Shown one piece after another: positions 1 to 64,000 of a stretch of 64,000 nucleotides of DNA (positions are counted from its first letter, which is position 1; each line of letters starts with the position of its first letter). The DNA is from Cordylochernes scorpioides (Eukaryota > Arthropoda > Arachnida > Pseudoscorpiones > Chernetidae). Made by a program: the position numbers and the translations under genes. The DNA lies in the NCBI GenBank assembly GCA_030710605.1, contig CP092882.1, forward strand, positions 2,561,319-2,625,318. Reading direction: 5' to 3'. The notes below the pieces were generated by a model. That model was not told where the DNA came from. It saw only the letters and a program-made list of their open reading frames with translations, and ran no database searches.

Positions 1-13
1 CAATTACGTCACA
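1..13 (-). repeat. Start of the 3' LTR of a Ty3/gypsy element (cut by window edge)
   Basis: The first 13 bases are identical to the outer end of the 5' LTR at 4213-4225 and read TGTGACGTAATTG on the - strand. A purine-rich tract lies directly upstream, as expected where a 3' LTR begins. The rest of this LTR and the target-site duplication are to the left of the window. Confidence 0.8.
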
Positions 14-25
14 TCTCCCCTCTTA
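14..25 (-). other. Polypurine tract of the Ty3/gypsy element
   Basis: On the - strand this reads TAAGAGGGGAGA immediately before the LTR start TGTGACG. Its position and composition fit the primer site for plus-strand DNA synthesis. Confidence 0.75.
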
Positions 26-35
26 GAGATTAGTT

Positions 36-3000
36 CTAATCATCTCCAAAACGTCTGGGCGGACGAACTGTTCTTCCAGAGCGAGTCCTATAAAATGCCT
101 CTTTAGGAGATGTTGATGATCCGGTCACATCCGTAGGAGCATCTGAGGTGTGTGTGTTGGCCTCTGGGCAATTTATATATGGCTCCTCGTCTGGCTCGAA
201 GTGTGGAGGCCCTGGAGACCTCTGACCAGTAGGAAGTAGATGGAAGCGATTTCTTCTAACACTTCCCCTCGGTGTGTCAACCACATAAGATCTAGGAGTA
301 TCTGCTTTGGAAATGATGACTCCGGGAGTCTTAAGGTCCGTCAGCCAAACTCGATCATTCACATCCAATGGAGGCAGTTCTCGTACTCCTTTTGCTCGAT
401 CATAGTAGTATTTTTGTTTTTTCCTCTGAATAGCTTCATGATTTTTCCAATTCTTTAAATTGGGTGGTTGGTGTTGTTTCGCTGGTGTTGGAATAGTGGT
501 GCGAACCCGCCGTCCCATGCTAAGTTCTGCTGGGCTGAAGCCATTCGCAAGTGGTGTAGCTCGATATGCCAGCAAAGCCAGATATGGATCCTTTGACTTG
601 CTAATTCTTTCTTTAACAATTTTTACGAAAGATTCTATGAAGCCGTTACTCTGCGGGTATCTTGGACTGGAGGTGACATGATTAAATCCGTATTCGTTGG
701 CAAATTCTTTGAATAGTGATCCGAACTGGGGGCCATTGTCACTCCGAACTTCCAAGGGAATTCCGTGCCTTGCAAAGATGGACTTACAGTGGACTATTAT
801 GGAAGCTGATGTCATGTCCTCTAATCTTGCAATTTCTGGGTATCTTGAATAATAGTCCGCTATTACCAAGTAGTTTTGGCCCTTTAGTGTGAAGAGGTCA
901 ACTCCAACTTTCTCCCAAGGGCAATTTGGAAGCTCTGAGGGTATTAGTGGCTGATGTCGATTTGTTCTTTCCTCAATACACATAGGACATGTTCGGACCA
1001 TCTCCTCAATTTCGCTTGTGATCCGGGGCCACCAGACGGATCCTTTGGCCCTTTCCCGACATTTCACTATCCCGAGGTGTCCTTCATGGATTCTTTGGAG
1101 CAACCCTTTCCTGATATTCTCTGGGATAACGTATCTTGACCCTTTCAGGAGAATACCATTCTCAACGGAGAAATCATCCTTTGCTGGCCAATATTGACTT
1201 TCGGACATGGAGACATTTGTTCTCTCCGGCCATCCTTCCTGGGTGTATTTAATAATGTTTTGTATAACCTGGTCTTTGTCTTGACTTTCTTTTATTTCCT
1301 TTACTCGGACATCAGATATGGGCATAAATGAGACAACCTGTTGAACGTAGGCACATAACTCCTCCTCCAATTCCTGAGTCCCGACTTTCGTCCTAGGTGA
1401 TCTAGATAGCGCATCCGCCACTATCAAGTTCTTCCCTGGCGTATGTACGATCTTATACGAATATCTCATAATCCGTAGTCTCAATCTCTGAATCCTAGGT
1501 GTGAGATCATCGATGTTTTTGGAAGTAAAGATCGGTACTAGTGGTTTGTGGTCAGTTTCAAGAGTGATCACCAGGCCTTGGATGTATTGCTTGAATTTCT
1601 CACAAGCCCAGGTGATAGCCAGCGCCTCTTTTTCGATTTGGGCATAACGCTTTTCTGTTTCAGAGAGCGTTCTAGAAGCATATGCGATGACTTGTCTCAG
1701 TCCGTCTTTGGTTTGCCATATTACTGCGCCTAGCCCAAAAGATGAAGCATCGGCTGATACTGTGATAGGCAAAGAAGGATCATACAAGGCTAACCCTGGC
1801 GCAGAAGTGAGATTTTTCTTTATCTGGTCAAATGCCCGATCTTGATCATCTCCCCAAATCCATTCTTCTTTCTTTGACAGTAACTTGTTCATTGGATGCG
1901 CTAACTCCGCTAAGTTGGGGACAAATCTAGCTGAAAAATTTACCATTCCTAAAAATTGTTTTAGTTCCTTGACAGATCTCGGTTTGGGAAACTCCAGTAT
2001 AGCTCGTTTTCTTTTGGGGTCTACTTGAATCCCGTTAGGACCAATTTGATGACCTAAAAACTTAATAGTTGTAACTGCAAATTTGCATTTATCCTTGTTC
2101 AAGGTAAGTCCTGATTTAGAAATTCTTGTTAATACTGTTTCGAGTCTTTTATCATGTTCTTCTTGGCATGAACCATAAACCATTATGTCATCCATATGGC
2201 ACAGAGTTCCTTCTAGTCCTTCCAATATTTGACCCATTCTTTTCTGAAAAATTTCCGGAGCGGAAGAGATACCGAAAGGTAACCTCTTAAACCGAAATCT
2301 CCCAAATGGAGTGATAAATGTGGTAAGTGCTGACGACTCTGAAGACAGTGGTATTTGCCAGAATCCACTATTGGCATCCAACTTTGTGAATACTTTAGCT
2401 CCTTTCAACTGGGCTAGCGTATGTTCTACCACCGGGATTGGGTGTATTTCCCTTAGAATATTTTTATTGAGTATTGAGAGATCGACACATATTCTTAATT
2501 TTCCCGAAGGTTTGGCAACGAGAACCATGGGTGAACACCATTCCGAAGAACCCTCAACCTTTTCAATTACGCCATTTGCCGTCATTCTCTCCAGTTCCAT
2601 TTGAAGTTCTTTCATTAGAGGTATAGGTACTCTTCTTGGTGTATATATCGAATAAGGTTTTGCCCCTTCTTTCAACTTTATTTCGTATGGAATGTCTATT
2701 TTTCCCAGTCCATTAAATAACTTAGGAAACTTGAGCATTGGGTCTAGCTTGGTAGGAGCATGATCTTCGACAATATTTATCCTCCTAACGAGACCTAGGA
2801 TCTCGCTAGCCCTACAGCTTAGTAAAGGTCGGGCAACCCCTTTAACGATGTAGATGGTCTCTTCGCACTTCTGCCTTTTTGATTCCAAAAAAGCCTGGAA
2901 CATTCCATTGACCTCTATCTTCTTAGAAACAGCAAAAAGATTCTTATCGGCCTTCTCCGTCTTGAGGTATCCAAAATGTTGCAAGTATATCCCTTCTGGC

Positions 3001-3398
3001 ATAACCGAAACCTCTGCTCCTGTATCGATTTTGAATTTTATGGGCTGGTCATTCACCTTTATCACTTCACACCACTTATCTTCCGCATTCTCCTGCATTC
3101 CCACTATTCCAATGAATGCATAATTTTGGGAGCTTGATACTTCTTGTACGGTTTTAGTGTGACAAACCTTGGCAAAATGACCTTTCTTTCTGCACTTGTT
3201 GCAAATAGCATCCCTAGCAGGACATTGTTCTTTCGAATGTCCTGGGTAATATCCACATCGGAGACATTTACGTTTCTCATTAGAAGACCATCCTTGAGGA
3301 TTCTTTGGAAAATTAGAATTGTACGTTTTTGTACCTTTCATTCTTGTTTTCTGGAAATTTGTACTATTTCTCCTTCCTTTCCTGTCAATCACATCCAC
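36..3398 (-). CDS. Ty3/gypsy Pol polyprotein (nucleocapsid, protease, RT, RNase H, integrase)
   Basis: This 1120-residue reading frame contains, in order, two zinc knuckles (C45, C48, H54, C59 and C66, C69, H74, C79), an aspartic protease with DTGAEV at 125-130, and a reverse transcriptase with LDANSGFWQIPL near 340-351, LPFG at 373-376 and the catalytic HMDD at 401-404. RNase H follows (D550, E591, D616, ADALSR at 661-666). The integrase has an HHCC finger (H771, H774, C804, C807) and the DDE triad D834, D887, E922. Domain order RT before integrase defines Ty3/gypsy. All catalytic residues are present and there are no internal stops, so the copy looks young. The nucleocapsid knuckles lie in this frame, not in gag. 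A basic C-terminal tail follows the integrase. The start codon is the first ATG in frame; translation more likely enters from gag by a shift. Confidence 0.93.
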   Translation of the reverse strand: MDVIDRKGRRNSTNFQKTRMKGTKTYNSNFPKNPQGWSSNEKRKCLRCGYYPGHSKEQCPARDAICNKCRKKGHFAKVCHTKTVQEVSSSQNYAFIGIVGMQENAEDKWCEVIKVNDQPIKFKIDTGAEVSVMPEGIYLQHFGYLKTEKADKNLFAVSKKIEVNGMFQAFLESKRQKCEETIYIVKGVARPLLSCRASEILGLVRRINIVEDHAPTKLDPMLKFPKLFNGLGKIDIPYEIKLKEGAKPYSIYTPRRVPIPLMKELQMELERMTANGVIEKVEGSSEWCSPMVLVAKPSGKLRICVDLSILNKNILREIHPIPVVEHTLAQLKGAKVFTKLDANSGFWQIPLSSESSALTTFITPFGRFRFKRLPFGISSAPEIFQKRMGQILEGLEGTLCHMDDIMVYGSCQEEHDKRLETVLTRISKSGLTLNKDKCKFAVTTIKFLGHQIGPNGIQVDPKRKRAILEFPKPRSVKELKQFLGMVNFSARFVPNLAELAHPMNKLLSKKEEWIWGDDQDRAFDQIKKNLTSAPGLALYDPSLPITVSADASSFGLGAVIWQTKDGLRQVIAYASRTLSETEKRYAQIEKEALAITWACEKFKQYIQGLVITLETDHKPLVPIFTSKNIDDLTPRIQRLRLRIMRYSYKIVHTPGKNLIVADALSRSPRTKVGTQELEEELCAYVQQVVSFMPISDVRVKEIKESQDKDQVIQNIIKYTQEGWPERTNVSMSESQYWPAKDDFSVENGILLKGSRYVIPENIRKGLLQRIHEGHLGIVKCRERAKGSVWWPRITSEIEEMVRTCPMCIEERTNRHQPLIPSELPNCPWEKVGVDLFTLKGQNYLVIADYYSRYPEIARLEDMTSASIIVHCKSIFARHGIPLEVRSDNGPQFGSLFKEFANEYGFNHVTSSPRYPQSNGFIESFVKIVKERISKSKDPYLALLAYRATPLANGFSPAELSMGRRVRTTIPTPAKQHQPPNLKNWKNHEAIQRKKQKYYYDRAKGVRELPPLDVNDRVWLTDLKTPGVIISKADTPRSYVVDTPRGSVRRNRFHLLPTGQRSPGPPHFEPDEEPYINCPEANTHTSDAPTDVTGSSTSPKEAFYRTRSGRTVRPPRRFGDD

Positions 3399-3957
3399 GT
3401 TCCGATTTTCGGTGTCTTGCCTGATTTCTTTTTGTTGATTTTTTTACACTTTCTGATTGGCGCACAATCTGGATTGCCTTCTCCAAGGTTAGTTCCGATT
3501 CTAACTGTAATTTCTCAGAAAGATTAAAGTTTTTCACTCCAACTACCAAGCGATCCCTGATCATCTCTTCTTTTAAGATACCATAGCTGCAGGTTTCTGC
3601 CAGCACATAGAGATTGGTTATGAATTCCTCTACAGGTTCCATCTCCCCTTGACTTCTTCTATTGAATTTTGCTCTTTCATAAATAACATTTCTTTTTCCT
3701 ATGAAATAGTCCTGAAATTTGGACGCCACTAGTTTATAGTCATTAATTTGCGCTTCACTTAAATTAAATAAGATCAAGATTTCTTCTGCTTTATCGCCCA
3801 TTATGTAAATCAGAGCATTTACTTGCTCACTTTCACTTTTCTCTGAAAGTCCTGAAGCGATTCTGTATCTTTGAAATCTTTTGAACCATATCGGCCATTC
3901 ATTGGGTTTGCCGAAATTGAATCCTTCTGGAGCAGCTACTTGTATATAATTAGCCAT
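3385..3957 (-). CDS. Ty3/gypsy Gag (matrix/capsid part)
   Basis: This is a 190-residue frame beginning about 90 bp inside the 5' LTR and overlapping pol by 14 bp in the +1 frame. The N-terminal stretch with FGKPNEWPIWFKRFQRY and the following helical segment resemble capsid regions of invertebrate gypsy elements whose Gag and Pol are often one continuous frame. It lacks a zinc knuckle; those are at the start of the pol frame. So either this element uses +1 frameshifting near 3390, or a one-base change broke a once-continuous Gag-Pol. The sequence alone does not decide between them. Confidence 0.8.
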   Translation of the reverse strand: MANYIQVAAPEGFNFGKPNEWPIWFKRFQRYRIASGLSEKSESEQVNALIYIMGDKAEEILILFNLSEAQINDYKLVASKFQDYFIGKRNVIYERAKFNRRSQGEMEPVEEFITNLYVLAETCSYGILKEEMIRDRLVVGVKNFNLSEKLQLESELTLEKAIQIVRQSESVKKSTKRNQARHRKSERGCD

Positions 3958-4039
3958 TTTTTTCTCCTTTTCTTAAAAAAAAATCTTATATTTCAACTTT
4001 ATAATTTTGAAAATTGCTTTTACGCTTATACCGCTTTTA

Positions 4040-4050
4040 CGCTGCCACCA
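4040..4050 (-). other. Primer-binding site of the Ty3/gypsy element
   Basis: On the - strand TGGTGGCAGCG follows the LTR end directly. The complement ends in ...CCA, as a tRNA 3' end would. I did not assign the tRNA species. Confidence 0.7.
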
Positions 4051-4225
4051 TGTTTTGTTTCTTCAAGGGAATCGGGCTACGATGGTGAACACTTCTTTAT
4101 TTAAGAACGGAACTTACTAACTAACTGACAGCTTCCAATTATCTCTATATATATCCTAACTCGTGCTGTCTATATGCAAAACCATATTTACATATTTACA
4201 TCTAAATATTTACAATTACGTCACA
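4051..4225 (-). repeat. 5' LTR of the Ty3/gypsy element
   Basis: This 175-bp LTR begins TG and ends CA on the - strand. It contains a TATA-like run (about 4145-4155) and an AATAAA-type signal (about 4095-4101). Its outer 13 bases match 1-13. Its outer edge abuts the interrupted copia reading frame at 4226, so the gypsy element inserted there. Confidence 0.85.
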
Positions 4226-6617
4226 CCCTCCTCAGTGCTTCATCTTCATAGGCCTGCTCTTCATCTTCTTTCCGTTCCAAGTTATTCAGATTTTTCGCTA
4301 CCGATATTGCTTCATCAGTCCCTGAATATCCTCTTGGGATTGCAGCTTCATTTTGGTATTCCCCTTCATCTTCCTTCTTTAGTTCTTCGTCTTTCTAGTT
4401 TCTTTCTACAAATTTCGTCTCTTCCTCATTTACAGATTCATAGTCTTCTTCAAAATTGTTATGTAAAACCTGGAAAAAAACAGTTTCAGGTGAAATTTGT
4501 TTGTCGATTTTCTTAGTTGGGAAAACATCTTCTCTAAATCTGACATTTCTGGTTACGAAGACCTTATTGTTTCTGAAGTCCCAAACCTTGTATCCCTTGA
4601 CTCCTTCCGGATAACCAATCAAAACACATTCTAGGCTTCTTGAATCAAATTTGGATCGACGCTGGTCGTTGTATGCCCAGGTCTGACAACCGAAAACTCG
4701 GATATGCTCAATCTTCACTGGCCGTTCGGTCCACATTTCTTCTGGTATTTTGTTACTTATCGCCTTGCTAGAACATTTGTTTCTCAAGTAACATGCTGTA
4801 TTTACGGCATCTGCCCAGAATGATTTGGGAATCCCTGATTCAAGTAAAATGCATCTGGCTGTGTTTAGCAATGTCTGATTCATTCTTTCCGCAGTTCCAT
4901 TTTGCTGAGGTGTTCTTGGAACTGTAAGTTGTCGCTTGATGCCATTTTCAATAAGAAATCCATTAAATTCGCCGTTAACATATTCCGTCCCATTATCACT
5001 TCTTAAGACTTTGATTTTTCTGCTGTGGTAATTCTCAACACTGTTCTTATATTCCTTAAATTTGTCAAGTACCTCCGATTTAGACCTCATAAAATATACT
5101 GTAGTGTAATGAGTGAAGTCGTCTATGAATGTTACAAAATAATTGTTCCCTCCCTTCGACATTGGGCTAATGGGACCCACTACATCCGAATGGATGAGCT
5201 CCAAGGGTGATGAAGTCCTCTTACTTTCGACAGGTTTGGAAGGAAATGGGAGTCTTCTCATTTTACCTTCAAGGCACACTTCGCACTCTGCTGTGTCACT
5301 CACATTTTGGAGATCCCTTTTGTAAATGTGTCCTAGCCTTCTGTGCCAGATATCTGCACTAGGTGACTTCACTTTAGCCATCTTTAGTTCTTCTACTGTA
5401 TAGATTCTTCCTCTTCTATTAGATTTCAAAATCAACTCGCCATCACTTCCAAAAACAGAGGCCTTGCCATTCTGGAATAAAACCTTGTTTCCTCTTTCCT
5501 CAATCCTTCCAACAGACAAAATATTTCCGTCTAATTCAGGAACGTATAATACGTTCTCCAAGAACAAGGTTTCACCTCCATATTCGTGAACGAGTTTGAT
5601 GGTTACATCACCCATCTCTGATACTTTTATTTTCTCATTGTTTGCCATTTCAACTGAAGTTGAAATACTTTTTGTGTTCGTCAATTTCAGTCTGTTCGAC
5701 GTCATATGTTCAGTAGCTCCACTGTCCAGAAACCAGATATTCTGAGAGTTATTGTTTTTCAAGTTATTTACAAATAGGACTTTATGAGTAAGGTCTAACG
5801 TACTTTGTTTCAGCATACCTTCGCTAGCTCTCCTTGAGGAGTTGGCAAATCTGCAATTCCTAGCTATGTGTCCTAATTTTCCACAACTGAAACATCTTAT
5901 CTGCCTGGAATAATTATAATTTTCTTTTTTCCCTTCCGTCCACGTATTATGATAATTCCTTGGTTGATCATATTCAAATTTATTTCGCTCTTGACATGGG
6001 GATTTGCATGTATCCTCTTTTCTTCTTACCGAAAAAGCGCAATTAGGATCTTCTTGAGGAATTTGACGCTGTTTCTGTCGTTTTTCTTCTAGAAGTAACT
6101 TGGATTTAACCACACTAGTTGATAGCTTCTCTTCCTGCTGTTCTAAACTGAGAATTAGCGGCTCGTAGCTCTTTGGCAATCCCAATAGCATAATCAACGC
6201 TAATTCGCCATCCCCAAATCCATGGTGGCACTTTGCTAATTTTCTATGACAATCCATTATTCTCGCGAAATATTCTTTCATATCTTCGTCATTTCTTTTG
6301 ACAATGTTGAAAAACTCTCTCAGTAGTTGTAATATATGCAGCAAGCCATACTTTGTGTGGATGTCCTCCAGTATCTGCCATGCATCAATCGCTCGCTTGC
6401 AATTACCAATATCATCCAGGAATGAATCTCCAACTGCTAATAATATGATAGATAATGCCAAGTTATCTTTCCGCTTCTGTTTTTCTGAAGTTTCACTAGG
6501 AAAGCCAGGCTCGATTGCATCCCATATGTCCTTCTGGATCAAAATAGATTTAGTTCTTATAGCCCACGAATAATAATTATTACCATCTAGTTTAGGTATT
6601 CTCAACTCGTCAGCCAT
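4226..6617 (-). pseudogene. Ty1/copia polyprotein, interrupted by the gypsy insertion
   Basis: The frame is open from the ATG at 6617 for 740 codons. A copia-type Gag domain lies at the N-terminus (DGNNYYSWAI near 11-20). It is followed by a zinc knuckle (C242, C245, H250, C255), protease DSGA at 298-301, the integrase HHCC finger (H425, H430, C445, C448) and catalytic D478, D541, E577. Integrase preceding RT is the copia order. A TAG at 4395-4397 ends the open frame, but the same frame continues as an acidic linker (KDEELKKEDEGEYQNE...) until the gypsy LTR at 4226. Reverse transcriptase and RNase H are absent; they should lie to the left of the gypsy element, outside the window. The single stop and the insertion make this copy dead. 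Confidence 0.9.
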
Positions 6618-6953
6618 TGATTTTTTCTAGTTATGCAAATTCACAAAAAAATATAACTTAAATCTTTTCTTCTTCTTTGTATAAAGTTCAGAATTTAAAT
6701 CGCTCAAATTTCTAATAATCAAATTCTTTTATTTATCTTAGTTGCTTTATCTTCTTTAGCCCAACTTAAAATTTTCTTCTTTTAGCCCTATATTCCCTGG
6801 CCTTATCTTCTTTAGCCTTCAGCTTTTTTTCTTTAGCTCTATATTCTTTAGCTTCAACTTTTCTTCTTTACCTTCTTAGCTTTAACTTCAGCTTTTTCTA
6901 CTTTACTTTCTTCAGCTTTATCTTCTTTAGCTTAAACTTCTAATTTCTTTCTA
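6618..6953 (-). other. Copia leader, low-complexity purine-rich on the - strand
   Basis: On the + strand this is a degenerate run of CTTCTTTAGCTTTA-like words, strongest between 6730 and 6945. It separates the primer-binding site from the gag ATG. No reading frame is seen. Confidence 0.6.
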
Positions 6954-6988
6954 TGGCGCAGTGGAAGCGTGCTGCTGGGCCCATAACC
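6954..6988 (-). other. Copia primer-binding site matching the 5' half of initiator tRNA-Met
   Basis: The + strand matches initiator tRNA-Met from the D arm to the anticodon loop (TGGCGCAGTGGAAGCGTGCTG, then GGGCCCATAACC), with one extra CTG. Copia elements are known to prime from an initiator tRNA-Met half-molecule, normally with a match of about 15 bases; here it is about 34. The 5' LTR should begin just to the right, at 6989. Confidence 0.75.
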
Positions 6989-7870
6989 TTTTAGGAACTA
7001 ATTCTTTCCTAGTCTACAATCAAGCAGAGTAAACACCAACACCTCCAAGAAAATCAACACTTTTAATTTCCCTCCATGACTAACTAATTTACATCATTTA
7101 AAACCAAATATATACATGTAAAATCGTCCGGTCATCTGGTCAAAATATAAATATATTAATCTATGAAAAACAACTTATAAAAATGCTAACAACTTCCATG
7201 AGAGGACACCTCTCTACAAAGGACAGTTTTCATTTGCAAAATTACCATTTTTACTATTTAGTAACTCTCCGGTAAGAGGACACCTCTCCCTAAAGTAAAA
7301 TTTGGCTCTACAATTAGGTGTTGTCCTTTACAGGGAGTTAGTTCTACTGTAATATTGTTCTCTCTAAGGCGTGGTTGCTATTAGCTGATCGGTGTTTCTG
7401 TATTAAATGATTACGCTAGTTATCAGAATGGGTTCTCCCGAAGATATTCCAATGTGACGATGCTGATTTCCTTAATGAGAGCACCATGTTTTAAGATAAT
7501 GTTATAGAGGAGGCCTGTAAGTGCGATTAGAGACGAAAATAAAGATTTGTAGCAATTGTTGCCTATTCGTTTTTCTACATTACCGCATGTTGGTGGCTAG
7601 TTGACGAAATTTCTCGTGTTCTGTCAACTCTCTTATTTCTACAGTTGTGTTGGTTGAATATTTCTTCATCACAACAAGGTAGTGTGATTTTATCCGAGTT
7701 GTAAGTTAACCCGAGTAAAATTGACAGACGGCTGGTAGATGGCGTGACACTTCTACACACTAACTTATTCCACATATGTCCCCACAGCAATATCTAGACT
7801 TGTGAACTTAGAAGGTGTCAGTTTGCACACATTGTTAGAGTAGGATTTGTGGTGCGAGAAATGGAACCAA
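6989..7870. other. Probable copia 5' LTR of unknown length, then unassigned sequence
   Basis: The LTR must start at 6989, but I could not find its outer TG or a target duplication. Two copies of a GAGGACACCTCTC word occur near 7200 and 7275. No supported gene is seen. Confidence 0.4.
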
Positions 7871-7882
7871 CTGTTTTTTTCA

Positions 7883-8230
7883 GTTTCTCTGTTCTTGAGC
7901 AGGTCCCTAGTGACGCCATACTTCTCTATCTCAAGTTCCTCATAGCGTCCCATCCAGTCCATCAATTCTTCTTCTTCAGTTTCTCTGTTCTTGACCAGAT
8001 CCTGTTCTCCGATAACGCCATGCCTCTCTATCTTGAGTTCTTCTCTTTATTTCTTCATAACTTTCTATCCACACAGTCCATTAATCCAATTCTTCTTACC
8101 GTTCTCTTTCCATTCATATATAAGCCCCATCCAATTCTTCCGTTGCCCATCAACGGTCCTCAAGATTTATCCATTCCTGTCAACTGTACTAGCGAAGGCC
8201 AACGGCCATCCATGATTGGGTTTCCTTGAT
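7883..8230 (+). repeat. Dispersed pyrimidine-rich repeat, family E, copy 1
   Basis: It begins with TTTCTCTGTTCTTGAGCAGG. The first segment is partly duplicated in tandem (near 7883 and 7978). The same sequence recurs at 12183-12415 and 18590-18705 in the same orientation. No coding role is seen. Confidence 0.7.
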
Positions 8231-8282
8231 AAATCAGAGATAGGAGATGTTGTAAAATTATCTGTAATTAAAAAAAATTAAC

Positions 8283-8298
8283 GAGAGAGAGAGAGAGA
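8283..8298. repeat. (GA)n microsatellite
   Basis: A short run of GA dinucleotides. Confidence 0.9.
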
Positions 8299-8932
8299 AG
8301 CATATTGCTATTTATAACGCTAGGTCAGGCGAACAGCTGCCCTGACGAGATCCAGAGGGCAAACATCTGACACATTCCCAAATGAGATAAATGCCACAGA
8401 CGATCGAACTAAGTGATAAGGGATATTGATGATGATGGATTTTGACAGAACGTTTGTTTGTTTTAAATAAAATACTCTGTGAGCAGATGTTTTAACGGCT
8501 TTCCTCTGATTTGTTTGAATTACCACACGTTCCCTACACCACGTTGCATATTGGCAAATTATAAAAACAGAACAGTTTTGGCCCCAATTTTATTTCGTTT
8601 GATTACGTGTATTCTCTGATAGCGGGAGTTCCATTTGAAAGGAAATGGCTAAAGGTATGAGCAGTTGTAAAGCAAACGTGGTATCGAATATGAAATATGT
8701 CTGTTTAGCAAACTAAAACTGAACGATTGAATTATGATTTATTGATGATTATATTTTAAATAGATAATTTAAGTAGTTAAAAATTGAAAGTTTTAATATG
8801 AAATTTCTATAAAATATATGTTCTCTTATTTTTCTCCTTCACACCCCCCCCCTCCTTTTTTCTATATTAATATTTTAAATGCTTGACTTAATTCTCTCTC
8901 TCTCTATTTAAATTATCAATTCAAAAAATATC
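8299..8932. other. No gene seen
   Basis: AT-rich sequence with short homopolymer and CT runs (8842-8856, 8894-8904). Nothing recognisable. Confidence 0.5.
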
Positions 8933-9032
8933 GTAAAGATAGAGGCTGCCTGGCCGGCATTCATATTTCTTGAAAATAAATGAAAAATTAAAAAGATTTA
9001 CTGGCCGAAGTATCTATATTTTCAAGAAATTA
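8933..9032. repeat. Arms of a Penelope-type fold-back, internal motif deleted
   Basis: The words GAGGCTGCCTGGCCGGCATTC and ACTGGCCGAAGTATCT match the arms of the fold-backs at 51517-51760 and 56180-56350. The GA-hairpin-GAAA core found between those arms is missing here. Confidence 0.6.
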
Positions 9033-9099
9033 TATATATATAGTTATATATATTTAGAACCACACAACACACTTATAAAATGACTCTAAAACTAAAAGC

Positions 9100-9165
9100 C
9101 ATCCATTGGAACAAACCTAAATCAATGTTTAGTTGAATTTTACTCCATTAGATGGCGCTCGGCCA
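9100..9165 (+). repeat. Dispersed repeat, family G (AGATGGCGC type)
   Basis: It contains AAATCAATGTTTAGTTGA and TTAGATGGCGCTCGGCCATC. Closely similar copies lie at 49150-49215 and, inverted, at 20140-20205. Confidence 0.65.
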
Positions 9166-9597
9166 TCTGAAATGTTCGCCCTATGTTTTCCACAAATAAG
9201 AACTTATTTTGGGTTTTAAATATTTTTTTATTTCCGATATTTCGATGACCTACTCGTTAAAAATTTGCTTTATTTTAGATTTTGAATATATATAGTATCT
9301 GGGTTGCTCTATTTTAAGAATATATGCATAAAGGTATGTATATGTATATATGTCATATCAAATAGGGCAATTAAGAATAAAGTGTCGACGTAACCAACCA
9401 TCAGAGATGAAAGAAGCGTCGGATCCCTGGAATCCAAAATGCCTTCAATATATCAATATGGTAAACAAATACAACCCTTAAATAAACTTTGTGTTTCAAA
9501 AGTGAACAAATAGATTATATCAAAATGATTTATTTTTGTCAGAAAAAAAAAACAGATAAAAATTCCAATAATCGAAACCACTGAGGTGGTATATATA

Positions 9598-10032
9598 TTA
9601 ACACAAAGCAATAACGCGCCATCTATACATATAAAATAAAAGGATTTAAAAGCGCGAATGTTTCTTTTATACATAAGACAAACCTCTACTGTCCTTACTG
9701 CGATGAAAAATATATTGGGAGGGCTTGGCTAATCAGTGGTGAACCCTCCCAGCGGTTTCGCCAATTTAATCCACCAGACCGCTTCTCAGAGCTCTAATAC
9801 TGTATTGGACGATTCTTCCTTCAGTGCTGCGTATATAAGCAGAATCGTCCAATACAGTATTAGAGCTCTGAGAAGCTGTCTGGTGGATTAAATTGGCGAA
9901 ACCGCTGGGAGGGTTCACCACTGATTAGCCAAGCCCTCCCAATATATTTTTCATCGCAGTAAGGACAGTAGAAGTTCGTTTTATGTATAAAAGAAACATT
10001 CGCGCTTTTAAATCCTTTTATTTTATATATAT
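9598..10032. mobile_element. Family B inverted-repeat element as a near-perfect long palindrome
   Basis: The left arm runs from about 9631 to 9813 and the right arm from about 9838 to 10031; the two are almost fully complementary over about 185 bases. Each arm holds CTACTGTCCTTACTGCGATG, the word GGTTTCGCCAATTTAATCC and the end AATACTGTATTGGACGATTC. A GCGCCATCT word precedes the left arm. The loop is about 25 bases. Confidence 0.85.
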
Positions 10033-10061
10033 ATGTTGTGATATATTCTAATATATACTTA

Positions 10062-11240
10062 CTAGACGTAAGGCCCGGGCAACGCCCGGGTTTTACCCGA
10101 GTGCGTATATATTTTAGAAATGTTTTAATTAAAATACTATTCGTTACAATTATAAATTGCGCCGTGGATGTCTCTCTTGTGAAACTTCCCGCCCCAAACT
10201 GTGTGTGTCTTGAAAATATAAAATTAGAATTGTGGATTTTCATAAAGAGTGGTCGCTATAGTCAGGGTGGTCTGTATAGACAGGTGTATGTATCACACTG
10301 CTGTTAACAGGGTTGCCTAGAGTGACCGCTATAGACAGGGTGGTCTGTATAGACAGGTGTATTTATCACACTGATGATAACAGGGTTGTCTAGAGTGGCC
10401 GCTATAGACAGGTGGATGTATCACTCAGCTGATAGCAGGGTTGCCTAGGGTGACCGCTATGACAGGATGGTCTGTATAGACAGGTGGATGTATCACTCAG
10501 CTGATAACAGGGTTGCCTAGGGTGACCGCTATGACAGGGTGGTCTGTATAGACAGGTGGATGTATCACACAGCTGATAACAGGGTTGCCTAGGGTGACCG
10601 CTATGACAGGGTGGTCTGTATAGACAGGTGGATGTATCACACAGCAGATAACAGGGTTGCCTAGGGTGACCGCTATGACAGGGTGGTCTGTATAGACAGG
10701 TGGATGTATCACACCGCTGATAACAGGGTTGTCTAGAGTGATCGCTATAGACAGGGTGGTCTGTATAGACAGGTGGATGTATCACACAGCTGATAACAGG
10801 GTTGTCTAGAGTGGTCTGTATAGACAGGTGGATGTATCACACAGCTGATAACAGGGTTGCCTAGGGTGACCGCTATGACAGGGTGGTCTGTATAGACAGG
10901 TGGATGTATCACACAGCAGATAACAGGGTTGCCTAGGGTGACCGCTATGACAGGGTGGTCTGTATAGACAGGTGGATGTATCACACAGCTGATAACAGGG
11001 TTGCCTAGGGTGACCGCTATGACAGGGTGGTCTGTATAGACAGGTGGATGTATCAATCAGCTGATAACAGGGTTGTCTAGAGTGGCCGCTATAGACAGGT
11101 GTATGTATCGCACAGCTGATAACAGGGTTGTCTAGAGGGGGGCAGGGAGGCCACGTGTTCGCTGGCAGCCAATGGGCGCGCATTCTATCCACTTCAGATA
11201 AACAGACAAACAGACAGAATAAGGCAAATATATAAGTAGA
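10062..11240 (-). mobile_element. Non-autonomous Helitron carrying a 72-bp minisatellite
   Basis: On the - strand the element starts TCTACTTATATATTTGCC (11240) and ends with a GC hairpin (CCCGGGCGTTGCCTGGG type) followed by CTAG at 10062-10065. It lies between A and T, the hallmark of Helitron insertion. The start is shared with the copy at 54142. No Rep/helicase is encoded. Confidence 0.8.
10245..11130. repeat. 72-bp tandem repeat inside the Helitron
   Basis: The unit runs through GACAGGTGGATGTATCACAC, GATAACAGGGTTGCCTAGGG and GACAGGGTGGTCTGTATA. Spacing 10551 to 10623 gives 72 bp. About twelve units are present, some deleted. Because 72 is a multiple of three, long open frames appear on the - strand; they are not genes. 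Confidence 0.9.
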
Positions 11241-12180
11241 TATATCGTATGTAATATAGCTAGAGTATAATAACAAAAACTGTAAAACCAAAATTCAACT
11301 CGCCAGTTTGGCCATCATGTATTAACAAAAGCACATAATAAAATTCGATTGAGCGACAGCCGGCGTCAGTCAGGAGGAAGGTCTCCGAAAAACATGTCGG
11401 GATACCAGGTGTGCTTCTTTGGTTCAAAACAGATCAGTCCGCTCTGAGACAGGATGATTGACAGACCCCTCTAGACAGATCTCCCCTGACCGGCTACACT
11501 CACTCTCTCGTCATCTCTATGGTGACATCCAACATGCCTTGTCCTTTTGTGCAATTCATTCCCGCATTAAAACAACTCTGAACATTGTGACCACCACGAC
11601 TGCAACCAACATGCCACAGTCATCCTACAGGAACATTTACATTACAACATATATATATGTATAATAAAATAATATAGTACTCCGTTGCTCAATGCAACAA
11701 CCAAGTTAAAAAATTACACTAGAACGTTACACTCACGTTAGAGTAGAAGAGTAATCAACGAGCGAATAAAGCAGACACCATATAAACATTAAGACGTAAT
11801 TAAGGTGAAAATATTTTCCACAGATAAGTCTCTTCTAAAAAACATTTTAATTTACAAATTTCAAAATTTCAATTAAAAAAAATCTCTAGATTTCGCCCAC
11901 GACAACCGTATACAGGAGAAAACACAAACATGATCCTGTAGTAGGGCTTTCGTGATCGAAATCTAGAGCTTTTTCAATTGACATTTTTTAGAAGAAAGCT
12001 ATCCCTAGAAGTCTGATCTTTCAACCATAATATTGACACAGGGGGTTGTTTCATCGAATTGATATATGTAATGTTATATGTAAATATGTGCTCTTTATGT
12101 ATTACCCCACCCACCCGCCATGCCATCTACTGCCTACCATTTCTGATTCTATAAACATAGGAAGGAACTCTCTGATCTTG
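11241..12180. other. No gene seen
   Basis: AT-rich sequence. A word with TCTAGATTTCG near 11885 recurs inverted near 11960, giving a loose fold-back. Nothing else is recognised. Confidence 0.5.
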
Positions 12181-12182
12181 AG

Positions 12183-12415
12183 ATTCTCTGTTCTTGAGCA
12201 GTGACATCATACTTCTCTATCTTGAGTTCTTTATTTCTTCCTAACTTCCCATCCATTCCATCAGTCCAATTCTTCTCACCGTTCTCTTTCCACCCATTTT
12301 ACCTTCCAGTACTCTCTTCATCTATCCATTTTCTCTCTTACTATATGTCCCATCCAATTCTTTTTTTTTTTCTTTTTCTTGTGATCTTCACCAAGTTCAT
12401 TTATAATCCAAGAAA
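12183..12415 (+). repeat. Family E repeat, copy 2
   Basis: Matches 7883-8230 through TTCTCTGTTCTTGAGCAG, ATACTTCTCTATCTTGAGTT and CTTCCCATCCATTCC. It runs straight into a tRNA-like head at 12416. Confidence 0.7.
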
Positions 12416-12560
12416 CAGTCGGTGGCCGGCGGTATAAATAATCGAGTTTTGACAGCCATGAACCGGTATCGAATCCCGCATTGGACTCTTTTTGTAAATT
12501 TTATATGTGAAGAACCTGTTAATCTCTAGGTTGCTCATTTTGAGTGGTACCCAAGAAATT
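12416..12560 (+). repeat. tRNA-derived SINE-like element, family F, copy 1
   Basis: A box-A-like TGGCCGGCGG is followed about 45 bases later by a box-B-like GGTATCGAATCCC. The downstream body (TGTGAAGAACCTGTTAATC ... GAGTGGTACC) is shared with 47965-48140. It fits a tRNA-derived SINE, but no poly(A) tail or target duplication was found. Confidence 0.5.
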
Positions 12561-14300
12561 TATTTTGGATTTACAGTTCAGGGTGGGATATAGGAGAGAA
12601 TATAAAACAACAAATCCATCCACAACTCGCAGAAATTGTTGTTTCAAAGATTTCCCGCAGCGCGAGGATTGATCTGTATATTTATTTAATTCCATTAAAA
12701 TGGAGCAAAAGTTTCTCATCAACAAGTTTCCACAAATTTAATCAAAAGTATATGCCGCCATCTTGGAAAATTCAGCGACCAAGTTTTGGCGGGAGATAAT
12801 TAAAATAAAATTTGCTTCGCTCTAAGATAACCAAACGATCTCCAAATTAAAATCCAGCGGTGCCGAGCAATCTCACAGATTAATTCCCTTCATATATCTA
12901 TCTACCTTCAAACCCCTCTCTATGATTAAAAAAAAAAATATTATATAAAACCCAATAATTAAGATTCAAACTTTCTACCTCTTCCTCCCTCGGTTCTATT
13001 TTACCCATTAGCTTATATATTATTTTACGATAATATCTCTTAATTTTATTTTTTGTATTAAAAAAAGGTCCCCTTCTTCCTCAGATCTGATGTAGTTATT
13101 TGAAAAAAAAAAATTGCATAATACATTAAGTGAAGCGTGAAGATAGCTAAAAGATTTTTAATGCCCTGAAATTTCCATTTTTAAAGTGGATTAAATGGAA
13201 CACCACTGTTTTTTTTTTTTTTATAAAATAATTCTTTTAAAGTGTCATTTCCCTCATGAATTATTTCTGAAAAGTTGTGATATAAAATCTCTGTGGCATT
13301 TGTATAGATACGTGGTAATATATGCTGGGTTATTATACATATATATATATATTTACATATCTACAATATAAGGCCTGCCTGTCTATGAATTATGTATGTA
13401 TATGCTTATACTCTCCCCCTATGACCTATATTTACACGTATTTTATAGGACTTTTTGTAGCTTTATATCGCTATATTAACCACAAATTCAATTATTTTAT
13501 CTTGACATTTCTCGGAAACTGTTACTTTTATCAAGGGAATTGTAATTTGGAATCCTGGCCAATATGTAAAGCGTTAAGATTTGCATATAGACACAAGTAA
13601 GATAAAATTAAACGAGTTAAAATATTTTGAAAAATATGCGTAATTTTTCCCGGGATTCAAATATGGAGGAGGACATTTACCTGTCCTTGGGAACAGCTTC
13701 TGAATGCGGATGTGGATTTAGTCAGCGGTATATGTAAGACATGGGGAAACCACAGCATTATTTTTCCCAAGAAATTCCTCAATAAATGAACCAATTGGAG
13801 ACCAGGTCAATGCCACAGATATGGAGCCTGTTCGAGAAGGCTGTACACTAGAGCAGATTCAGCTGAAATAACAGAGAGAAAAGTTAAAATAAGCGATGTA
13901 ACGTCGGGTAAGATAAAACAAAGCAGTGGCAATATTCACTCTATAACATAAACGTTCGAATCACTAAATGACCATTTCATAGAGCCGTGAGACAGGATCC
14001 AACATGGATCAAAACCCATAATTGTGAAATATATTTACGGTAAAATAACTCGCTATTTAAACCACGAGAACTTATAAGAACTATCCGTTTATCTATTTTT
14101 GATTAACCTCGGCAACAAGCTTTCAAACCAAACAGATTATTTTTCATGGTTCTAATAATGAAGCCGGCTTGAAGGTTCGTTGCTCAGTTTTACCCAACTC
14201 TCTATGGAACCAAACGATATTGGCTTAAATCTCGTGGTTTATATATCCAATAGCTGAACAGAGAGAAGGAACACTGTATAGGTGCGAGGGAAGTAGAACT
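12561..14300. other. No gene seen
   Basis: AT-rich intergenic or intronic sequence with poly(A)/poly(T) runs at 12929, 13108 and 13208. No repeat family or coding signal was recognised. Confidence 0.5.
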
Positions 14301-14309
14301 TGAAACATT

Positions 14310-14390
14310 TTAGTTTTAGTTGGTATAATTATTCCGACAGATGGCGCAAGCTATCAGTAACTTACAGTTAGACGATCAGGAGATGATTGT
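14310..14390 (+). repeat. Family G repeat
   Basis: Contains TTATTCCGACAGATGGCGCA and CAGTTAGACGATCAGG, matching copies at 53660, 61195 and 16070. Confidence 0.65.
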
Positions 14391-14792
14391 ATCTTAATTT
14401 ACCCACCTAATCCTAGCACAGTTTTCAAACATATTTTCCACATAAACTTATTTGTTTATCTGTTCTATATTAAGGCAATGTGTGAAATATCCCGTGATAT
14501 TTATAAAACCTTTTTACTCCTCTTTTGTTCATTATTGATTGATTTTTTCTTCTTCAATTTTTAATTGTACGGTGTAGTCAATGTGGTATTTGACCTGATA
14601 CACACTGGGGGATTGGAAGAAAGTTTGTTGGGTGTTTTAATTGCTTTTATAATCCGTCCGTCCCCTGGGTCAGCCACGGGCAGTTCACCATTCCTGCTGC
14701 AGAGTTCCTGTATCCGACATGGTACTCACAAAATCATAAAACGCCATAAGCAACTCTTATTTACTTCATTAAAATAAAATATGTTATGATGC

Positions 14793-14990
14793 ATTAGCGC
14801 GCCATCTGTTATGAAAATTTGAAATTATTATAGACGTGTTTAATTCTTATTTTTGAAATTAAACAATTTACCTTCTGCCCTTACTGAGCCAGGCCCTCCC
14901 ATTAATTTTTCCATTGCAGTAAGGGCAGTAGAAATTGTTTTATTTTAAAAAGAAACATACGTGTCTATAATAGTTTGGAATTTACATAAA
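14793..14990. mobile_element. Family B element, fold-back with short arms
   Basis: It begins GCGCGCCATCTGTTATGAAA and carries TTATTATAGACGTGTTT, answered by ACACGTATGTTTC on the right. CAGTAAGGGCAGTAGAAATT is the family's inverted end. Confidence 0.7.
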
Positions 14991-15247
14991 GTATTTAAAC
15001 AAGCTATAGAAGAAATCGGAGAGATTATTTACATACATTTATATTTCAAATATGTAATCTCCATTACCTTGTACAAGTAACTTGTGTATATTAAGACAAA
15101 CATAACTCCCTATTCGCTAGAAGAGGAAACAAGTTTCTTATACAAGAATCTTTCTACCGACTTGTGTTTCTATAGCGAATATGAGAATGTCTTGATACAT
15201 ACAAGATAACTGAGAGGGGTTACATATTATTTTACATAGAACTATAT
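14991..15247. other. No gene seen
   Basis: Short AT-rich stretch between two mobile elements. A weak inverted repeat surrounds AAGTAACTTG/CGACTTGTG. Nothing else is recognised. Confidence 0.4.
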
Positions 15248-15529
15248 AGACAAGGGTCGCCTCTCCCGTCAAAATAGACGTCTAAAACCAGACGCCATCT
15301 ATTGACCGTCGCCGCAACTAGCGGCCTCGGGTCGGTGACAAAGCCACAACACCAGCTTTGGCAAACTGAAAAGCGTCCACCTAGAGACCATGGTTTCGGG
15401 CTAATTGGCCCTCGTGAGTCTAAGGCGGACTTTATTCAAATGAGATCCGCACGGGATCTAATGGAATCTTGACAATAGATGGCGTCTGGTTTTAGACGTC
15501 TATTTTGACGGGAGAGGCGACCCTTGTCT
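15248..15529. mobile_element. Family A inverted-repeat element, intact copy
   Basis: The two ends are inverted copies of each other over about 55 bases, with AGACAAGGGTCGCCTCTCCC at each tip and GTCAAAATAGACGTCTAAAA inside. The 282-bp length and lack of coding capacity fit a miniature inverted-repeat element. The family word AGACGCCATCT lies in both arms. I did not find a clear target-site duplication. Confidence 0.85.
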
Positions 15530-15708
15530 CTTTAGATCAATTTCCTCCCGGCAAAATTTCCATAGAACTATATGTAAATATGAGACATGGGAATTTACAT
15601 AATTTAATACAGTATGATATTTAACAATGAAAAGGTAGAAGAACATAGTGAATATAGAGACAAAGTGACGGATCTCTATCTTTCACACACCATTGTCTTG
15701 TGTATATA

Positions 15709-15859
15709 CAGTTAAACCTGTCTCTTGGGACTCACCAAAATAGGGTGCTATAGACAGGTCACTTTTAATGTAAATCTCGCATCGTACTATGTATTTAAAA
15801 TCGGGCGCTATAGAGATGGAGGCGCTAGTTAGAGGAGGCGTTATAGACAGGTTTAACTG
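15709..15859. mobile_element. Pogo/Tigger-like miniature element with TA target duplication
   Basis: The ends CAGTTAAACCTGTCT and AGACAGGTTTAACTG are perfect inverted repeats, with TA directly outside each. Length is 151 bp. The CAGT-AAACCTG-type end and TA duplication match the pogo branch of the Tc1/mariner superfamily. The interior repeats GCTATAGACAGGT-like words. Confidence 0.85.
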
Positions 15860-16069
15860 TATTTATAGTTAACTGAAGAAGAGGTTATATCAAAAAGCTT
15901 CTTAATTCATTAAAAATAGTTGTGACATATTTATGTTTTCTTGTTCCTGTTGTTGGGTTTCGCGATAAATGAAGGGAACTTGAGGATCAGATAAAACTAC
16001 TGTTTCAAGTTCGAAAGGAACTTAAATAAGAGAAGAATAAAATGAAGCGGGGTGATAATAGTAATCTAC

Positions 16070-16125
16070 AAATAGTTGATATAATGTCCGATAGATGGCA
16101 GTATTTCATCAACAACATGCAGTTG
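16070..16125 (+). repeat. Family G repeat, diverged
   Basis: Reads TAGTTGATATAATGTCCGAT then AGATGGCAGTATTTCATCA; the GCGC of other copies has mutated. Confidence 0.5.
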
Positions 16126-16712
16126 CAACGAGAGGTACCTTTTTATTAGAGTATGCTAATTCATGTGGTTGTTGTTTCTATATGAATCATATTGAGATGT
16201 TTTTAAATTTACCTCGACATATTTTTAGGTATTCCTGAAATTTACGGTGGCGGCGGAGTGTGTTGTAATTTCAATATTCTGACGGGAGGAAACCATTGTT
16301 TTTGACGACCACCACGAGCCAACGTCCATTTTCATCAAACCCTTTTCAACTCTTCTTTACTAGATTTTAATGTGTAACAATAATAATTAACATTGATATT
16401 TATTCTTATATTTTATTTGTAATAATTAAAATACTTTGAAATGAATAATTGAATCATTTCTTCAAAACCAGACGAACCACCACAATATAATTAATAGAAA
16501 AAAAAAACATATTCTTTAAAGTGTGTCAATTTGGCAGAATTCTAAAATCTCCATCTAGGATGACACTATGCAAAAAGGTTTCTTATTTGCTGATTATAAT
16601 AATACGCTTTCGAACGACGTCCTTCAACAGGTCATGGATAGTCAAACTCATTGACTATATTATCATTATTTATTTGACATGTCTTAGCTACTAGAATTCC
16701 ATCTCCCGTCAC

Positions 16713-16744
16713 CTGCTGAAGGCCGTTTTTCTTTCTCCGAAAGT
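16713..16744 (+). other. GA-hairpin-GAAA motif (ribozyme-like)
   Basis: CTGCTGAAGG, a CT-rich loop, then CCGAAAG. Only a short GG/CC stem closes here, making this a weak member. Confidence 0.35.
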
Positions 16745-16896
16745 TGCTATCTTTGTATCAATAGAGAGGAAACCTCTGTACACGGTGTTATCGAAACCAG
16801 ACTACATCTTCACGGAAGATTAAGTTTTTTTTTTATATTTGAAAACAAATGAATTTTTAATTAAGGATACTGATAATACTATGCGATAATACTCGT

Positions 16897-16898
16897 AT

Positions 16899-16938
<40 letters not shown>
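16897..16938. repeat. (ATTT)n microsatellite
   Basis: About ten tandem ATTT units. Confidence 0.9.
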
Positions 16939-17021
16939 AATTACAACATCATGTGATGAGTTGGGAAATTCGCCTGGATCATTATATCACAAAAGTAGAA
17001 AATCGTGAGGTGTTTCCCTCT

Positions 17022-17052
17022 TGTTGAAGAAGAGAAATGCTCGAAAGCTCGA
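17022..17052 (+). other. GA-hairpin-GAAA motif (ribozyme-like)
   Basis: TGTTGAAGAAGAGAAATGCT then CGAAAGCTCG; a GAG/CTC stem closes the hairpin. AATAAA-like sequence follows. Confidence 0.4.
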
Positions 17053-17140
17053 CTAAATAAAACACCTTACAAGAAACTAATTTGTATTTCTTTATAATAA
17101 TCATATATATATATATGTTAAATTAAAATGTTATAACACC

Positions 17141-17176
17141 TTGATAAAGGTTGGCGTTCAGCCAACTGAAATATTG
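17141..17176 (+). other. GA-hairpin-GAAA motif (ribozyme-like)
   Basis: TTGATAAAG is followed by stem GTTGGC, loop GTTCA, stem GCCAAC and then TGAAATATTGG. The six-pair stem is perfect. Confidence 0.5.
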
Positions 17177-17204
17177 GTAAAATAAATGATGCCAATATAT
17201 GCCT

Positions 17205-17465
17205 TTTTAAAATTCAAAACTATTATAGACGCGTATGATTATTTTTTAAATAAAACAATTTCTACTGTCCTTACTGGAAAAATTAATGGGAGAGCCTGGC
17301 TCATCAGTGGTTAACCCTCCCAGCGGTTTCGCCAGTTTAATCTATCATACCGCTGTTATATTGCATTTTTGGAACTTCTTTTATAGTGATACTGATGCTA
17401 GACTCTTGGAATGGGTATTTTAGATTAACTATGGACATAAGCTTTGAGGACAGTAGAATTATATA
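17205..17465 (+). mobile_element. Family B element, unfolded full-length form
   Basis: It contains TTTCTACTGTCCTTACTGG near the left end, CCCAGCGGTTTCGCCAGTTT in the middle and CTTTGAGGACAGTAGAATTA at the right. The inverted ends are CTACTGTCC/GGACAGTAG. Confidence 0.7.
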
Positions 17466-18000
17466 TATTTATAAATATATAATATGCTTCATAATATGCA
17501 TTTTTAAGTAAAGATTTATTTATGGATCGCTCTATTTTCAAAATAATATATATGTATATTTATTTCACTATTTATATAAGGAGAGAAATATATATAATTA
17601 TTTGATATAGGATTTTGTGTAAAATATTTGAATTACAGATGATGGTGTGAGAGTTGTGAAAGTAATTTGCACCCGGGGAGTGTATGCAAATACACGGTTC
17701 ATCCCTACAACATACCCGACGTCCAATTACACGGATTTCTTTCTTCTGTCCTCCCGTTAATGTAACATCTTTTGGTTGGAATATTCATCCAAACTTTTCC
17801 TTCATCTTATTTTATCTTTGAATATTTCAGACATAGAGTTATGTTTTCTTCTCCGTCGGGAGTTCGATATGCCCATTTGATTAACCCTAATGTTTATCTT
17901 TTCATCATATTTACATCTATTTTTGCAAAATAGAGAAATCCATAAATAATTCTTTAATTAAAAAGACATATATTCGCATAATTTATTTTACCAATATTTC

Positions 18001-18034
18001 AGTTGGCTGAACGCCAACCTTTATCAAGGTATTA
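18001..18034 (-). other. GA-hairpin-GAAA motif, inverted copy
   Basis: Reverse complement of the 17141 motif, stem GTTGGC/GCCAAC. It forms an inverted pair with 17141 and 18243. Confidence 0.5.
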
Positions 18035-18059
18035 TAACATTTTACTATAGGCAAGTTAC

Positions 18060-18205
18060 ATATATAAACATTCGAAACTATTATAAGATTCTTTGTGAAA
18101 CTAAACAATTTCTACTGTCCTTACTGCAATGGAAAAATTAATTTCAAAAAGAATCTTAAGCGTCTAAAATAGTTTCGAATTTTCATAACAGATGGCGCGC
18201 TAGTG
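18060..18205. mobile_element. Family B element, fold-back
   Basis: Left arm CGAAACTATTATAAGATTC, right arm GAATCTTAAGCGTCTAAAAT then AGTTTCGAAT. CTACTGTCCTTACTGCAATG lies inside. AGATGGCGC follows at 18190-18198. Confidence 0.7.
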
Positions 18206-18242
18206 CATCATAATATATATAAACATTAATATGTTTTAATAC

Positions 18243-18279
18243 CTTGATAAAGGTTGGCGTTCAGCCAACTGAAATATTG
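18243..18279 (+). other. GA-hairpin-GAAA motif (ribozyme-like)
   Basis: CTTGATAAAG, stem GTTGGC/GCCAAC with loop GTTCA, then TGAAATATTG. Matches 17141. Confidence 0.5.
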
Positions 18280-18589
18280 ATAAAATAAATGATATTGTGA
18301 TCCAATATATGTCTTTTTAATTAAATATGCATATATGTTAATATGTTGTCTTAGCGCGGCATCTGTTATCAGAAATGTTTTATTTTAAAAAGAATCATAG
18401 GAATTAAAAATAGTTTAAATTTCTTATACATCTGTATGTATATATAAAATTGAAACTGGAATGATATTTGTTGTTTGCTTCGTTCAACATTACAAGGGTA
18501 TAATCAATCATATTATTTTCTCACGAGGAAATATTTCTAGTTTTTGAAATATGGAAACAAAATTTATGTAGAATTGATTACTTCTCTTC

Positions 18590-18705
18590 TTCTTGAGTTT
18601 CTCTGTTCTGTTCTTGAGCAGATCTCCATACTTGTGTTCTTTGTTTCTTCCTAGCTTCCCATCCTGCCCTGTCAGTTTGCCTTCCAAAACCTATATCATC
18701 AATCC
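18590..18705 (+). repeat. Family E repeat, copy 3 (short)
   Basis: Shares GAGTTTCTCTGTTCTGTTCT, TTGAGCAGATCTCCATAC and TTCTTCCTAGCTTCCCATC with the other two copies. Confidence 0.65.
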
Positions 18706-18802
18706 AGAATATATCTCCCAATTTATACGACAATAAACTATTAGACACGGAATTTTGAAACAAATCAAATTTCCTACTCTATATTTTACCCGGGGGAGGA
18801 TA

Positions 18803-19446
18803 TCTATATATCTATATATATAAAAATGAATGTTTGTATGTTTGTCTGTTGGTTGGTTTGTATGTCCGGTATACAAATTCGCAGTAGTTCACTAATTCAA
18901 ACCAAAATTTCAATACATAGGTAAAAAATAACGAGGATGACGATAGGCTATTTAAAAAAATATATAAATCAATTATTAAAACTATATATTCAAATTATTC
19001 TAAATAGCTTATCTAGAACGCGGTGGAATCTGATGGCGGGGCGCGCCCATTGGACGCCTGCGACACGTGGCTTCCCTGTGCGCGCGCATGCGCCGGGAAG
19101 GCACTCGCACGCCGGCAGCCGACGGGAGCAGTCGCTTGCTCGCCGGGAGTCAACGGGCGCGCGCATGCGCCGGGAAGCCCCTCGCCCGCCGGCAGCCGAC
19201 GGGAGCGGTCGCTTGCTCGCCGGGAGTCAACGGGCGCCGACATTTACTCGCTGGCAGCCAACGGGCACATGTTTAATGTGTTTGAATAATACATTTAATC
19301 ATGTAAACCCAACCCGGGCGTTGCCGGGCAACCCTAGGAAGCAAGATGTATACAAGGTGTAGACAAGATGAAGACAAGATTAAAACGTTTTTAAAATATA
19401 TTCGCACTCGGGTAAAACCCGGGCGTTGCCCGGGCCATTCGTCTAG
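18803..19446 (+). mobile_element. Non-autonomous Helitron with a GC-rich repetitive core
   Basis: It starts at a TC in TATCTATATATC (18803 or 18811) with the AATGAATGTTTGTATGTTTG stretch typical of Helitron 5' ends. It ends with the hairpin CCCGGGCGTTGCCCGGG, eight bases, then CTAG at 19443-19446 followed by T. The core (19020-19260) is a GC-rich, CpG-rich partial tandem with GCCGGCAGCCGACGGGAGC units, giving shadow open frames on both strands. No transposase is present. A second degenerate hairpin end lies near 19310. Confidence 0.8.
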
Positions 19447-19454
19447 TTAATCTA

Positions 19455-19615
19455 TAAAGGTCACCTCTCCCATTAGAATAGACGTCAAAACCAGACGCCA
19501 TCTATTGACCGTCGCCCCAAACTAGAAGCCTCGAGTCGGTAACAAAGCCACAACACCAGTTTTGGATAACTGAGAAGCGCCACCTTGAGACAATAGTTTC
19601 GAGCTAAAGTGTTTT
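19455..19615 (+). mobile_element. Family A element, left half only
   Basis: Matches the left end of 15248-15529 (CACCTCTCCC, CAGACGCCATCTATTGACCG, CACAACACCAG) and then diverges; the right inverted end is missing. Confidence 0.65.
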
Positions 19616-20139
19616 CATTTGATAACTTGTGGATATCATGGAATTACAGTCCGCCCTGGACTTACAAGGGCCATTAATCCGAAACCATGGTCTCTCCATG
19701 TCGACGATTTTCAATTTTCTAAAGCTGGACAGTTTTGCTTATATATGGCCGACACTGGAATCTTGGCTATGGTACTTAATCAAACTATGTGAACATAAGC
19801 TTCAAGGAAAATAGGATTACATGTAAATATTTGCATTGAGCCATGTTCTCCCGCAAACAATTCGTATATATTTTATGTCCGTCATATGGGATCTTTGGAA
19901 AGAGAAAAAATGGCGAGCTGAAGGAAACTTGGTCACAAATTTAAGATATAAATTTAGAAATCATAGACACGTGTATTATCATTTAGTTCTGTGTATATTT
20001 ATAAATGAAAGAGATGGGAAAGTAAAGAAGAAGAAAGGTCAGGCTTAAAATGTATAAAATATTATATAGGAATCATATATATAGGGGTCGGTAGTCCTAT
20101 CATGATATATACATATATGTTTTTCAGAAGGCAGAGCAC
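19616..20139. other. No gene seen
   Basis: AT-rich sequence; short open frames only, without coding character. Confidence 0.4.
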
Positions 20140-20205
20140 CATCTGGTGGAACAGAAATCAACTATTCATTGATTTAACCTGCTCCCTGATATTTGGCCAA
20201 TATAT
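20140..20205 (-). repeat. Family G repeat, inverted
   Basis: The reverse complement contains GTTCCACCAGATGGTGCTCT and AAATCAATGAATAGTTGATT, matching 49150-49215. Confidence 0.6.
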
Positions 20206-20307
20206 ATATTTTCCCATCGAATATAACAAAATATTTTTAAAACTCAATTCTGTTAACGTTATGTGGCGCTGAGTTTGTTGTTGACACACATTAATATGTT
20301 ATAACAC

Positions 20308-20344
20308 CTTGATAAAAGTTGGCGTTGAGCCAACTGAAATATTG
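20308..20344 (+). other. GA-hairpin-GAAA motif (ribozyme-like)
   Basis: CTTGATAAAA, stem GTTGGC, loop GTTGA, stem GCCAAC, then TGAAATATTGG. Confidence 0.5.
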
Positions 20345-20399
20345 GTAAAAATAAATGATTTTTTGATCCTATATATGCCTTTATAATTAAAGATTTATT

Positions 20400-22240
20400 T
20401 ATGGATTGCTCTATTTTCAAAACATATATATATGCGAATATAAATCACACGCAAGTAGTTTTTTTTTCCGAATAATTATATTATAACGTATGTAAATTAA
20501 ATGTAATTTACGACCCAGTTCTCTCTCAACTATAATATTAAAAAGATAATTCGCGAAAAAACTTACAAAAAAATAATAATGTAGCGCTGTGTGGAAGTTT
20601 ATATTTTAGCAGACGCCAATTTTGGCGGGAAATCGCCGGAGCAGCACACGATAGGGCCATTGTTTCGTCTGTATATTCCCGGAACACGCGTCAATCTGCG
20701 AAGAAATGTTCACTGAGCTTATGACCCTCTCTTGTGTGGAGTAGGTGTTTTCTTTAGTTCCTATATCCCCCCGTAGATGGCAGTAATGCGGCGGCGTGCT
20801 AATGAGAGTTTTTGAGAATATTTTTCTCAAGTGAGGAAGTTGTAGAATTCTCGCAAGATAATTGCTCTCTTATCTCTTCTGTACTTAGAATTATTTTTAA
20901 AGACTTAGACTCTATATATCAAACAGGCTCAATCATTTACTAAAGGAATATGCTATTTTGACTCTATTTACCTACTTGATGTGTGTCGCCTATAGTTATA
21001 TTTTAATTAATGAGTGTTATTTGAATTTTACATACCAAAACGAGAGAGTTTTTAAATGTGTGGTCTTGCCCTTTTTTCTAACTTGCAGTTGCAATGAAAT
21101 TGTATAAATTGAGATGCATTACAACTACAGGCTGAGAAATGACAAGACTCGAAAGCTTTAAATAAAATATACAATAATCATGTTGCGAGTAAGTTATTCA
21201 AATATTTATTTTTAATATAAAGTGTAAATATAAATCCCCACAAATACCACAATCTTAAATATTGTTATTTCTCGCACAAAATAGCATTGAATAACTGTAA
21301 TGTGTTACGTTTTTCCAACCCCATATAGTTTAAATGAACTTCAATTAACGGAAAACAATGTTTTTATTTATTTGGACGTCACAATAACGCCATTGTTCCC
21401 GCCGCCGCAATTTTATTTATCATTCTACGGGAGCCTGGAAATAATGTTTTTTTGTTCGCCAGAAAACGGGTCATATTCCAAAGCCCTTTTCCTTTAACTT
21501 TAGAATTTTTTTTTCTATAAAAGGTCAAATTTCGGGAAGTTTTTTTATTATTATTTTTATTATATAGAGCGGGGAGAGGAATGTGGTGAGAGATGGTCTG
21601 ACTGGACGAAATAGAATGTTGTTTTACACCATGCTAATCTGGTTGATGAGAGTTTGTTCTTCTGTTCGAGTGTCATAGGCCCTCACATGGGGTCAACTCT
21701 TGTGTCTTACTTAGACTTGGGGTTGCGCTTCGGACTTGTCTCAAAATCAGAGATCATAATCAGAGAAAATAATCATTTTTATGAATAAGTTCTCGCTGTG
21801 GGATTTGACCTCAGGTTCTGTTAATCAACAGTACATTTCAGACTATGGCTTTCTTCTTAGAAATGCCAGCCATTTGTGTTATTGGTGTGCAATGCAACTC
21901 GACTAGGTTCCTTGAAGGCGATGGGTCTGATTGGGATCATTGATGGCGGGCCTCATGTCTAAATGATACATTGTGGACCTTCTTGTCAGAAATCCTTCCC
22001 GCTCTCTGTTTTGGGATTGACATTTCGATTCTTTCAGCAGTACTCAATGTAAAATTACCACTTCTATAGGTATCTCTCCGCAGTGAAGCAAACACTTCCA
22101 AGTTACGCAATGACACTTCTACCTCTTCTCGTCAAAATCTTTACATATCAGGATATGGTGATACAGGGAAGGGAGTTTTTCTCAGATCGAATATACTGAT
22201 AAATTTGCATAGGTATATAAGGAAAAACTAGATCTTTGGA
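20400..22240. other. No gene seen
   Basis: Mostly AT-rich unique-looking sequence. Near 21805 a TGACCTCAGGTTCTGTTAAT stretch looks vaguely tRNA-derived on the - strand, but I could not fold a tRNA. No exon was recognised. Confidence 0.45.
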
Positions 22241-22265
22241 CAAAAGGTTTATTTTGAGGTGTTGC

Positions 22266-22296
22266 AAGCTTTCGAGAAAATATTTTTCTTCAACGG
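22266..22296 (-). other. GA-hairpin-GAAA motif, inverted copy
   Basis: On the - strand CCGTTGAAGA, an A/T stem, then TCGAAAGCTTG. It pairs with the direct copy at 22408. Confidence 0.4.
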
Positions 22297-22407
22297 ACAA
22301 ATCCAAAACCAAATGAAGAGACATGCTATCAGGCGTGGATATTTAGCTGTCTGATTTAGTGTCTGATCCACACCCGAAAACATCTCTCCATTTGATTTTG
22401 AATTTGA

Positions 22408-22440
22408 CCGTTGAAGATAAAAATTTGCTCGAAAGCTTGC
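22408..22440 (+). other. GA-hairpin-GAAA motif, direct copy
   Basis: CCGTTGAAGATAAAAATTTG then CTCGAAAGCTTGC, followed by AACACCTCAAATAAACTC as in the inverted copy at 22266. Confidence 0.4.
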
Positions 22441-22965
22441 AACACCTCAAATAAACTCTTTGTCCAAATATCTACTTTTCCTTATTTATTAAAATTATTC
22501 TGGGTAACTACCGCTCGCATAGGTAGATAGCTGTTTAATTTGCATATATAGAATCTTATTTGCATATGGAAAACCGCATTTCGATATCGGTTAATAACTC
22601 TATCGAATAAAATTGAGAAATATTTAGATGCTGTTTTTTTTATTCTTCTATAAATGGAATTATTTCTACATGGAATGATTTAAGTTGGTTCGGAGAGCTT
22701 GGCTCATCAGTGGCGAAACCTCTAAGCAATGTTTCTATAAATTGAGATAGAGATATATTTGGTGAACCTGCGTAGGTGGAGTTTTAAGTTATAAAACTGT
22801 GTTGGAAAATATAAACTATGTAACACGACGCTCTGTTTACCTGGACTTCTTGGCTATTTCCTGTACTTGGCGTAAATATTTCTCTTTTACATACATATAT
22901 ATGTATATCAATATGTAATTATATGAAATAAGGTTGCGCGGGAAGATGTAATCCATGTACCTGGA

Positions 22966-23155
22966 ATGGTACCTCTCCCTTTTATTATGAATCGGAACAA
23001 TACACTGTTTTATCGATCTAGTAAAAAACTTCGCTAGTGATGATAAAGAATTATCCACAATACTGATGAGGGCCATAGCCCGAAACCATGGTATACAGGT
23101 TGTTGGTTTCTGTCTGAATTTACCAAAACTGGTGTTGTGGCTCATCCTTTAGCAT
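22966..23155. mobile_element. Family A-related element, diverged fragment
   Basis: Contains GGTACCTCTCCCTTTTATTA, a CCCGAAACCATGGTATAC segment and CACAACACCAGTTTTGG (- strand), as in 44188-44300. Confidence 0.5.
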
Positions 23156-23244
23156 CACTGGTAAAGTTTTTTTATTAGGGTGATAGAACATCGTTCTAAT
23201 TAATATTCAGAGGGAGAGATTCTCTTGAGGAGAACATATAACTA

Positions 23245-23450
23245 TATATAAAAATTAAAGGATTTAAAAGCGCGAATGTTTCTTTTATACATAAAACGAA
23301 CTTCTACTGTCCTTACTGCGATGAAAAAATATATTGGGAGGGCTTTTTCATCGCAGTAAGGACAGTAGAAGTTCGTTTTATGTATAAAAGAAACATTCGC
23401 GCTTTTAAATCCTTTTATTTTATATGTATAAATGGCGCGTTATTGCTTTG
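23245..23450. mobile_element. Family B element, short-armed palindrome
   Basis: Left arm 23257-23331 and right arm 23345-23430 are inverted copies (GGATTTAAAAGCGCGAATG, ACTGTCCTTACTGCGATG). The centre GGGAGGGC is all that remains of the internal part. Confidence 0.85.
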
Positions 23451-23599
23451 TGTTAATATAACTATATGTAAGAGCAACTTCGATCGTGGCACAGAGGTTG
23501 TGAGCGTGTCTGGCTGAATGGCGTTTTATAACAGCTGCAGGACGCTGCAGTCTGGTAGCCCTCTGCTCTAAGAGAACATTTATATATTTGCATATATCG

Positions 23600-23870
23600 G
23601 CAAATAAATAGGTTTACATCGCAGAAATAAAGTTGCATATGTAGGAAATTTTTCACATGTCGGAATAAAGTTGCATATATAAGTAAACTTTGCACATATA
23701 TGGAAATTTTGTATATATCGAAAGAAATTTTCCACATGTGGGAATACAGTTGCATATGTACTGAGAATATTGCAGATGTGGGACTAAAATTGCATATGTA
23801 TGAAATTTTGCAGATGTGGGAATAAAGTTGCATATGTATGAAAATTTTGCAGATGTGGGAAGTTGTTGCC
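23600..23870. repeat. Degenerate 37-40 bp tandem repeat
   Basis: About seven units built on TGCAGATGTGGGAATAAAGT and TGCATATGTATGAAATTT. The best units are at 23780-23860. Confidence 0.75.
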
Positions 23871-24111
23871 GTGCCGGCCGGGGAAAGATAGATTAGTCTT
23901 CTTGCTAACCTAATCTAACTTTACATCGTGTGGTGGTAGGATTGATCACGGGGGCAATTAATGGTTTGTCCCGGATTTGTTTTCTCACCTAGTTAGTTCA
24001 TTAGTAGAGTGCCTGGAAATGGGGCTTCCCAATGGGAGCGGCCTTTAGCTGATGATACTGGCGCTACATGTGTAAATAGGTTGGTGCTAACTCGGGAATG
24101 TTTTTTTTTTT

Positions 24112-24262
24112 CTTATTCCTTGTACGCATCGTACAGGCCATGATAATCATGGTGGGTTGAAGTAGGCGACTGCTTTTACTGTAAGTGCACCACATGTCTA
24201 CACATGTGAAAAGCAATTCGACTTTGCACTTACAAATGTGCCAGAGCCCCGTTTGGGAATGT
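24112..24262 (-). repeat. SINE-like family D, fragment without the tRNA head
   Basis: Shares CATGATAATCATGGTGGGT, CACCACATGTCTACACATG and CACTTACAAATGTGCCAGAG with the longer copies at 44885 and 50950. Confidence 0.65.
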
Positions 24263-24699
24263 AATAGTTAGGTTTGACGTTAAAACAATATTTGCACATT
24301 GGGAATAAGTTATGATACAAACACACTGGCCAACACTCTCACAATATTGAATCAAAGTTCACTTTATATTTATTCTCCTCTGTCATCTTCAAAACGTGCC
24401 TTCGAAAAGCCAGGACCTGCCTCTCTTACTTATCATATATTATGTAAAATATATTAAAGGACATTATTATATAAACATATAAGTTGCCCTTAAGTTTATA
24501 TTAATGAGAAATATGGGGGGGAACTATCATGGCACATATGATATAAATTCTGAAATATTCCACGAGGAAAGAAAGACCTAACGCCACCCACCCAGGGTCA
24601 TATTCCACGTCGATTATTTGAAGTTATCTCTTATAATTTGTACCAATAGATTTACTGAAAATGTGTTTCTTTAAATAATATCATCAAATATTATCTCTA

Positions 24700-24800
24700 T
24701 ATAGAACTTACTGCAATGATATGAGTTATTGAATGAGAGTGCTTGGCTCATCAGTAGTGAACCCTCTCAGCGGTTTCGCCAAATTAATCTCTAGACCGCT
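24700..24800 (+). mobile_element. Family B element, fragment
   Basis: Contains GGCTCATCAGTAGTGAACCC and CAGCGGTTTCGCCAAATTAA. Confidence 0.6.
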
Positions 24801-25029
24801 CTACTATTGTATTGGATCTGTAGAGGTAAATATTATCACTTCTAAATAAATTCTGAAATTGTTTTGTTTCAAAATTTGTCGCTTTCACACATCGAAGAGC
24901 TTTACTCGGGTTAAAATAAGTTTAGCTATAATGACATTTCACACATATAGTGAAAATGGAAATGTTGAAATTAACTTTAGCGTATTTTTTTATGAAACAA
25001 CTTTCCATTGTCTCTTTTCTGAGATGATA

Positions 25030-25210
25030 AAAGCTGGACGGATGCCTGGCTCATCAGTGGTGAACCCCCTCCCAGCGGTTTCGCCAGTTTAATCTACAAG
25101 ACCGTTCTACTATTGTATTGATTGAATATCCGGCATTGTCAATTAGTTCTTAGTGAAGGTGTTTAAGGAACAATGGACACAAACTTTGAGTACAGTAGAG
25201 GTTTGCACAA
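25030..25210 (+). mobile_element. Family B element, fragment
   Basis: Contains CTGGCTCATCAGTGGTGAAC, CAGCGGTTTCGCCAGTTTAA and the right end GAGTACAGTAGAGG. Confidence 0.6.
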
Positions 25211-25973
25211 ATATATACGTTTAAACGCATTGACGTCAGCAAATATTCCTTAAATAAACCATCAATAATAGATGACATGGCCCGCCATCTGTGATGAAGT
25301 TTCAAACTATATTTATCTCAAATTTTCCCTTCTAACTAACACCACCTTCCACAGTCCTCTCTGCCAGTCCCCTCTAATATTTTTCATCGTAAAAAAAATC
25401 AGCAGAATGTTTTTTTTATTGATGTAAAAACTCGCGCTGAAAATGATCTCAAATATACCATTGATCTTTCTCCCTATATGTGGAAAATCATTGAAATTTT
25501 GTTGTAATATGTAAATTTGGTGTTTTGTGTATCTCCCTTTAAAAAAAAAGACAAACTAAATTTGTACATCGCGCGGATATATGAAATCACCAGTTTTCAG
25601 AATTTACCATCTCGCCTGTATGTACTCCACCAATATAGTTTATTTATTGGGGTGAAGATTAACAATACAATCCTTCGTACTGATAGTTGACAGGGAGTCA
25701 GTCCATCATGGGGTCTATATTTGTCCGTCATCTAGCTGACGGAAGTTCCACGTGAATGGACAGAGACGACGAGAGTACTGTACAGGAACTAGATGTTGGT
25801 GGAGCTCCAGATTGTATAGGAACGAGACTAACCGTCAGGCTACCTTTTCAAGAAAAGCGGTGCTGGGTGTCAGTGAAATGCTTGTGGAACATGTATTAGG
25901 TGAAATCTGTGGTGCTCCTGTCCCATAGAGAGTATATAGACGAGCAATGGACTGGACATACGAGGAGTGGTTG

Positions 25974-26305
25974 GCGGAGATATGGAGATACTATGTGGCC
26001 CTCCCTCAGTAGAGGAAAGCACTGAAGGAGGGGGATATGGAGAGACTATGTGGCCCACCCTCAGTAGAGGAAGACACTGAAGGAGGGAGATATGGAGAGA
26101 CCATATGGCCCACCCTCAGTAGAGGAAGACACTGAAGGAGGGAGATATGGAGAGACTATGTGGCCCACCCTCAGTAGAGGAAGACACTGAAGGAGGGAGA
26201 TATGGAGAGACTATGTGGCCCACCCTCAGTAGAGGAAGACACTGAAGGAGGGAGATATGGAGAGACTATGTGGCCCACCCTCAGTAGAGAAAGGCACTGA
26301 AGGAT
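25974..26305. repeat. 55-bp tandem repeat
   Basis: Six units of about 55 bp: TATGGAGAGACTATGTGGCC, CACCCTCAGTAGAGGAAGAC, ACTGAAGGAGGGAGA. It lies about 220 bp left of the 40-bp satellite but is unrelated to it in sequence. Confidence 0.9.
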
Positions 26306-26526
26306 GTATCTATAGAGAAGGAAGTTCTATCGGATAGAGCACAGAACCTGAGGTCATACTTCTACCCCTCTTGCCGTTTGTTTTCTTCTGTGTAAAAACA
26401 AATCCCACCATTTCTAAATCAACTCAGACTTGGAAGGCTTTGCTTTTTGCTGTCACTTTATCTATCAGCTTCAGATGACAGACGTTGTATGGTTGTGATC
26501 TGGACCTATACAAAGTGAACCTACAC

Positions 26527-28268
26527 TGTCTGGATGCCTGCAATATCTTGATTTCACTGTGTCCAATGTCTGGATGCCTGCAATGTCTTGATATCACTGT
26601 GTCCACTGTCTGGATGCCTGCAATGTCTTGATTTCACTGTGTCCACTGTCTGGATGCCTGCAATGTCTTGATTTCACTGTGTCCACTGTCTGGATGCCTG
26701 CAATGTCTTGATTTCACTATGTCCACTGTCTGGATACCTGCAATGTCTTGATTTCACTGTGTCCACTGTCTGGATGCCTGCAATGTCTTGATTTCACTGT
26801 GTCCACTGTCTGGATACCTGCAATGTCTTGATTTCACTGTGTCCACTGTCTGGATGCCTGCAATGTCTTGATTTCACTGTGTCCACTGTCTGGATACCTG
26901 CAATGTCTTGATTTCACTATGTCCACTGTCTGGATTCCTGCAATGTCTTGATTTCACTGTGTCCACTGTCTGGATTCCTGCAATGTCTTGATTTCACTGT
27001 GTCCACTGTCTGGATGCCTGCAATGTCTTGATTTCACTATGTCCACTGTCTGGATTCCTGCAATGTCTTGATTTCACTGTGTCCACTGTCTGGATACCTG
27101 CAATGTCTTAATTCCACTGTGTCCACTGTCTGGATACCTGCAATGTCTTGATTCCACTGTGTCCACTGTCTGGATACCTGCAATGTCTTGATTCCACTGT
27201 GTCCACTGTCTGGATACCTGCAATGTCTTGATTCCACTGTGTCCACTGTCTGGATACCTGCAATGTCGTGATTCCACTGTGTCCACTGTCTGGATACCTG
27301 CAATGTCTTAATTCCACTGTGTCCACTGTCTGGATTCCTGCAATGTCTTGATTTCCTGTGTCCACTGTCTGGATGCCTGCAATGTCTTGATTTCACTGTG
27401 TCCACTGTCTGGATACCTGCAATGTCTTGATTTCACTGTGTCCACTGTCTGGATACCTGCAATGTCTTGATTTCACTGTGTCCACTGTCTGGATACCTGC
27501 AATGTCTTGATTTCACTGTGTCCACTGTCTGGATACCTGCAATGTCTTGATTTCACTGTGTCCACTGTCTGGATACCTGCAATGTCTTGATTTCACTGTG
27601 TCCACTGTCTGGATACCTGCAATGTCTTGATTTCACTGTGTCCACTGTCTGGATACCTGCAATGTCTTGATTCCACTGTGTCCACTGTCTGGATACCTGC
27701 AATGTCTTGATTCCACTGTGTCCACTGTCTGGATACCTGCAATGTCTTAATTTCACTGTGTCCACTGTCTGGATGCCTGCAATGTCTTAATTTCACTGTG
27801 TCCACTGTCTGGATACCTGCAATGTCTTGAATTCACTGTGTCCACTGTCTGGATACCTGCAATGTCTTGATTCCACTGTGTCCACTGTCTGGATACCTGC
27901 AATGTCTTGATTCCACTGTGTCCACTGTCTGGATGCCTGCAATGTCTTGATTCCACTGTGTCCACTGTCTGGATACCTGCAATGTCTTGAATCCACTGTG
28001 TCCACTGTCTGGATACCTGCAATGTCTTGATATCACTGTGTCCACTGTCTGGATACCTGCAATGTCTTGATTTCACTATGTCCACTGTCTGGATACCTGC
28101 AATGTCTTGATATCACTGTGTCCACTGTCTGGATGCCTGCAATGTCTTAATTTCACTGTGTCCACTGTCTGGATGCCTGCAATGTCTTGATTTCACTGTG
28201 TCCACTGTCTGGATACCTGCAATGTCTTGAATCCACTGTGTCCACTGTCTGGATACCTGCAATGTCGC
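26527..28268. repeat. 40-bp satellite, about 43 units, abutting a GABA-B exon
   Basis: The unit is CTGTCTGGATACCTGCAATG followed by TCTTGATTTCACTGTGTCCA, with point variants. The array ends within about 12 bases of the first possible 3' splice site of the exon at 28281. The + strand contains no AG dinucleotide throughout. Three units make 120 bp, so open frames of the MDTVESRHCRYPDSGHS type appear on the - strand; they are not genes. Confidence 0.95.
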
Positions 28269-28280
28269 CGTACCTCACAG

Positions 28281-28399
28281 TCCCGATGGTGATGCAGCCA
28301 CACAGCAAGCTGCTCACAGACCTGGACTCCGCGGAGATCCAGATCGCAGAGTCCCTCAGCCTGGGAGACGATCTTCAGCACGAACTCCATAAGCTCAAG
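28281..28399 (+). CDS. GABA-B receptor subunit (R3/GABBR2-like), exon a
   Basis: The frame reads PHSKLLTDLDSAEIQIAESL then a GDDLQHELHKLK tail and ends AAG|GTAAGT in phase 0. Family members carry the same arrangement (DLD, then an acidic -ETESF- segment, then KKL) just before the RIILG strand, so it belongs to the second lobe region of the Venus-flytrap domain. Two acceptors are possible: CCTCACAG at 28280, giving 28281 and entry in phase 1, or GATGCAG at 28297, giving 28298 and phase 0. Family alignment recalled from insect R3 favours neither firmly. The exon is preceded directly by the AG-free satellite. Upstream exons for the signal peptide and first lobe were not found in the window. Confidence 0.8.
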
Positions 28400-29480
28400 G
28401 TAAGTTGTACGTCCCGCCAGACAGGCCGCACTCGGTCCAGTTATCTGACGTGCTGTGGCGGCTTGAGATTCAAACGTTAATCAACACGTAGTTCGCTCCA
28501 TACGAGTACTACAAAATGTCATTTGGGGAACAATATCGTCCAGTTCCTTGTATGACTCTTTTATTAAATCTTGTTTAACTTTCGGGTCTTGAAGCCCTTC
28601 TACAGGAGTATTGCTGACTGATTATACCCTTCTTAGAAATAAATATTTATTTATAGAATGGTTCCAAGAACTGAGGGTTTGAGTTGATAAAAGATTTTAT
28701 TTGTTACAAATTTTAACGATAAATGGCAATTGAATTTATTAAAAGATTTTATATAATAAATTTTTCCCTGGATGTGTTTTCTACAAAGGATATGAATTAT
28801 ATGGGTTATAATTCTGTGAAGTATCTAAATGTGGATGAGTTGACCTGGGAGACTGTCTTTTCCCATTTTGCATATCTCCCCAACCACCTAATGGCCCCAC
28901 TGATATGATTTAATCGAATCGATACGCGGAGATTTTTTTAAAAAACCCTTACACAGAAATTGCTAATATCCAATAGGAAGCCATTTTTTCCGCGCCAACG
29001 ATCTTGATTGGCTCACACAAAGCCAATGGAAGTTTTGAACTGGGATTCCAGCAAAATTTGATTTCTCCATTTTTTTTGCTTCCCCCCTTTAATGCAAATT
29101 CAATTTGAAAAACAATATCATTTTTTTTTTATTTCTTTAAAAATTCGTGGATATATTTTTCCACATAGGTCGGTTATCTTCTGGGATAATTGCGGGCGGT
29201 TTATTTGGAGTTAAATGATATTTATTGCGTTTAAATTGATGTATTTATTACACGCGAGTCTCAAATGTGAAATTTTCTGTAAACTTATTCTTTTGAAATA
29301 TTTATTGAAAATCTATCTTTATGGATATTTCTATAAATTCAATTGTCATCTATCGATCAAATTTATAACAATTACATTTTTATGCCAATGTGTTTCTTTG
29401 TAATAATATGTATGTAATATTTGATGGTATTATTAAAAAAGAAATACATATTGCCAGAAAAAAAACATATTTTTACAAAT
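28400..29480 (+). other. Intron 1, left part; no other gene seen
   Basis: AT-rich. One inverted GA-hairpin-GAAA motif lies at 28580-28610 (stem GGG/CCC). Nothing else is recognised. A (TA)n run occurs at 29487-29503. Confidence 0.6.
28580..28610 (-). other. GA-hairpin-GAAA motif, inverted copy
   Basis: On the - strand CTGTAGAAGGGCTTCAAGAC then CCGAAAG. The GGG/CCC stem parallels the GGGC/GCCC stem at 36243. Confidence 0.4.
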
Positions 29481-29629
29481 TTAATATATATATATATATA
29501 TATTTTTTTTTTAAATAGAGCAATCCATTAAAATAAATCTTTAAATATATATAAATACTATAAAATATATTAAAAATCAAAATATCGCCTATTATATGTA
29601 ACTCGTATGGAATCAATAAAGTTAAAAGT

Positions 29630-30530
29630 AAGTCTGAGCACCCCAGACATAGACGTTACAGACTGGTCCCATATCACGTTACATAGCGGGGATTTGATGT
29701 GACAAGGGAGGCTACAGCCCTAGAAAAGAGGTGCTGGCGCGGCTCGACCAATGAGTTATATGTAACTTGTATGGAACCAATAAAGTTAAAGGAAGGCTGA
29801 CGACCCCAGACATGACAACCTGGATCCATATCATTTTACATAGTGGGGATTTGATGTGACAAGGAAGGCTAAGGCCCTACAAAAGAGGTGCTGGTGCGGC
29901 TCGACCAATGAGTTATATGTAACTTGTATGGAACCAATAAAGTTAAAGGAAGACTGACGACCCAAGAAATAGACGTGGCAGCCTGGTCCCATATCACTTT
30001 ACATAGCGGGGACTTTCAAAGGTCCAAATTTTGAACCCGGGGTAGGGAACACCCCGGCTAAAAGAAGAAACTGGGGCTTGTGAAAGCCAAGTTGGGCTTA
30101 GGTAACAGAGAGATGTCGTCGTACTGGACAATCTCATTGGTCGAGCCGCACCAGCACCTCTTTTCTAGGACCGTAGCCTCCCTTGTTACTTCTAACCTCG
30201 CTATGTAAAATTATATGAATACAGGTTGTCATGTCTATTTCTGGGGTCGTCAGCCTTCCTTTAACTTTATTGTTTCCATACAAGTTACATATAACTCATT
30301 GGTGGAGCCGCGCCAGCACCTCTTTTCTAGGGCTGTAGCTTTCCTTGTCACTTCTAACCTCGCTATGTAAAATTATATGAATACAGGTTGTCATGTCTAT
30401 TTCTGGGGTCGTCAGCCTTCCTTTAACTTTATTGTTTCCATACAAGTTACATATAACTCATTGGTGGAGCCGCGCCAGCACCTCTTTTCTAGGGCTGTAG
30501 CTTTCCTTGTCACTTCTAACCTCTGGAGTG
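29630..30530. repeat. Inverted array of 160-bp units
   Basis: About three direct units on the left (GAGTTATATGTAACTTGTAT, AAAGTTAAAGGAAGGCTGAC, AAAGAGGTGCTGGCGCGGCT) are followed from about 30130 by about three inverted units. Unit spacing is 159-162 bp. The array could fold into a several-hundred-base hairpin. No coding capacity. Confidence 0.85.
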
Positions 30531-30539
30531 ACTTATTTC

Positions 30540-31410
30540 CTTCTCCATTTATATAACTACATATAAACTTATGTGTACAATGTCAATATCTATATATTAC
30601 CAAAATAACTTTACAGATTTGCCTATGTTTACTTTTCTTATAAATAATATTTACATATAAAGGACAAATAATGTATCATGGCGGCTCATTTAGCAGTCTT
30701 CATATGTTGACAATAAAAGTAGAATGGGCATTAATTCCTAATACAGTCTGGTAGATTCTCACAACTGATGAGCCAGGCCCCTCCACGAGGATCTTTAAAA
30801 AATTAAAATGTTATTTCAAAATACTACCTTTTTACAGGAAGGAACCCGAATCCTAGAAACCGAAAACAACATTTCAACCCTCCCAATAAATTACATACCT
30901 CGCTTATATGCAAATAAAAAAAACATTTAGGCGAAGGTAAACAAGCGCGACAAATGCTAGATTTCTCCTGTTTTCACTATTATCATGATCTCACTTGAAA
31001 AAAAAATTATAAATAGTTTTTACCGCCCTAAAAAAAAGATGAAAACAAAGAACGTTTAAAAAAGTGTTATTAAACCAATGGCTTAAGATAGCGAATGCGA
31101 ACGAGCAATTTAAAGAAACGACTTCTAAGAAACAAAACAATAAAACTGAGTCGGGTTAAATGATCCATGGCGAGAGTTGAAAAAGCCATATCTGTCAGCC
31201 AATCAGGGTTTAATTACACCTTTTTTACCTTTGTAAATAATTACTTTATGGCCTCTTTATCTTTCCTTGTTGATAGGAGCTCCGTTATCTGAGCAGTGCT
31301 ACAGCTCCGTGCAGAGTCTAGATTTGCATAAGTTACGTAATGTGTAAATATGTAACTACACGGAGCTATATTACCGAAAAATTACGAGAGACGCTATATT
31401 TCAAATCTAA
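30540..31410. other. Intron 1, middle; no gene seen
   Basis: AT-rich; a small family B fragment (CAACTGATGAGCCAGGCCCC) lies near 30760-30785. Confidence 0.5.
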
Positions 31411-31415
31411 CGATA

Positions 31416-31665
31416 ATGAATAAAACTGTAGCTATGTAAATAGCAGAATGTTATGTACATAACTTATATATTGGAGATGTGCAAATATAGCGTCACTTCT
31501 ATGGGCAATAAACTTGCTGTTCAAATATATCCTAAATATAATGAATAAAACTGTAGCTATGTAAATAGGAGAATGTTATGTACATAACTTATATATTGGA
31601 GATGTGCAAATATAGCGTCACTTCTATGGGCAATAAACTTGCTGTTCAAATATATCCTAAATATA
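31416..31665. repeat. 125-bp tandem duplication
   Basis: ATGAATAAAACTGTAGCTAT begins at 31416 and again at 31541; the two copies are nearly identical through GGGCAATAAACTTGCTGTTC. Confidence 0.9.
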
Positions 31666-31669
31666 ATTA

Positions 31670-33850
31670 ATATAACTCTACATATATTTGGAAGTTATTT
31701 GCATATGTTATATGTTTGAGGTATGCAAATACACGTGTATCAAGAGAGAATCCCCAATATCATTTCGTAAATGTGTATAACATATATATAGGAAGGTTAA
31801 CAAGTATAGAGTGGAATTTGACCGTATATCCTACTTCAATAAGACGACAATTTATCTACATAGTTACATAATGTGGATTTAACTACATGTTTATGTGCAA
31901 ATGATATTTGATTAATAAATCTGTGAAGAATTTGTCAGGAAAATAAACACATTTATTAACATTTCGATTATCTCTGCAGTTTGACCTCACATTGTGTGGC
32001 TCCGTTATTGAGGTGGTGGCCTTGAGGATGAGTAGTTTGATGTCTACAGTAGCAAAGATATATTGTACTTTAGTAATGCTTCAGGATAACTTACCCCACT
32101 GTGTTCCATCTACAATGTCAACAGATTGTAGGAATTCTAATTCTCGAAAAAATATGTTGAGATGCTCACTACTGCGCCCGCGTGAAAACACGCCACCAAC
32201 TGTATTATTCCGCACTAGGCCTTTCCGCTGTGAGCAAATAGTTCCAAATAGTATCTAAACAACCTAACCAAACGTAATATAACCTATCTGAACTTTACCT
32301 AGCTGATTGATACACTCGACACCAGTGGCTGCAGAAATAGGTATCTCCTAACAGGATACTTCTAACAACTTTCTTATACTCGTATATATATATATATAGT
32401 GTAAAAACTATATAATAAAAATATAACAGTGATTCTACATTTAAAACTCAAGGAGCAAACTGATAAGAATGATAAATCATATCAAGTAGATTTGGTTAGA
32501 TTAGCAAGCTAAATCTAAATTAATTATAACAATAAATAGTTGTATAGTTTTATAGTTAAGTTTTCTATTAAAATTATCTTCATTATTTTGATTATTTAAA
32601 TTCAAATTATAAAATTTGTAAATTGTTATTATTTAGTATAGATAGAGAGAAAAAAAAATCCTTTACTTCTAAACATCATCTAGTTAATTATATATTTATA
32701 ATTAATAACAATAAAATTTAACAACGTAACGTCTTTTGCATCGGCTTTTACACGTCATTTAGACATACTCTAATCCTATATATAGAATAATAGAAGTGAG
32801 AATATATATAATATTATACATTTCAGTAGTTAGAGAAAAGAGAGAAAGACAGAACCATGCACTTTTAATCAAACTAATAATAAGAAAACAAAAAGTTTTG
32901 TAAAGAAGGTAGATAAGATTGTTAGTATATATATATATATTTTTATAATTTTATATTTTATCCTTTTTTTTTTTTTTAATGATTTTTTAATTTTTTTTAT
33001 TTTAAAATATGAATATAAATAGTTGTATTTAGTAATATATCTATACTATTAATTAACTTTTGTTATAAGTTTGGTTATTATGTTTTGAAACCCTAATGGT
33101 AGACCAGACATATACAAAAAAAAATTAAATTGGAGTAATTATTGAAAAAAGAGATCTGCTGAACCGGGAATTCTCAAATAGAAGTTCAGCGGCGTTTCAT
33201 CCCTTCTCTATTACGTCATAGACCTCTTTTCAACCGGATTTTATGTGTTAATATAAAGTTACTTCAGTGAAACATTTATATGAACAGATATAACAAATAT
33301 AAGTGTTAACAAATTCCAACTGTGAACCTACCTTGCCCGCGACGCCTTCAACTGTAAACATCTATTTCTGGATGACACATGTTGTGGGGGGGGGGGACAA
33401 AATTAGACCGTTTGTTCTGAAGTTTTAGAACAACAAGACATTCAAAGAAGAAAGAAAAGATAGTTAAGGGAAGAAAACCAAAAAAACTTTATAATCTTTA
33501 CAGCCAGTTATATTAAAATAACTGATTCAACACTTATTCATCTTTCAATATTCCTTTTAAAAGGCAAATTATTAGAGTTTAATAAAGCTATTAAATGTGA
33601 AAATTCACTTTTATTTAATTTCCATTTTTCTCCCCAGAAATTGGAGATTAAACAAAATGAATTCTATACAATATTACTTTAAACATCTTGTGAAAAAATC
33701 TTCAAATCAGCTATTTAATTTAAGTTTAACTAATTGTTAAAGATTATAAATTTGTATTAGTTATTATTGAGAGAAATTATAGAAAGTTGATTTAATAAAT
33801 GGATACTTCCATTTATTTTTTTTAAAAGTATTTTATAATAGATATACTGT
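31670..33850. other. Intron 1, extremely AT-rich; no gene seen
   Basis: From about 32370 the sequence is dominated by A/T runs, with a poly(G) run near 33387. It may be flank or tail of the reverse transcriptase remnant at 33860. Confidence 0.5.
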
Positions 33851-33859
33851 TGAAATATT

Positions 33860-35470
33860 TTATTTGTCTGATAATAAATTTGTTTTTAATAAATATTCCA
33901 TGTTTAAATTTTTAACATCTTCTATGAAATTTTCTAATATATTATTTATTCTATAAAATCTTAGAAACTGTCCAAAGTATATACCTTTACAACAATTTAA
34001 TGATATATTAGAATTCATATTACAGTATTTTATAATATTGAAATTATAATTACTTTTTTTATTATAAATTTCAATAGCATTATTTGTAAGGTCTATATTT
34101 AGGTCTAAAAAGTTAACTTTTTTGTTTCTATAAATTTTTTCATTGTTCTTAAGTTTCAAGTATTTAGGATAAATTTTAGGTATTAAGTTTTTGAACTGTG
34201 GATTATTAAATATTATGATGTCATCTACATAACGGAACATTTGCCAGTTAACATTATTTTGTAGAAAGTATTCTCTTTCGTACCAGAATAATATTAAGTT
34301 TGCTAATAAAGGACTTGAAGATGTTCCCATGGGAACGCCTTCTGATTGAATATATATTTTATTTTTAAATTCTATATAGTTAAAATTTAAAAATGTTTCC
34401 AGTAGAGTTTTTGCTGTTTTAAGATCTAATTTAATTGTTTTATATCTGTTATGAATAATTTCAATGTGGAAAGTTTTGTCATTAATGATTTCGTTAAATA
34501 AATATTGGTTATTTTATTATTTAGATCTCTTAAATTTATTTTAGAATATAGGTCTCAAAGTCAAATGTGTGTACTGTTTCAATGTTTGTCCAATTGTTCA
34601 TTAAATAGTTAATGATTTTTTTATTTGAGTCGATAAATTTATAATTATATTTATTAGTTAATTTATTTATAATAAATTGTAGTGTTGAAGCTAATTGTAT
34701 ATCAATGTTTTTTATAACTGAATTTATACCAGATGTGATTGTTCTGAAAGAAATAGGTTTTTTGTGTAGTTTAGGAATTATATAGAACTTTGGTATGTTT
34801 GGATTTTTGTAGTGATTATAAATTTTTAGTGAATTTTCAACGTTTTTGATGTCTTTTTTGATTTTTGTGGCTGTAGTTCTAGTTATTATCAATTTCCTTT
34901 TTTTAGTATATCGTGGTATAGATTTTTACAAATTATAGATAAGTTATTGGAACATTTATCTATAGGAGTGATAATAAAGTCCTTCTGTAATTTAATTATA
35001 TTTTCTTTAAAAGAAGGAATATCTGAATTAGGTTTTGTGTATTTAAGTGTATTATTATAATAATTTATAATTTCCTTTTTAATATTATGTTTCCATTACA
35101 GAAAAGTAAATTCTGGAATACTGTATTTTATACTAGTTTTATTTATGAAAATATCTATATCTTTTAATATAGATTTAATTGTATTATTATAATTGTGTTT
35201 AATTTGAGGTATATATTTATTCCCTTTATTTAAAATATCCTGATATTCTGGATTTAAAAAAGAAAAATTGCTAGTTAATATATGACCTGAGAACTTATAT
35301 CTATCAATATAGTTGTTGCAATTACATTTAATTTTTTTAAAATTTGCTAAATTATTAATAAATTGGTTATAATTGCAAACTAAATTACCTATATTTTTGT
35401 TGTATCTCCAGATTGTTTTGAAATTTAATTTTTTTATAGGGAAAAGATTATTAATGTTTTGGTTATTAAA
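33860..35470 (-). pseudogene. Penelope-like reverse transcriptase, decayed
   Basis: Reading leftwards, fragments in shifting frames give a KIKCNC cysteine pair followed by YKFSGHILTSNFSFLNPEYQ (about 35320-35230). KDFIITPIDKCSNNLSIICK (about 34990) and FYIIPKLHKKPISFRTITSG (about 34800-34740) follow, then FDFET (RT motif A), SEGVPMGTSSSPLLANL (motif B) and the catalytic YVDDI near 34220. These motifs and their order match Penelope-type reverse transcriptases, with PKLHK and the YVDD box intact. A TAA at about 35100, a frame change near 34895 and at least one more near 34530 disable it. No GIY-YIG domain is attached. Base composition is far more AT-rich than the other elements. Confidence 0.8.
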
Positions 35471-35539
35471 AATATCATTAAACTTAATATGATTAAATAA
35501 ATTGTTATTAAATTTAATGATAATATTAATTTAATTAAT

Positions 35540-35563
35540 ATATATATATATATATATATATAG
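35540..35563. repeat. (AT)n microsatellite
   Basis: Perfect AT dinucleotide run at the edge of the reverse transcriptase remnant. Confidence 0.9.
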
Positions 35564-35841
35564 AATATTAGTAATTTGAAGCAGGGAGTACCTTGTTGTA
35601 AATCCTGTTGAAAGCTTGTCGCAATAATTTAACAAAGAAACTGTGTGTTGCATCACCGATCTTTTAACCTTCGCCTATTTAAAACCGCCATTTTATCCGA
35701 AAATATATCATATAATGAATGGTATACTCAAATCCGTGTTTTGAAGTAAGTTTTAAAGCTGTTTCCACAATGTCGATCCATATATCTATCTGAGAGGATG
35801 GTACAAGGAGGTCTTGGTGTTGACAGAGATGATGTGTGCAG

Positions 35842-35907
35842 GAGCAGGACGCGAGGATAATCCTGGGCAACTTCAACGAAACCTGGGCCAAGCGAATCTT
35901 CTGTGAG
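35842..35907 (+). CDS. GABA-B receptor subunit, exon b (22 codons)
   Basis: Reads EQDARIILGNFNETWAKRIF then CE, bounded by GTGTGCAG| and GAG|GTGAGT, phase 0 on both sides. The RIILGNFNE strand and the FCE cysteine are family signatures of the metabotropic GABA receptor ligand-binding domain; the NET is a possible N-glycosylation site. It joins exon a (KLK) and exon c (AYRSGMYG) without gap. A 66-bp exon between introns of about 7.4 and 16 kb. Confidence 0.92.
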
Positions 35908-37860
35908 GTGAGTGGAAGAACTAACATTCCTCTGTCCGTCTTGTTCCATATGGCCGCGATCTTATTTCCATAAGTGCTCCTTAGTTGACGTCCAGCTTAA
36001 CATTCTCACTCCCATTCACGCGCTATTGCCTGACATCGAGTCTTCACTCAGGTGACACTCACAATTCTCTCTTCCAACATTTATTCTCCTGATACAATCG
36101 ACATTATGAAGTCCTTGTGGAGTCGAATATTGCAGTCTTTACTGAAAAGAGTTTATTGATCTATTTCGGCACAGATTGCATCTTATTTTACTTGAAAATA
36201 AGAAAGTATTTTAAAATAAAAATACAACATGTTTCATTTTTGCCTGTAGAAGGGCGTCTCCAGCCCGAAAGCTCGCGCATATCATAATAAAAGAAACTCA
36301 TTGCGAAAGGTTGTATTTTTTTATTTTATTTGTAGCGCAATCTTTTCGTTTACTTCATAAGAAAGTATGCTGAATGGTCTACTGGAGCAAGATTTTGCCA
36401 AGCCAATAGAATATGGGAACCTGTTGAAGTTCTGGGCAGAGATTCCCTTGTAGCACATCCCCCGGGGCTTGTGTACTCGGCAGCAATTAAGACCTGGTCT
36501 ACTAATTACCCCACAATTCTTTAATTAAATACACCAGGGAATTACAATTGAGCGTCTCTCCGCTTTTTAAAAAAAGAAATTTGCTAAACCCGCGCGGCTT
36601 CTCTTATTTCTTTCTTTTTGTTTTCCCCCTATCTCCCTAGGCACCAAGTTTTTTTCTTTCGTTTCAACTCACTACTTCGAGGGTTCTAAAGTAGGCGGTT
36701 CCCCTCAGCTTACCGTCCTCCAGTAGGCGGCGCTGTGAGGTCTGGTGGACTTTGAAGCATCTAGAGAACAGGTGAGCTAGGGCCCATGGAAGCATTTTAG
36801 TTTTTAATAAAAGACCTAGACCCCATCTGTACATTTCTAAATTTCAATTTTGCGGGTAGTTCCGAGAAAAGCTTGTTTCACTCAGCTAGTAAATATTAAA
36901 CTGCAAAAATCAAGAAGATAACGTTAAATAAAGACCTCCATTTCTGGCGATGGGATAGTTACTAGCGGGTTGTCCAAGATTTGTCTGAAACTACTCGCAA
37001 ATATGAAATTTATAAATGAAATTGTCTTCATCCTAATATCGACAAAATATCAATACTATCAGGAAGGTATGCAAATACGTACAGCAATATGACTAGAGAT
37101 AACCGAATTTTCCAGAGGCGACACCCTATATCTAGATATCACCCCATAGAACACTTATATAAAAGATGTGGTCGGAGTCGCTAGAGCCGTTTTCAAGAAC
37201 TAAAAATTGATATAAGAAAACTTTAGGATAATTAAAGAGGATATTTTCAGTTCTGCCTAGCAATTCATCTTTTACCAGTCTTAATCAATTTTTAAAATTT
37301 ACTTAATTTACTACCATGTCTCTTTGTCCACAAATCTTATAATCAATTTTAATATACTTACAGATCACTTATAAGTCTGAAATTTGGTATATTTGTTCAA
37401 ACCTAATGACAATGTAAGTTGACAACATTTTAGGCTTCTGGGTGGTCGGGAATGGACTATTTTCTATATTTCTTTTCAAATTTTATTATCATTTTTTTTA
37501 GTTTACAAAATATCAAACATCTAGGTGGCCGTAGTGGACGGGAATAGACAATAGAATTTATTCTGTTTGAAATGAAGTTCTGGCGTCTTGCTGAGATCTA
37601 AAGTTTTGTCGTCGTAGTTCTGCCTTTGTGGCGGACATTACACTGCCCTCTGTGTCTGTTAGGGGACAGGCGTTCAGGCAATACTAGCTTAGGTAGCCAT
37701 TCCATCCAATGGTGTCTGTTAGGGGACATTGGGAGGTCGTCTGTTTCTTGACATCATGAGTGACCGAGCTGTTGTAGAGTTCAGATAAGAGGAAGGAGCG
37801 GCCTTCTCTATGTCATGGATATTGTAATATAAGACCATAACCTGCCATCTATACTTAAGA
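35908..37860 (+). other. Intron 2, left part; no other gene seen
   Basis: Unique-looking AT-rich sequence. One GA-hairpin-GAAA motif at 36243. The word GTGTCTGTTAGGGGACA occurs twice (about 37652 and 37711). Confidence 0.55.
36243..36276 (+). other. GA-hairpin-GAAA motif (ribozyme-like)
   Basis: CCTGTAGAA, stem GGGC, loop GTCTCCA, stem GCCC, then GAAAGCTCGCG. Followed by AATAAAAG. Confidence 0.45.
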
Positions 37861-37861
37861 A

Positions 37862-38080
37862 ATTAAAGCATTATAAAACAATAATATTTATTTTTTCAAA
37901 CACAAAACAAACTCTTCTACTGTCCTTACTGCGATGAAAAAATATATTGAGAGGGTTCACCACTGATGAGCCAAGCCCTCCCAATATATATATTTTTCAT
38001 CGCAGTAAGGACAGTAGAAAAGTTTGTTTTGTGTTTGAAAAAGAAACCTCCGTGTTTTATAATGCTTTAATTTCTTATAT
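37862..38080. mobile_element. Family B element, palindrome
   Basis: Left arm TTATAAAACAATAATATTTA, then CAAACACAAAACAAACT and TTCTACTGTCCTTACTGCG; the right arm is the inverse (GCAGTAAGGACAGTAGAAAA, GTTTGTTTTGTGTTTG). The loop retains CACCACTGATGAGCC. Confidence 0.85.
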
Positions 38081-39560
38081 GTTAATATTATGTTCAGATG
38101 TCTCTGTTACATAGTTGGCCCCGGTGTAGATGACATATATCGGGATCTTAGTAATGGACCTATATTCGGGAAGTTTCTGTAAAATACTTTTCCCGATATT
38201 TCCAGATGGCGTGCTATATATTGATGAATAGGGATTTGTATGAACTGGGGGATTTATACTCTCATTGAGGAACTGTATTAAAATGGATAGTAAGTGATCG
38301 CAAGTTTTGAGATTTTGTAAAATATGTAAAGTCTTGGAATGAACAATGTCTTGTGGACAGCGCCCTGACAAAGGTTGGACACTTCTGAACTAGATCATCG
38401 GACACATATGCAAATTGTGGTATGTAACACGGAGGATAGTTCATGCTTGAATTGTTCTGTCCTTGTAGAAATAACTTTTGTAAATAAATTACCGATAGGA
38501 AATGGACATTTTTCATACTACACCATGTAGCACGTAATATGCAACTGACCTGTGATTGTCCGACCTACACCAAATCTACAACTTACATCCGCTTGAAAAT
38601 AGCAAAAATTCAATTTGCATATCTGGTAAGATACGCACATCGTATTTGCATATAGGGCCACATTTCGTTTTATTTATGCCCCAATACAGGACCGTAATAC
38701 ACTACTTGTAACAAAATGGCGTAAATTACACAGACTCCACATATTTACATAGTTGAACACGCGATTTTGCTTTCGAGTTCGTTTGGTTACGTGCAGGTGT
38801 AGTGGTCGCCACAGCACACAATCCATAGGACACTATATAACATTTTATGGCCGTTTGAAAAACAGGGAGGATTGGAGTGGGCCATAACTCTGGCAGAGCG
38901 AGGGCCAAACAAGGCTAATTAGGTGGTGGATTTATGGTCCGTTGTAGGGCTTCGTGTTTTACCGTTCCTTAATTGAAACCCAGGACGTCTGGCTAGCCTT
39001 TCTGCCGGCCGTGGAGTCAATCTAGGGCTGTAAGTAACGCTGGACTCAGAGCCGTTGTCCCCAGAGACGGTATCCCTTGCAGCGACCCCGTCCCACTCAC
39101 GGTTCCTCTCCCCTTCACTTCCAAATCCTGCAACTGGTCTATCGATTCAACATTGAAACTAACATTTAGTTTTAAATTGTTATTTTGGTAGTTGACACTT
39201 TGTGTCCTTCTTACGGTTCCTCCTCAGACCCGAGCGGCCAGAGCTCCATTGCAGAGCAAACTTCGCACGAGACACCTCTGCCTGAAAAACATTGAGATTT
39301 TTGGTTTTTCCTGGAGGGGGTCTCTTATTGTTGGTTGTTATGCAATTATCATTTCGGATTTTATTGAGGTGTTCTATTAGGTGGATTTCTCTATTTACAA
39401 TTCTAGAAATATATTGAAGTATTTATATGTAGATAGGATTGATTCAGTTAGGTTGTGACGGTGACAGCCAGTCCCTCGGACAGAGGGAAGTTATTTCTAC
39501 GGAAACTTCGGGCTGATTTTGTGGACGTGAACATCCCTGGTCTACTCTCCTTATTGCTAC
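38081..39560 (+). other. Intron 2; no gene seen
   Basis: A GC-richer patch at 38980-39120 contains GTAAGTAA and CAG-like words but no reading frame resembling a known protein. Confidence 0.5.
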
Positions 39561-39569
39561 TCTCTATGT

Positions 39570-41715
39570 GACTCCCGGACATCACAGTGTAGCTGAAATG
39601 ACTCCCGGACATCACAGTGTAGCTGAGGTGACTCCCGGACATCACAGTGTAGCTGCGGTGACTAAACGACCAGAGCGGTGACTCCCGGACATCACAATGT
39701 AGCTGCGGTGTCGAAACGACCAGAGCGGTGACTCCCGGACATCACAGTGTAGCTGAGGTGACTAAACGACCAGAGCGGTGACTCCCGGACATCACAATGT
39801 AGCTGCGGTGACGAAACGACCAGAGCGGTGACTCCCGGACATCACAGTGTAGCTGCGGTGACTAAACGACCAGAGCGGTGACTCCCGGACATCACAGTGT
39901 AGCTGCGGTGACTCCCGGACATCACAGTGTAGCTGAGGTGACTAAACGACCAGAGCGATGACTATGAGACCAGAGTGGTGACTCCCGGACATCACAGTGT
40001 AGCTGAGGTAGCAAATCGTCGACAGCGGTGACTCCCGGACATCACAGTGTAGCTGCGGTGACTAAACGACCAGAGCGGTGACTCCCGGACATCACAGTGT
40101 AGCTGCGGTGACTAAACGACCAGAGCGGTGACTCCCGGATATCACAGTGTAGCTGAGGTGACTAAACGACCAGAGCGATGACTATGAGACCAGAGTGGTG
40201 ACTCCCGGACATCACAGTGTAGCTGAGGTAACAAATCGTCGTCAGCGGTGACTCCTGGACATCACAGTGTAGCTGCGGTGACGAAACGACCAGAGCGGTG
40301 ACTCATGGACATCACAATGTAGCTGCGGTGACTAAACGACCAAAGCGGGGACTCCCGGACATCACAATGTAGCTGCGGTGACTAAACGACCAGAGCGGTG
40401 ACTCCCGAACATCACAATGTAGCTGCGGTGACGAAACGACCAGAGCGATTAGACCAGAGCGGTGACTCCCGGACAACACAGTGTAGCTGCGGTGACTCCC
40501 GGACATCACAGTGTGGCTGCGGTGACTCCCGGACACACATCACAGTGTAGCTGCGGTGACTCCCGGACACACATCACAGTGTAGCTGCGGTCGCTAAACG
40601 ACCAGAGCGGTGACTATGAGACCAGAGCAGTGACTCCCGGACATCACAGTGTAGCTGAGGTGACAAATCGTCCACAGCGGTGACTCCCGGACATTACAGT
40701 GTAGCTGCGGTGACTAAACGACCAGAGCGGTGACTCCCGGACATTACAGTGTAGCTGCGGTGACTAAACTACCAGAGCGGTGACTCCCGGACATTGCAGT
40801 GTAGCTGAGGTGACTGAACGACCAGAGACCAGAGCGGTGACTCCCGGACATCACAGTGTAGCTGAGGTGATTAAACGACCAGAGACCAGAGCGGTGACTC
40901 CCGGACATTACAGTGTAGCTGCGGTGACTAAACTACCAGAGCGGTGACTCCCGGACATCACAGTGTAGCTGAGGTGATTAAACGACCAGAGACCAGAGCG
41001 GTGACTCCCGGACATTGCAGTGTAGCTGAGGTGATTAAACGACCAGAGACCAGAGCGGTGACTCCCGGACATTGCAGTGTAGCTGAGGTGATTAAACGAC
41101 CAGAGACCAGAGCGGTGACTCCCGGACATCACAGTGTAGCTGAGGTGATTAAACGACCAGAGACCAGAGCGGTGACTCCCGGACATCACAGTGTAGCTGA
41201 GGTGATTAAACGACCAGAGACCAGAGCGGTGACTCCCGGACATCACAGTGTAGCTGAGGTGATTAAACGACCAGAGACCAGAGCGGTGACTCCCGGACAT
41301 CACAGTGTAGCTGAGGTGATTAAACGACCAGAGACCAGAGCGGTGACTCCCGGACATCACAGTGTAGCTGAGGTGATTAAACGACCAGAGACCAGAGCGG
41401 TGACTCCCGGACATCACAGTGTAGCTGAGGTGATTAAACGACCAGAGACCAGAGCGGTGACTCCCGGACATCACAGTGTAGCTGAGGTGATTAAACGACC
41501 AGAGACCAGAGTGGTGACTCCCGGACATCACAGTGTAGCTGAGGTGATTAAACGACCAGAGACCAGAGCGGTGACTCCCGGACATCACAGTGTAGCTGAG
41601 GTGATTAAACGACCAGAGACCAGAGCGGTGACTCCCGGACATCACAGTGTAGCTGAGGTGACTAAACGACCAGAGCGATGAGACCAGAGCGGTGACTCCC
41701 GGACATCTCCGACTG
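39570..41715. repeat. 50-bp and 57-bp satellite
   Basis: The left part uses a 50-bp unit (GACTCCCGGACATCACAGTG, TAGCTGCGGTGACTAAACGA, CCAGAGCGGT) with irregular deletions. From about 40800 the unit gains GAGACCA and becomes 57 bp, repeated about 15 times with almost no divergence. As 57 is a multiple of three, open frames of 316 and 245 codons appear on opposite strands (SYTVMSGSHRSGLWSFNHL and TPGHHSVAEVIKRPETRAV units). I regard both as by-products. Confidence 0.93.
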
Positions 41716-42327
41716 CTGCGGTGACTAAACGTCCAGAAAAGTGAAGATTGCCAATTGAATCGATCATCGCAGTGCCAAGCTCCATTAGCCGCCCTCATCA
41801 GGACGTTGGCACACGTCCAGGCCCGGCTTCCCGCGGCAGCGTGCGCTTTATGGTTCACTCACCGGGGGTCCTTCAGACAGGGGACCAATGTACCGTGCTG
41901 TCTGCCGCGCCGTTTACATGACCCTCTGTGAGACATATACTAGCAAAGGTCATTAACACAAGCCCATAACTATATAATTAATTATAATTATATATAATTA
42001 ACGAATATGTCGTTTTAATTCTCTATATTCCGAGTATATGATCCGAGTGTAAAATTGGGAAATCGTTTAAAAACAACAAAGAAATCTCACAATGAGTTAT
42101 CTTTTTCCAATTTCCAAATGTTATCTTTCAAGCGATAATTGCTTTTCGACAGGCTTAATTAAAACACGGTCTTACCAGAAGTGTTTACAATTATGCAACG
42201 TGTGGGGATAGTTACAACTGATATCTGAAATTTCTAAATTAACATTTTTTTTTTTAAATATTTTATTTTTATAATTAGCTATTTACATATATATTTTTGC
42301 GTTTTACTCCATTATTGTGTTTTATGG

Positions 42328-42535
42328 AATATATGTATTATAAAACTATTTTAGTGGCGTAATATTCTTTTTTAAAATAAAACAATTCTACTGTCCTTAT
42401 TGCGATGGAAAAATTAAAGGGAGGGCCTGGCTCATCAGTAATTTTTCCATCGCAGTAAGGACAGTAGAATTGTTTTATTTTAAAAAAGAATATTACGCCA
42501 CTAAAATAGTTTTATAATTTGATAACAGATGGCGC
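42328..42535. mobile_element. Family B element, palindrome
   Basis: Arms of about 85 bases: TATAAAACTATTTTAGTGGC, AACAATTCTACTGTCCTTAT on the left and their inverse on the right. The loop is GGGAGGGCCTGGCTCATCAG. AGATGGCGC directly follows (42527-42535). Confidence 0.85.
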
Positions 42536-42598
42536 TCTAGTACATCGTAGAATATATGTATATTTAAATTTTGTGACGAACTAAAATTAAAGACCTTC

Positions 42599-42895
42599 TT
42601 ATAAGCTATCTAAGGTATTGTGATCTTCCTGTTTATGCTCTCTGTTATATTCATTGGAAATGAGAGATTCTAAAAGTTGATATTTGTTCTTAATATTTCT
42701 GTAGTGACATTTGGTTTCTGTTATGTTGAATTGGTGACCGGTCTGTGCAATATGTTGATAGATCATAGAACGTTGGTCTTTTGTTCTGATATTTCTGTTA
42801 TGTTCGTTCTGTCTGTATCGAACTTCCTGTTTCACCTATGTAGGTAGCATTGAAGTCTTGGCATTGGATTGAATATATTGTATTGGTTTGAAGAT
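42599..42895 (-). pseudogene. GIY-YIG endonuclease domain of a Penelope-like element, remnant
   Basis: On the - strand one frame gives TNTIYSIQCQDFNATYIGET then GSSIQTERT. After a frameshift near 42830 the frame continues RQNEHNRNIRTKDQRSMIYQ and an HIAQTGHQFN block. The (I)Y(S)-10-YIG spacing and the following R..EH and H....GH segments match GIY-YIG domains carried C-terminally by Penelope-like elements. No reverse transcriptase precedes it, so it is a 5'-truncated or decayed copy, separate from the element at 33860. Confidence 0.8.
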
Positions 42896-44180
42896 TGGGT
42901 TTCAACTGTGTATCAGATTTAGTGATAGGATTTCTAGGAAGTTGACCAATGAATTAATGGTTACTGAAATATGTTTGTATTATTTTTCTACTGGGAAGAT
43001 GTGCAATATTCTCATTACCTTTAGAATAAGGAATGTTGTCTCTATGTACATCAGTTGTTGGGAAGAGTTAAACTACGTCTATTGATAATAGAGGCCCATT
43101 TTAATAATTATACTTGTCCTAAAAATATAAATAAACATTCTCTATAAACTCAATAATGGAGTAAAACGTAAAAATGTAAATAGCTATCATATTTTAAAAT
43201 AATTCGAACGTAATAAATTTTGTCTTTTTAGTTTAAATTTCAGCCCATAAATATCCTCACGTATATTTGTAAACACTTCCTGTAAGAAACAGTTCATGTT
43301 TTAATTAAGGCTGTTGAAGAGTGATTATCACTTGAAAGCTTGAATTTTAAAATAAGAAAATGAACTCATTGTGGCTTTCAAACGATCCGAGTGTAGTTTA
43401 AATGTACTGACAAAAGTTACTATTACGGGTTATCACACAAAAATGGAATATACTAGGACCTAAAGTAACTTAATACACAGCGTACACTCAAGAGTACAAC
43501 ACCAACAACAAGAAGGAAGTCAATAAAACTCACAATTTGTAAAATAAAAACAAAACAGTACTTATCTTTATTGTAGCGTTGGTAGGGATCGGACTCGGGT
43601 CACACCGGGATGCGAAGAGATCTCCAGACACGGACAAATCACGTAGAAAAACACTTTACGCGTCTCCACACCAATTCTCCACGTTCTGGGCCCCCCTCGC
43701 ATTCCCTTAGTCCCCTCTTATATACAGACATGGCCACATTCGTCCAATGAGAAGACGTGAGAGATTGGTTTATTAACAAACGAAGACAACATTCTTCCCG
43801 CTAAAAACTGATCACAAAAGACTGAAAATGTTTATCAATATAATTTGACAGTACCGTGGGTAGAGAAAGGTGGCGTAGTACTAACAGATGAAAGCTTCTG
43901 TTGCTCACCCTGCACTCTAGGGCTTTGAGTGTTATTACAGAACCCCACGTGTATCTGCACTTGTTTGATCTGTTCGAGCTGTGCATCTATCTAAGCCACT
44001 TTTGCTGGCGGGTCGTGCGCAAAGAACCATTGAGGCAGTTGTGCTCTCTTCATCTCCTATATCACACACGGGAGTCAGTGTACGTGGCTCGGGGTGATGG
44101 GCCTAGATGAAGGTTGTGTTCGAGCACTGTCAGTTTGTATATGGGAACATACCAATAGTCCAAACATACCAATAGACCAA
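42896..44180 (+). other. Intron 2; no gene seen
   Basis: Contains one GA-hairpin-GAAA motif (43311). Near 43570-43640 a GTAGGGATCGGACTCGGGTC stretch resembles a B box on the - strand, but I could not define an element. Confidence 0.5.
43311..43342 (+). other. GA-hairpin-GAAA motif (ribozyme-like)
   Basis: CTGTTGAAG, stem AGTGA, loop TTA, stem TCACT, then TGAAAGCTTG. The stem differs wholly from the GTTGGC stems elsewhere yet stays paired. Confidence 0.45.
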
Positions 44181-44187
44181 AATAGGT

Positions 44188-44300
44188 ACCTCTCCCTTTA
44201 ATTATGCATTAGAACAATACATTGAGTTTATGACCCCAGTGAAAGTCTTCACGGTGGTGATAAGAAGTAAGCCACAACACCAGTTTTGCCACTTTCAGAC
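44188..44300. mobile_element. Family A-related element, fragment
   Basis: TACCTCTCCCTTTAATTATG and GCCACAACACCAGTTTTGCC parallel 22966-23155. Confidence 0.5.
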
Positions 44301-44476
44301 CAAAAAGCCAACAAGCTGTATGCCGTGGTTTTGGGCTCTGGCCCAGGTGGGACAGATCGCCTGTCTAAACAACTCCTCAGTCGAGAGAGAGTAGGGAATC
44401 TTCATTTCGTCGAAACATTATTGACTCACACACATGTACAGATGGGAATTTTGCCAGGAGGATCTATGCAGAGATA

Positions 44477-44633
44477 ACGGTCACCTCTCCCGTCAAAATA
44501 GACGCTTAAACTAAACGTCATCTATTGTCTTGTCTCTATTGGCTTTGTCACTAACCCGAGTCCGGTAGTTCGAGGAGGTCAATAGATGGCGCATTTAGTT
44601 TTAGCTTCTATATTTTGACGGGAGAGGCGACAC
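44477..44633. mobile_element. Family A element, short intact copy
   Basis: Left tip TCACCTCTCCCGTCAAAATA, right tip TATTTTGACGGGAGAGGCGA; about 157 bp. Both arms carry an AGATGGCG-like word (44584-44592 and CGTCATCT on the left). Confidence 0.8.
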
Positions 44634-44884
44634 AGTTATTTTTGACTTATAAATGAAGAAGTTTGTTTCTGTGTTTGATTCACATAATAACTCTGACTTA
44701 ATCAGATGAAAACTCTGACACGAGGCGCCGCGTTATTTTTACCACGATAATCCTCAATGAATTGACCAACAGGAAACCAAGGGAAAGTCACCAAACTATG
44801 GATTGGTCGTTTGGAGGAACCAGGAGGCACACCAGGACTGATTCTCTGTGTGGATATCACATCTGTAAATGAACTTTGTTTTTG

Positions 44885-45190
44885 CTTTTCTCTTATACAC
44901 GTGGTACAGGCCATGATAATCATGGTGAGTAGAAGTAGACGACTGCTTTTACTGTAAGTACACCACATGTCTACACATCTGAAAAGCAGTTCGACTTTGC
45001 ACTTACAAATGTGCCAGAACCCCGTTTGGTTACTTGCATTCGCTGGTGGGGTTGGACTTCTGCAAGAATCGGGGGCCATTAGAGCATATTTTTTTAAATC
45101 AGAAAAAAGTGCCCAATGCGGGAATCGAACTCGGGTCGTAGCGGTCGAAAACCAACGGTTTAGACCATCCTTCCACCAATCCCCAATCAC
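44885..45190 (-). repeat. tRNA-derived SINE-like element, family D
   Basis: On the - strand the head GGTCTAAACCGTTGGTTTTC, GACCGCTACGACCC and GAGTTCGATTCCCGC contains a convincing B box. It is followed by a body with CCCCGATTCTTGCAGAAGTC, CTGGCACATTTGTAAGTGC and CATGATTATCATGGCC. Near-identical organisation at 50950-51250 and a headless fragment at 24112 support a family of about 300 bp. Short open frames across it are shadows. Confidence 0.75.
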
Positions 45191-45639
45191 AGCACGCACA
45201 CCCCAAGACAGAAGGAAACATTGACCGCCGTAAAAAGTCCCGACCAATATTGTGCAGCCAGCAATCTCGGACCGGAAAGATCAAAGCGCCAACACATCAA
45301 AGAATTTTGTAATTTTTGTGAGAGGGGAGTGGAATCAGTAATACAATTATATCTCCACCAATCACTATATTTGATCAATCAGCTTTAATTTATTAAACGA
45401 AAGGGATTTGATAGGATTGCCGTCGAATCTAACCGTTGGTTTTCATTTTTTAAAGTGTTCCTTGTGAAAAGGGAAATAAACATTTCCTTCGTGTTTTCTC
45501 AAGGCGATATTAATCAAACCTTTATCCGATTGAATTTTTGGGCGGTTCTGGAGTCATATACTCTAGCTATTGCTCATACACTGGTCCTGTTTATGCAAAT
45601 CTCGAGGATGAAAATTGGTACCGCGAGTGTACTACTTGA

Positions 45640-45738
45640 GCGACATGTGATGGAAACAGCCTGACGCGTCTTTTCTTTAAATTTACATATAGATGGCGCT
45701 TAGTTTTAAACGTCTATTTTGACGGGAGAGGAAACCTT
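45640..45738 (+). mobile_element. Family A element, right half
   Basis: AGATGGCGCTTAGTTTTAAA and CGTCTATTTTGACGGGAGAG match the right arm of 15248-15529. Confidence 0.6.
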
Positions 45739-45894
45739 TATATTGATGGACCAATATTCTACCGTTAAAATTTCTATTTATATTTCGGCCATAGATTTAG
45801 CCACGCCATTTTTACAGCTAAACAATTCTTTGGAAAATTTGGAAGATTACATTCGATGTCTTGTGAATATCATGAAACCAAAGCCTTTCCTTGA

Positions 45895-46055
45895 CTGCAA
45901 AGTGTCATAGTCCCAAACCAAAGTCTCCAGGCTTCTCAATTTGCCAAAGCTGATGTTGTGTCTTTGTCACCGGCCCAAGTCCGCTAGTTTGCGGAGACTT
46001 TCAATAAATGGTGCTTAGTTTTAGCGTCTATTTTAACGGAAGAGAGGCGATTTAT
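45895..46055 (+). mobile_element. Family A element, right half
   Basis: GTTGTGTCTTTGTCACCGGC and TAGCGTCTATTTTAACGGAA; the left tip is not found nearby. Confidence 0.6.
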
Positions 46056-46120
46056 TTTCTTGTGGTTGGTATCCCACCCCCCTCCAAACCACTTTTTCGG
46101 GGGGATATTAAATTAGAAAG

Positions 46121-46220
46121 AAAATGTCACATCCCCTGCCAAAATGGACGCTAATTCTAGGGGCCATCTATTGACCGTCTCTGCAATGTAGCAGGCTCGA
46201 GTTGGTGGGAAAGTCCCAAC
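46121..46220 (+). mobile_element. Family A element, left half
   Basis: TGTCACATCCCCTGCCAAAA then GGCCATCTATTGACCGTCTC; diverged. Confidence 0.55.
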
Positions 46221-47130
46221 ACTCGCCGCCTTTGCCAGTCCCAAGCCCGGATGGAGGAGGGGGAGCAGTAACAAGCTCACTAAATAACCTGGGTTCAACT
46301 GGTCCGGCTGATAGTACCAGCTGTAAGGTCTCCTATAACACAGCAGCGTCTGTACATGGCGACTGTTCCTCATGTCAGAGGAGGCCATTTCATATCGGAG
46401 CTAAGTCAGTGGCCTGCTACTGTGCTCCCGGTCTTAATGACAAATTCAGACGCATTATACTTCACTCAATCACGATGGTTGTCCTTTATTATCTTTAGAG
46501 GACTTTGCTCTTGAAATCCAAAACGATAGGAAGTCTGACTGACGTAGGTAAAATATCCAGTTCACAATAACGTTTCATTCCGGTCAAGAAAGAGCATGAA
46601 GCAGGGAATGTTCGGTTTAACCATTTAAATCGACAACTTTTTAAATTTTCTCGTTCCTTCCTCCACCAATTTTTAATCTCCATTCCTATCTAATTTCTGG
46701 CAATAAAATTTGTCCCATCAAACCCAGGAAATGTAAAACATATTTCTGAAAAATGAAATCCGAGCACATACCGCTCACATCGCACATCTGCACTTACTGC
46801 TGTATGAATGTAGTTAACACACACCTCTGGGACATGTTGTTCTAAACCTTTTTTTTTTTTTGTAAACAATACCAAAGTATGATGATGTTGCTGCTTTGTC
46901 AGGAGAGTTATGTAAAAACGGACGCTAACTGGAACAACAAACGGTCTGCTACTAAAATTGAATAATTAGGGATATATATAGAAATCTCAAAATAGACACC
47001 AAACTATATTCAAATAAAACCTAAACATAATAAATCTTAAGAGTATGTAAATCAAATAAACAAACCACGCTACAATATAATACATAGGCTGTAGTCACAG
47101 AGATTGTTTTGAATAACTGTAACCCATCAA
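46221..47130 (+). other. Intron 2; no gene seen
   Basis: AT-rich, with a poly(T) run near 46850. No repeat family was recognised. Confidence 0.5.
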
Positions 47131-47139
47131 ACATGATGC

Positions 47140-47290
47140 AACAATGCATTCACTACTGATGAGCCAAACCCTCTCATTCAATAACTCATATCATTGCAGT
47201 AAGGTCTGTAGAGATAATATTTGATGATATTTAAAAGAAACATATTGCCAGTAAATTTATTTGTGTAAAATTTTAACGATAGATGGCAAT
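47140..47290 (-). mobile_element. Family B element, fragment
   Basis: TTCACTACTGATGAGCCAAA, CATTGCAGTAAGGTCTGTAG and GATAGATGGCAATT; resembles the sequence at 24700 inverted. Confidence 0.6.
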
Positions 47291-47361
47291 TACATTTAAT
47301 TTACTAATGCATATAGTTTCTCTCTTTTATTATAAAGTGTATATATAGAACTTTAACACAA

Positions 47362-47956
47362 AGCAATAACGCGCCATCTATACATATAAAATAAAAGGAT
47401 TTAAAAGCGCGAATGTTTCCTTTATACATAAAACGAACTTCTACTGTCCTTACTGCGATGAAAAATATATTGGGAGGGCCTGGCTCATCAGTGGTGAACC
47501 CTCCCAGCGGTTTCGCCAATTTAATCCACCAGACCGCTTCTCAGAGCTCTAATACTGTATTGGATCATTCTGCTTTTATATGCTACACTGAAGGATGGAA
47601 TCTTAGAAATGGTTTTCAAGTAAACTATGGACATAAGCTTATAGGACAGTAGAATTACATTCAAATATTTGCTTCGAGCAATGCTCTTCAGCAAACTATA
47701 AAGACAAGGCCATTAGGAATAGATTAACACAAAGCAAGATTCCATCCTTCAGTGTAGCATATAAAAGCAGAATGATCCAATACAGTATTAGAGCTCTGAG
47801 AAGCGGTCTGGTGGATTAAATTGGCGAAACCGCTGGGAGGGTTCACCACTGATGAGCCAGGCCCTCCCAATATATTTTTCATCGCAGTAAGGACATTAGA
47901 AGTTCGTTTTATGTATAAAGGAAACATTCGCGCTTTTAAATCCTTTTATTTTATAT
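47362..47956. mobile_element. Two family B elements in inverted orientation (large fold-back)
   Basis: A full unit runs 47438-47653 between TTCTACTGTCC and GGACAGTAGAA. An inverted second copy at about 47740-47945 pairs with its left part over about 190 bases (GGTTTCGCCAATTTAATCC and its inverse). GCGCCATCT lies at 47371-47379. Confidence 0.85.
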
Positions 47957-47964
47957 AGAACTTT

Positions 47965-48140
47965 ATATTTTAGAAAATTTCGGACCAGTAGGTAACACCC
48001 TCGATTCCCGACAGTCATCAACCGGGATTGAATCCCACGTTAACATTTTGTTTAATATGTGAATAACCTTCACATTCATTGTTGCAATTATCATATACTA
48101 GATTGTTCTTGTTGAGCGGTACCTAATAAAGTGATTTTAA
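47965..48140 (+). repeat. tRNA-derived SINE-like element, family F, copy 2
   Basis: GGGATTGAATCCCACGTTAA is a B-box-like word, followed by TTTAATATGTGAATAACCTT and TTGAGCGGTACCTAATAAAG, parallel to 12416-12560. Confidence 0.5.
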
Positions 48141-48184
48141 AACAAGGAATCAGAAAATTAATATTTGTACAGTCATATTATATG

Positions 48185-48305
48185 ATTTGGCGAAGCTGCT
48201 GGGAGGATTCGCCATTGATGAGCCAAGCCCTCCCAATTATTTTTCCATCGCAGTAAGGACAGTAGAAGTTTGTTTTGTGTGAAGAAAAAACATGCGTTCC
48301 TTAAT
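48185..48305 (-). mobile_element. Family B element, fragment
   Basis: GGCGAAGCTGCTGGGAGGAT, GATGAGCCAAGCCCTCCCAA and CGCAGTAAGGACAGTAGAAG. Confidence 0.65.
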
Positions 48306-48388
48306 GCTTTCATTTCTTAGTCACTTTATATAAAATACCAGTGAAATATTCTGTGTGAAAAGTTGGGTTTTTTTTATAAAGAGGGAAA

Positions 48389-48468
48389 GAAAGCTTTCGA
48401 CATAGAACTCTTCGACGAGTCTCCCATTGAAGGAAGGATGTTGAAGAGATTGTGGCTCGAAAGCTTTC
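48389..48468. other. Inverted pair of GA-hairpin-GAAA motifs
   Basis: The - strand motif (48389-48419: GTCGAAGAG ... GTCGAAAGCTTTC) faces the + strand motif (48440-48468: GTTGAAGAGATTGTGGCTCG, AAAGC), so the pair forms a small palindrome. Confidence 0.4.
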
Positions 48469-49074
48469 TTCCCTTTTTTTCTGAATAACAAACAAGAAAG
48501 GGGGTTTCCCACTCGGTTTTTTTCAAACTTATTTAATAGAAGATTATAACGAGCCATTTTTTATGGAATCTCCTTAATTACCCTTTTTTATATATTTCTG
48601 TTTAGCACTACAAAAATTTGGTCAAAAACCTTTTTTGTTATTCTCAGAATCGTCTGCAGGAGGCCGGGGAAAGATTCGACAAAAACTCACAATTAAGTCC
48701 GCAGGGAATCCACGGCTATCTGTTTAATATTAAAATTTTATATAGAAGTCGGTTTTGTCTTTTAGAAAAATTATTTTTTTTTGTTGTTTTTCTGAAAAAT
48801 GTTGAAATTTAATTAAAGAATCTGGTCCCATTTTATAATACGGTAAATAATATCTTCCCCCCTTCCTTATTTTCTTCACCAAATATTTTCTCCCAGTTTT
48901 TCTTTTCCATTTCTCGTTTACTCCAATTCATAATGTGAAGTAATGGACCATACATAGCACTGAAAAATTCTTTTTATTTCTTGTGGGGAAAATTAACTTC
49001 TCGGTTTTTTTAAATGCCACAATCAATGCATTTTGTTTTCATCATATTTGCGTGAAACACAAGAATTCTCTGCG

Positions 49075-49102
49075 CTGACGAGGGCAAACAGTCCGAAAGG
49101 CG
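49075..49102 (+). other. Hammerhead-like core motif
   Basis: CTGACGA, stem GGGC, loop AAACA, stem GTCC (one G-T pair), then GAAAGGCG. Both conserved blocks of a hammerhead core, CUGANGA and GAAA, are exact. A third stem with a cleavage triplet was not identified. Confidence 0.5.
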
Positions 49103-49149
49103 TTTGTGGATGGCTTTTCTTGATTTATTAAGAAATTGGGTTGGCCAAA

Positions 49150-49215
49150 TATCAGGGAACAGGCTAAATCAATGTTTAGTTGATTTCTGTTCCACTAGAT
49201 GGCGCTCTGCCATCC
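49150..49215 (+). repeat. Family G repeat
   Basis: AAATCAATGTTTAGTTGATT and GTTCCACTAGATGGCGCTCT. It follows the ribozyme-like motif at 49075 by about 60 bases. Confidence 0.7.
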
Positions 49216-49551
49216 AAAAAGCACATGTGCCCCTGGTCAGGATATGTCTTCTTTGTTTTTAAGAATTCTTATGTAAGAAGGTGCCATAACAACATAGCTT
49301 TGACAGATTGAGGCGACAGTCTGTGTATACTATGGGTGCGAGCTATGTCCCTCATCAGTACAGGGGCGTCCTACGGGATATACAACCAGTCAAATCTACC
49401 GCTGTTCAAACTGGCAAAGTGCTGCGGCCATTTTGTACCTGAATATCTCCTTTCCACCAAAAATATACAACTTTTTATACTTTTTGAAAATAGAGAAATC
49501 CCTATTCAAATAATTAGATAATAAATTTTTGTATTGTACAAAATGTAATAC

Positions 49552-49593
49552 CTTGACACAAGGCTTTGGCGTTCGGCCAACCGAAATATTGGC
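49552..49593 (+). other. GA-hairpin-GAAA motif (ribozyme-like)
   Basis: CTTGACACAAGGCT, stem TTGGC, loop GTTCG, stem GCCAA, then CCGAAATATTGGC. Confidence 0.45.
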
Positions 49594-49599
49594 AAATAA

Positions 49600-50550
49600 A
49601 TATTTTTATTCAATATTTGCCTTTCTATTATCTAACTTTGTATATATTTTTAAAATATCAATTTAGCATCCATATTTAAAATATGGAAGTCATTCAAAAC
49701 TTTCTCCCAACCATTTGTTTATCTCTGAAGGTTTGTTCATAGTCCTGTATAGTACTAATCTGGAGCTTATTCTTTTTTTTTTCAGAGGTAAATATTTTTA
49801 TTTCAGCTGGCTGCATTCTCCTTTACAATAGCTAAATTACATAGATATTTTATATTTTAAAACAATATATTTGTGGACATCCGTCAATGGTAATTTATGC
49901 AAATAGCTTAAAGAGATATATGTTAATGAGGAAAACTACACACAGAGCTATTTAACAATTCTATATAGTCTACTTCCCCCACGTTGTATTTGTTGTATCA
50001 ACAGTTGTGGGTTATAACTTTGTAGTTTAATCTTTGTTCCATTACCGGGTGTTCGTGACTTCACTCTTCAATCTTCCGCCCGGCTTTCTTACAGGTTCTC
50101 TTTGCCGGTCATTCCTACTTCTAGACTATTCCACATAGGCTCCTTCCACCATCTCCTGAAGAGAGGTTCGCCCCAATCATTCCATCTGATGATGGGGTCA
50201 TAGTGGCTAATCATGTTAGAGTCTCATTCATATTCTGAATATTTCAGTTTTTTCGGAATAGCTTTAGCGCTCATCTCAAGTTGTTCGAGCTTGTTTTTCT
50301 TAAAGTACGTAAGGCTCTGAGCCGCCATCAGAGAACACTCAATCTCTCGTGGCCGCGGTCTAGGCAGATCCCTAGCTACATAGGCTCTATTTCGAGATTC
50401 TTCACACTTCCTTCACTTACCACATATAACTATGCAAATCAGATTATCCGAAATGGTACAAGAGATCATATGGAAGACACATCATGTGATGAACTTGTGA
50501 TTGTATTATGTGTGACTAATATTTTACCGCATTTATAAACCTTGGTAAAG
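49600..50550 (+). other. Intron 2; no gene seen
   Basis: AT-rich, followed by a GC-richer patch at 50040-50400 with no recognisable coding content. Confidence 0.45.
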
Positions 50551-50560
50551 ATTTATTTAC

Positions 50561-50599
50561 CAATATTTCGGTTGGTTAACCGCTAACCTTTGACAAGGC
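50561..50599 (-). other. GA-hairpin-GAAA motif, inverted copy
   Basis: On the - strand CCTTGTCAAAGGTTAGCGGT then TAACCAACCGAAATATTGG, with a GGTT/AACC stem. Confidence 0.4.
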
Positions 50600-50949
50600 A
50601 TACCAATGTCTTTATTGTATATAAACAAACTCAGCGTATGTGATAAGAGAGACAACAACTCTACCATATAAACCTATTCTACATAAAACCTCTTCATAAC
50701 ATTCTTTGATTAGAAAATTGTAGACTTAAGAACATCCTCCAGCAAAGAAAATAATATTTTCCTATCAAAGGTATCACATTGATTAATTTTGGGCAGAACC
50801 AAACCAACTTTGTGTGTACCTGAATAAATGGAAGCTAGGTTCAGGAGAATTCGTCCTAAGACTGGTGGTGCCTCCTCCATGGGGATCAACCCATAGTCTG
50901 TCTGGTGGTTGCTATGGTGCTGTACTGTGATGGTCATTCCGCATGTTTT

Positions 50950-51250
50950 TTATCCTTAATACACGTGGTACATGCCATGATAATCATGGTGGGTAGTATG
51001 CGACTGCTTATACTGTAAGTACACCACATGTCTACACATGTTAAAAGCAGTTCGACTTTGCACTTACAAATGTGCCAGAGCCCCGTTTGGTTACTTGCAC
51101 TCGCTGGTGGGGTTGGACTTTTGCAAGAATCGGGGGCCATTCGGAGAATTTTTTAAAATTATAAAATAGTACCCAATGCGGGATTCGAGCCCAGGTTGTA
51201 GCGGTCGAAAACCAACGGTTTAGACCACCCTCCACCGACCCCCATGTAGA
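50950..51250 (-). repeat. tRNA-derived SINE-like element, family D, copy 2
   Basis: Same layout as 44885-45190. The head has GGTCTAAACCGTTGGTTTTC and GGGCTCGAATCCCGC (B box); the body includes CATGATTATCATGGCATG. Confidence 0.75.
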
Positions 51251-51516
51251 CTCTACCAACCTCCCACTATTCAAGCTGACACAACATATCATAGTTGTAG
51301 ATTGAACTGGCGAAACGGCTGGAAGAATTCACCCCTGATGAGTCCTTAAGTTCAGCGATTGTAGAAAATTTTCTGCTTCACATATTTATTTCAATTACGC
51401 ATATTTTAAAAATATATATGTTCAACCCGCATTATCTATTCAGAATTTGCTTAGAATCTTAGTTATGCGTAAAATTTAGATTTGCATAACTCATTTGCAT
51501 AATTCTTCAAATTGAA

Positions 51517-51760
51517 GATACTTCGGTCAGTAAATATTTTTTATTACCTCGACGTTTCGACAAAAATATTTTGTCCTCGTCAGGAGCGAACAATAATTAA
51601 AACATTTGGCAAAGCGTTAAAAATGATTAGAATAATGTTTTAATTTTTGTTCGCTGACGAGGACAAAATATTTTTGTCGAAACGTCGAGACAATAAAAAA
51701 TATTTACTGGCCAAAGTATCTTTTATTTGAAGAACTATGAATTCCGGCCAGGCAGCCTCT
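51517..51760. repeat. Penelope-type fold-back with two inverted hammerhead-like cores
   Basis: The left arm contains the - strand core (51549-51583) and the right arm the + strand core (51654-51690). The core reads CTGACGAG, stem GACAAAA, loop TAT, stem TTTTGTC, GAAACGTCGAG. Outer arms carry ACTGGCCAAAGTATCTT and GGCCAGGCAGCCTCTATTTT. The segment between the arms is about 60 bp. Confidence 0.7.
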
Positions 51761-51911
51761 ATTTTTACGATAATTTGCATAAATTATTTATTTTGCATAT
51801 TTGAAGAGAGGTAAGTGATATCAACTATATTACGAGAACTCTATTTACTCACCATGTTCAACATGACCTGTCCACCCAACCCTGGTTCATGTCTGACGTG
51901 ATGGACTGCAG

Positions 51912-52103
51912 GCGTACCGCTCCGGCATGTACGGCCGGCGCTACCAGTGGATCATCGCCGGGCTGTACCGGGACCACTGGTGGAAGATCCGGGACCCCGG
52001 GCTGTCCTGTACCGTGGCCGAGCTGGAGACTGCGCTGGACGGCTACCTGGCCACTGACGTCCTGCCTCTCAGCTTCACGCCGGACATCACCGTGTCTGGA
52101 CTG
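51912..52103 (+). CDS. GABA-B receptor subunit, exon c (64 codons)
   Basis: Begins after CTGCAG| with AYRSGMYGRRYQWIIAGLYR and runs through DHWWKIRDPGLSCTVAELET to LPLSFTPDITVSGL, ending CTG|GTAGGT. It is phase 0 at both ends. The MYG-YQWII..Y signature, the WW aromatic pair and the cysteine in LSCTV are characteristic of the second lobe of metabotropic GABA receptor Venus-flytrap domains, and ITVSG precedes the TP-EY-YE helix encoded by the next exon. GC content is much higher than in the flanks. The residues are closer to R2/R3-type than to R1-type subunits, by recall and not by search. Confidence 0.94.
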
Positions 52104-53650
52104 GTAGGTCGCCTTGTTGGGTTGTCCTGTTGGGTCACCTTGTTGGGTTTTGTTGTTGGGTCACCTTTTATTGGCTAAGAGGTAATCTTGTTAGACTGAT
52201 GGGTTACCATAACGGGCTGAGAGGTCATCTCTATAGACTTGTAAATCACTTTTATAAACAAGCAAGTCAATTTAATAATCGAAGAGAGAGATCCCTTTCT
52301 TCAGTCACTGACTGTTCCTCTGGTCAAGTACCTCTGACTTGTTTTATTGGATTATCGGTAAGGCCAGGTAAGTTATTCGTGGCCGAAAAAATCCCTTCAG
52401 TCGGTCCAATTCTGGCTGAATCTGTTCTGACGCCGGGATACGCCGGTAGTTCGACATTTCTTGGAGTCAGAGGGCGTCGCTGAAGTATATAAGTTACCTC
52501 CACGTGCTGGTGCATTCTTTAAACGCACACGTGCCGCGCGGGTTCATGGGATTGTTATCTTATGGTAGTCATTCCAGAGTGGTTCTTCCTCGATGTTCGA
52601 GCTAAGATGGAGAAAGTTAAGTATTTTTCATTGATGTACTTTTTTATTTTGCTTTTGTACGAGAAAACATGTGAATAATTTTATTTTTTCAAATTGGACG
52701 ATCTTTATAAAAACGTTTCTAAATGTGAATCCTTCTCCAGAAGTGTATGACTCTAAAAGTGGCGTTATATTGAAAAGAAAAATTATTTTGCGAACAAAAA
52801 AGACGTTTTTTCCCCTGAGTGGGTACTTATTGATATGTCCGTGTCGGACGACTGTCCCAATATGAGGCCTATATATGCAGATAGGTGGGATATGCATTTA
52901 AACCGGGTACAGGAAATTGCTGCGATATTACACGGCACACCTGAATGCTGAGTGATGCTAGCTCCTTTTTATGCGGGAGCTCGAGTGAGCCTCTATCGGA
53001 AAAAAAATATATTCCGCCAAGGATTATTTTCTATTTATTCATTTTTTCTTCCACGGAGTCTTTTACATCGATCCATCAGAGTGTTTGAAACAGTTTTATA
53101 ATTTGTTTCTGAACGAATTATATCCTTGAAGGATTTTTTGCTATCTCTAAGTGTAATATTTCAAGAAATATTTTTGACTAGAATTTTTATATTTTTAAAA
53201 TTATATGGTGGTACAAGAATATTCTCTATTACCCACAAGGTACATGTGTATAAAAAGGGGCACGTCTCCCTTTAAAATGTTCTAATGCACTATTAAATGA
53301 AGAGGTGGCACTTATAGTACCCGAGTTCCATATCTCACTTCAACATTATTTTTCACGGCACAAATATTCGGTCTACGAACGGATCTAGAACATTCTAACC
53401 CTTCTTGGTGATTATCATGATATTGGTTTCCTGATCTCTCCCTTTGTATAGATGAGAGGATTTGGCCGAGTAGAGGCTTGATCTATTGTTTCTACAAATT
53501 GTTTTATTGCCAAAATATTGTTGCACAAGTCATTTCTCTGCTCTGGGGGTTTCACCCCACAAACTGACAGAAGTTGACTTCATATATGTTCTAAAACGTA
53601 CCCACTTACGGGGTTAGCTTTTCTTGATCAATAAAGAATGGGTATTTGGT
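52104..53650 (+). other. Intron 3, left part; no other gene seen
   Basis: It begins with a GTTGGGT-rich stretch (52110-52210). The remainder is AT-rich. No repeat family was recognised apart from a GCACGTCTCCCTTTAAAATG fragment near 53260 that recalls family A. Confidence 0.5.
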
Positions 53651-53659
53651 CAATTCTGG

Positions 53660-53745
53660 AATATTCAAAAATCAGCTATTAGTTGATATTTATTCCGAAA
53701 GATGGCGCAAGTCATCAGCAACCTTTAGTTGCACGATCAGGATTT
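53660..53745 (+). repeat. Family G repeat
   Basis: AGTTGATATTTATTCCGAAA, AGATGGCGCAAGTCATCAGC and GTTGCACGATCAGG. Confidence 0.7.
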
Positions 53746-54014
53746 CTTGATTTATTTATGTTGTTTTGTTGTTAGTGTCCATCAAGTCGACACTCTATGG
53801 ACTTTAGCAATAAATGTCCTTTATAATCGAGGGTTCAGAATGGGTTTAGTTGAGGAATGATATCAACTGTCGGTTTTGACCGCCACGACCCACACTGGGC
53901 ACTTTTGCTGAACAAATTATTGCTTGAATGGGCTCCGATTCTTGTGAAAGTTCAACCCACCAGTGAAATCAGACAGCTCTAGAACCTTGTAGGTGTAGAA
54001 GCCGAACTGTCATC

Positions 54015-54075
54015 TACCTGTGTAGACATGTGGTGCACTTGCATCAACTACCAACCATGATTATCATGGCCCGTG
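54015..54075 (+). repeat. SINE-like family D, short fragment
   Basis: GTGTAGACATGTGGTGCACT and CCATGATTATCATGGCCCGT; opposite orientation to the other copies. Confidence 0.6.
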
Positions 54076-54141
54076 ACAGATAAGTAGGGATTCCAGAAAT
54101 ATTTGTAATGGATCATCTATTCTATAGGTAGGTAGAGACCA

Positions 54142-54735
54142 TCTACTTATATATTTGCCTTATTCTGTCTGTTTGTCTGTTTGTCTGAAGCTCACGGATA
54201 GAATGCGCGCTCATTGGCTGCAAGGGAACACGTGTCCTCCCTGCCCCCCTCTAGACAACCCTGTTATTCAAAAACCATACATCCAATCGCCATGAAATTC
54301 TGGGATATTATTAGGTATATCCCCGGAAAGGTTTTCGAAAAATAATTTCTTGAATATCTTGAATATCCTTAGAGTTATTTGCAGAATTGTAGATGTAACT
54401 CGCAAGCAGCGCCGCCAGACGGTGATAGGCTTAAACTTGCTGCTCCACCCCTGTTGACCTTGGGTCGTCGTGTGAGTCACAGCATGATGCAACAAAAAAC
54501 ACTCTCTCTGGGGATTGCGGCGTCAACAACCTGTAAGTTTGTGCCTCTCTCATAAACCTGTCTATACAGACCACCCTGTCTATAGCGACCACTCTAGACA
54601 ACCCTGTTATCAGCTGTGTGATACATCCACCTGTCTATACAGACCACCCTGTTAATAGCGACCACCCAAGTCAACGTTTTTAGAATATATTCGCACTCGG
54701 GTAAACCCCGGGCGTTGCCCGGGCCATTCGTCTAG
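54142..54735 (+). mobile_element. Non-autonomous Helitron
   Basis: Starts TCTACTTATATATTTGCC after an A. It carries about one and a half units of the 72-bp repeat found at 10245-11130 and ends with the CCGGGCGTTGCCCGG hairpin, then CTAG before a T. Both ends match the - strand copy at 10062-11240, so the two define one family with different repeat numbers. Confidence 0.85.
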
Positions 54736-55742
54736 TTGTTACATATCCGACGACCTGCACGTTCATTTCAACACTGGGTGAGCGAGCTTCTTCAGCGCGC
54801 GTCTCTTTGGCCTAGAAATATTCTTACTGCCCGGGTTCTCGCAGAAAATACGTCGAAACAACTTTAATTTTAATGTTCTCGTATAGCCTCATCCAGTTTG
54901 TCCCTAAATAACTGCGCTCTAACAGTTAAAGGAAAGAAAACACAGTCGGAACAGCGAAGATGTAGATTGGTATGTATTATGTAAATAAATTATGCAAATT
55001 TGGCTTAGATGTTCTTATATGCCGCTCTGTGTATTTAATCTCTGTATCGGAGGAAGTACCATATCATCCGTCAGTTCACAGAGTTGTCAAGATGTGAGAA
55101 AGTTTTCCAAATGACACCAAGGGGTTTACCGCCCACAGAACAACTGGCACGGGGCCAAACCATCGGTAACCGTTTTTTAAAAACAAGATTTTTCCCTCGG
55201 CGGGTAAAAAAGATGTTTATTATTTTTCCATTAGAAGGTTTTGCCTTTCCTTTCCTTTTTTCCCCTCCGTATTTCTCCCTTCCCTCCATTAGACACATTC
55301 CTTCATTAACTTCTGCCATGGGAGATAACCTCTAGACACTTCACTTTTTTATTTTTCAAATGGCTCGAAGCCTTTTTTTCTCTTTCTCGAGTTTTTTTTT
55401 TTTCTATTCGGTACAGAACCTGAGTCGATAGGATGACCTGAAAATAATTGCGGCATCTCTAGAGCGCCGAATATTTTATTATTTATAATCAGTAACTATG
55501 TAAATTAAAACTTATTTGCATATTACCTCTATTTCCATATTCCAATCTTCCATCCTGAATTTAATTACCTTTGAGACACTAATTGAGGCCCTGAGAAAAA
55601 TATCCTTTTTTCAAAGCTCAAAAAAGTGAAAAAATAATTTTGTTTATTTTAGCATTATTTGTTTTATTATATTGCAACGTTACTGAATATGTTTATGTAA
55701 ATATAACCTGAATTTTCCCTGGTTGATTAATTATTTTAAAAA
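54736..55742 (+). other. Intron 3; no gene seen
   Basis: AT-rich with homopolymer runs (55380-55405). An open frame near 55084-55335 exists on both strands but has no family resemblance. Confidence 0.45.
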
Positions 55743-55955
55743 CTCACCTCTCCCGTCAAATTAGACGCAAATATTATCTCCATCCATTCTGACGATTCTC
55801 TTGTGGACCTTATGAAACCACCTAGGGCGGAAGGCGTTCTGAATTCTCCGAATCTGGTGTTGTGGCCATCTACCCGAGTCTACTGGATTGTAGAGAATAT
55901 TAATAAGTGATGGTGCTTAGTTTTTAAGTCTGTTTTTTTATACAGATGAGGTGGC
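55743..55955. mobile_element. Family A element, diverged copy
   Basis: CTCACCTCTCCCGTCAAATT at the left; TGGTGCTTAGTTTTTAAGTC and TACAGATGAGGTGGCC at the right. Confidence 0.6.
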
Positions 55956-56179
55956 CCTTCTTTCTATATAAAGGTTATACAAGAATTAAATGATATGTTT
56001 TCAAAGTAAATGGTGCGGCGGACACTCAGTCTGACCCCACACATCTGGAATAAGTGAGGGCGACACAAGGGAGACTTTCCACGGACGTCACTCGATCTTG
56101 TCTGATTTGTCCGCACCGATGGAACACTGGCTTAGTAGAACTCTCCTTTATCATCATCATTATTATTGTAAAGATAGAG

Positions 56180-56350
56180 GTTGCCTGGCCGGCATTCATA
56201 GTTCTATGAAAAATAGACACTTCGGCCAGTTAGAGTTTTTTTTATTTTTCTCAACGTTTCGACAAAAATCTTTTGTCTTGGTCAAGTTGTCGAAGCGTTA
56301 AGAAAATATAAAACTCTAACTGGCCGAAGAGTGTCTATTTTTCATAGAAA
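56180..56350. repeat. Penelope-type fold-back
   Basis: Left GGTTGCCTGGCCGGCATTCA and ACACTTCGGCCAGTTAGAGT; right AACTCTAACTGGCCGAAGAG. An inverted core lies at 56250-56286 (stem GACAAAA/TTTTGTC, GAAACGTTGAG on the - strand). Confidence 0.65.
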
Positions 56351-57240
56351 TATATTATCATCATCATCGTTATTATTATTATTACTATTAAAAGGTATAC
56401 CGTATCACATTTCCTATTATCTGTACTACATGTGACGTAACCTATGTGTCCCGTGATACCATGCTATGTGTACTCGCACCAGAGTCTGTGGTAACATCCC
56501 AATGTTCCATTCAATATACCTCTCCCTATATATATTGTTAGACCGTTTGTAGTTTAGCAAGGTCATAGACTTTGATTTCTTTCTCTGTGTTGTACACAGG
56601 GCGGTTGTCCATAGTCAAAGTTAATAAGTAAATTACCTTCTGAATTTTGAGTAAAATCATTCCTCCAGGGAAAAGTGTCTTTTCACAAACATTTTTATTG
56701 TTCTTTAGCTTTAGGGGCCCTTCTACCGGAGAAAACATGGTATAATGATACGCCAATAGAACACGAGTTAAATATAATCGGATACTATTTTACATATTTT
56801 TATGAAGATATAAAAATAGTATTTTTACATATTAACTATTATACAAATTGAGACAAAATATTTTAAAAATATATATCTCTAATAAGAGGACAAACAAATG
56901 AATAAATAAATATAGGCTACTAGAAAAAAACAAGGAAGCGAGGAATACATAGTTAGGCTGTAGTTATCATTCTAAATTTATTACCTTTGTTTGTTGTGTC
57001 TTCGTAGTTGGTGCTCCCAAGTCTTCGCGTTCGTCGCTTCTCCCCGAAATAAACAATGAAGATATAAACAATGCTACAAAAGGATGACACTATAAAAAGA
57101 ATGAGATGCTATAGTACAATTATATCTTAATATTTATTTTAAATAAAATATCAGAGATATCGAATAAATGATGAACCAAACATGATGCGACAATATTATG
57201 GATTATAAATACTATGGAATCCCAAATTAGCGTTGAACCT
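56351..57240 (+). other. Intron 3; no gene seen
   Basis: AT-rich; nothing recognised. Confidence 0.45.
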
Positions 57241-57247
57241 ATTTAAA

Positions 57248-57585
57248 TATATATGTGGTAAATTTTACATATATGTATTTTATGGTAAATTTTACATATA
57301 TGTATTTTATGGTAAATTTTACATATATGTATTTTATGGTAAATTTTACATATATGTATTTTGTGGTAAATTTTACATATATGTATTTTATGGTAAATTT
57401 TACATATATGTATTTTGTGGTAAATTTTACATATATGTATTTTATGGTAAATTTTACATATATGTATTTTATGGTAAATTTTACATATATGTATTTTGTG
57501 GTAAATTTTACATATGTGTATTTTGTGGTAAATTTTACATATATGTATTTTGTGGTAAATATCACATATATGTATTTTAGGATTT
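57248..57585. repeat. 27-bp tandem repeat, about 12 units
   Basis: Unit GGTAAATTTTACATATATGT plus ATTTTAT. The period is a multiple of three, so both strands show open frames made of nine-residue units (YGKFYIYVF and its counterparts); these are by-products. Confidence 0.93.
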
Positions 57586-59040
57586 CTCTCCTATCAGTCG
57601 TAGGGACAGGTAGAGCAGCAATAAGGCCTCCAAAGCTCAAATCCTGTTCCCCAAGTAAGTTTGGCGTGTAGCCACACGGCATATTGGAAAATTAAAGATA
57701 TTTTGATGAACCTCGTTTTTAATAAATGAAGTATGGATTGCTCTCTCCGTTTTCAAATATACGTAGATTAATCTTTAAAGAAAATAAATCGAATGTTTTT
57801 TTAGAGCGATGTTGTTTAAAATTGGGACTATTGGACCATACTGCATGTGATTTTTCAAACTTTTGGAAACCAGAATAACTCAGAAATATCTTCAGCTGAG
57901 CTCCTCCGAATGTATTCCTTTGTTGGAATGGATTTTTACTGGACTTTGATTCTCCAGTGGAAGTGTCCCCCAGTCGGTGTTGTTCCAACCAAGGTATATC
58001 ATTGGCAGAAATAGTAGTGGCACTATGAAACTGATATCTCTGATGATTATTATCTTTTTTTTTTTCAGATCCCTAAAATCCGCGAATTAACCTTTGATCT
58101 GACCTATTTACATACCCCTGGGTTGAAACAGCGACTCCTCCCACGCATAACTCATGACATACTTTCATCTAGGTATCTGTCGAGATATTTTGTTACGAAA
58201 CACAAAGATGAGGTTTTATTCCTATAGATGTGAGAATGGGATCTACCCCGAGAAGAAAGACAGACGAAGAAAGTTTCCCGCGCAGTAACAAGGGCACTCG
58301 AGCGGGATGCAAATACTCGCAGTTGGTCCGGGATGGGAGAAAGCACTTAGTGCACTTGGCAGGTCGATGTTGGTGGAGCTTGTATTGTTGGATGTTTGTA
58401 TTGTTGAATGGTGTTGTGGGTGTTTATATTGTTGAATGGTGTTGTGGCTGTTTGTATTGTTGGGTGAACGTGGTGACTTACTAGCCGTCTCTACCTGGCT
58501 GTTGTTGTAGTGCCGGGTCGTTTATAGTGTTGGAGTTGCTAGGTGTCGTTTCATAGGTGATTTGTCACTCGTGTGTCTGTAGGTGCTAGGGTATTTTTTG
58601 TAGATGTTGGGGTTTTGTTAACGGCGCTGTTGGGGGTGTAGCTACCTCACACCACCTATTCCGTGGTTCAGGGAAAGTCATGCAGCAGACTCCTTCTCCC
58701 CGAGACTCCCTCCCGCACACATCCTGCTCCCGCGGTCTTCTAGATGTATTTCTTACTCAGACTTCTCAGAATAGGTTATTCTTTGCTTACAACTTCTCTC
58801 TGTAGGACTTCTGTCGAATTCCTAAAATTGTTTTACGCGGGGAGGCGTTGTCGATTACAGCTTGTAACAATTCCTGAGTTGTCATTTCGACCCGATGTTG
58901 ATGGGATTGCTAGGTTGTCTTCTACACTGGATGTGACAGCTCATTCCTCCATATGCGGACTGCTGTGTAACACCATTGAGACAATCATTATGTCAAGTTT
59001 TATTTATATAAACTGACGATTAAAACACATCGACCTTTTC
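57586..59040 (+). other. Intron 3, right part; no gene seen
   Basis: A short degenerate tandem of GTTTGTATTGTTGAATGGTG words lies at 58375-58470. The rest is unique-looking. Confidence 0.5.
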
Positions 59041-59051
59041 AAACTTTTATT

Positions 59052-59092
59052 TCCCGAGGTTTCGTTGAGAACCACTTTGGTCCTTTACAAGG
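59052..59092 (-). other. GA-hairpin-GAAA motif, inverted copy
   Basis: On the - strand CCTTGTAAAGGACCAAAGTG then GTTCTCAACGAAACCTCGGG, with a GGACC/GGTTC stem. AAATAAAAG follows. It lies about 190 bp upstream of exon d. Confidence 0.4.
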
Positions 59093-59285
59093 TTCAATGT
59101 GAGGTGTTGTCGTCCATTTGTGGAAAATAGGAATACAGACACGTCTCTCGAGCGTGTTCAGGCGCCAACTCGGTGTCAAACCTTGAGAATCTCTAGAGTG
59201 GGTCTCGCCCCAACGTCGGGAAGTAGAAGACAATTGAAGCCACCACCGCCTCTGTCGCCAGTACGTCACAGCAGAGTTTGTGCAG

Positions 59286-59522
59286 ACGCCGGCCGAGTAC
59301 GAGGCGCAGTACGAGCGCAGCCGCCAGGAGTACAGCCGGTTCCACGGCTACGCCTACGATGGACTCTGGACCATCGCCCTGGCGCTCCAGTGGGTGGCGC
59401 AACAGCTGCGGACCCTCAGCGAGCCCTCCGGACTGTCGCTCAGGGACTTTCGGTACCGGGATCCCCTGTGGGGGCGTCTCTTCCGGGAGGCCTTCAACCA
59501 CACCTCCTTCACTGGGGTCACG
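59286..59522 (+). CDS. GABA-B receptor subunit, exon d (79 codons)
   Basis: After TTTGTGCAG| it reads TPAEYEAQYERSRQEYSRFH and GYAYDGLWTIALALQWVAQQ, then a DFRYRDPLWGRLFREAFNHT segment ending SFTGVT, with donor ACG|GTGAGT in phase 0. The F-GYAYDG-W-IALAL block and the N(x)TSF-GVTG segment are hallmark sequences of this receptor family; NHTS is a likely N-glycosylation site. Several AG dinucleotides lie just upstream; I chose the acceptor that joins ITVSGL to TPAEY, as in relatives. It ends precisely where the next exon supplies GPV. Confidence 0.95.
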
Positions 59523-60088
59523 GTGAGTTAGTTTCTCTGTCACACTTTGTCTTCATTGAAATCACGGAATTCTAACTTCCCGAGATACACTTTCTACGTG
59601 GAGATGAACGGATAAAACAATGTATTCTCATCAAAATGACACGTGTTTGCCGACCCGGGACGTCTGTCAGCTGCTCCGCGTTAATTGAAACTCCTGAGGG
59701 ATATTTACACCCAGACGATGATTAGCCCGGCTCTAATTGCTCCGAGAACTTCACTGGATCTCCTGTCACGTAGGGGCATATATAGGCCGATCAATCTACG
59801 GTGCTGTGGTTCATCACCAACTTCAAAACTGCATTGTTCTGATGGATATTTCAAGGGAGAGGTGCTTCCTTTGATATATCTACTTATACGAGATACTTTC
59901 TTTAAATTCCCGGAATGATTTAATTTTTAATATCTGACCGCGGACCAACAAAAGGTGCAAGAGTTTTCAATTCGTAAACTTAAAGCTTTAAAAACCCAAG
60001 ATTTATTTTCTTAAGATATTATTGTGCTCGGATAATATATTAATTGTGTTGACTATCAGCGTGTATCGGCCGTTACCTGATACCTGAA
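59523..60088 (+). other. Intron 4, left part; no gene seen
   Basis: Unique-looking sequence without recognised repeats. Confidence 0.45.
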
Positions 60089-61050
60089 ATTTCTGAACGA
60101 CGAAAGTGCATTCGTTTCTGTGTGAAAATAAAATTCTCTCCAGTTACAGAAGTGTTGCTGCTAAAAGCATTCGGCGAGACATGTCCAGAGAAAAACTCGG
60201 AAGTTTATGAATGGTATAGCCGCCTTAAAAGTGGAGGAAGCTCAACCCAAACAGAACAAACATTGATCAAATTATAGAAAAAAAAATACTAAAATAGGAA
60301 ATTTTATACGACAGGAACTCTAGGGATACGGTATTTCCGATGAAATTGATTCATTCCATTATTCACAACAATCTCTTCAAATGGTGAAGAAGTTGTCCAT
60401 ATTTGTCCCCTAGAACATCTTACACTCGGATCTGACACAGAGACGATGCTTGGAATGGTGGCAGATTATAATCAAGGGCTCAAGAAAGTGGTCACGGGGG
60501 ATGGAAATTTTGGTTTTGACCCAGACACCAGATGTAGATCAAAAGAATGGCGCGGTGAAGAAGAAACAAAACCAATAAAAGCTCGACTTCAGAATCCAAA
60601 CTCAAGTTTCTGTTTATGACATTTCTAATCATAAAGAACTGAGATACCATTATTTTTTCCGGAAGGACAAACCATAAACCAGCATGTCGATGTTTTGTGG
60701 CGGCTACGTGCAGTGATAAGGAGAAATGAAAAATGGGATTCTCGTGATTGGGTTTTCTACCACGATAAAGCCTCACCTAGATGTTAAAATTTTGAATTTC
60801 CTGACCAAGAACAAAGTTTCTATACTTACTCAGTCCCCATATTCACCAGACATTTCCCCAAACGAATTTATCTTACACAGTGAAACGAAAATTCCTTAAA
60901 GTGCAGCGAGTCACGAGAAGACAAAATTAAAAAATCGCCCAAGTTCCTTAGAAAGAAGACGGCTGTAAGAAAATGGTACAAAAATTGTGAAGCGAGCTGG
61001 CTTAGGTGTTTGGATGGGATTATATCCAACATTCCTGATTGAAAATTTCA
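60089..61050 (+). pseudogene. Mariner-type transposase, decayed
   Basis: An open stretch 60089-60279 encodes the DNA-binding region (ERRKCIRFCVKIKFSPVTEV, FGETCPEKNSEVYEWYSRLK then SGGSS). After stops and frameshifts, GDGNFGFDPDT (first catalytic Asp block), PEGQTINQHVDVLWRLRAVI, WVFYHDKASP (second Asp) and PYSPDISPNEF (third block, where D is expected after PC/PN) follow. RKWYKNCEASWLRCLDGI matches the C-terminal end. The order and wording identify a mariner transposase; several stops and the altered third aspartate make it inactive. Terminal inverted repeats were not found. Confidence 0.85.
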
Positions 61051-61194
61051 TTTGATCTTTTATTATTTTTATAATTTTTAAAAGTTCCCGGAATTAAATG
61101 AAAGTATATATTTTTTTGTATATATTTATTGTTTTTAAATAAAATAGTTATCGTATAAAAAAATATATCATATATATAATATTCTGGAATAATT

Positions 61195-61275
61195 AAAAAT
61201 CAACGAGAATAGTTGATATTTATTCCGATAGATGGCGCAAGCCATCAGCAACTTTCAGTTGCTCGATAAGAAGAA
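61195..61275 (+). repeat. Family G repeat
   Basis: AGTTGATATTTATTCCGATA, AGATGGCGCAAGCCATCAGC, AACTTTCAGTTGCTCGAT. Confidence 0.7.
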
Positions 61276-62080
61276 GCCTTTTTCTTAATATATAATATTA
61301 TAAATATACAATTATAATATACTCAATTATTATTATTCTAAAACTATATATAAACCGTATAGAAACAAAATTCAGTCCCATTGGGGTTCGCCAGGTTTAC
61401 TGGCAGTAACACATACTAACATCTCTATCCTATATCTATCCCTTGTTTTCTAAAAATTATATTGTAGCGTAGAAGTCTTGGAATATCTGAAGAAGTATTT
61501 ATTGATGACGTCACCAGTCGACAACAACCCAACTACCTACAGCTAGAGAATATCGAACAAACAAGCTAGGTAACTAAATGATGGTTTTATAAATATAAAG
61601 TAATAAATCTGATTTAAATATTGTCACTGAACAATTGAATAAATAATCTATTTTAATAAAATGCAAATTTCATAAGTGTTGTTCGCTAAAAACCTTCGTT
61701 ACAATGCATCAATTTCGACCAAATTTTCAACATTTATGTAAAACGAGATGGAGCAGGTTTTGCTTAACATCAAAATATTTTTCCTAACTTTAACATGCGT
61801 AACTTCGCTGTTATCGATTAAATACTAAAAAAATCAACAGAGTTAATTTTATTTATATATAAATACAAAAAAAATTCAGCAATTCATTCAACTTAATCTA
61901 AAAAAATATTCAAAACAAGCAATTTTAAGATAACACCATATGTAAAACAGTCGGCCAAGAAAACAACAACGATATTACATCTTTCTCACATATTCAGACA
62001 CAATCTTGATTAATAATTAAAACTAATCTTTAACATTGTTTATTATACTTCATAATATATAATATTCGTTAGGCAAACTT
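61276..62080 (+). other. Intron 4; no gene seen
   Basis: AT-rich; may include the body of the Helitron whose 3' end is at 62124, but I could not place its 5' end. Confidence 0.4.
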
Positions 62081-62083
62081 TCA

Positions 62084-62124
62084 CTCGGGTAAAACCCGGG
62101 CGAAGCCGGGTACACATCCGCTAG
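62084..62124 (+). mobile_element. Helitron 3' end
   Basis: CACTCGGGTAAAACCCGGGC, then GAAGCCGGG closes the hairpin, ten bases, CTAG, then T. The 5' boundary is unknown. Confidence 0.7.
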
Positions 62125-63267
62125 TATAATAATAAAATATAAATCATTTCTTCGCCACAATATTTTACAATTTTGAGTATTTTATTCTAATGTCGATAAA
62201 CTCCGAGCCATTGAATAATCACACCGGTGTTTCTAAATATGTACTTTGCCACAATAGAAATATATTGATAAGGTGAATCATTTTTGATAATCCCATTTAT
62301 GTTCGAATTTAATATGATATGCAAATTTGGTGCAAATCAAAAATAGGAAGATCAGGCATTTTAAATGATAAAGGGACAGGTCCTGATAGCCCAAATGGTC
62401 AACAGTCTGAAACGGCGCGCGTGTTTGGCTTGATGATTATAGAAAGGGCATTTGATCAAAATACAGGGGGTAAAAATTAAATCAGTTAATTTGATGTTAT
62501 TCCGATAGAGGGCGTTCTACTATCTTTAAATGTCTATTTCAATGATACGTTTTTTTTGTGTGTGTGTGTGTAAGACCTTTTTCTCCTGTCGGTGCGTTTA
62601 AAGTATGTAAGGATATTTTCAACAAGATCAAAAATTAAAACAACTCTGATAGTTAACGTTGATTTGGTCACACTAACATCTATAATTTGCATATCATATA
62701 AACACATATATGTAAATAAGTATAAAATACATATGCAAAGTCGAAAATAATTTTTACCCAACAGATGTCTAAAATAAAAACGTACTTTTAAATGACGCTG
62801 TTTCCTCTATGAAAACGCATTAAAAATGAATAATTTTTAGGTTAAAATGAGAGTTTTGCAATATTATTTATTTATGTAAATATTTAAATAGTTTTAAAAA
62901 TAGCTCGCGCAATAAAAGATTACCTTTAAAAACTGCTATCTAATATAATCCCAAGATTTGTTGCGCCATTTATTAAAAGTTTAAAGATAAACTCATTTCT
63001 ACCTTTTACGACCAGTGAAGTTTATTGATTTTCGAATAAAATTTGGGAGGAAGCCCCGTCCTCCTAAACCCGGCAGAAGTTTTTTTACTTGGCGAAGGAT
63101 GTTAAAGAAAAAGACGCAGACGACGACTTGAAATGTTATTAGCCGAGTTTCTAATTACTTACCAAAAGATAGATGTGGTTTTCGTCTGGTGGTAATTGAT
63201 CAGGGGATTATGGGTAGGCGACAAAAACCTAATTATTCAGGTGTGGATTAACTCGGTGGTGCTGCAG
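62125..63267 (+). other. Intron 4, right part; no gene seen
   Basis: AT-rich. A family G-like TTATTCCGATAGAGGGCGTT occurs at about 62497-62516 and a (GT)n run near 62557. Confidence 0.5.
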
Positions 63268-63328
63268 GGTCCTGTCAACTTTGTAAAGAACGAAAGGCGC
63301 GGCCTGATCCTCATCAAGCAGTTCCAAA
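63268..63328 (+). CDS. GABA-B receptor subunit, exon e (20 codons plus one base)
   Basis: After CTGCAG| it reads GPVNFVKNERRGLILIKQFQ and ends CAA A|GTAAGT in phase 1. It completes the GVT-GPV-F--NER strand pair at the end of the second lobe, a segment strongly conserved in GABBR2 and insect R3. The frame is open upstream of the acceptor, but that sequence has no family match. The following exons (linker and seven-helix domain) are beyond the window. Confidence 0.92.
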
Positions 63329-63626
63329 GTAAGTCTGATGCTCTTTCCTTCTTTCTCTTTCTTCTTTTTTTTTTTTTCGTAAGTTCGTCTGCTTTTTTAA
63401 AAGTTCGTCTGCTTTTTTTTAAAGTTCGTCTGCTTTTTTAAAAAAGTTCGACTGTTTTTAATAGACCTTTTTTTTTAGTTCGGCTGTTTTATTTTTTTAA
63501 GCCAAATGATTAGAATTGTTTAATTGTTTTATATAAATTGATTTTTGTTTATTTTCTAATAGTTATATTTAATTTAGTTGCACCAAAATTGTATATAATG
63601 AAGTATAATCTCTATATTATATATAA

Positions 63627-64000
63627 CTAGCCGAGTGACCCGGGCAACGCCCAGGGTTTACCCAAAGGGCCTGCAGAGACTTTAAAAGTATAGATGGTGG
63701 CTTAAAAATCGCAATGGGTATATGCAGATTTCCTAGAAGCAGCATTTCAAGTAAGGATAAGTAAAAATACTTTCTAAGTATAAATTCGTTAATTCGACCA
63801 TGTTTTGATTTCCAGAACCTATGAAATTACAAACAGTAATTCGACAATACCGATAATTCGACCCCTTGCGATAATTCGACCTTGATTTGATTTCCCAATC
63901 TCTGGCCTATCAAATAACAAACGGTAATTCGACAATATTAATTATTCACCACTTCTGATAATTCAACCATTTTAAAATGCAAATTTCGGCGATTGATGTT
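63627..64000 (-). mobile_element. Helitron 3' end, element continuing out of the window
   Basis: On the - strand the hairpin CTGGGCGTTGCCCGGG is followed by TCACTCGG and CTAG, then T. The interior to the right holds spaced AATTCGAC words (63790-63970). Confidence 0.65.

Follow-up and report, generated by a model that had tools for sequence, protein, structure and literature searches.

The 64-kb stretch of DNA analysed here (the window) contains a recurring layout, YTGNNGA(A/G) followed by a hairpin and GAAA, which an earlier note on the sequence compared to a hammerhead core. The question is whether these sites have hammerhead architecture and, if so, which elements carry them. The register of stem I, the helix III words with an adjoining NUH site, the stems II and the location of one family in the pseudo-LTR (pLTR) of a canonical Penelope-like element (PLE) support the hammerhead reading. 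Judged from sequence, the sites very probably represent a type I hammerhead motif of PLE pLTRs, with stems I and II and a helix III of only 4 self-complementary nucleotides, and many of the window copies are probably decayed remnants of insertions.

Repeated sites in the window

The strings described in the earlier note were present at all 20 coordinates that it listed (its title counts nineteen); for minus-strand sites the coordinate given is approximately the low end. The descriptor YTGNNGAR, a stem of at least 4 bp and GAAA, found 10 matches in the window, as against 1.92 ± 1.50 (maximum 6) in 60 dinucleotide shuffles of 2-kb blocks. With the relaxed form YTGNNRAR the numbers were 21 and 5.05 ± 1.87 (maximum 11). 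Nine of the 20 sites fit the relaxed descriptor at the correct GAAA: 17141, 17993(-), 18244, 20309, 36244, 43311, 50562(-), 51551(-) and 51654. Two further motif sites, 23063(+) and 42122-42152(-), were absent from the list.

The sites fall into a few families, so the 20 cannot be counted as independent cases. Families A, B and C, which are PLE-type, carry an extra purine inserted after A9 (9a). Class K, which has the canonical CUGANGA/GAAA core and lacks 9a, is separate from them.

Family A
17141-17175, plus strand: motif with UUGAUAA core, A9a, 7-bp stem II, helix III word AUAU and site AUU
17993-18027, minus strand: motif (relaxed descriptor, sequence)
18244-18278, plus strand: motif, head-to-head with 17993-18027 (relaxed descriptor, sequence)
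20309-20343, plus strand: motif (relaxed descriptor, sequence)
49553-49590, plus strand: degenerate motif, core and stem II separated by additional bases (sequence likeness)
50562-50596, minus strand: motif (relaxed descriptor, sequence)

Family B
36244-36274, plus strand: motif with CUGUAGA, A9a, stem II GGGC/GCCC, helix III AGCU and site CUC (45.7 bits, E 5.9e-9)
28576-28605, minus strand: motif with helix III AGUU, self-complementary with G-U (covariance model, 43.9 bits, E 1.7e-8; itself among the 48 training sequences)
43311-43341, plus strand: B-like motif at the far end of a truncated PLE remnant (model E 4.2e-4, relaxed descriptor)
42122-42152, minus strand: B-like motif 3' of a PLE endonuclease remnant, helix III word AGAU, not self-complementary (model E 0.034, descriptor)
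17021-17050, plus strand: degenerate B-like motif (model E 0.0011)
16713-16746, plus strand: degenerate B-like motif (model E 1)
22266-22296, minus strand: degenerate B-like motif, helix III word AGCU (model E 0.17)
22408-22438, plus strand: degenerate B-like motif, head-to-head with 22266-22296 (model E 1.2)
48440-48466, plus strand: degenerate B-like motif (model E 0.08)
48391-48417, minus strand: possible B-like motif, weak (sequence only; no covariance-model match)

Family C
51551-51583, minus strand: motif with CUGACGA, G9a, helix III word ACGU and site GUC (descriptor, sequence)
51654-51686, plus strand: motif, head-to-head with 51551-51583 (descriptor, sequence)
56253-56285, minus strand: motif with degenerate core (sequence likeness)

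Class K
23063-23093, plus strand: canonical-core hammerhead of retrozyme type with CUGAUGA, GGGC/GCCC, palindrome ACCAUGGU and site GUA
49075-49104, plus strand: degenerate hammerhead of retrozyme type with a canonical core and a decayed helix III word

Unassigned
59056-59090, minus strand: site of the earlier list, GAAA lacking a closing stem, possibly chance (sequence inspection)

The covariance model used above was trained on 48 family B copies, 47 from the rest of the genome and one in the window, 28564-28617(-). It gave 15 window matches at E<=10. Eight coincided with listed sites (36244, the training row 28576(-), 43311, 17021, 48440, 22266(-), 16713 and 22408); the remaining seven were 56694(-), 16592(-), 42110(-), 11875(-), 35593, 11924 and 15861. 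Sequence likeness marks 49075, 49553 and 56253(-) as degenerate members of the families found here; 48391(-) and 59056(-) are weak sites, perhaps due to chance.

Genome-wide, the family A exact pattern had 23,183 matches (0 for the reversed pattern), the family B pattern (9a, G8, any base at position 6) 28,824 (12 reversed) and the family C 31-mer 1,270 exact matches (0 reversed). In the first 100 places listed for each family, close pairs were head-to-head (-,+) in 14 of 19 cases for family A and 14 of 16 for family B.

Stem I and stem II

Read 5' to 3', the layout is a stem I strand, YUGNNRA, the purine 9a, the stem II hairpin, GAAA, an NNU that completes the helix III word, H, the predicted cleavage position and the stem I partner. 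Stem I was a feature unused in choosing the 48 family B copies. In the predicted register 65.4% of its cells were paired, compared with 52.3% after shuffling and 37.5-47.5% when the strands were slid; its covariation score was 0.388, compared with 0.218 shuffled and at most 0.231 slid. Among 40 distinct cores selected by pattern only, stem I had 3.33 of 5 pairs, against 2.78 ± 0.13 in 5000 shuffles (maximum 3.33). Offsets 2 and 6 off the register were also above their nulls in 89 distinct sites, but less so than the predicted offset.

In the same 40 cores the third pair of stem II was standard in 36 (29.6 ± 1.5 expected), with 22 G-C and 12 A-U pairs, whereas the fourth pair showed no covariation (30/40 against 28.8). 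The earlier note had proposed a covariation test on aligned copies, and in stem I and the third pair of stem II the copies do exceed the shuffles.

Alignment A1 (48 rows) needs a more careful reading. Three stem II pairs were required of all rows and 41 of the 48 came from GG...CC patterns, so the whole-structure covariation figures overstate stem II, which the selection partly built in. Two stricter measures stayed near their nulls. Across the whole structure of A1, 7 pairs were changed on both sides (6.3 expected; reached by 207 of 500 shuffles) and 24 further pair types were seen (20.3 expected; reached by 19 of 500); for stem I alone the two counts were reached by 489 and 114 of 500 shuffles. 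A1 retains two probable chance rows (L009, L088), and it lacks some of the places L029-L068, which failed its stem filter and were restored in the 40-core test. Fold energy, a weak test, gave z-scores for ten stretches that ranged between -3.28 and +0.14, single copies being mostly unremarkable.

The hammerhead architecture of the repeated sites is thus supported at the sequence level: stems I and II lie in register with covariation behind them, and different stems II are complementary across families. That stems II differ and yet remain complementary, as the earlier note observed, is independent support between families. Copies within a family add none, because 17141, 17993(-) and 18244 are identical across the motif and 20309 is close to them.

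Helix III and the predicted cleavage site

The helix III and the cleavage triplet, which the earlier reader could not place, were found 3' of GAAA. There a self-complementary word (ACGU, AGCU or AUAU) is followed by an NUH site and then by the stem I partner. Of 89 distinct sites, 60 had helix III dinucleotides with Watson-Crick self-complementarity (26.5 ± 4.2 in 5000 shuffles, maximum 42); the 89 were obtained from 105 sites by merging sixteen repeat rows, with chance matches kept in. Among the 48 family B rows the word was AGCU in 36, AGUU in 2 and AAUU in 1; U16.1 was present in 47 and H17 in 45, the other 3 having G at the cleavage position. The A15.1-U16.1 helix III and the NUH site are therefore present, and since helix III is only a self-complementary 4-nt word, it would form between two copies.

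Deviations of the catalytic core

The canonical CUGANGA...GAAA core free of insertions was found in class K and not in families A, B and C. Family C departs from it by 9a, family B by 9a and U6 (U replaces A at position 6 in 43 of 48 rows), and family A by 9a and U3-A8. U3 stood with A8 in 98 of 100 family A places, counted by eye among the matches listed. In family B positions 3 and 8 were C-G in 44 rows, U-G in 2 and other in 2 (n = 48; most rows came from a pattern that required G at position 8), so that C3-G8 or a covarying equivalent occurs in both families. At the stem-loop length of family B the genome had 286 matches with A6 and 9a, 84 with U6 lacking 9a and 438 with A6 lacking 9a, many of the last resembling class K with an extra loop base. 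At 51654 the words CTGACGA and GAAA pointed out earlier are indeed present, but the family C core carries the extra G9a.

Conceivably the U6 and A9a core (CUGUNGAAGG...CCGAAA) constitutes a distinct working hammerhead class with tens of thousands of copies in the 2.6-Gb genome, in which U6 would replace the near-invariant A6 through a core rearranged by the inserted purine, and for which cleavage would require a dimer joined by the palindrome, probably together with PLE protein; we regard this as rather doubtful.

A search with Rfam hammerhead models, suggested earlier as a check, did not return the motif. The window had no match at the gathering threshold and no hammerhead at E<=10. In small-stretch searches the only hammerhead match was Hammerhead_HH9 at 23063 with 13.8 bits, under the gathering score of 52, and five loci, two of them class K with canonical core, gave no hammerhead match. 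Because canonical-core class K loci also go unmatched, Rfam is uninformative for the reduced motif.

Class K had 31,023 exact genome matches and forms a tandem array of five copies in 338-bp steps at C1:5965536-5966911; the window copies at 23063 and 49075 are single remnants. Three class K remnants retain the hammerhead part. The site at 49075 has the canonical core words ascribed to it, but it is a degenerate retrozyme-type element rather than PLE-type.

Association with Penelope-like elements

In L091, a tandem PLE, the end of the EN frame is at 467, a family B motif occupies 611-636, and from 661 the following frame is open; L092 has this motif after the final PLE copy of the tandem locus. 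Family B thus lies in PLE pLTRs and between tandem copies, as seen at this one tandem locus. Truncated PLE copies (L093, L094) are flanked by inverted motifs, and window positions 42122-43341 are a decayed version of this layout, enclosing the following remnant:
42608-42953, minus strand: C-terminal GIY-YIG endonuclease remnant of a canonical PLE (tblastn with the L016 domain; two pieces, 35% and 43% identity, E 1e-16)
The L016 domain itself matched Pfam GIY-YIG with E 2.9e-4 and 21.5 bits, under the cut-off of 22.6.

The link to Penelope drawn in the earlier note stands for family B, which is in a canonical PLE pLTR, but not for the reverse transcriptase it cited. That gene, at 33.8-35.5 kb, belongs to a Naiad-like permuted PLE with a GIY-YIG-like region before the RT, and the relevant GIY-YIG remnant is the one at 42608-42953(-), not this RT-linked region. 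The permuted PLE stretches L089 and L090 had no covariance-model match at E<=1, and the loose descriptor matched twice, on the antisense strand of L089 only; the window Penelope RT was rejected as the source of the motif. We infer that families A and C are also members of PLEs.

In transcripts of tandem PLEs, two copies could complete the core by pairing at their palindromic helix III words (ACGU, AGCU, AUAU). The RNA would then be cut after NUH, and the freed unit would begin some 100 nt ahead of the point where the next ORF has its first in-frame ATG. The element's own protein perhaps aids cleavage, and the motif presumably has a role in PLE transposition.

Alternative explanations

The most serious alternative, which we consider less probable though far from negligible, is that the motif is a conserved non-catalytic hairpin of PLE RNA, such as a reverse transcriptase binding site or a processing signal, descended from or converged on a hammerhead and no longer cleaving. 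Family B usually has the altered core (the 28,824 matches with 9a, against 286, 84 and 438 for other cores), and a PLE hammerhead from Anolis is described as not cleaving unless protein is added, its mutants having no effect on insertion in vitro (PMC11167929). However, a plain hairpin would have no need of stem I, U16.1, H17 or a self-complementary helix III, all of which hold the hammerhead register here, and family A preserves a core pair by swapping C3-G8 for U3-A8.

It is very unlikely that the sites form one long hairpin interrupted by an internal loop, its outer stem made by CUGACG-like and CGUC-like words, instead of a three-way hammerhead. In the predicted monomer fold of family C GACG does pair with CGUC, but in the 48 family B copies the outer hairpin showed no covariation and was 35.8% paired, against 36.1% after shuffling; for family B it was rejected. 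A third alternative is that a loose descriptor met AT-rich repeat DNA by chance; about two (original descriptor) to five (relaxed) such hits are expected per window, perhaps including 59056(-) and 48391(-). For the set as a whole this is refuted by the genome counts, which are far above the reversed-pattern controls.

Comparison with known systems

With the hammerhead reading preferred, the kind of motif is already known; what the genome adds is the number of copies, tens of thousands, and the unusual catalytic core that many of them have. The families retain stem I, stem II and palindromic helix III while altering core letters thought near-essential, so that activity, dimer dependence and help by protein become testable on a natural series. 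PLE-type and retrozyme-type hammerheads co-occur here in very large numbers, and PLEs have been proposed to mobilise retrozymes (PMC7229834).

Helix-III-less hammerheads in PLE pLTRs, thought to cleave as dimers, are described in PMC7761336, PMC7229834 and PMC6155905, where the minimal pLTR motifs are credited to Cervera and de la Pena 2014 and to Lunse, Weinberg and Breaker 2017. The present motifs resemble them, as described there, in pLTR location, tandem copies, a helix III that is tiny or absent, a proposed cleavage as dimers and thousands of dispersed copies per genome. Compared through these secondary descriptions, they differ in 9a (A, B and C), U6 (B) and U3-A8 (A).

The Poseidon PAc element of Anolis likewise has a hammerhead close to where its canonical PLE ORF starts, and its stems I and II and its loop II have been described (PMC11167929). 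By that account the PAc ORF begins at stem II, whereas in L091 the predicted cut lies about 100 nt before the in-frame ATG that comes first in the next frame. The same source reports that self-cleavage of a PLE hammerhead had been seen earlier at 3-25 mM Mg2+.

Among natural core variants, covariation from C3-G8 to U3-A8 has already been reported (Perreault et al. 2011, PMC3088659), and a natural A6C hammerhead is slow (PMC3088659); section 8 of that paper makes no mention of a 9a insertion or of U6, unlike the families here. In its canonical core and 338-bp tandem array class K is like the metazoan non-LTR retrozymes described in PMC7229834, and unlike it families A, B and C carry 9a.

Hammerhead-like motifs in the window

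The recurrent motif is a real and abundant hammerhead architecture of Penelope-like elements (PLEs), of a kind already known, in a core variant. This verdict rests on the sequence, the covariation of stem I, the copy number and the pseudo-LTR (pLTR) position of family B. All 20 GA-hairpin-GAAA strings of the earlier note were located at their coordinates, and the layout was enriched: the note's pattern had 10 matches in the window vs 1.92 ± 1.50 in 60 dinucleotide shuffles, a relaxed pattern 21 vs 5.05 ± 1.87, also in 60. The sites fall into three families of PLE-type copies (A, B, C) and a canonical-core, retrozyme-type class K.

Motif sites in the window (- marks the minus strand)
17141, 17993-, 18244, 20309, 49553, 50562-: family A
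16713, 17021, 22266-, 22408, 28576-, 36244, 43311, 48440, perhaps 48391-: family B or B-like
51551-, 51654, 56253-: family C
49075: retrozyme-type
59056-: doubtful

Of the two sites singled out as exact core words, 49075 is retrozyme-type rather than PLE-type and 51654 belongs to family C. A further canonical-core hammerhead, absent from the earlier list, lies at 23063-23093 (+); its stem II is GGGC/GCCC and its helix III word an 8-nt palindrome.

Stems I and II

The differing yet complementary stems are evidence when families are compared, but not inside one family, where they are inherited. Stem I is formed by the letters 3′ of NUH and those 5′ of YUGNN (family B: UUCUC/GAGAA, GCUC/GAGC, GACUU/GAGUC; class K: CCUAGA/UCUAGG, ACCACG/CGUGGU). 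Covariation was checked in a gap-free alignment of 48 distinct family-B copies (A1), whose rows were selected without using stem I. Stem I cells were paired in 65.4% vs 52.3% after shuffling and 37.5-47.5% after sliding; the covariation score was 0.388, against 0.218 and no more than 0.231, respectively. Counts of stem I pairs and pair types in A1 did not exceed the shuffles (489 and 114 of 500 shuffles equal or exceed them). The whole structure was 77.8% paired (score 0.358 vs 0.118-0.198 slid), figures inflated in stem II because A1 rows needed three stem II pairs and were mostly retrieved with GG...CC patterns.

In 40 distinct cores selected by pattern alone (genome loci L029-L068), the third stem II pair was standard in 36 vs 29.6 ± 1.5, a value reached by none of 5000 shuffles, and was kept by both G-C and A-U. 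The fourth pair gave no signal there (30/40 vs 28.8 shuffled). Stem I of these cores had 3.33 pairs of 5 vs 2.78 ± 0.13 shuffled. The predicted fold of one locus, L031, contains stems I and II with two extra pairs stacked in between. A rival outer hairpin had no covariation signal in the family-B copies.

Helix III and the predicted cleavage site

Helix III and the cleavage triplet, which the earlier note could not identify, can both be putatively read downstream of GAAA. The final A of GAAA and the three following letters make a self-complementary 4-nt word, and the next letter is in most cases U, C or A.

Helix III word and predicted NUH site
Family A: AUAU; AUU
Family B: AGCU in most; CUU, CUC or CUA
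Family C: ACGU; GUC

Such a helix III would require two copies to pair with each other; the predicted NUH site comes next. The middle dinucleotide was Watson-Crick self-complementary in 60 of 89 distinct sites vs 26.5 ± 4.2 shuffled, in a set that mixes families from the window, a 200-kb genome sample and targeted loci and retains chance hits, with a null that ignores relatedness. In A1, AGCU was present in 36/48 rows, U16.1 in 47/48 and H17 in 45/48. We infer that the motif may dimerise, cleave and have a function.

Genome-wide abundance and orientation

The genome (2.62 Gb, 24 contigs, window included) was searched with exact patterns on both strands, the reversed pattern serving as control. 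Family B had 28,824 matches vs 12 (single stem-loop length, GG/CC closing), family A 23,183 vs 0, a family C 31-mer 1,270 vs 0 and canonical class K 31,023 vs 0, the last including a tandem array with a 338-bp unit. An A1-trained covariance-model search gave 15 window matches at E ≤ 10, of which six had E below 0.02, one of these a training row; in the 200-kb genome sample it gave 21 matches at E ≤ 1, six being training rows.

Among the first 100 matches listed per search, neighbours within 2 kb were head-to-head in 14/16 pairs for family B and 14/19 for family A; for class K, 6/18 were head-to-head and 10/18 on the same strand.

Arrays were also seen elsewhere in the genome: two mirrored tandem arrays of a family B-like motif with A8, in steps of ~85 bp and multiples (C1:70446442-70456863), and a tandem array of a class K-like motif in ~108-bp steps (C3:56225445-56226451).

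Core variants

Families A, B and C share one extra purine (9a) between A9 and stem II, which class K lacks. Since 9a was required for entry into A1, its constancy there carries no weight. At the same stem-loop length, the 28,824 family-B matches have 9a and G8; U6 without 9a gave 84 matches, A6 without 9a 438 and A6 with 9a 286. Position 6, left free in the pattern, is U in 43/48 A1 rows. The A8 form of family B had 1,761 matches vs 16 in the control, and U3 accompanied A8 in 98 of 100 family-A matches listed.

In the accessible part of a study of natural hammerheads, U3-A8 covariation occurs and an A6C hammerhead has low activity (PMC3088659). The family A core therefore looks compatible with activity, family C would require only tolerance of the 9a purine, and family B is the real puzzle. 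The consulted passages of the PLE, retrozyme and natural-variant hammerhead literature, which did not include Cervera and de la Pena 2014 or Lunse et al. 2017, make no mention of 9a or U6; both may be published.

The carrier element

The Penelope RT fragment noted earlier lies at 33.8-35.5 kb of the window and matches Pfam RVT_1 (E 5.8e-8); judging from two loci of its PLE, it is probably not the source of the motif.

PLE features in the window
33767-35500 (-): degenerate permuted (Naiad-like) PLE
42122-42152 (-): motif 3′ of the endonuclease remnant
42608-42953 (-): C-terminal GIY-YIG endonuclease piece
43311-43341 (+): motif beyond the opposite end of the remnant

Among 150 scored places, the RT-fragment PLE is tandem elsewhere in the genome (~4,232-bp unit); its longest open frame has 838 aa, and 826 aa is a frequent length. 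A GIY-YIG-like region precedes its RT (tblastn with the other PLE's domain, 33% over 94 aa, E 5e-4; a Pfam search of this region found nothing), so the element is read as having a putative permuted, Naiad-like domain order. Two loci of this PLE (L089-L090) had no A1-model match at E ≤ 1. The Naiad-like group reportedly lacks canonical hammerheads; a literature search gave no confirmation.

The motif is borne by a second PLE (L091-L094) with a C-terminal GIY-YIG (L016; Pfam E 2.9e-4, 21.5 bits, slightly below the 22.6 cut-off). At L091 the motif (611-636) lies between the endonuclease frame, which ends at 467, and a following frame that is open from 661 and has its first in-frame ATG ~100 nt downstream of the predicted cut. 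At L092 the motif recurs after the final tandem copy, and L093 and L094 are truncated copies with inverted motifs on both flanks. The GIY-YIG remnant of relevance in the window is the C-terminal piece at 42608-42953 (-), and 42122-43341 shows a decayed L093/L094 layout. Families A and C, with no PLE frame found nearby in the loci looked at, are provisionally assigned to PLEs by likeness.

Other repeats in the window
47384-47604 / 47736-47956, 42337-42518, 23251-23421: members of a palindromic, MITE-like family, in the form of long and near-perfect inverted repeats (100%, up to 221 nt); one of them lies between the 3′ motif and the PLE endonuclease remnant
15246-15476 (-), 19613-19717 (+), 45791-46043 (+): class K (retrozyme-type) remnants aligned over the decayed hammerhead part
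14317-14385, 15473-15581, 19456-19536, 53609-53742, 61181-61291: class K-like matches outside the hammerhead part
26524-28266: minisatellite, 40-bp unit, ~44 copies
39569-41737: minisatellite, 50-57 bp unit
36-3398 (-): long frame with RVT_1, RNase H and integrase; Gypsy-like LTR-retrotransposon
4395-6617 (-): long frame with copia-type gag and integrase; LTR-retrotransposon domains

Comparison with known hammerheads

The following comparisons draw on the accessible parts of the cited papers. PLE hammerheads are usually minimal and without helix III (PMC6155905). The PLE hammerhead of Anolis showed no cleavage unless protein was added, and mutating it did not stop insertion in vitro; the same paper mentions that a PLE hammerhead had previously been seen to self-cleave at 3-25 mM Mg2+ (PMC11167929). 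Minimal type I hammerheads, usually lacking helix III, are scattered by the thousand, some in PLE pLTRs; they may self-cleave via dimers, and their role is called a mystery (PMC7761336). In a coral, type I motifs number over 6,000 and make up 16 families; the axolotl has up to 120,000 retrozymes, and PLEs have been proposed as mobilisers of retrozymes in general (PMC7229834).
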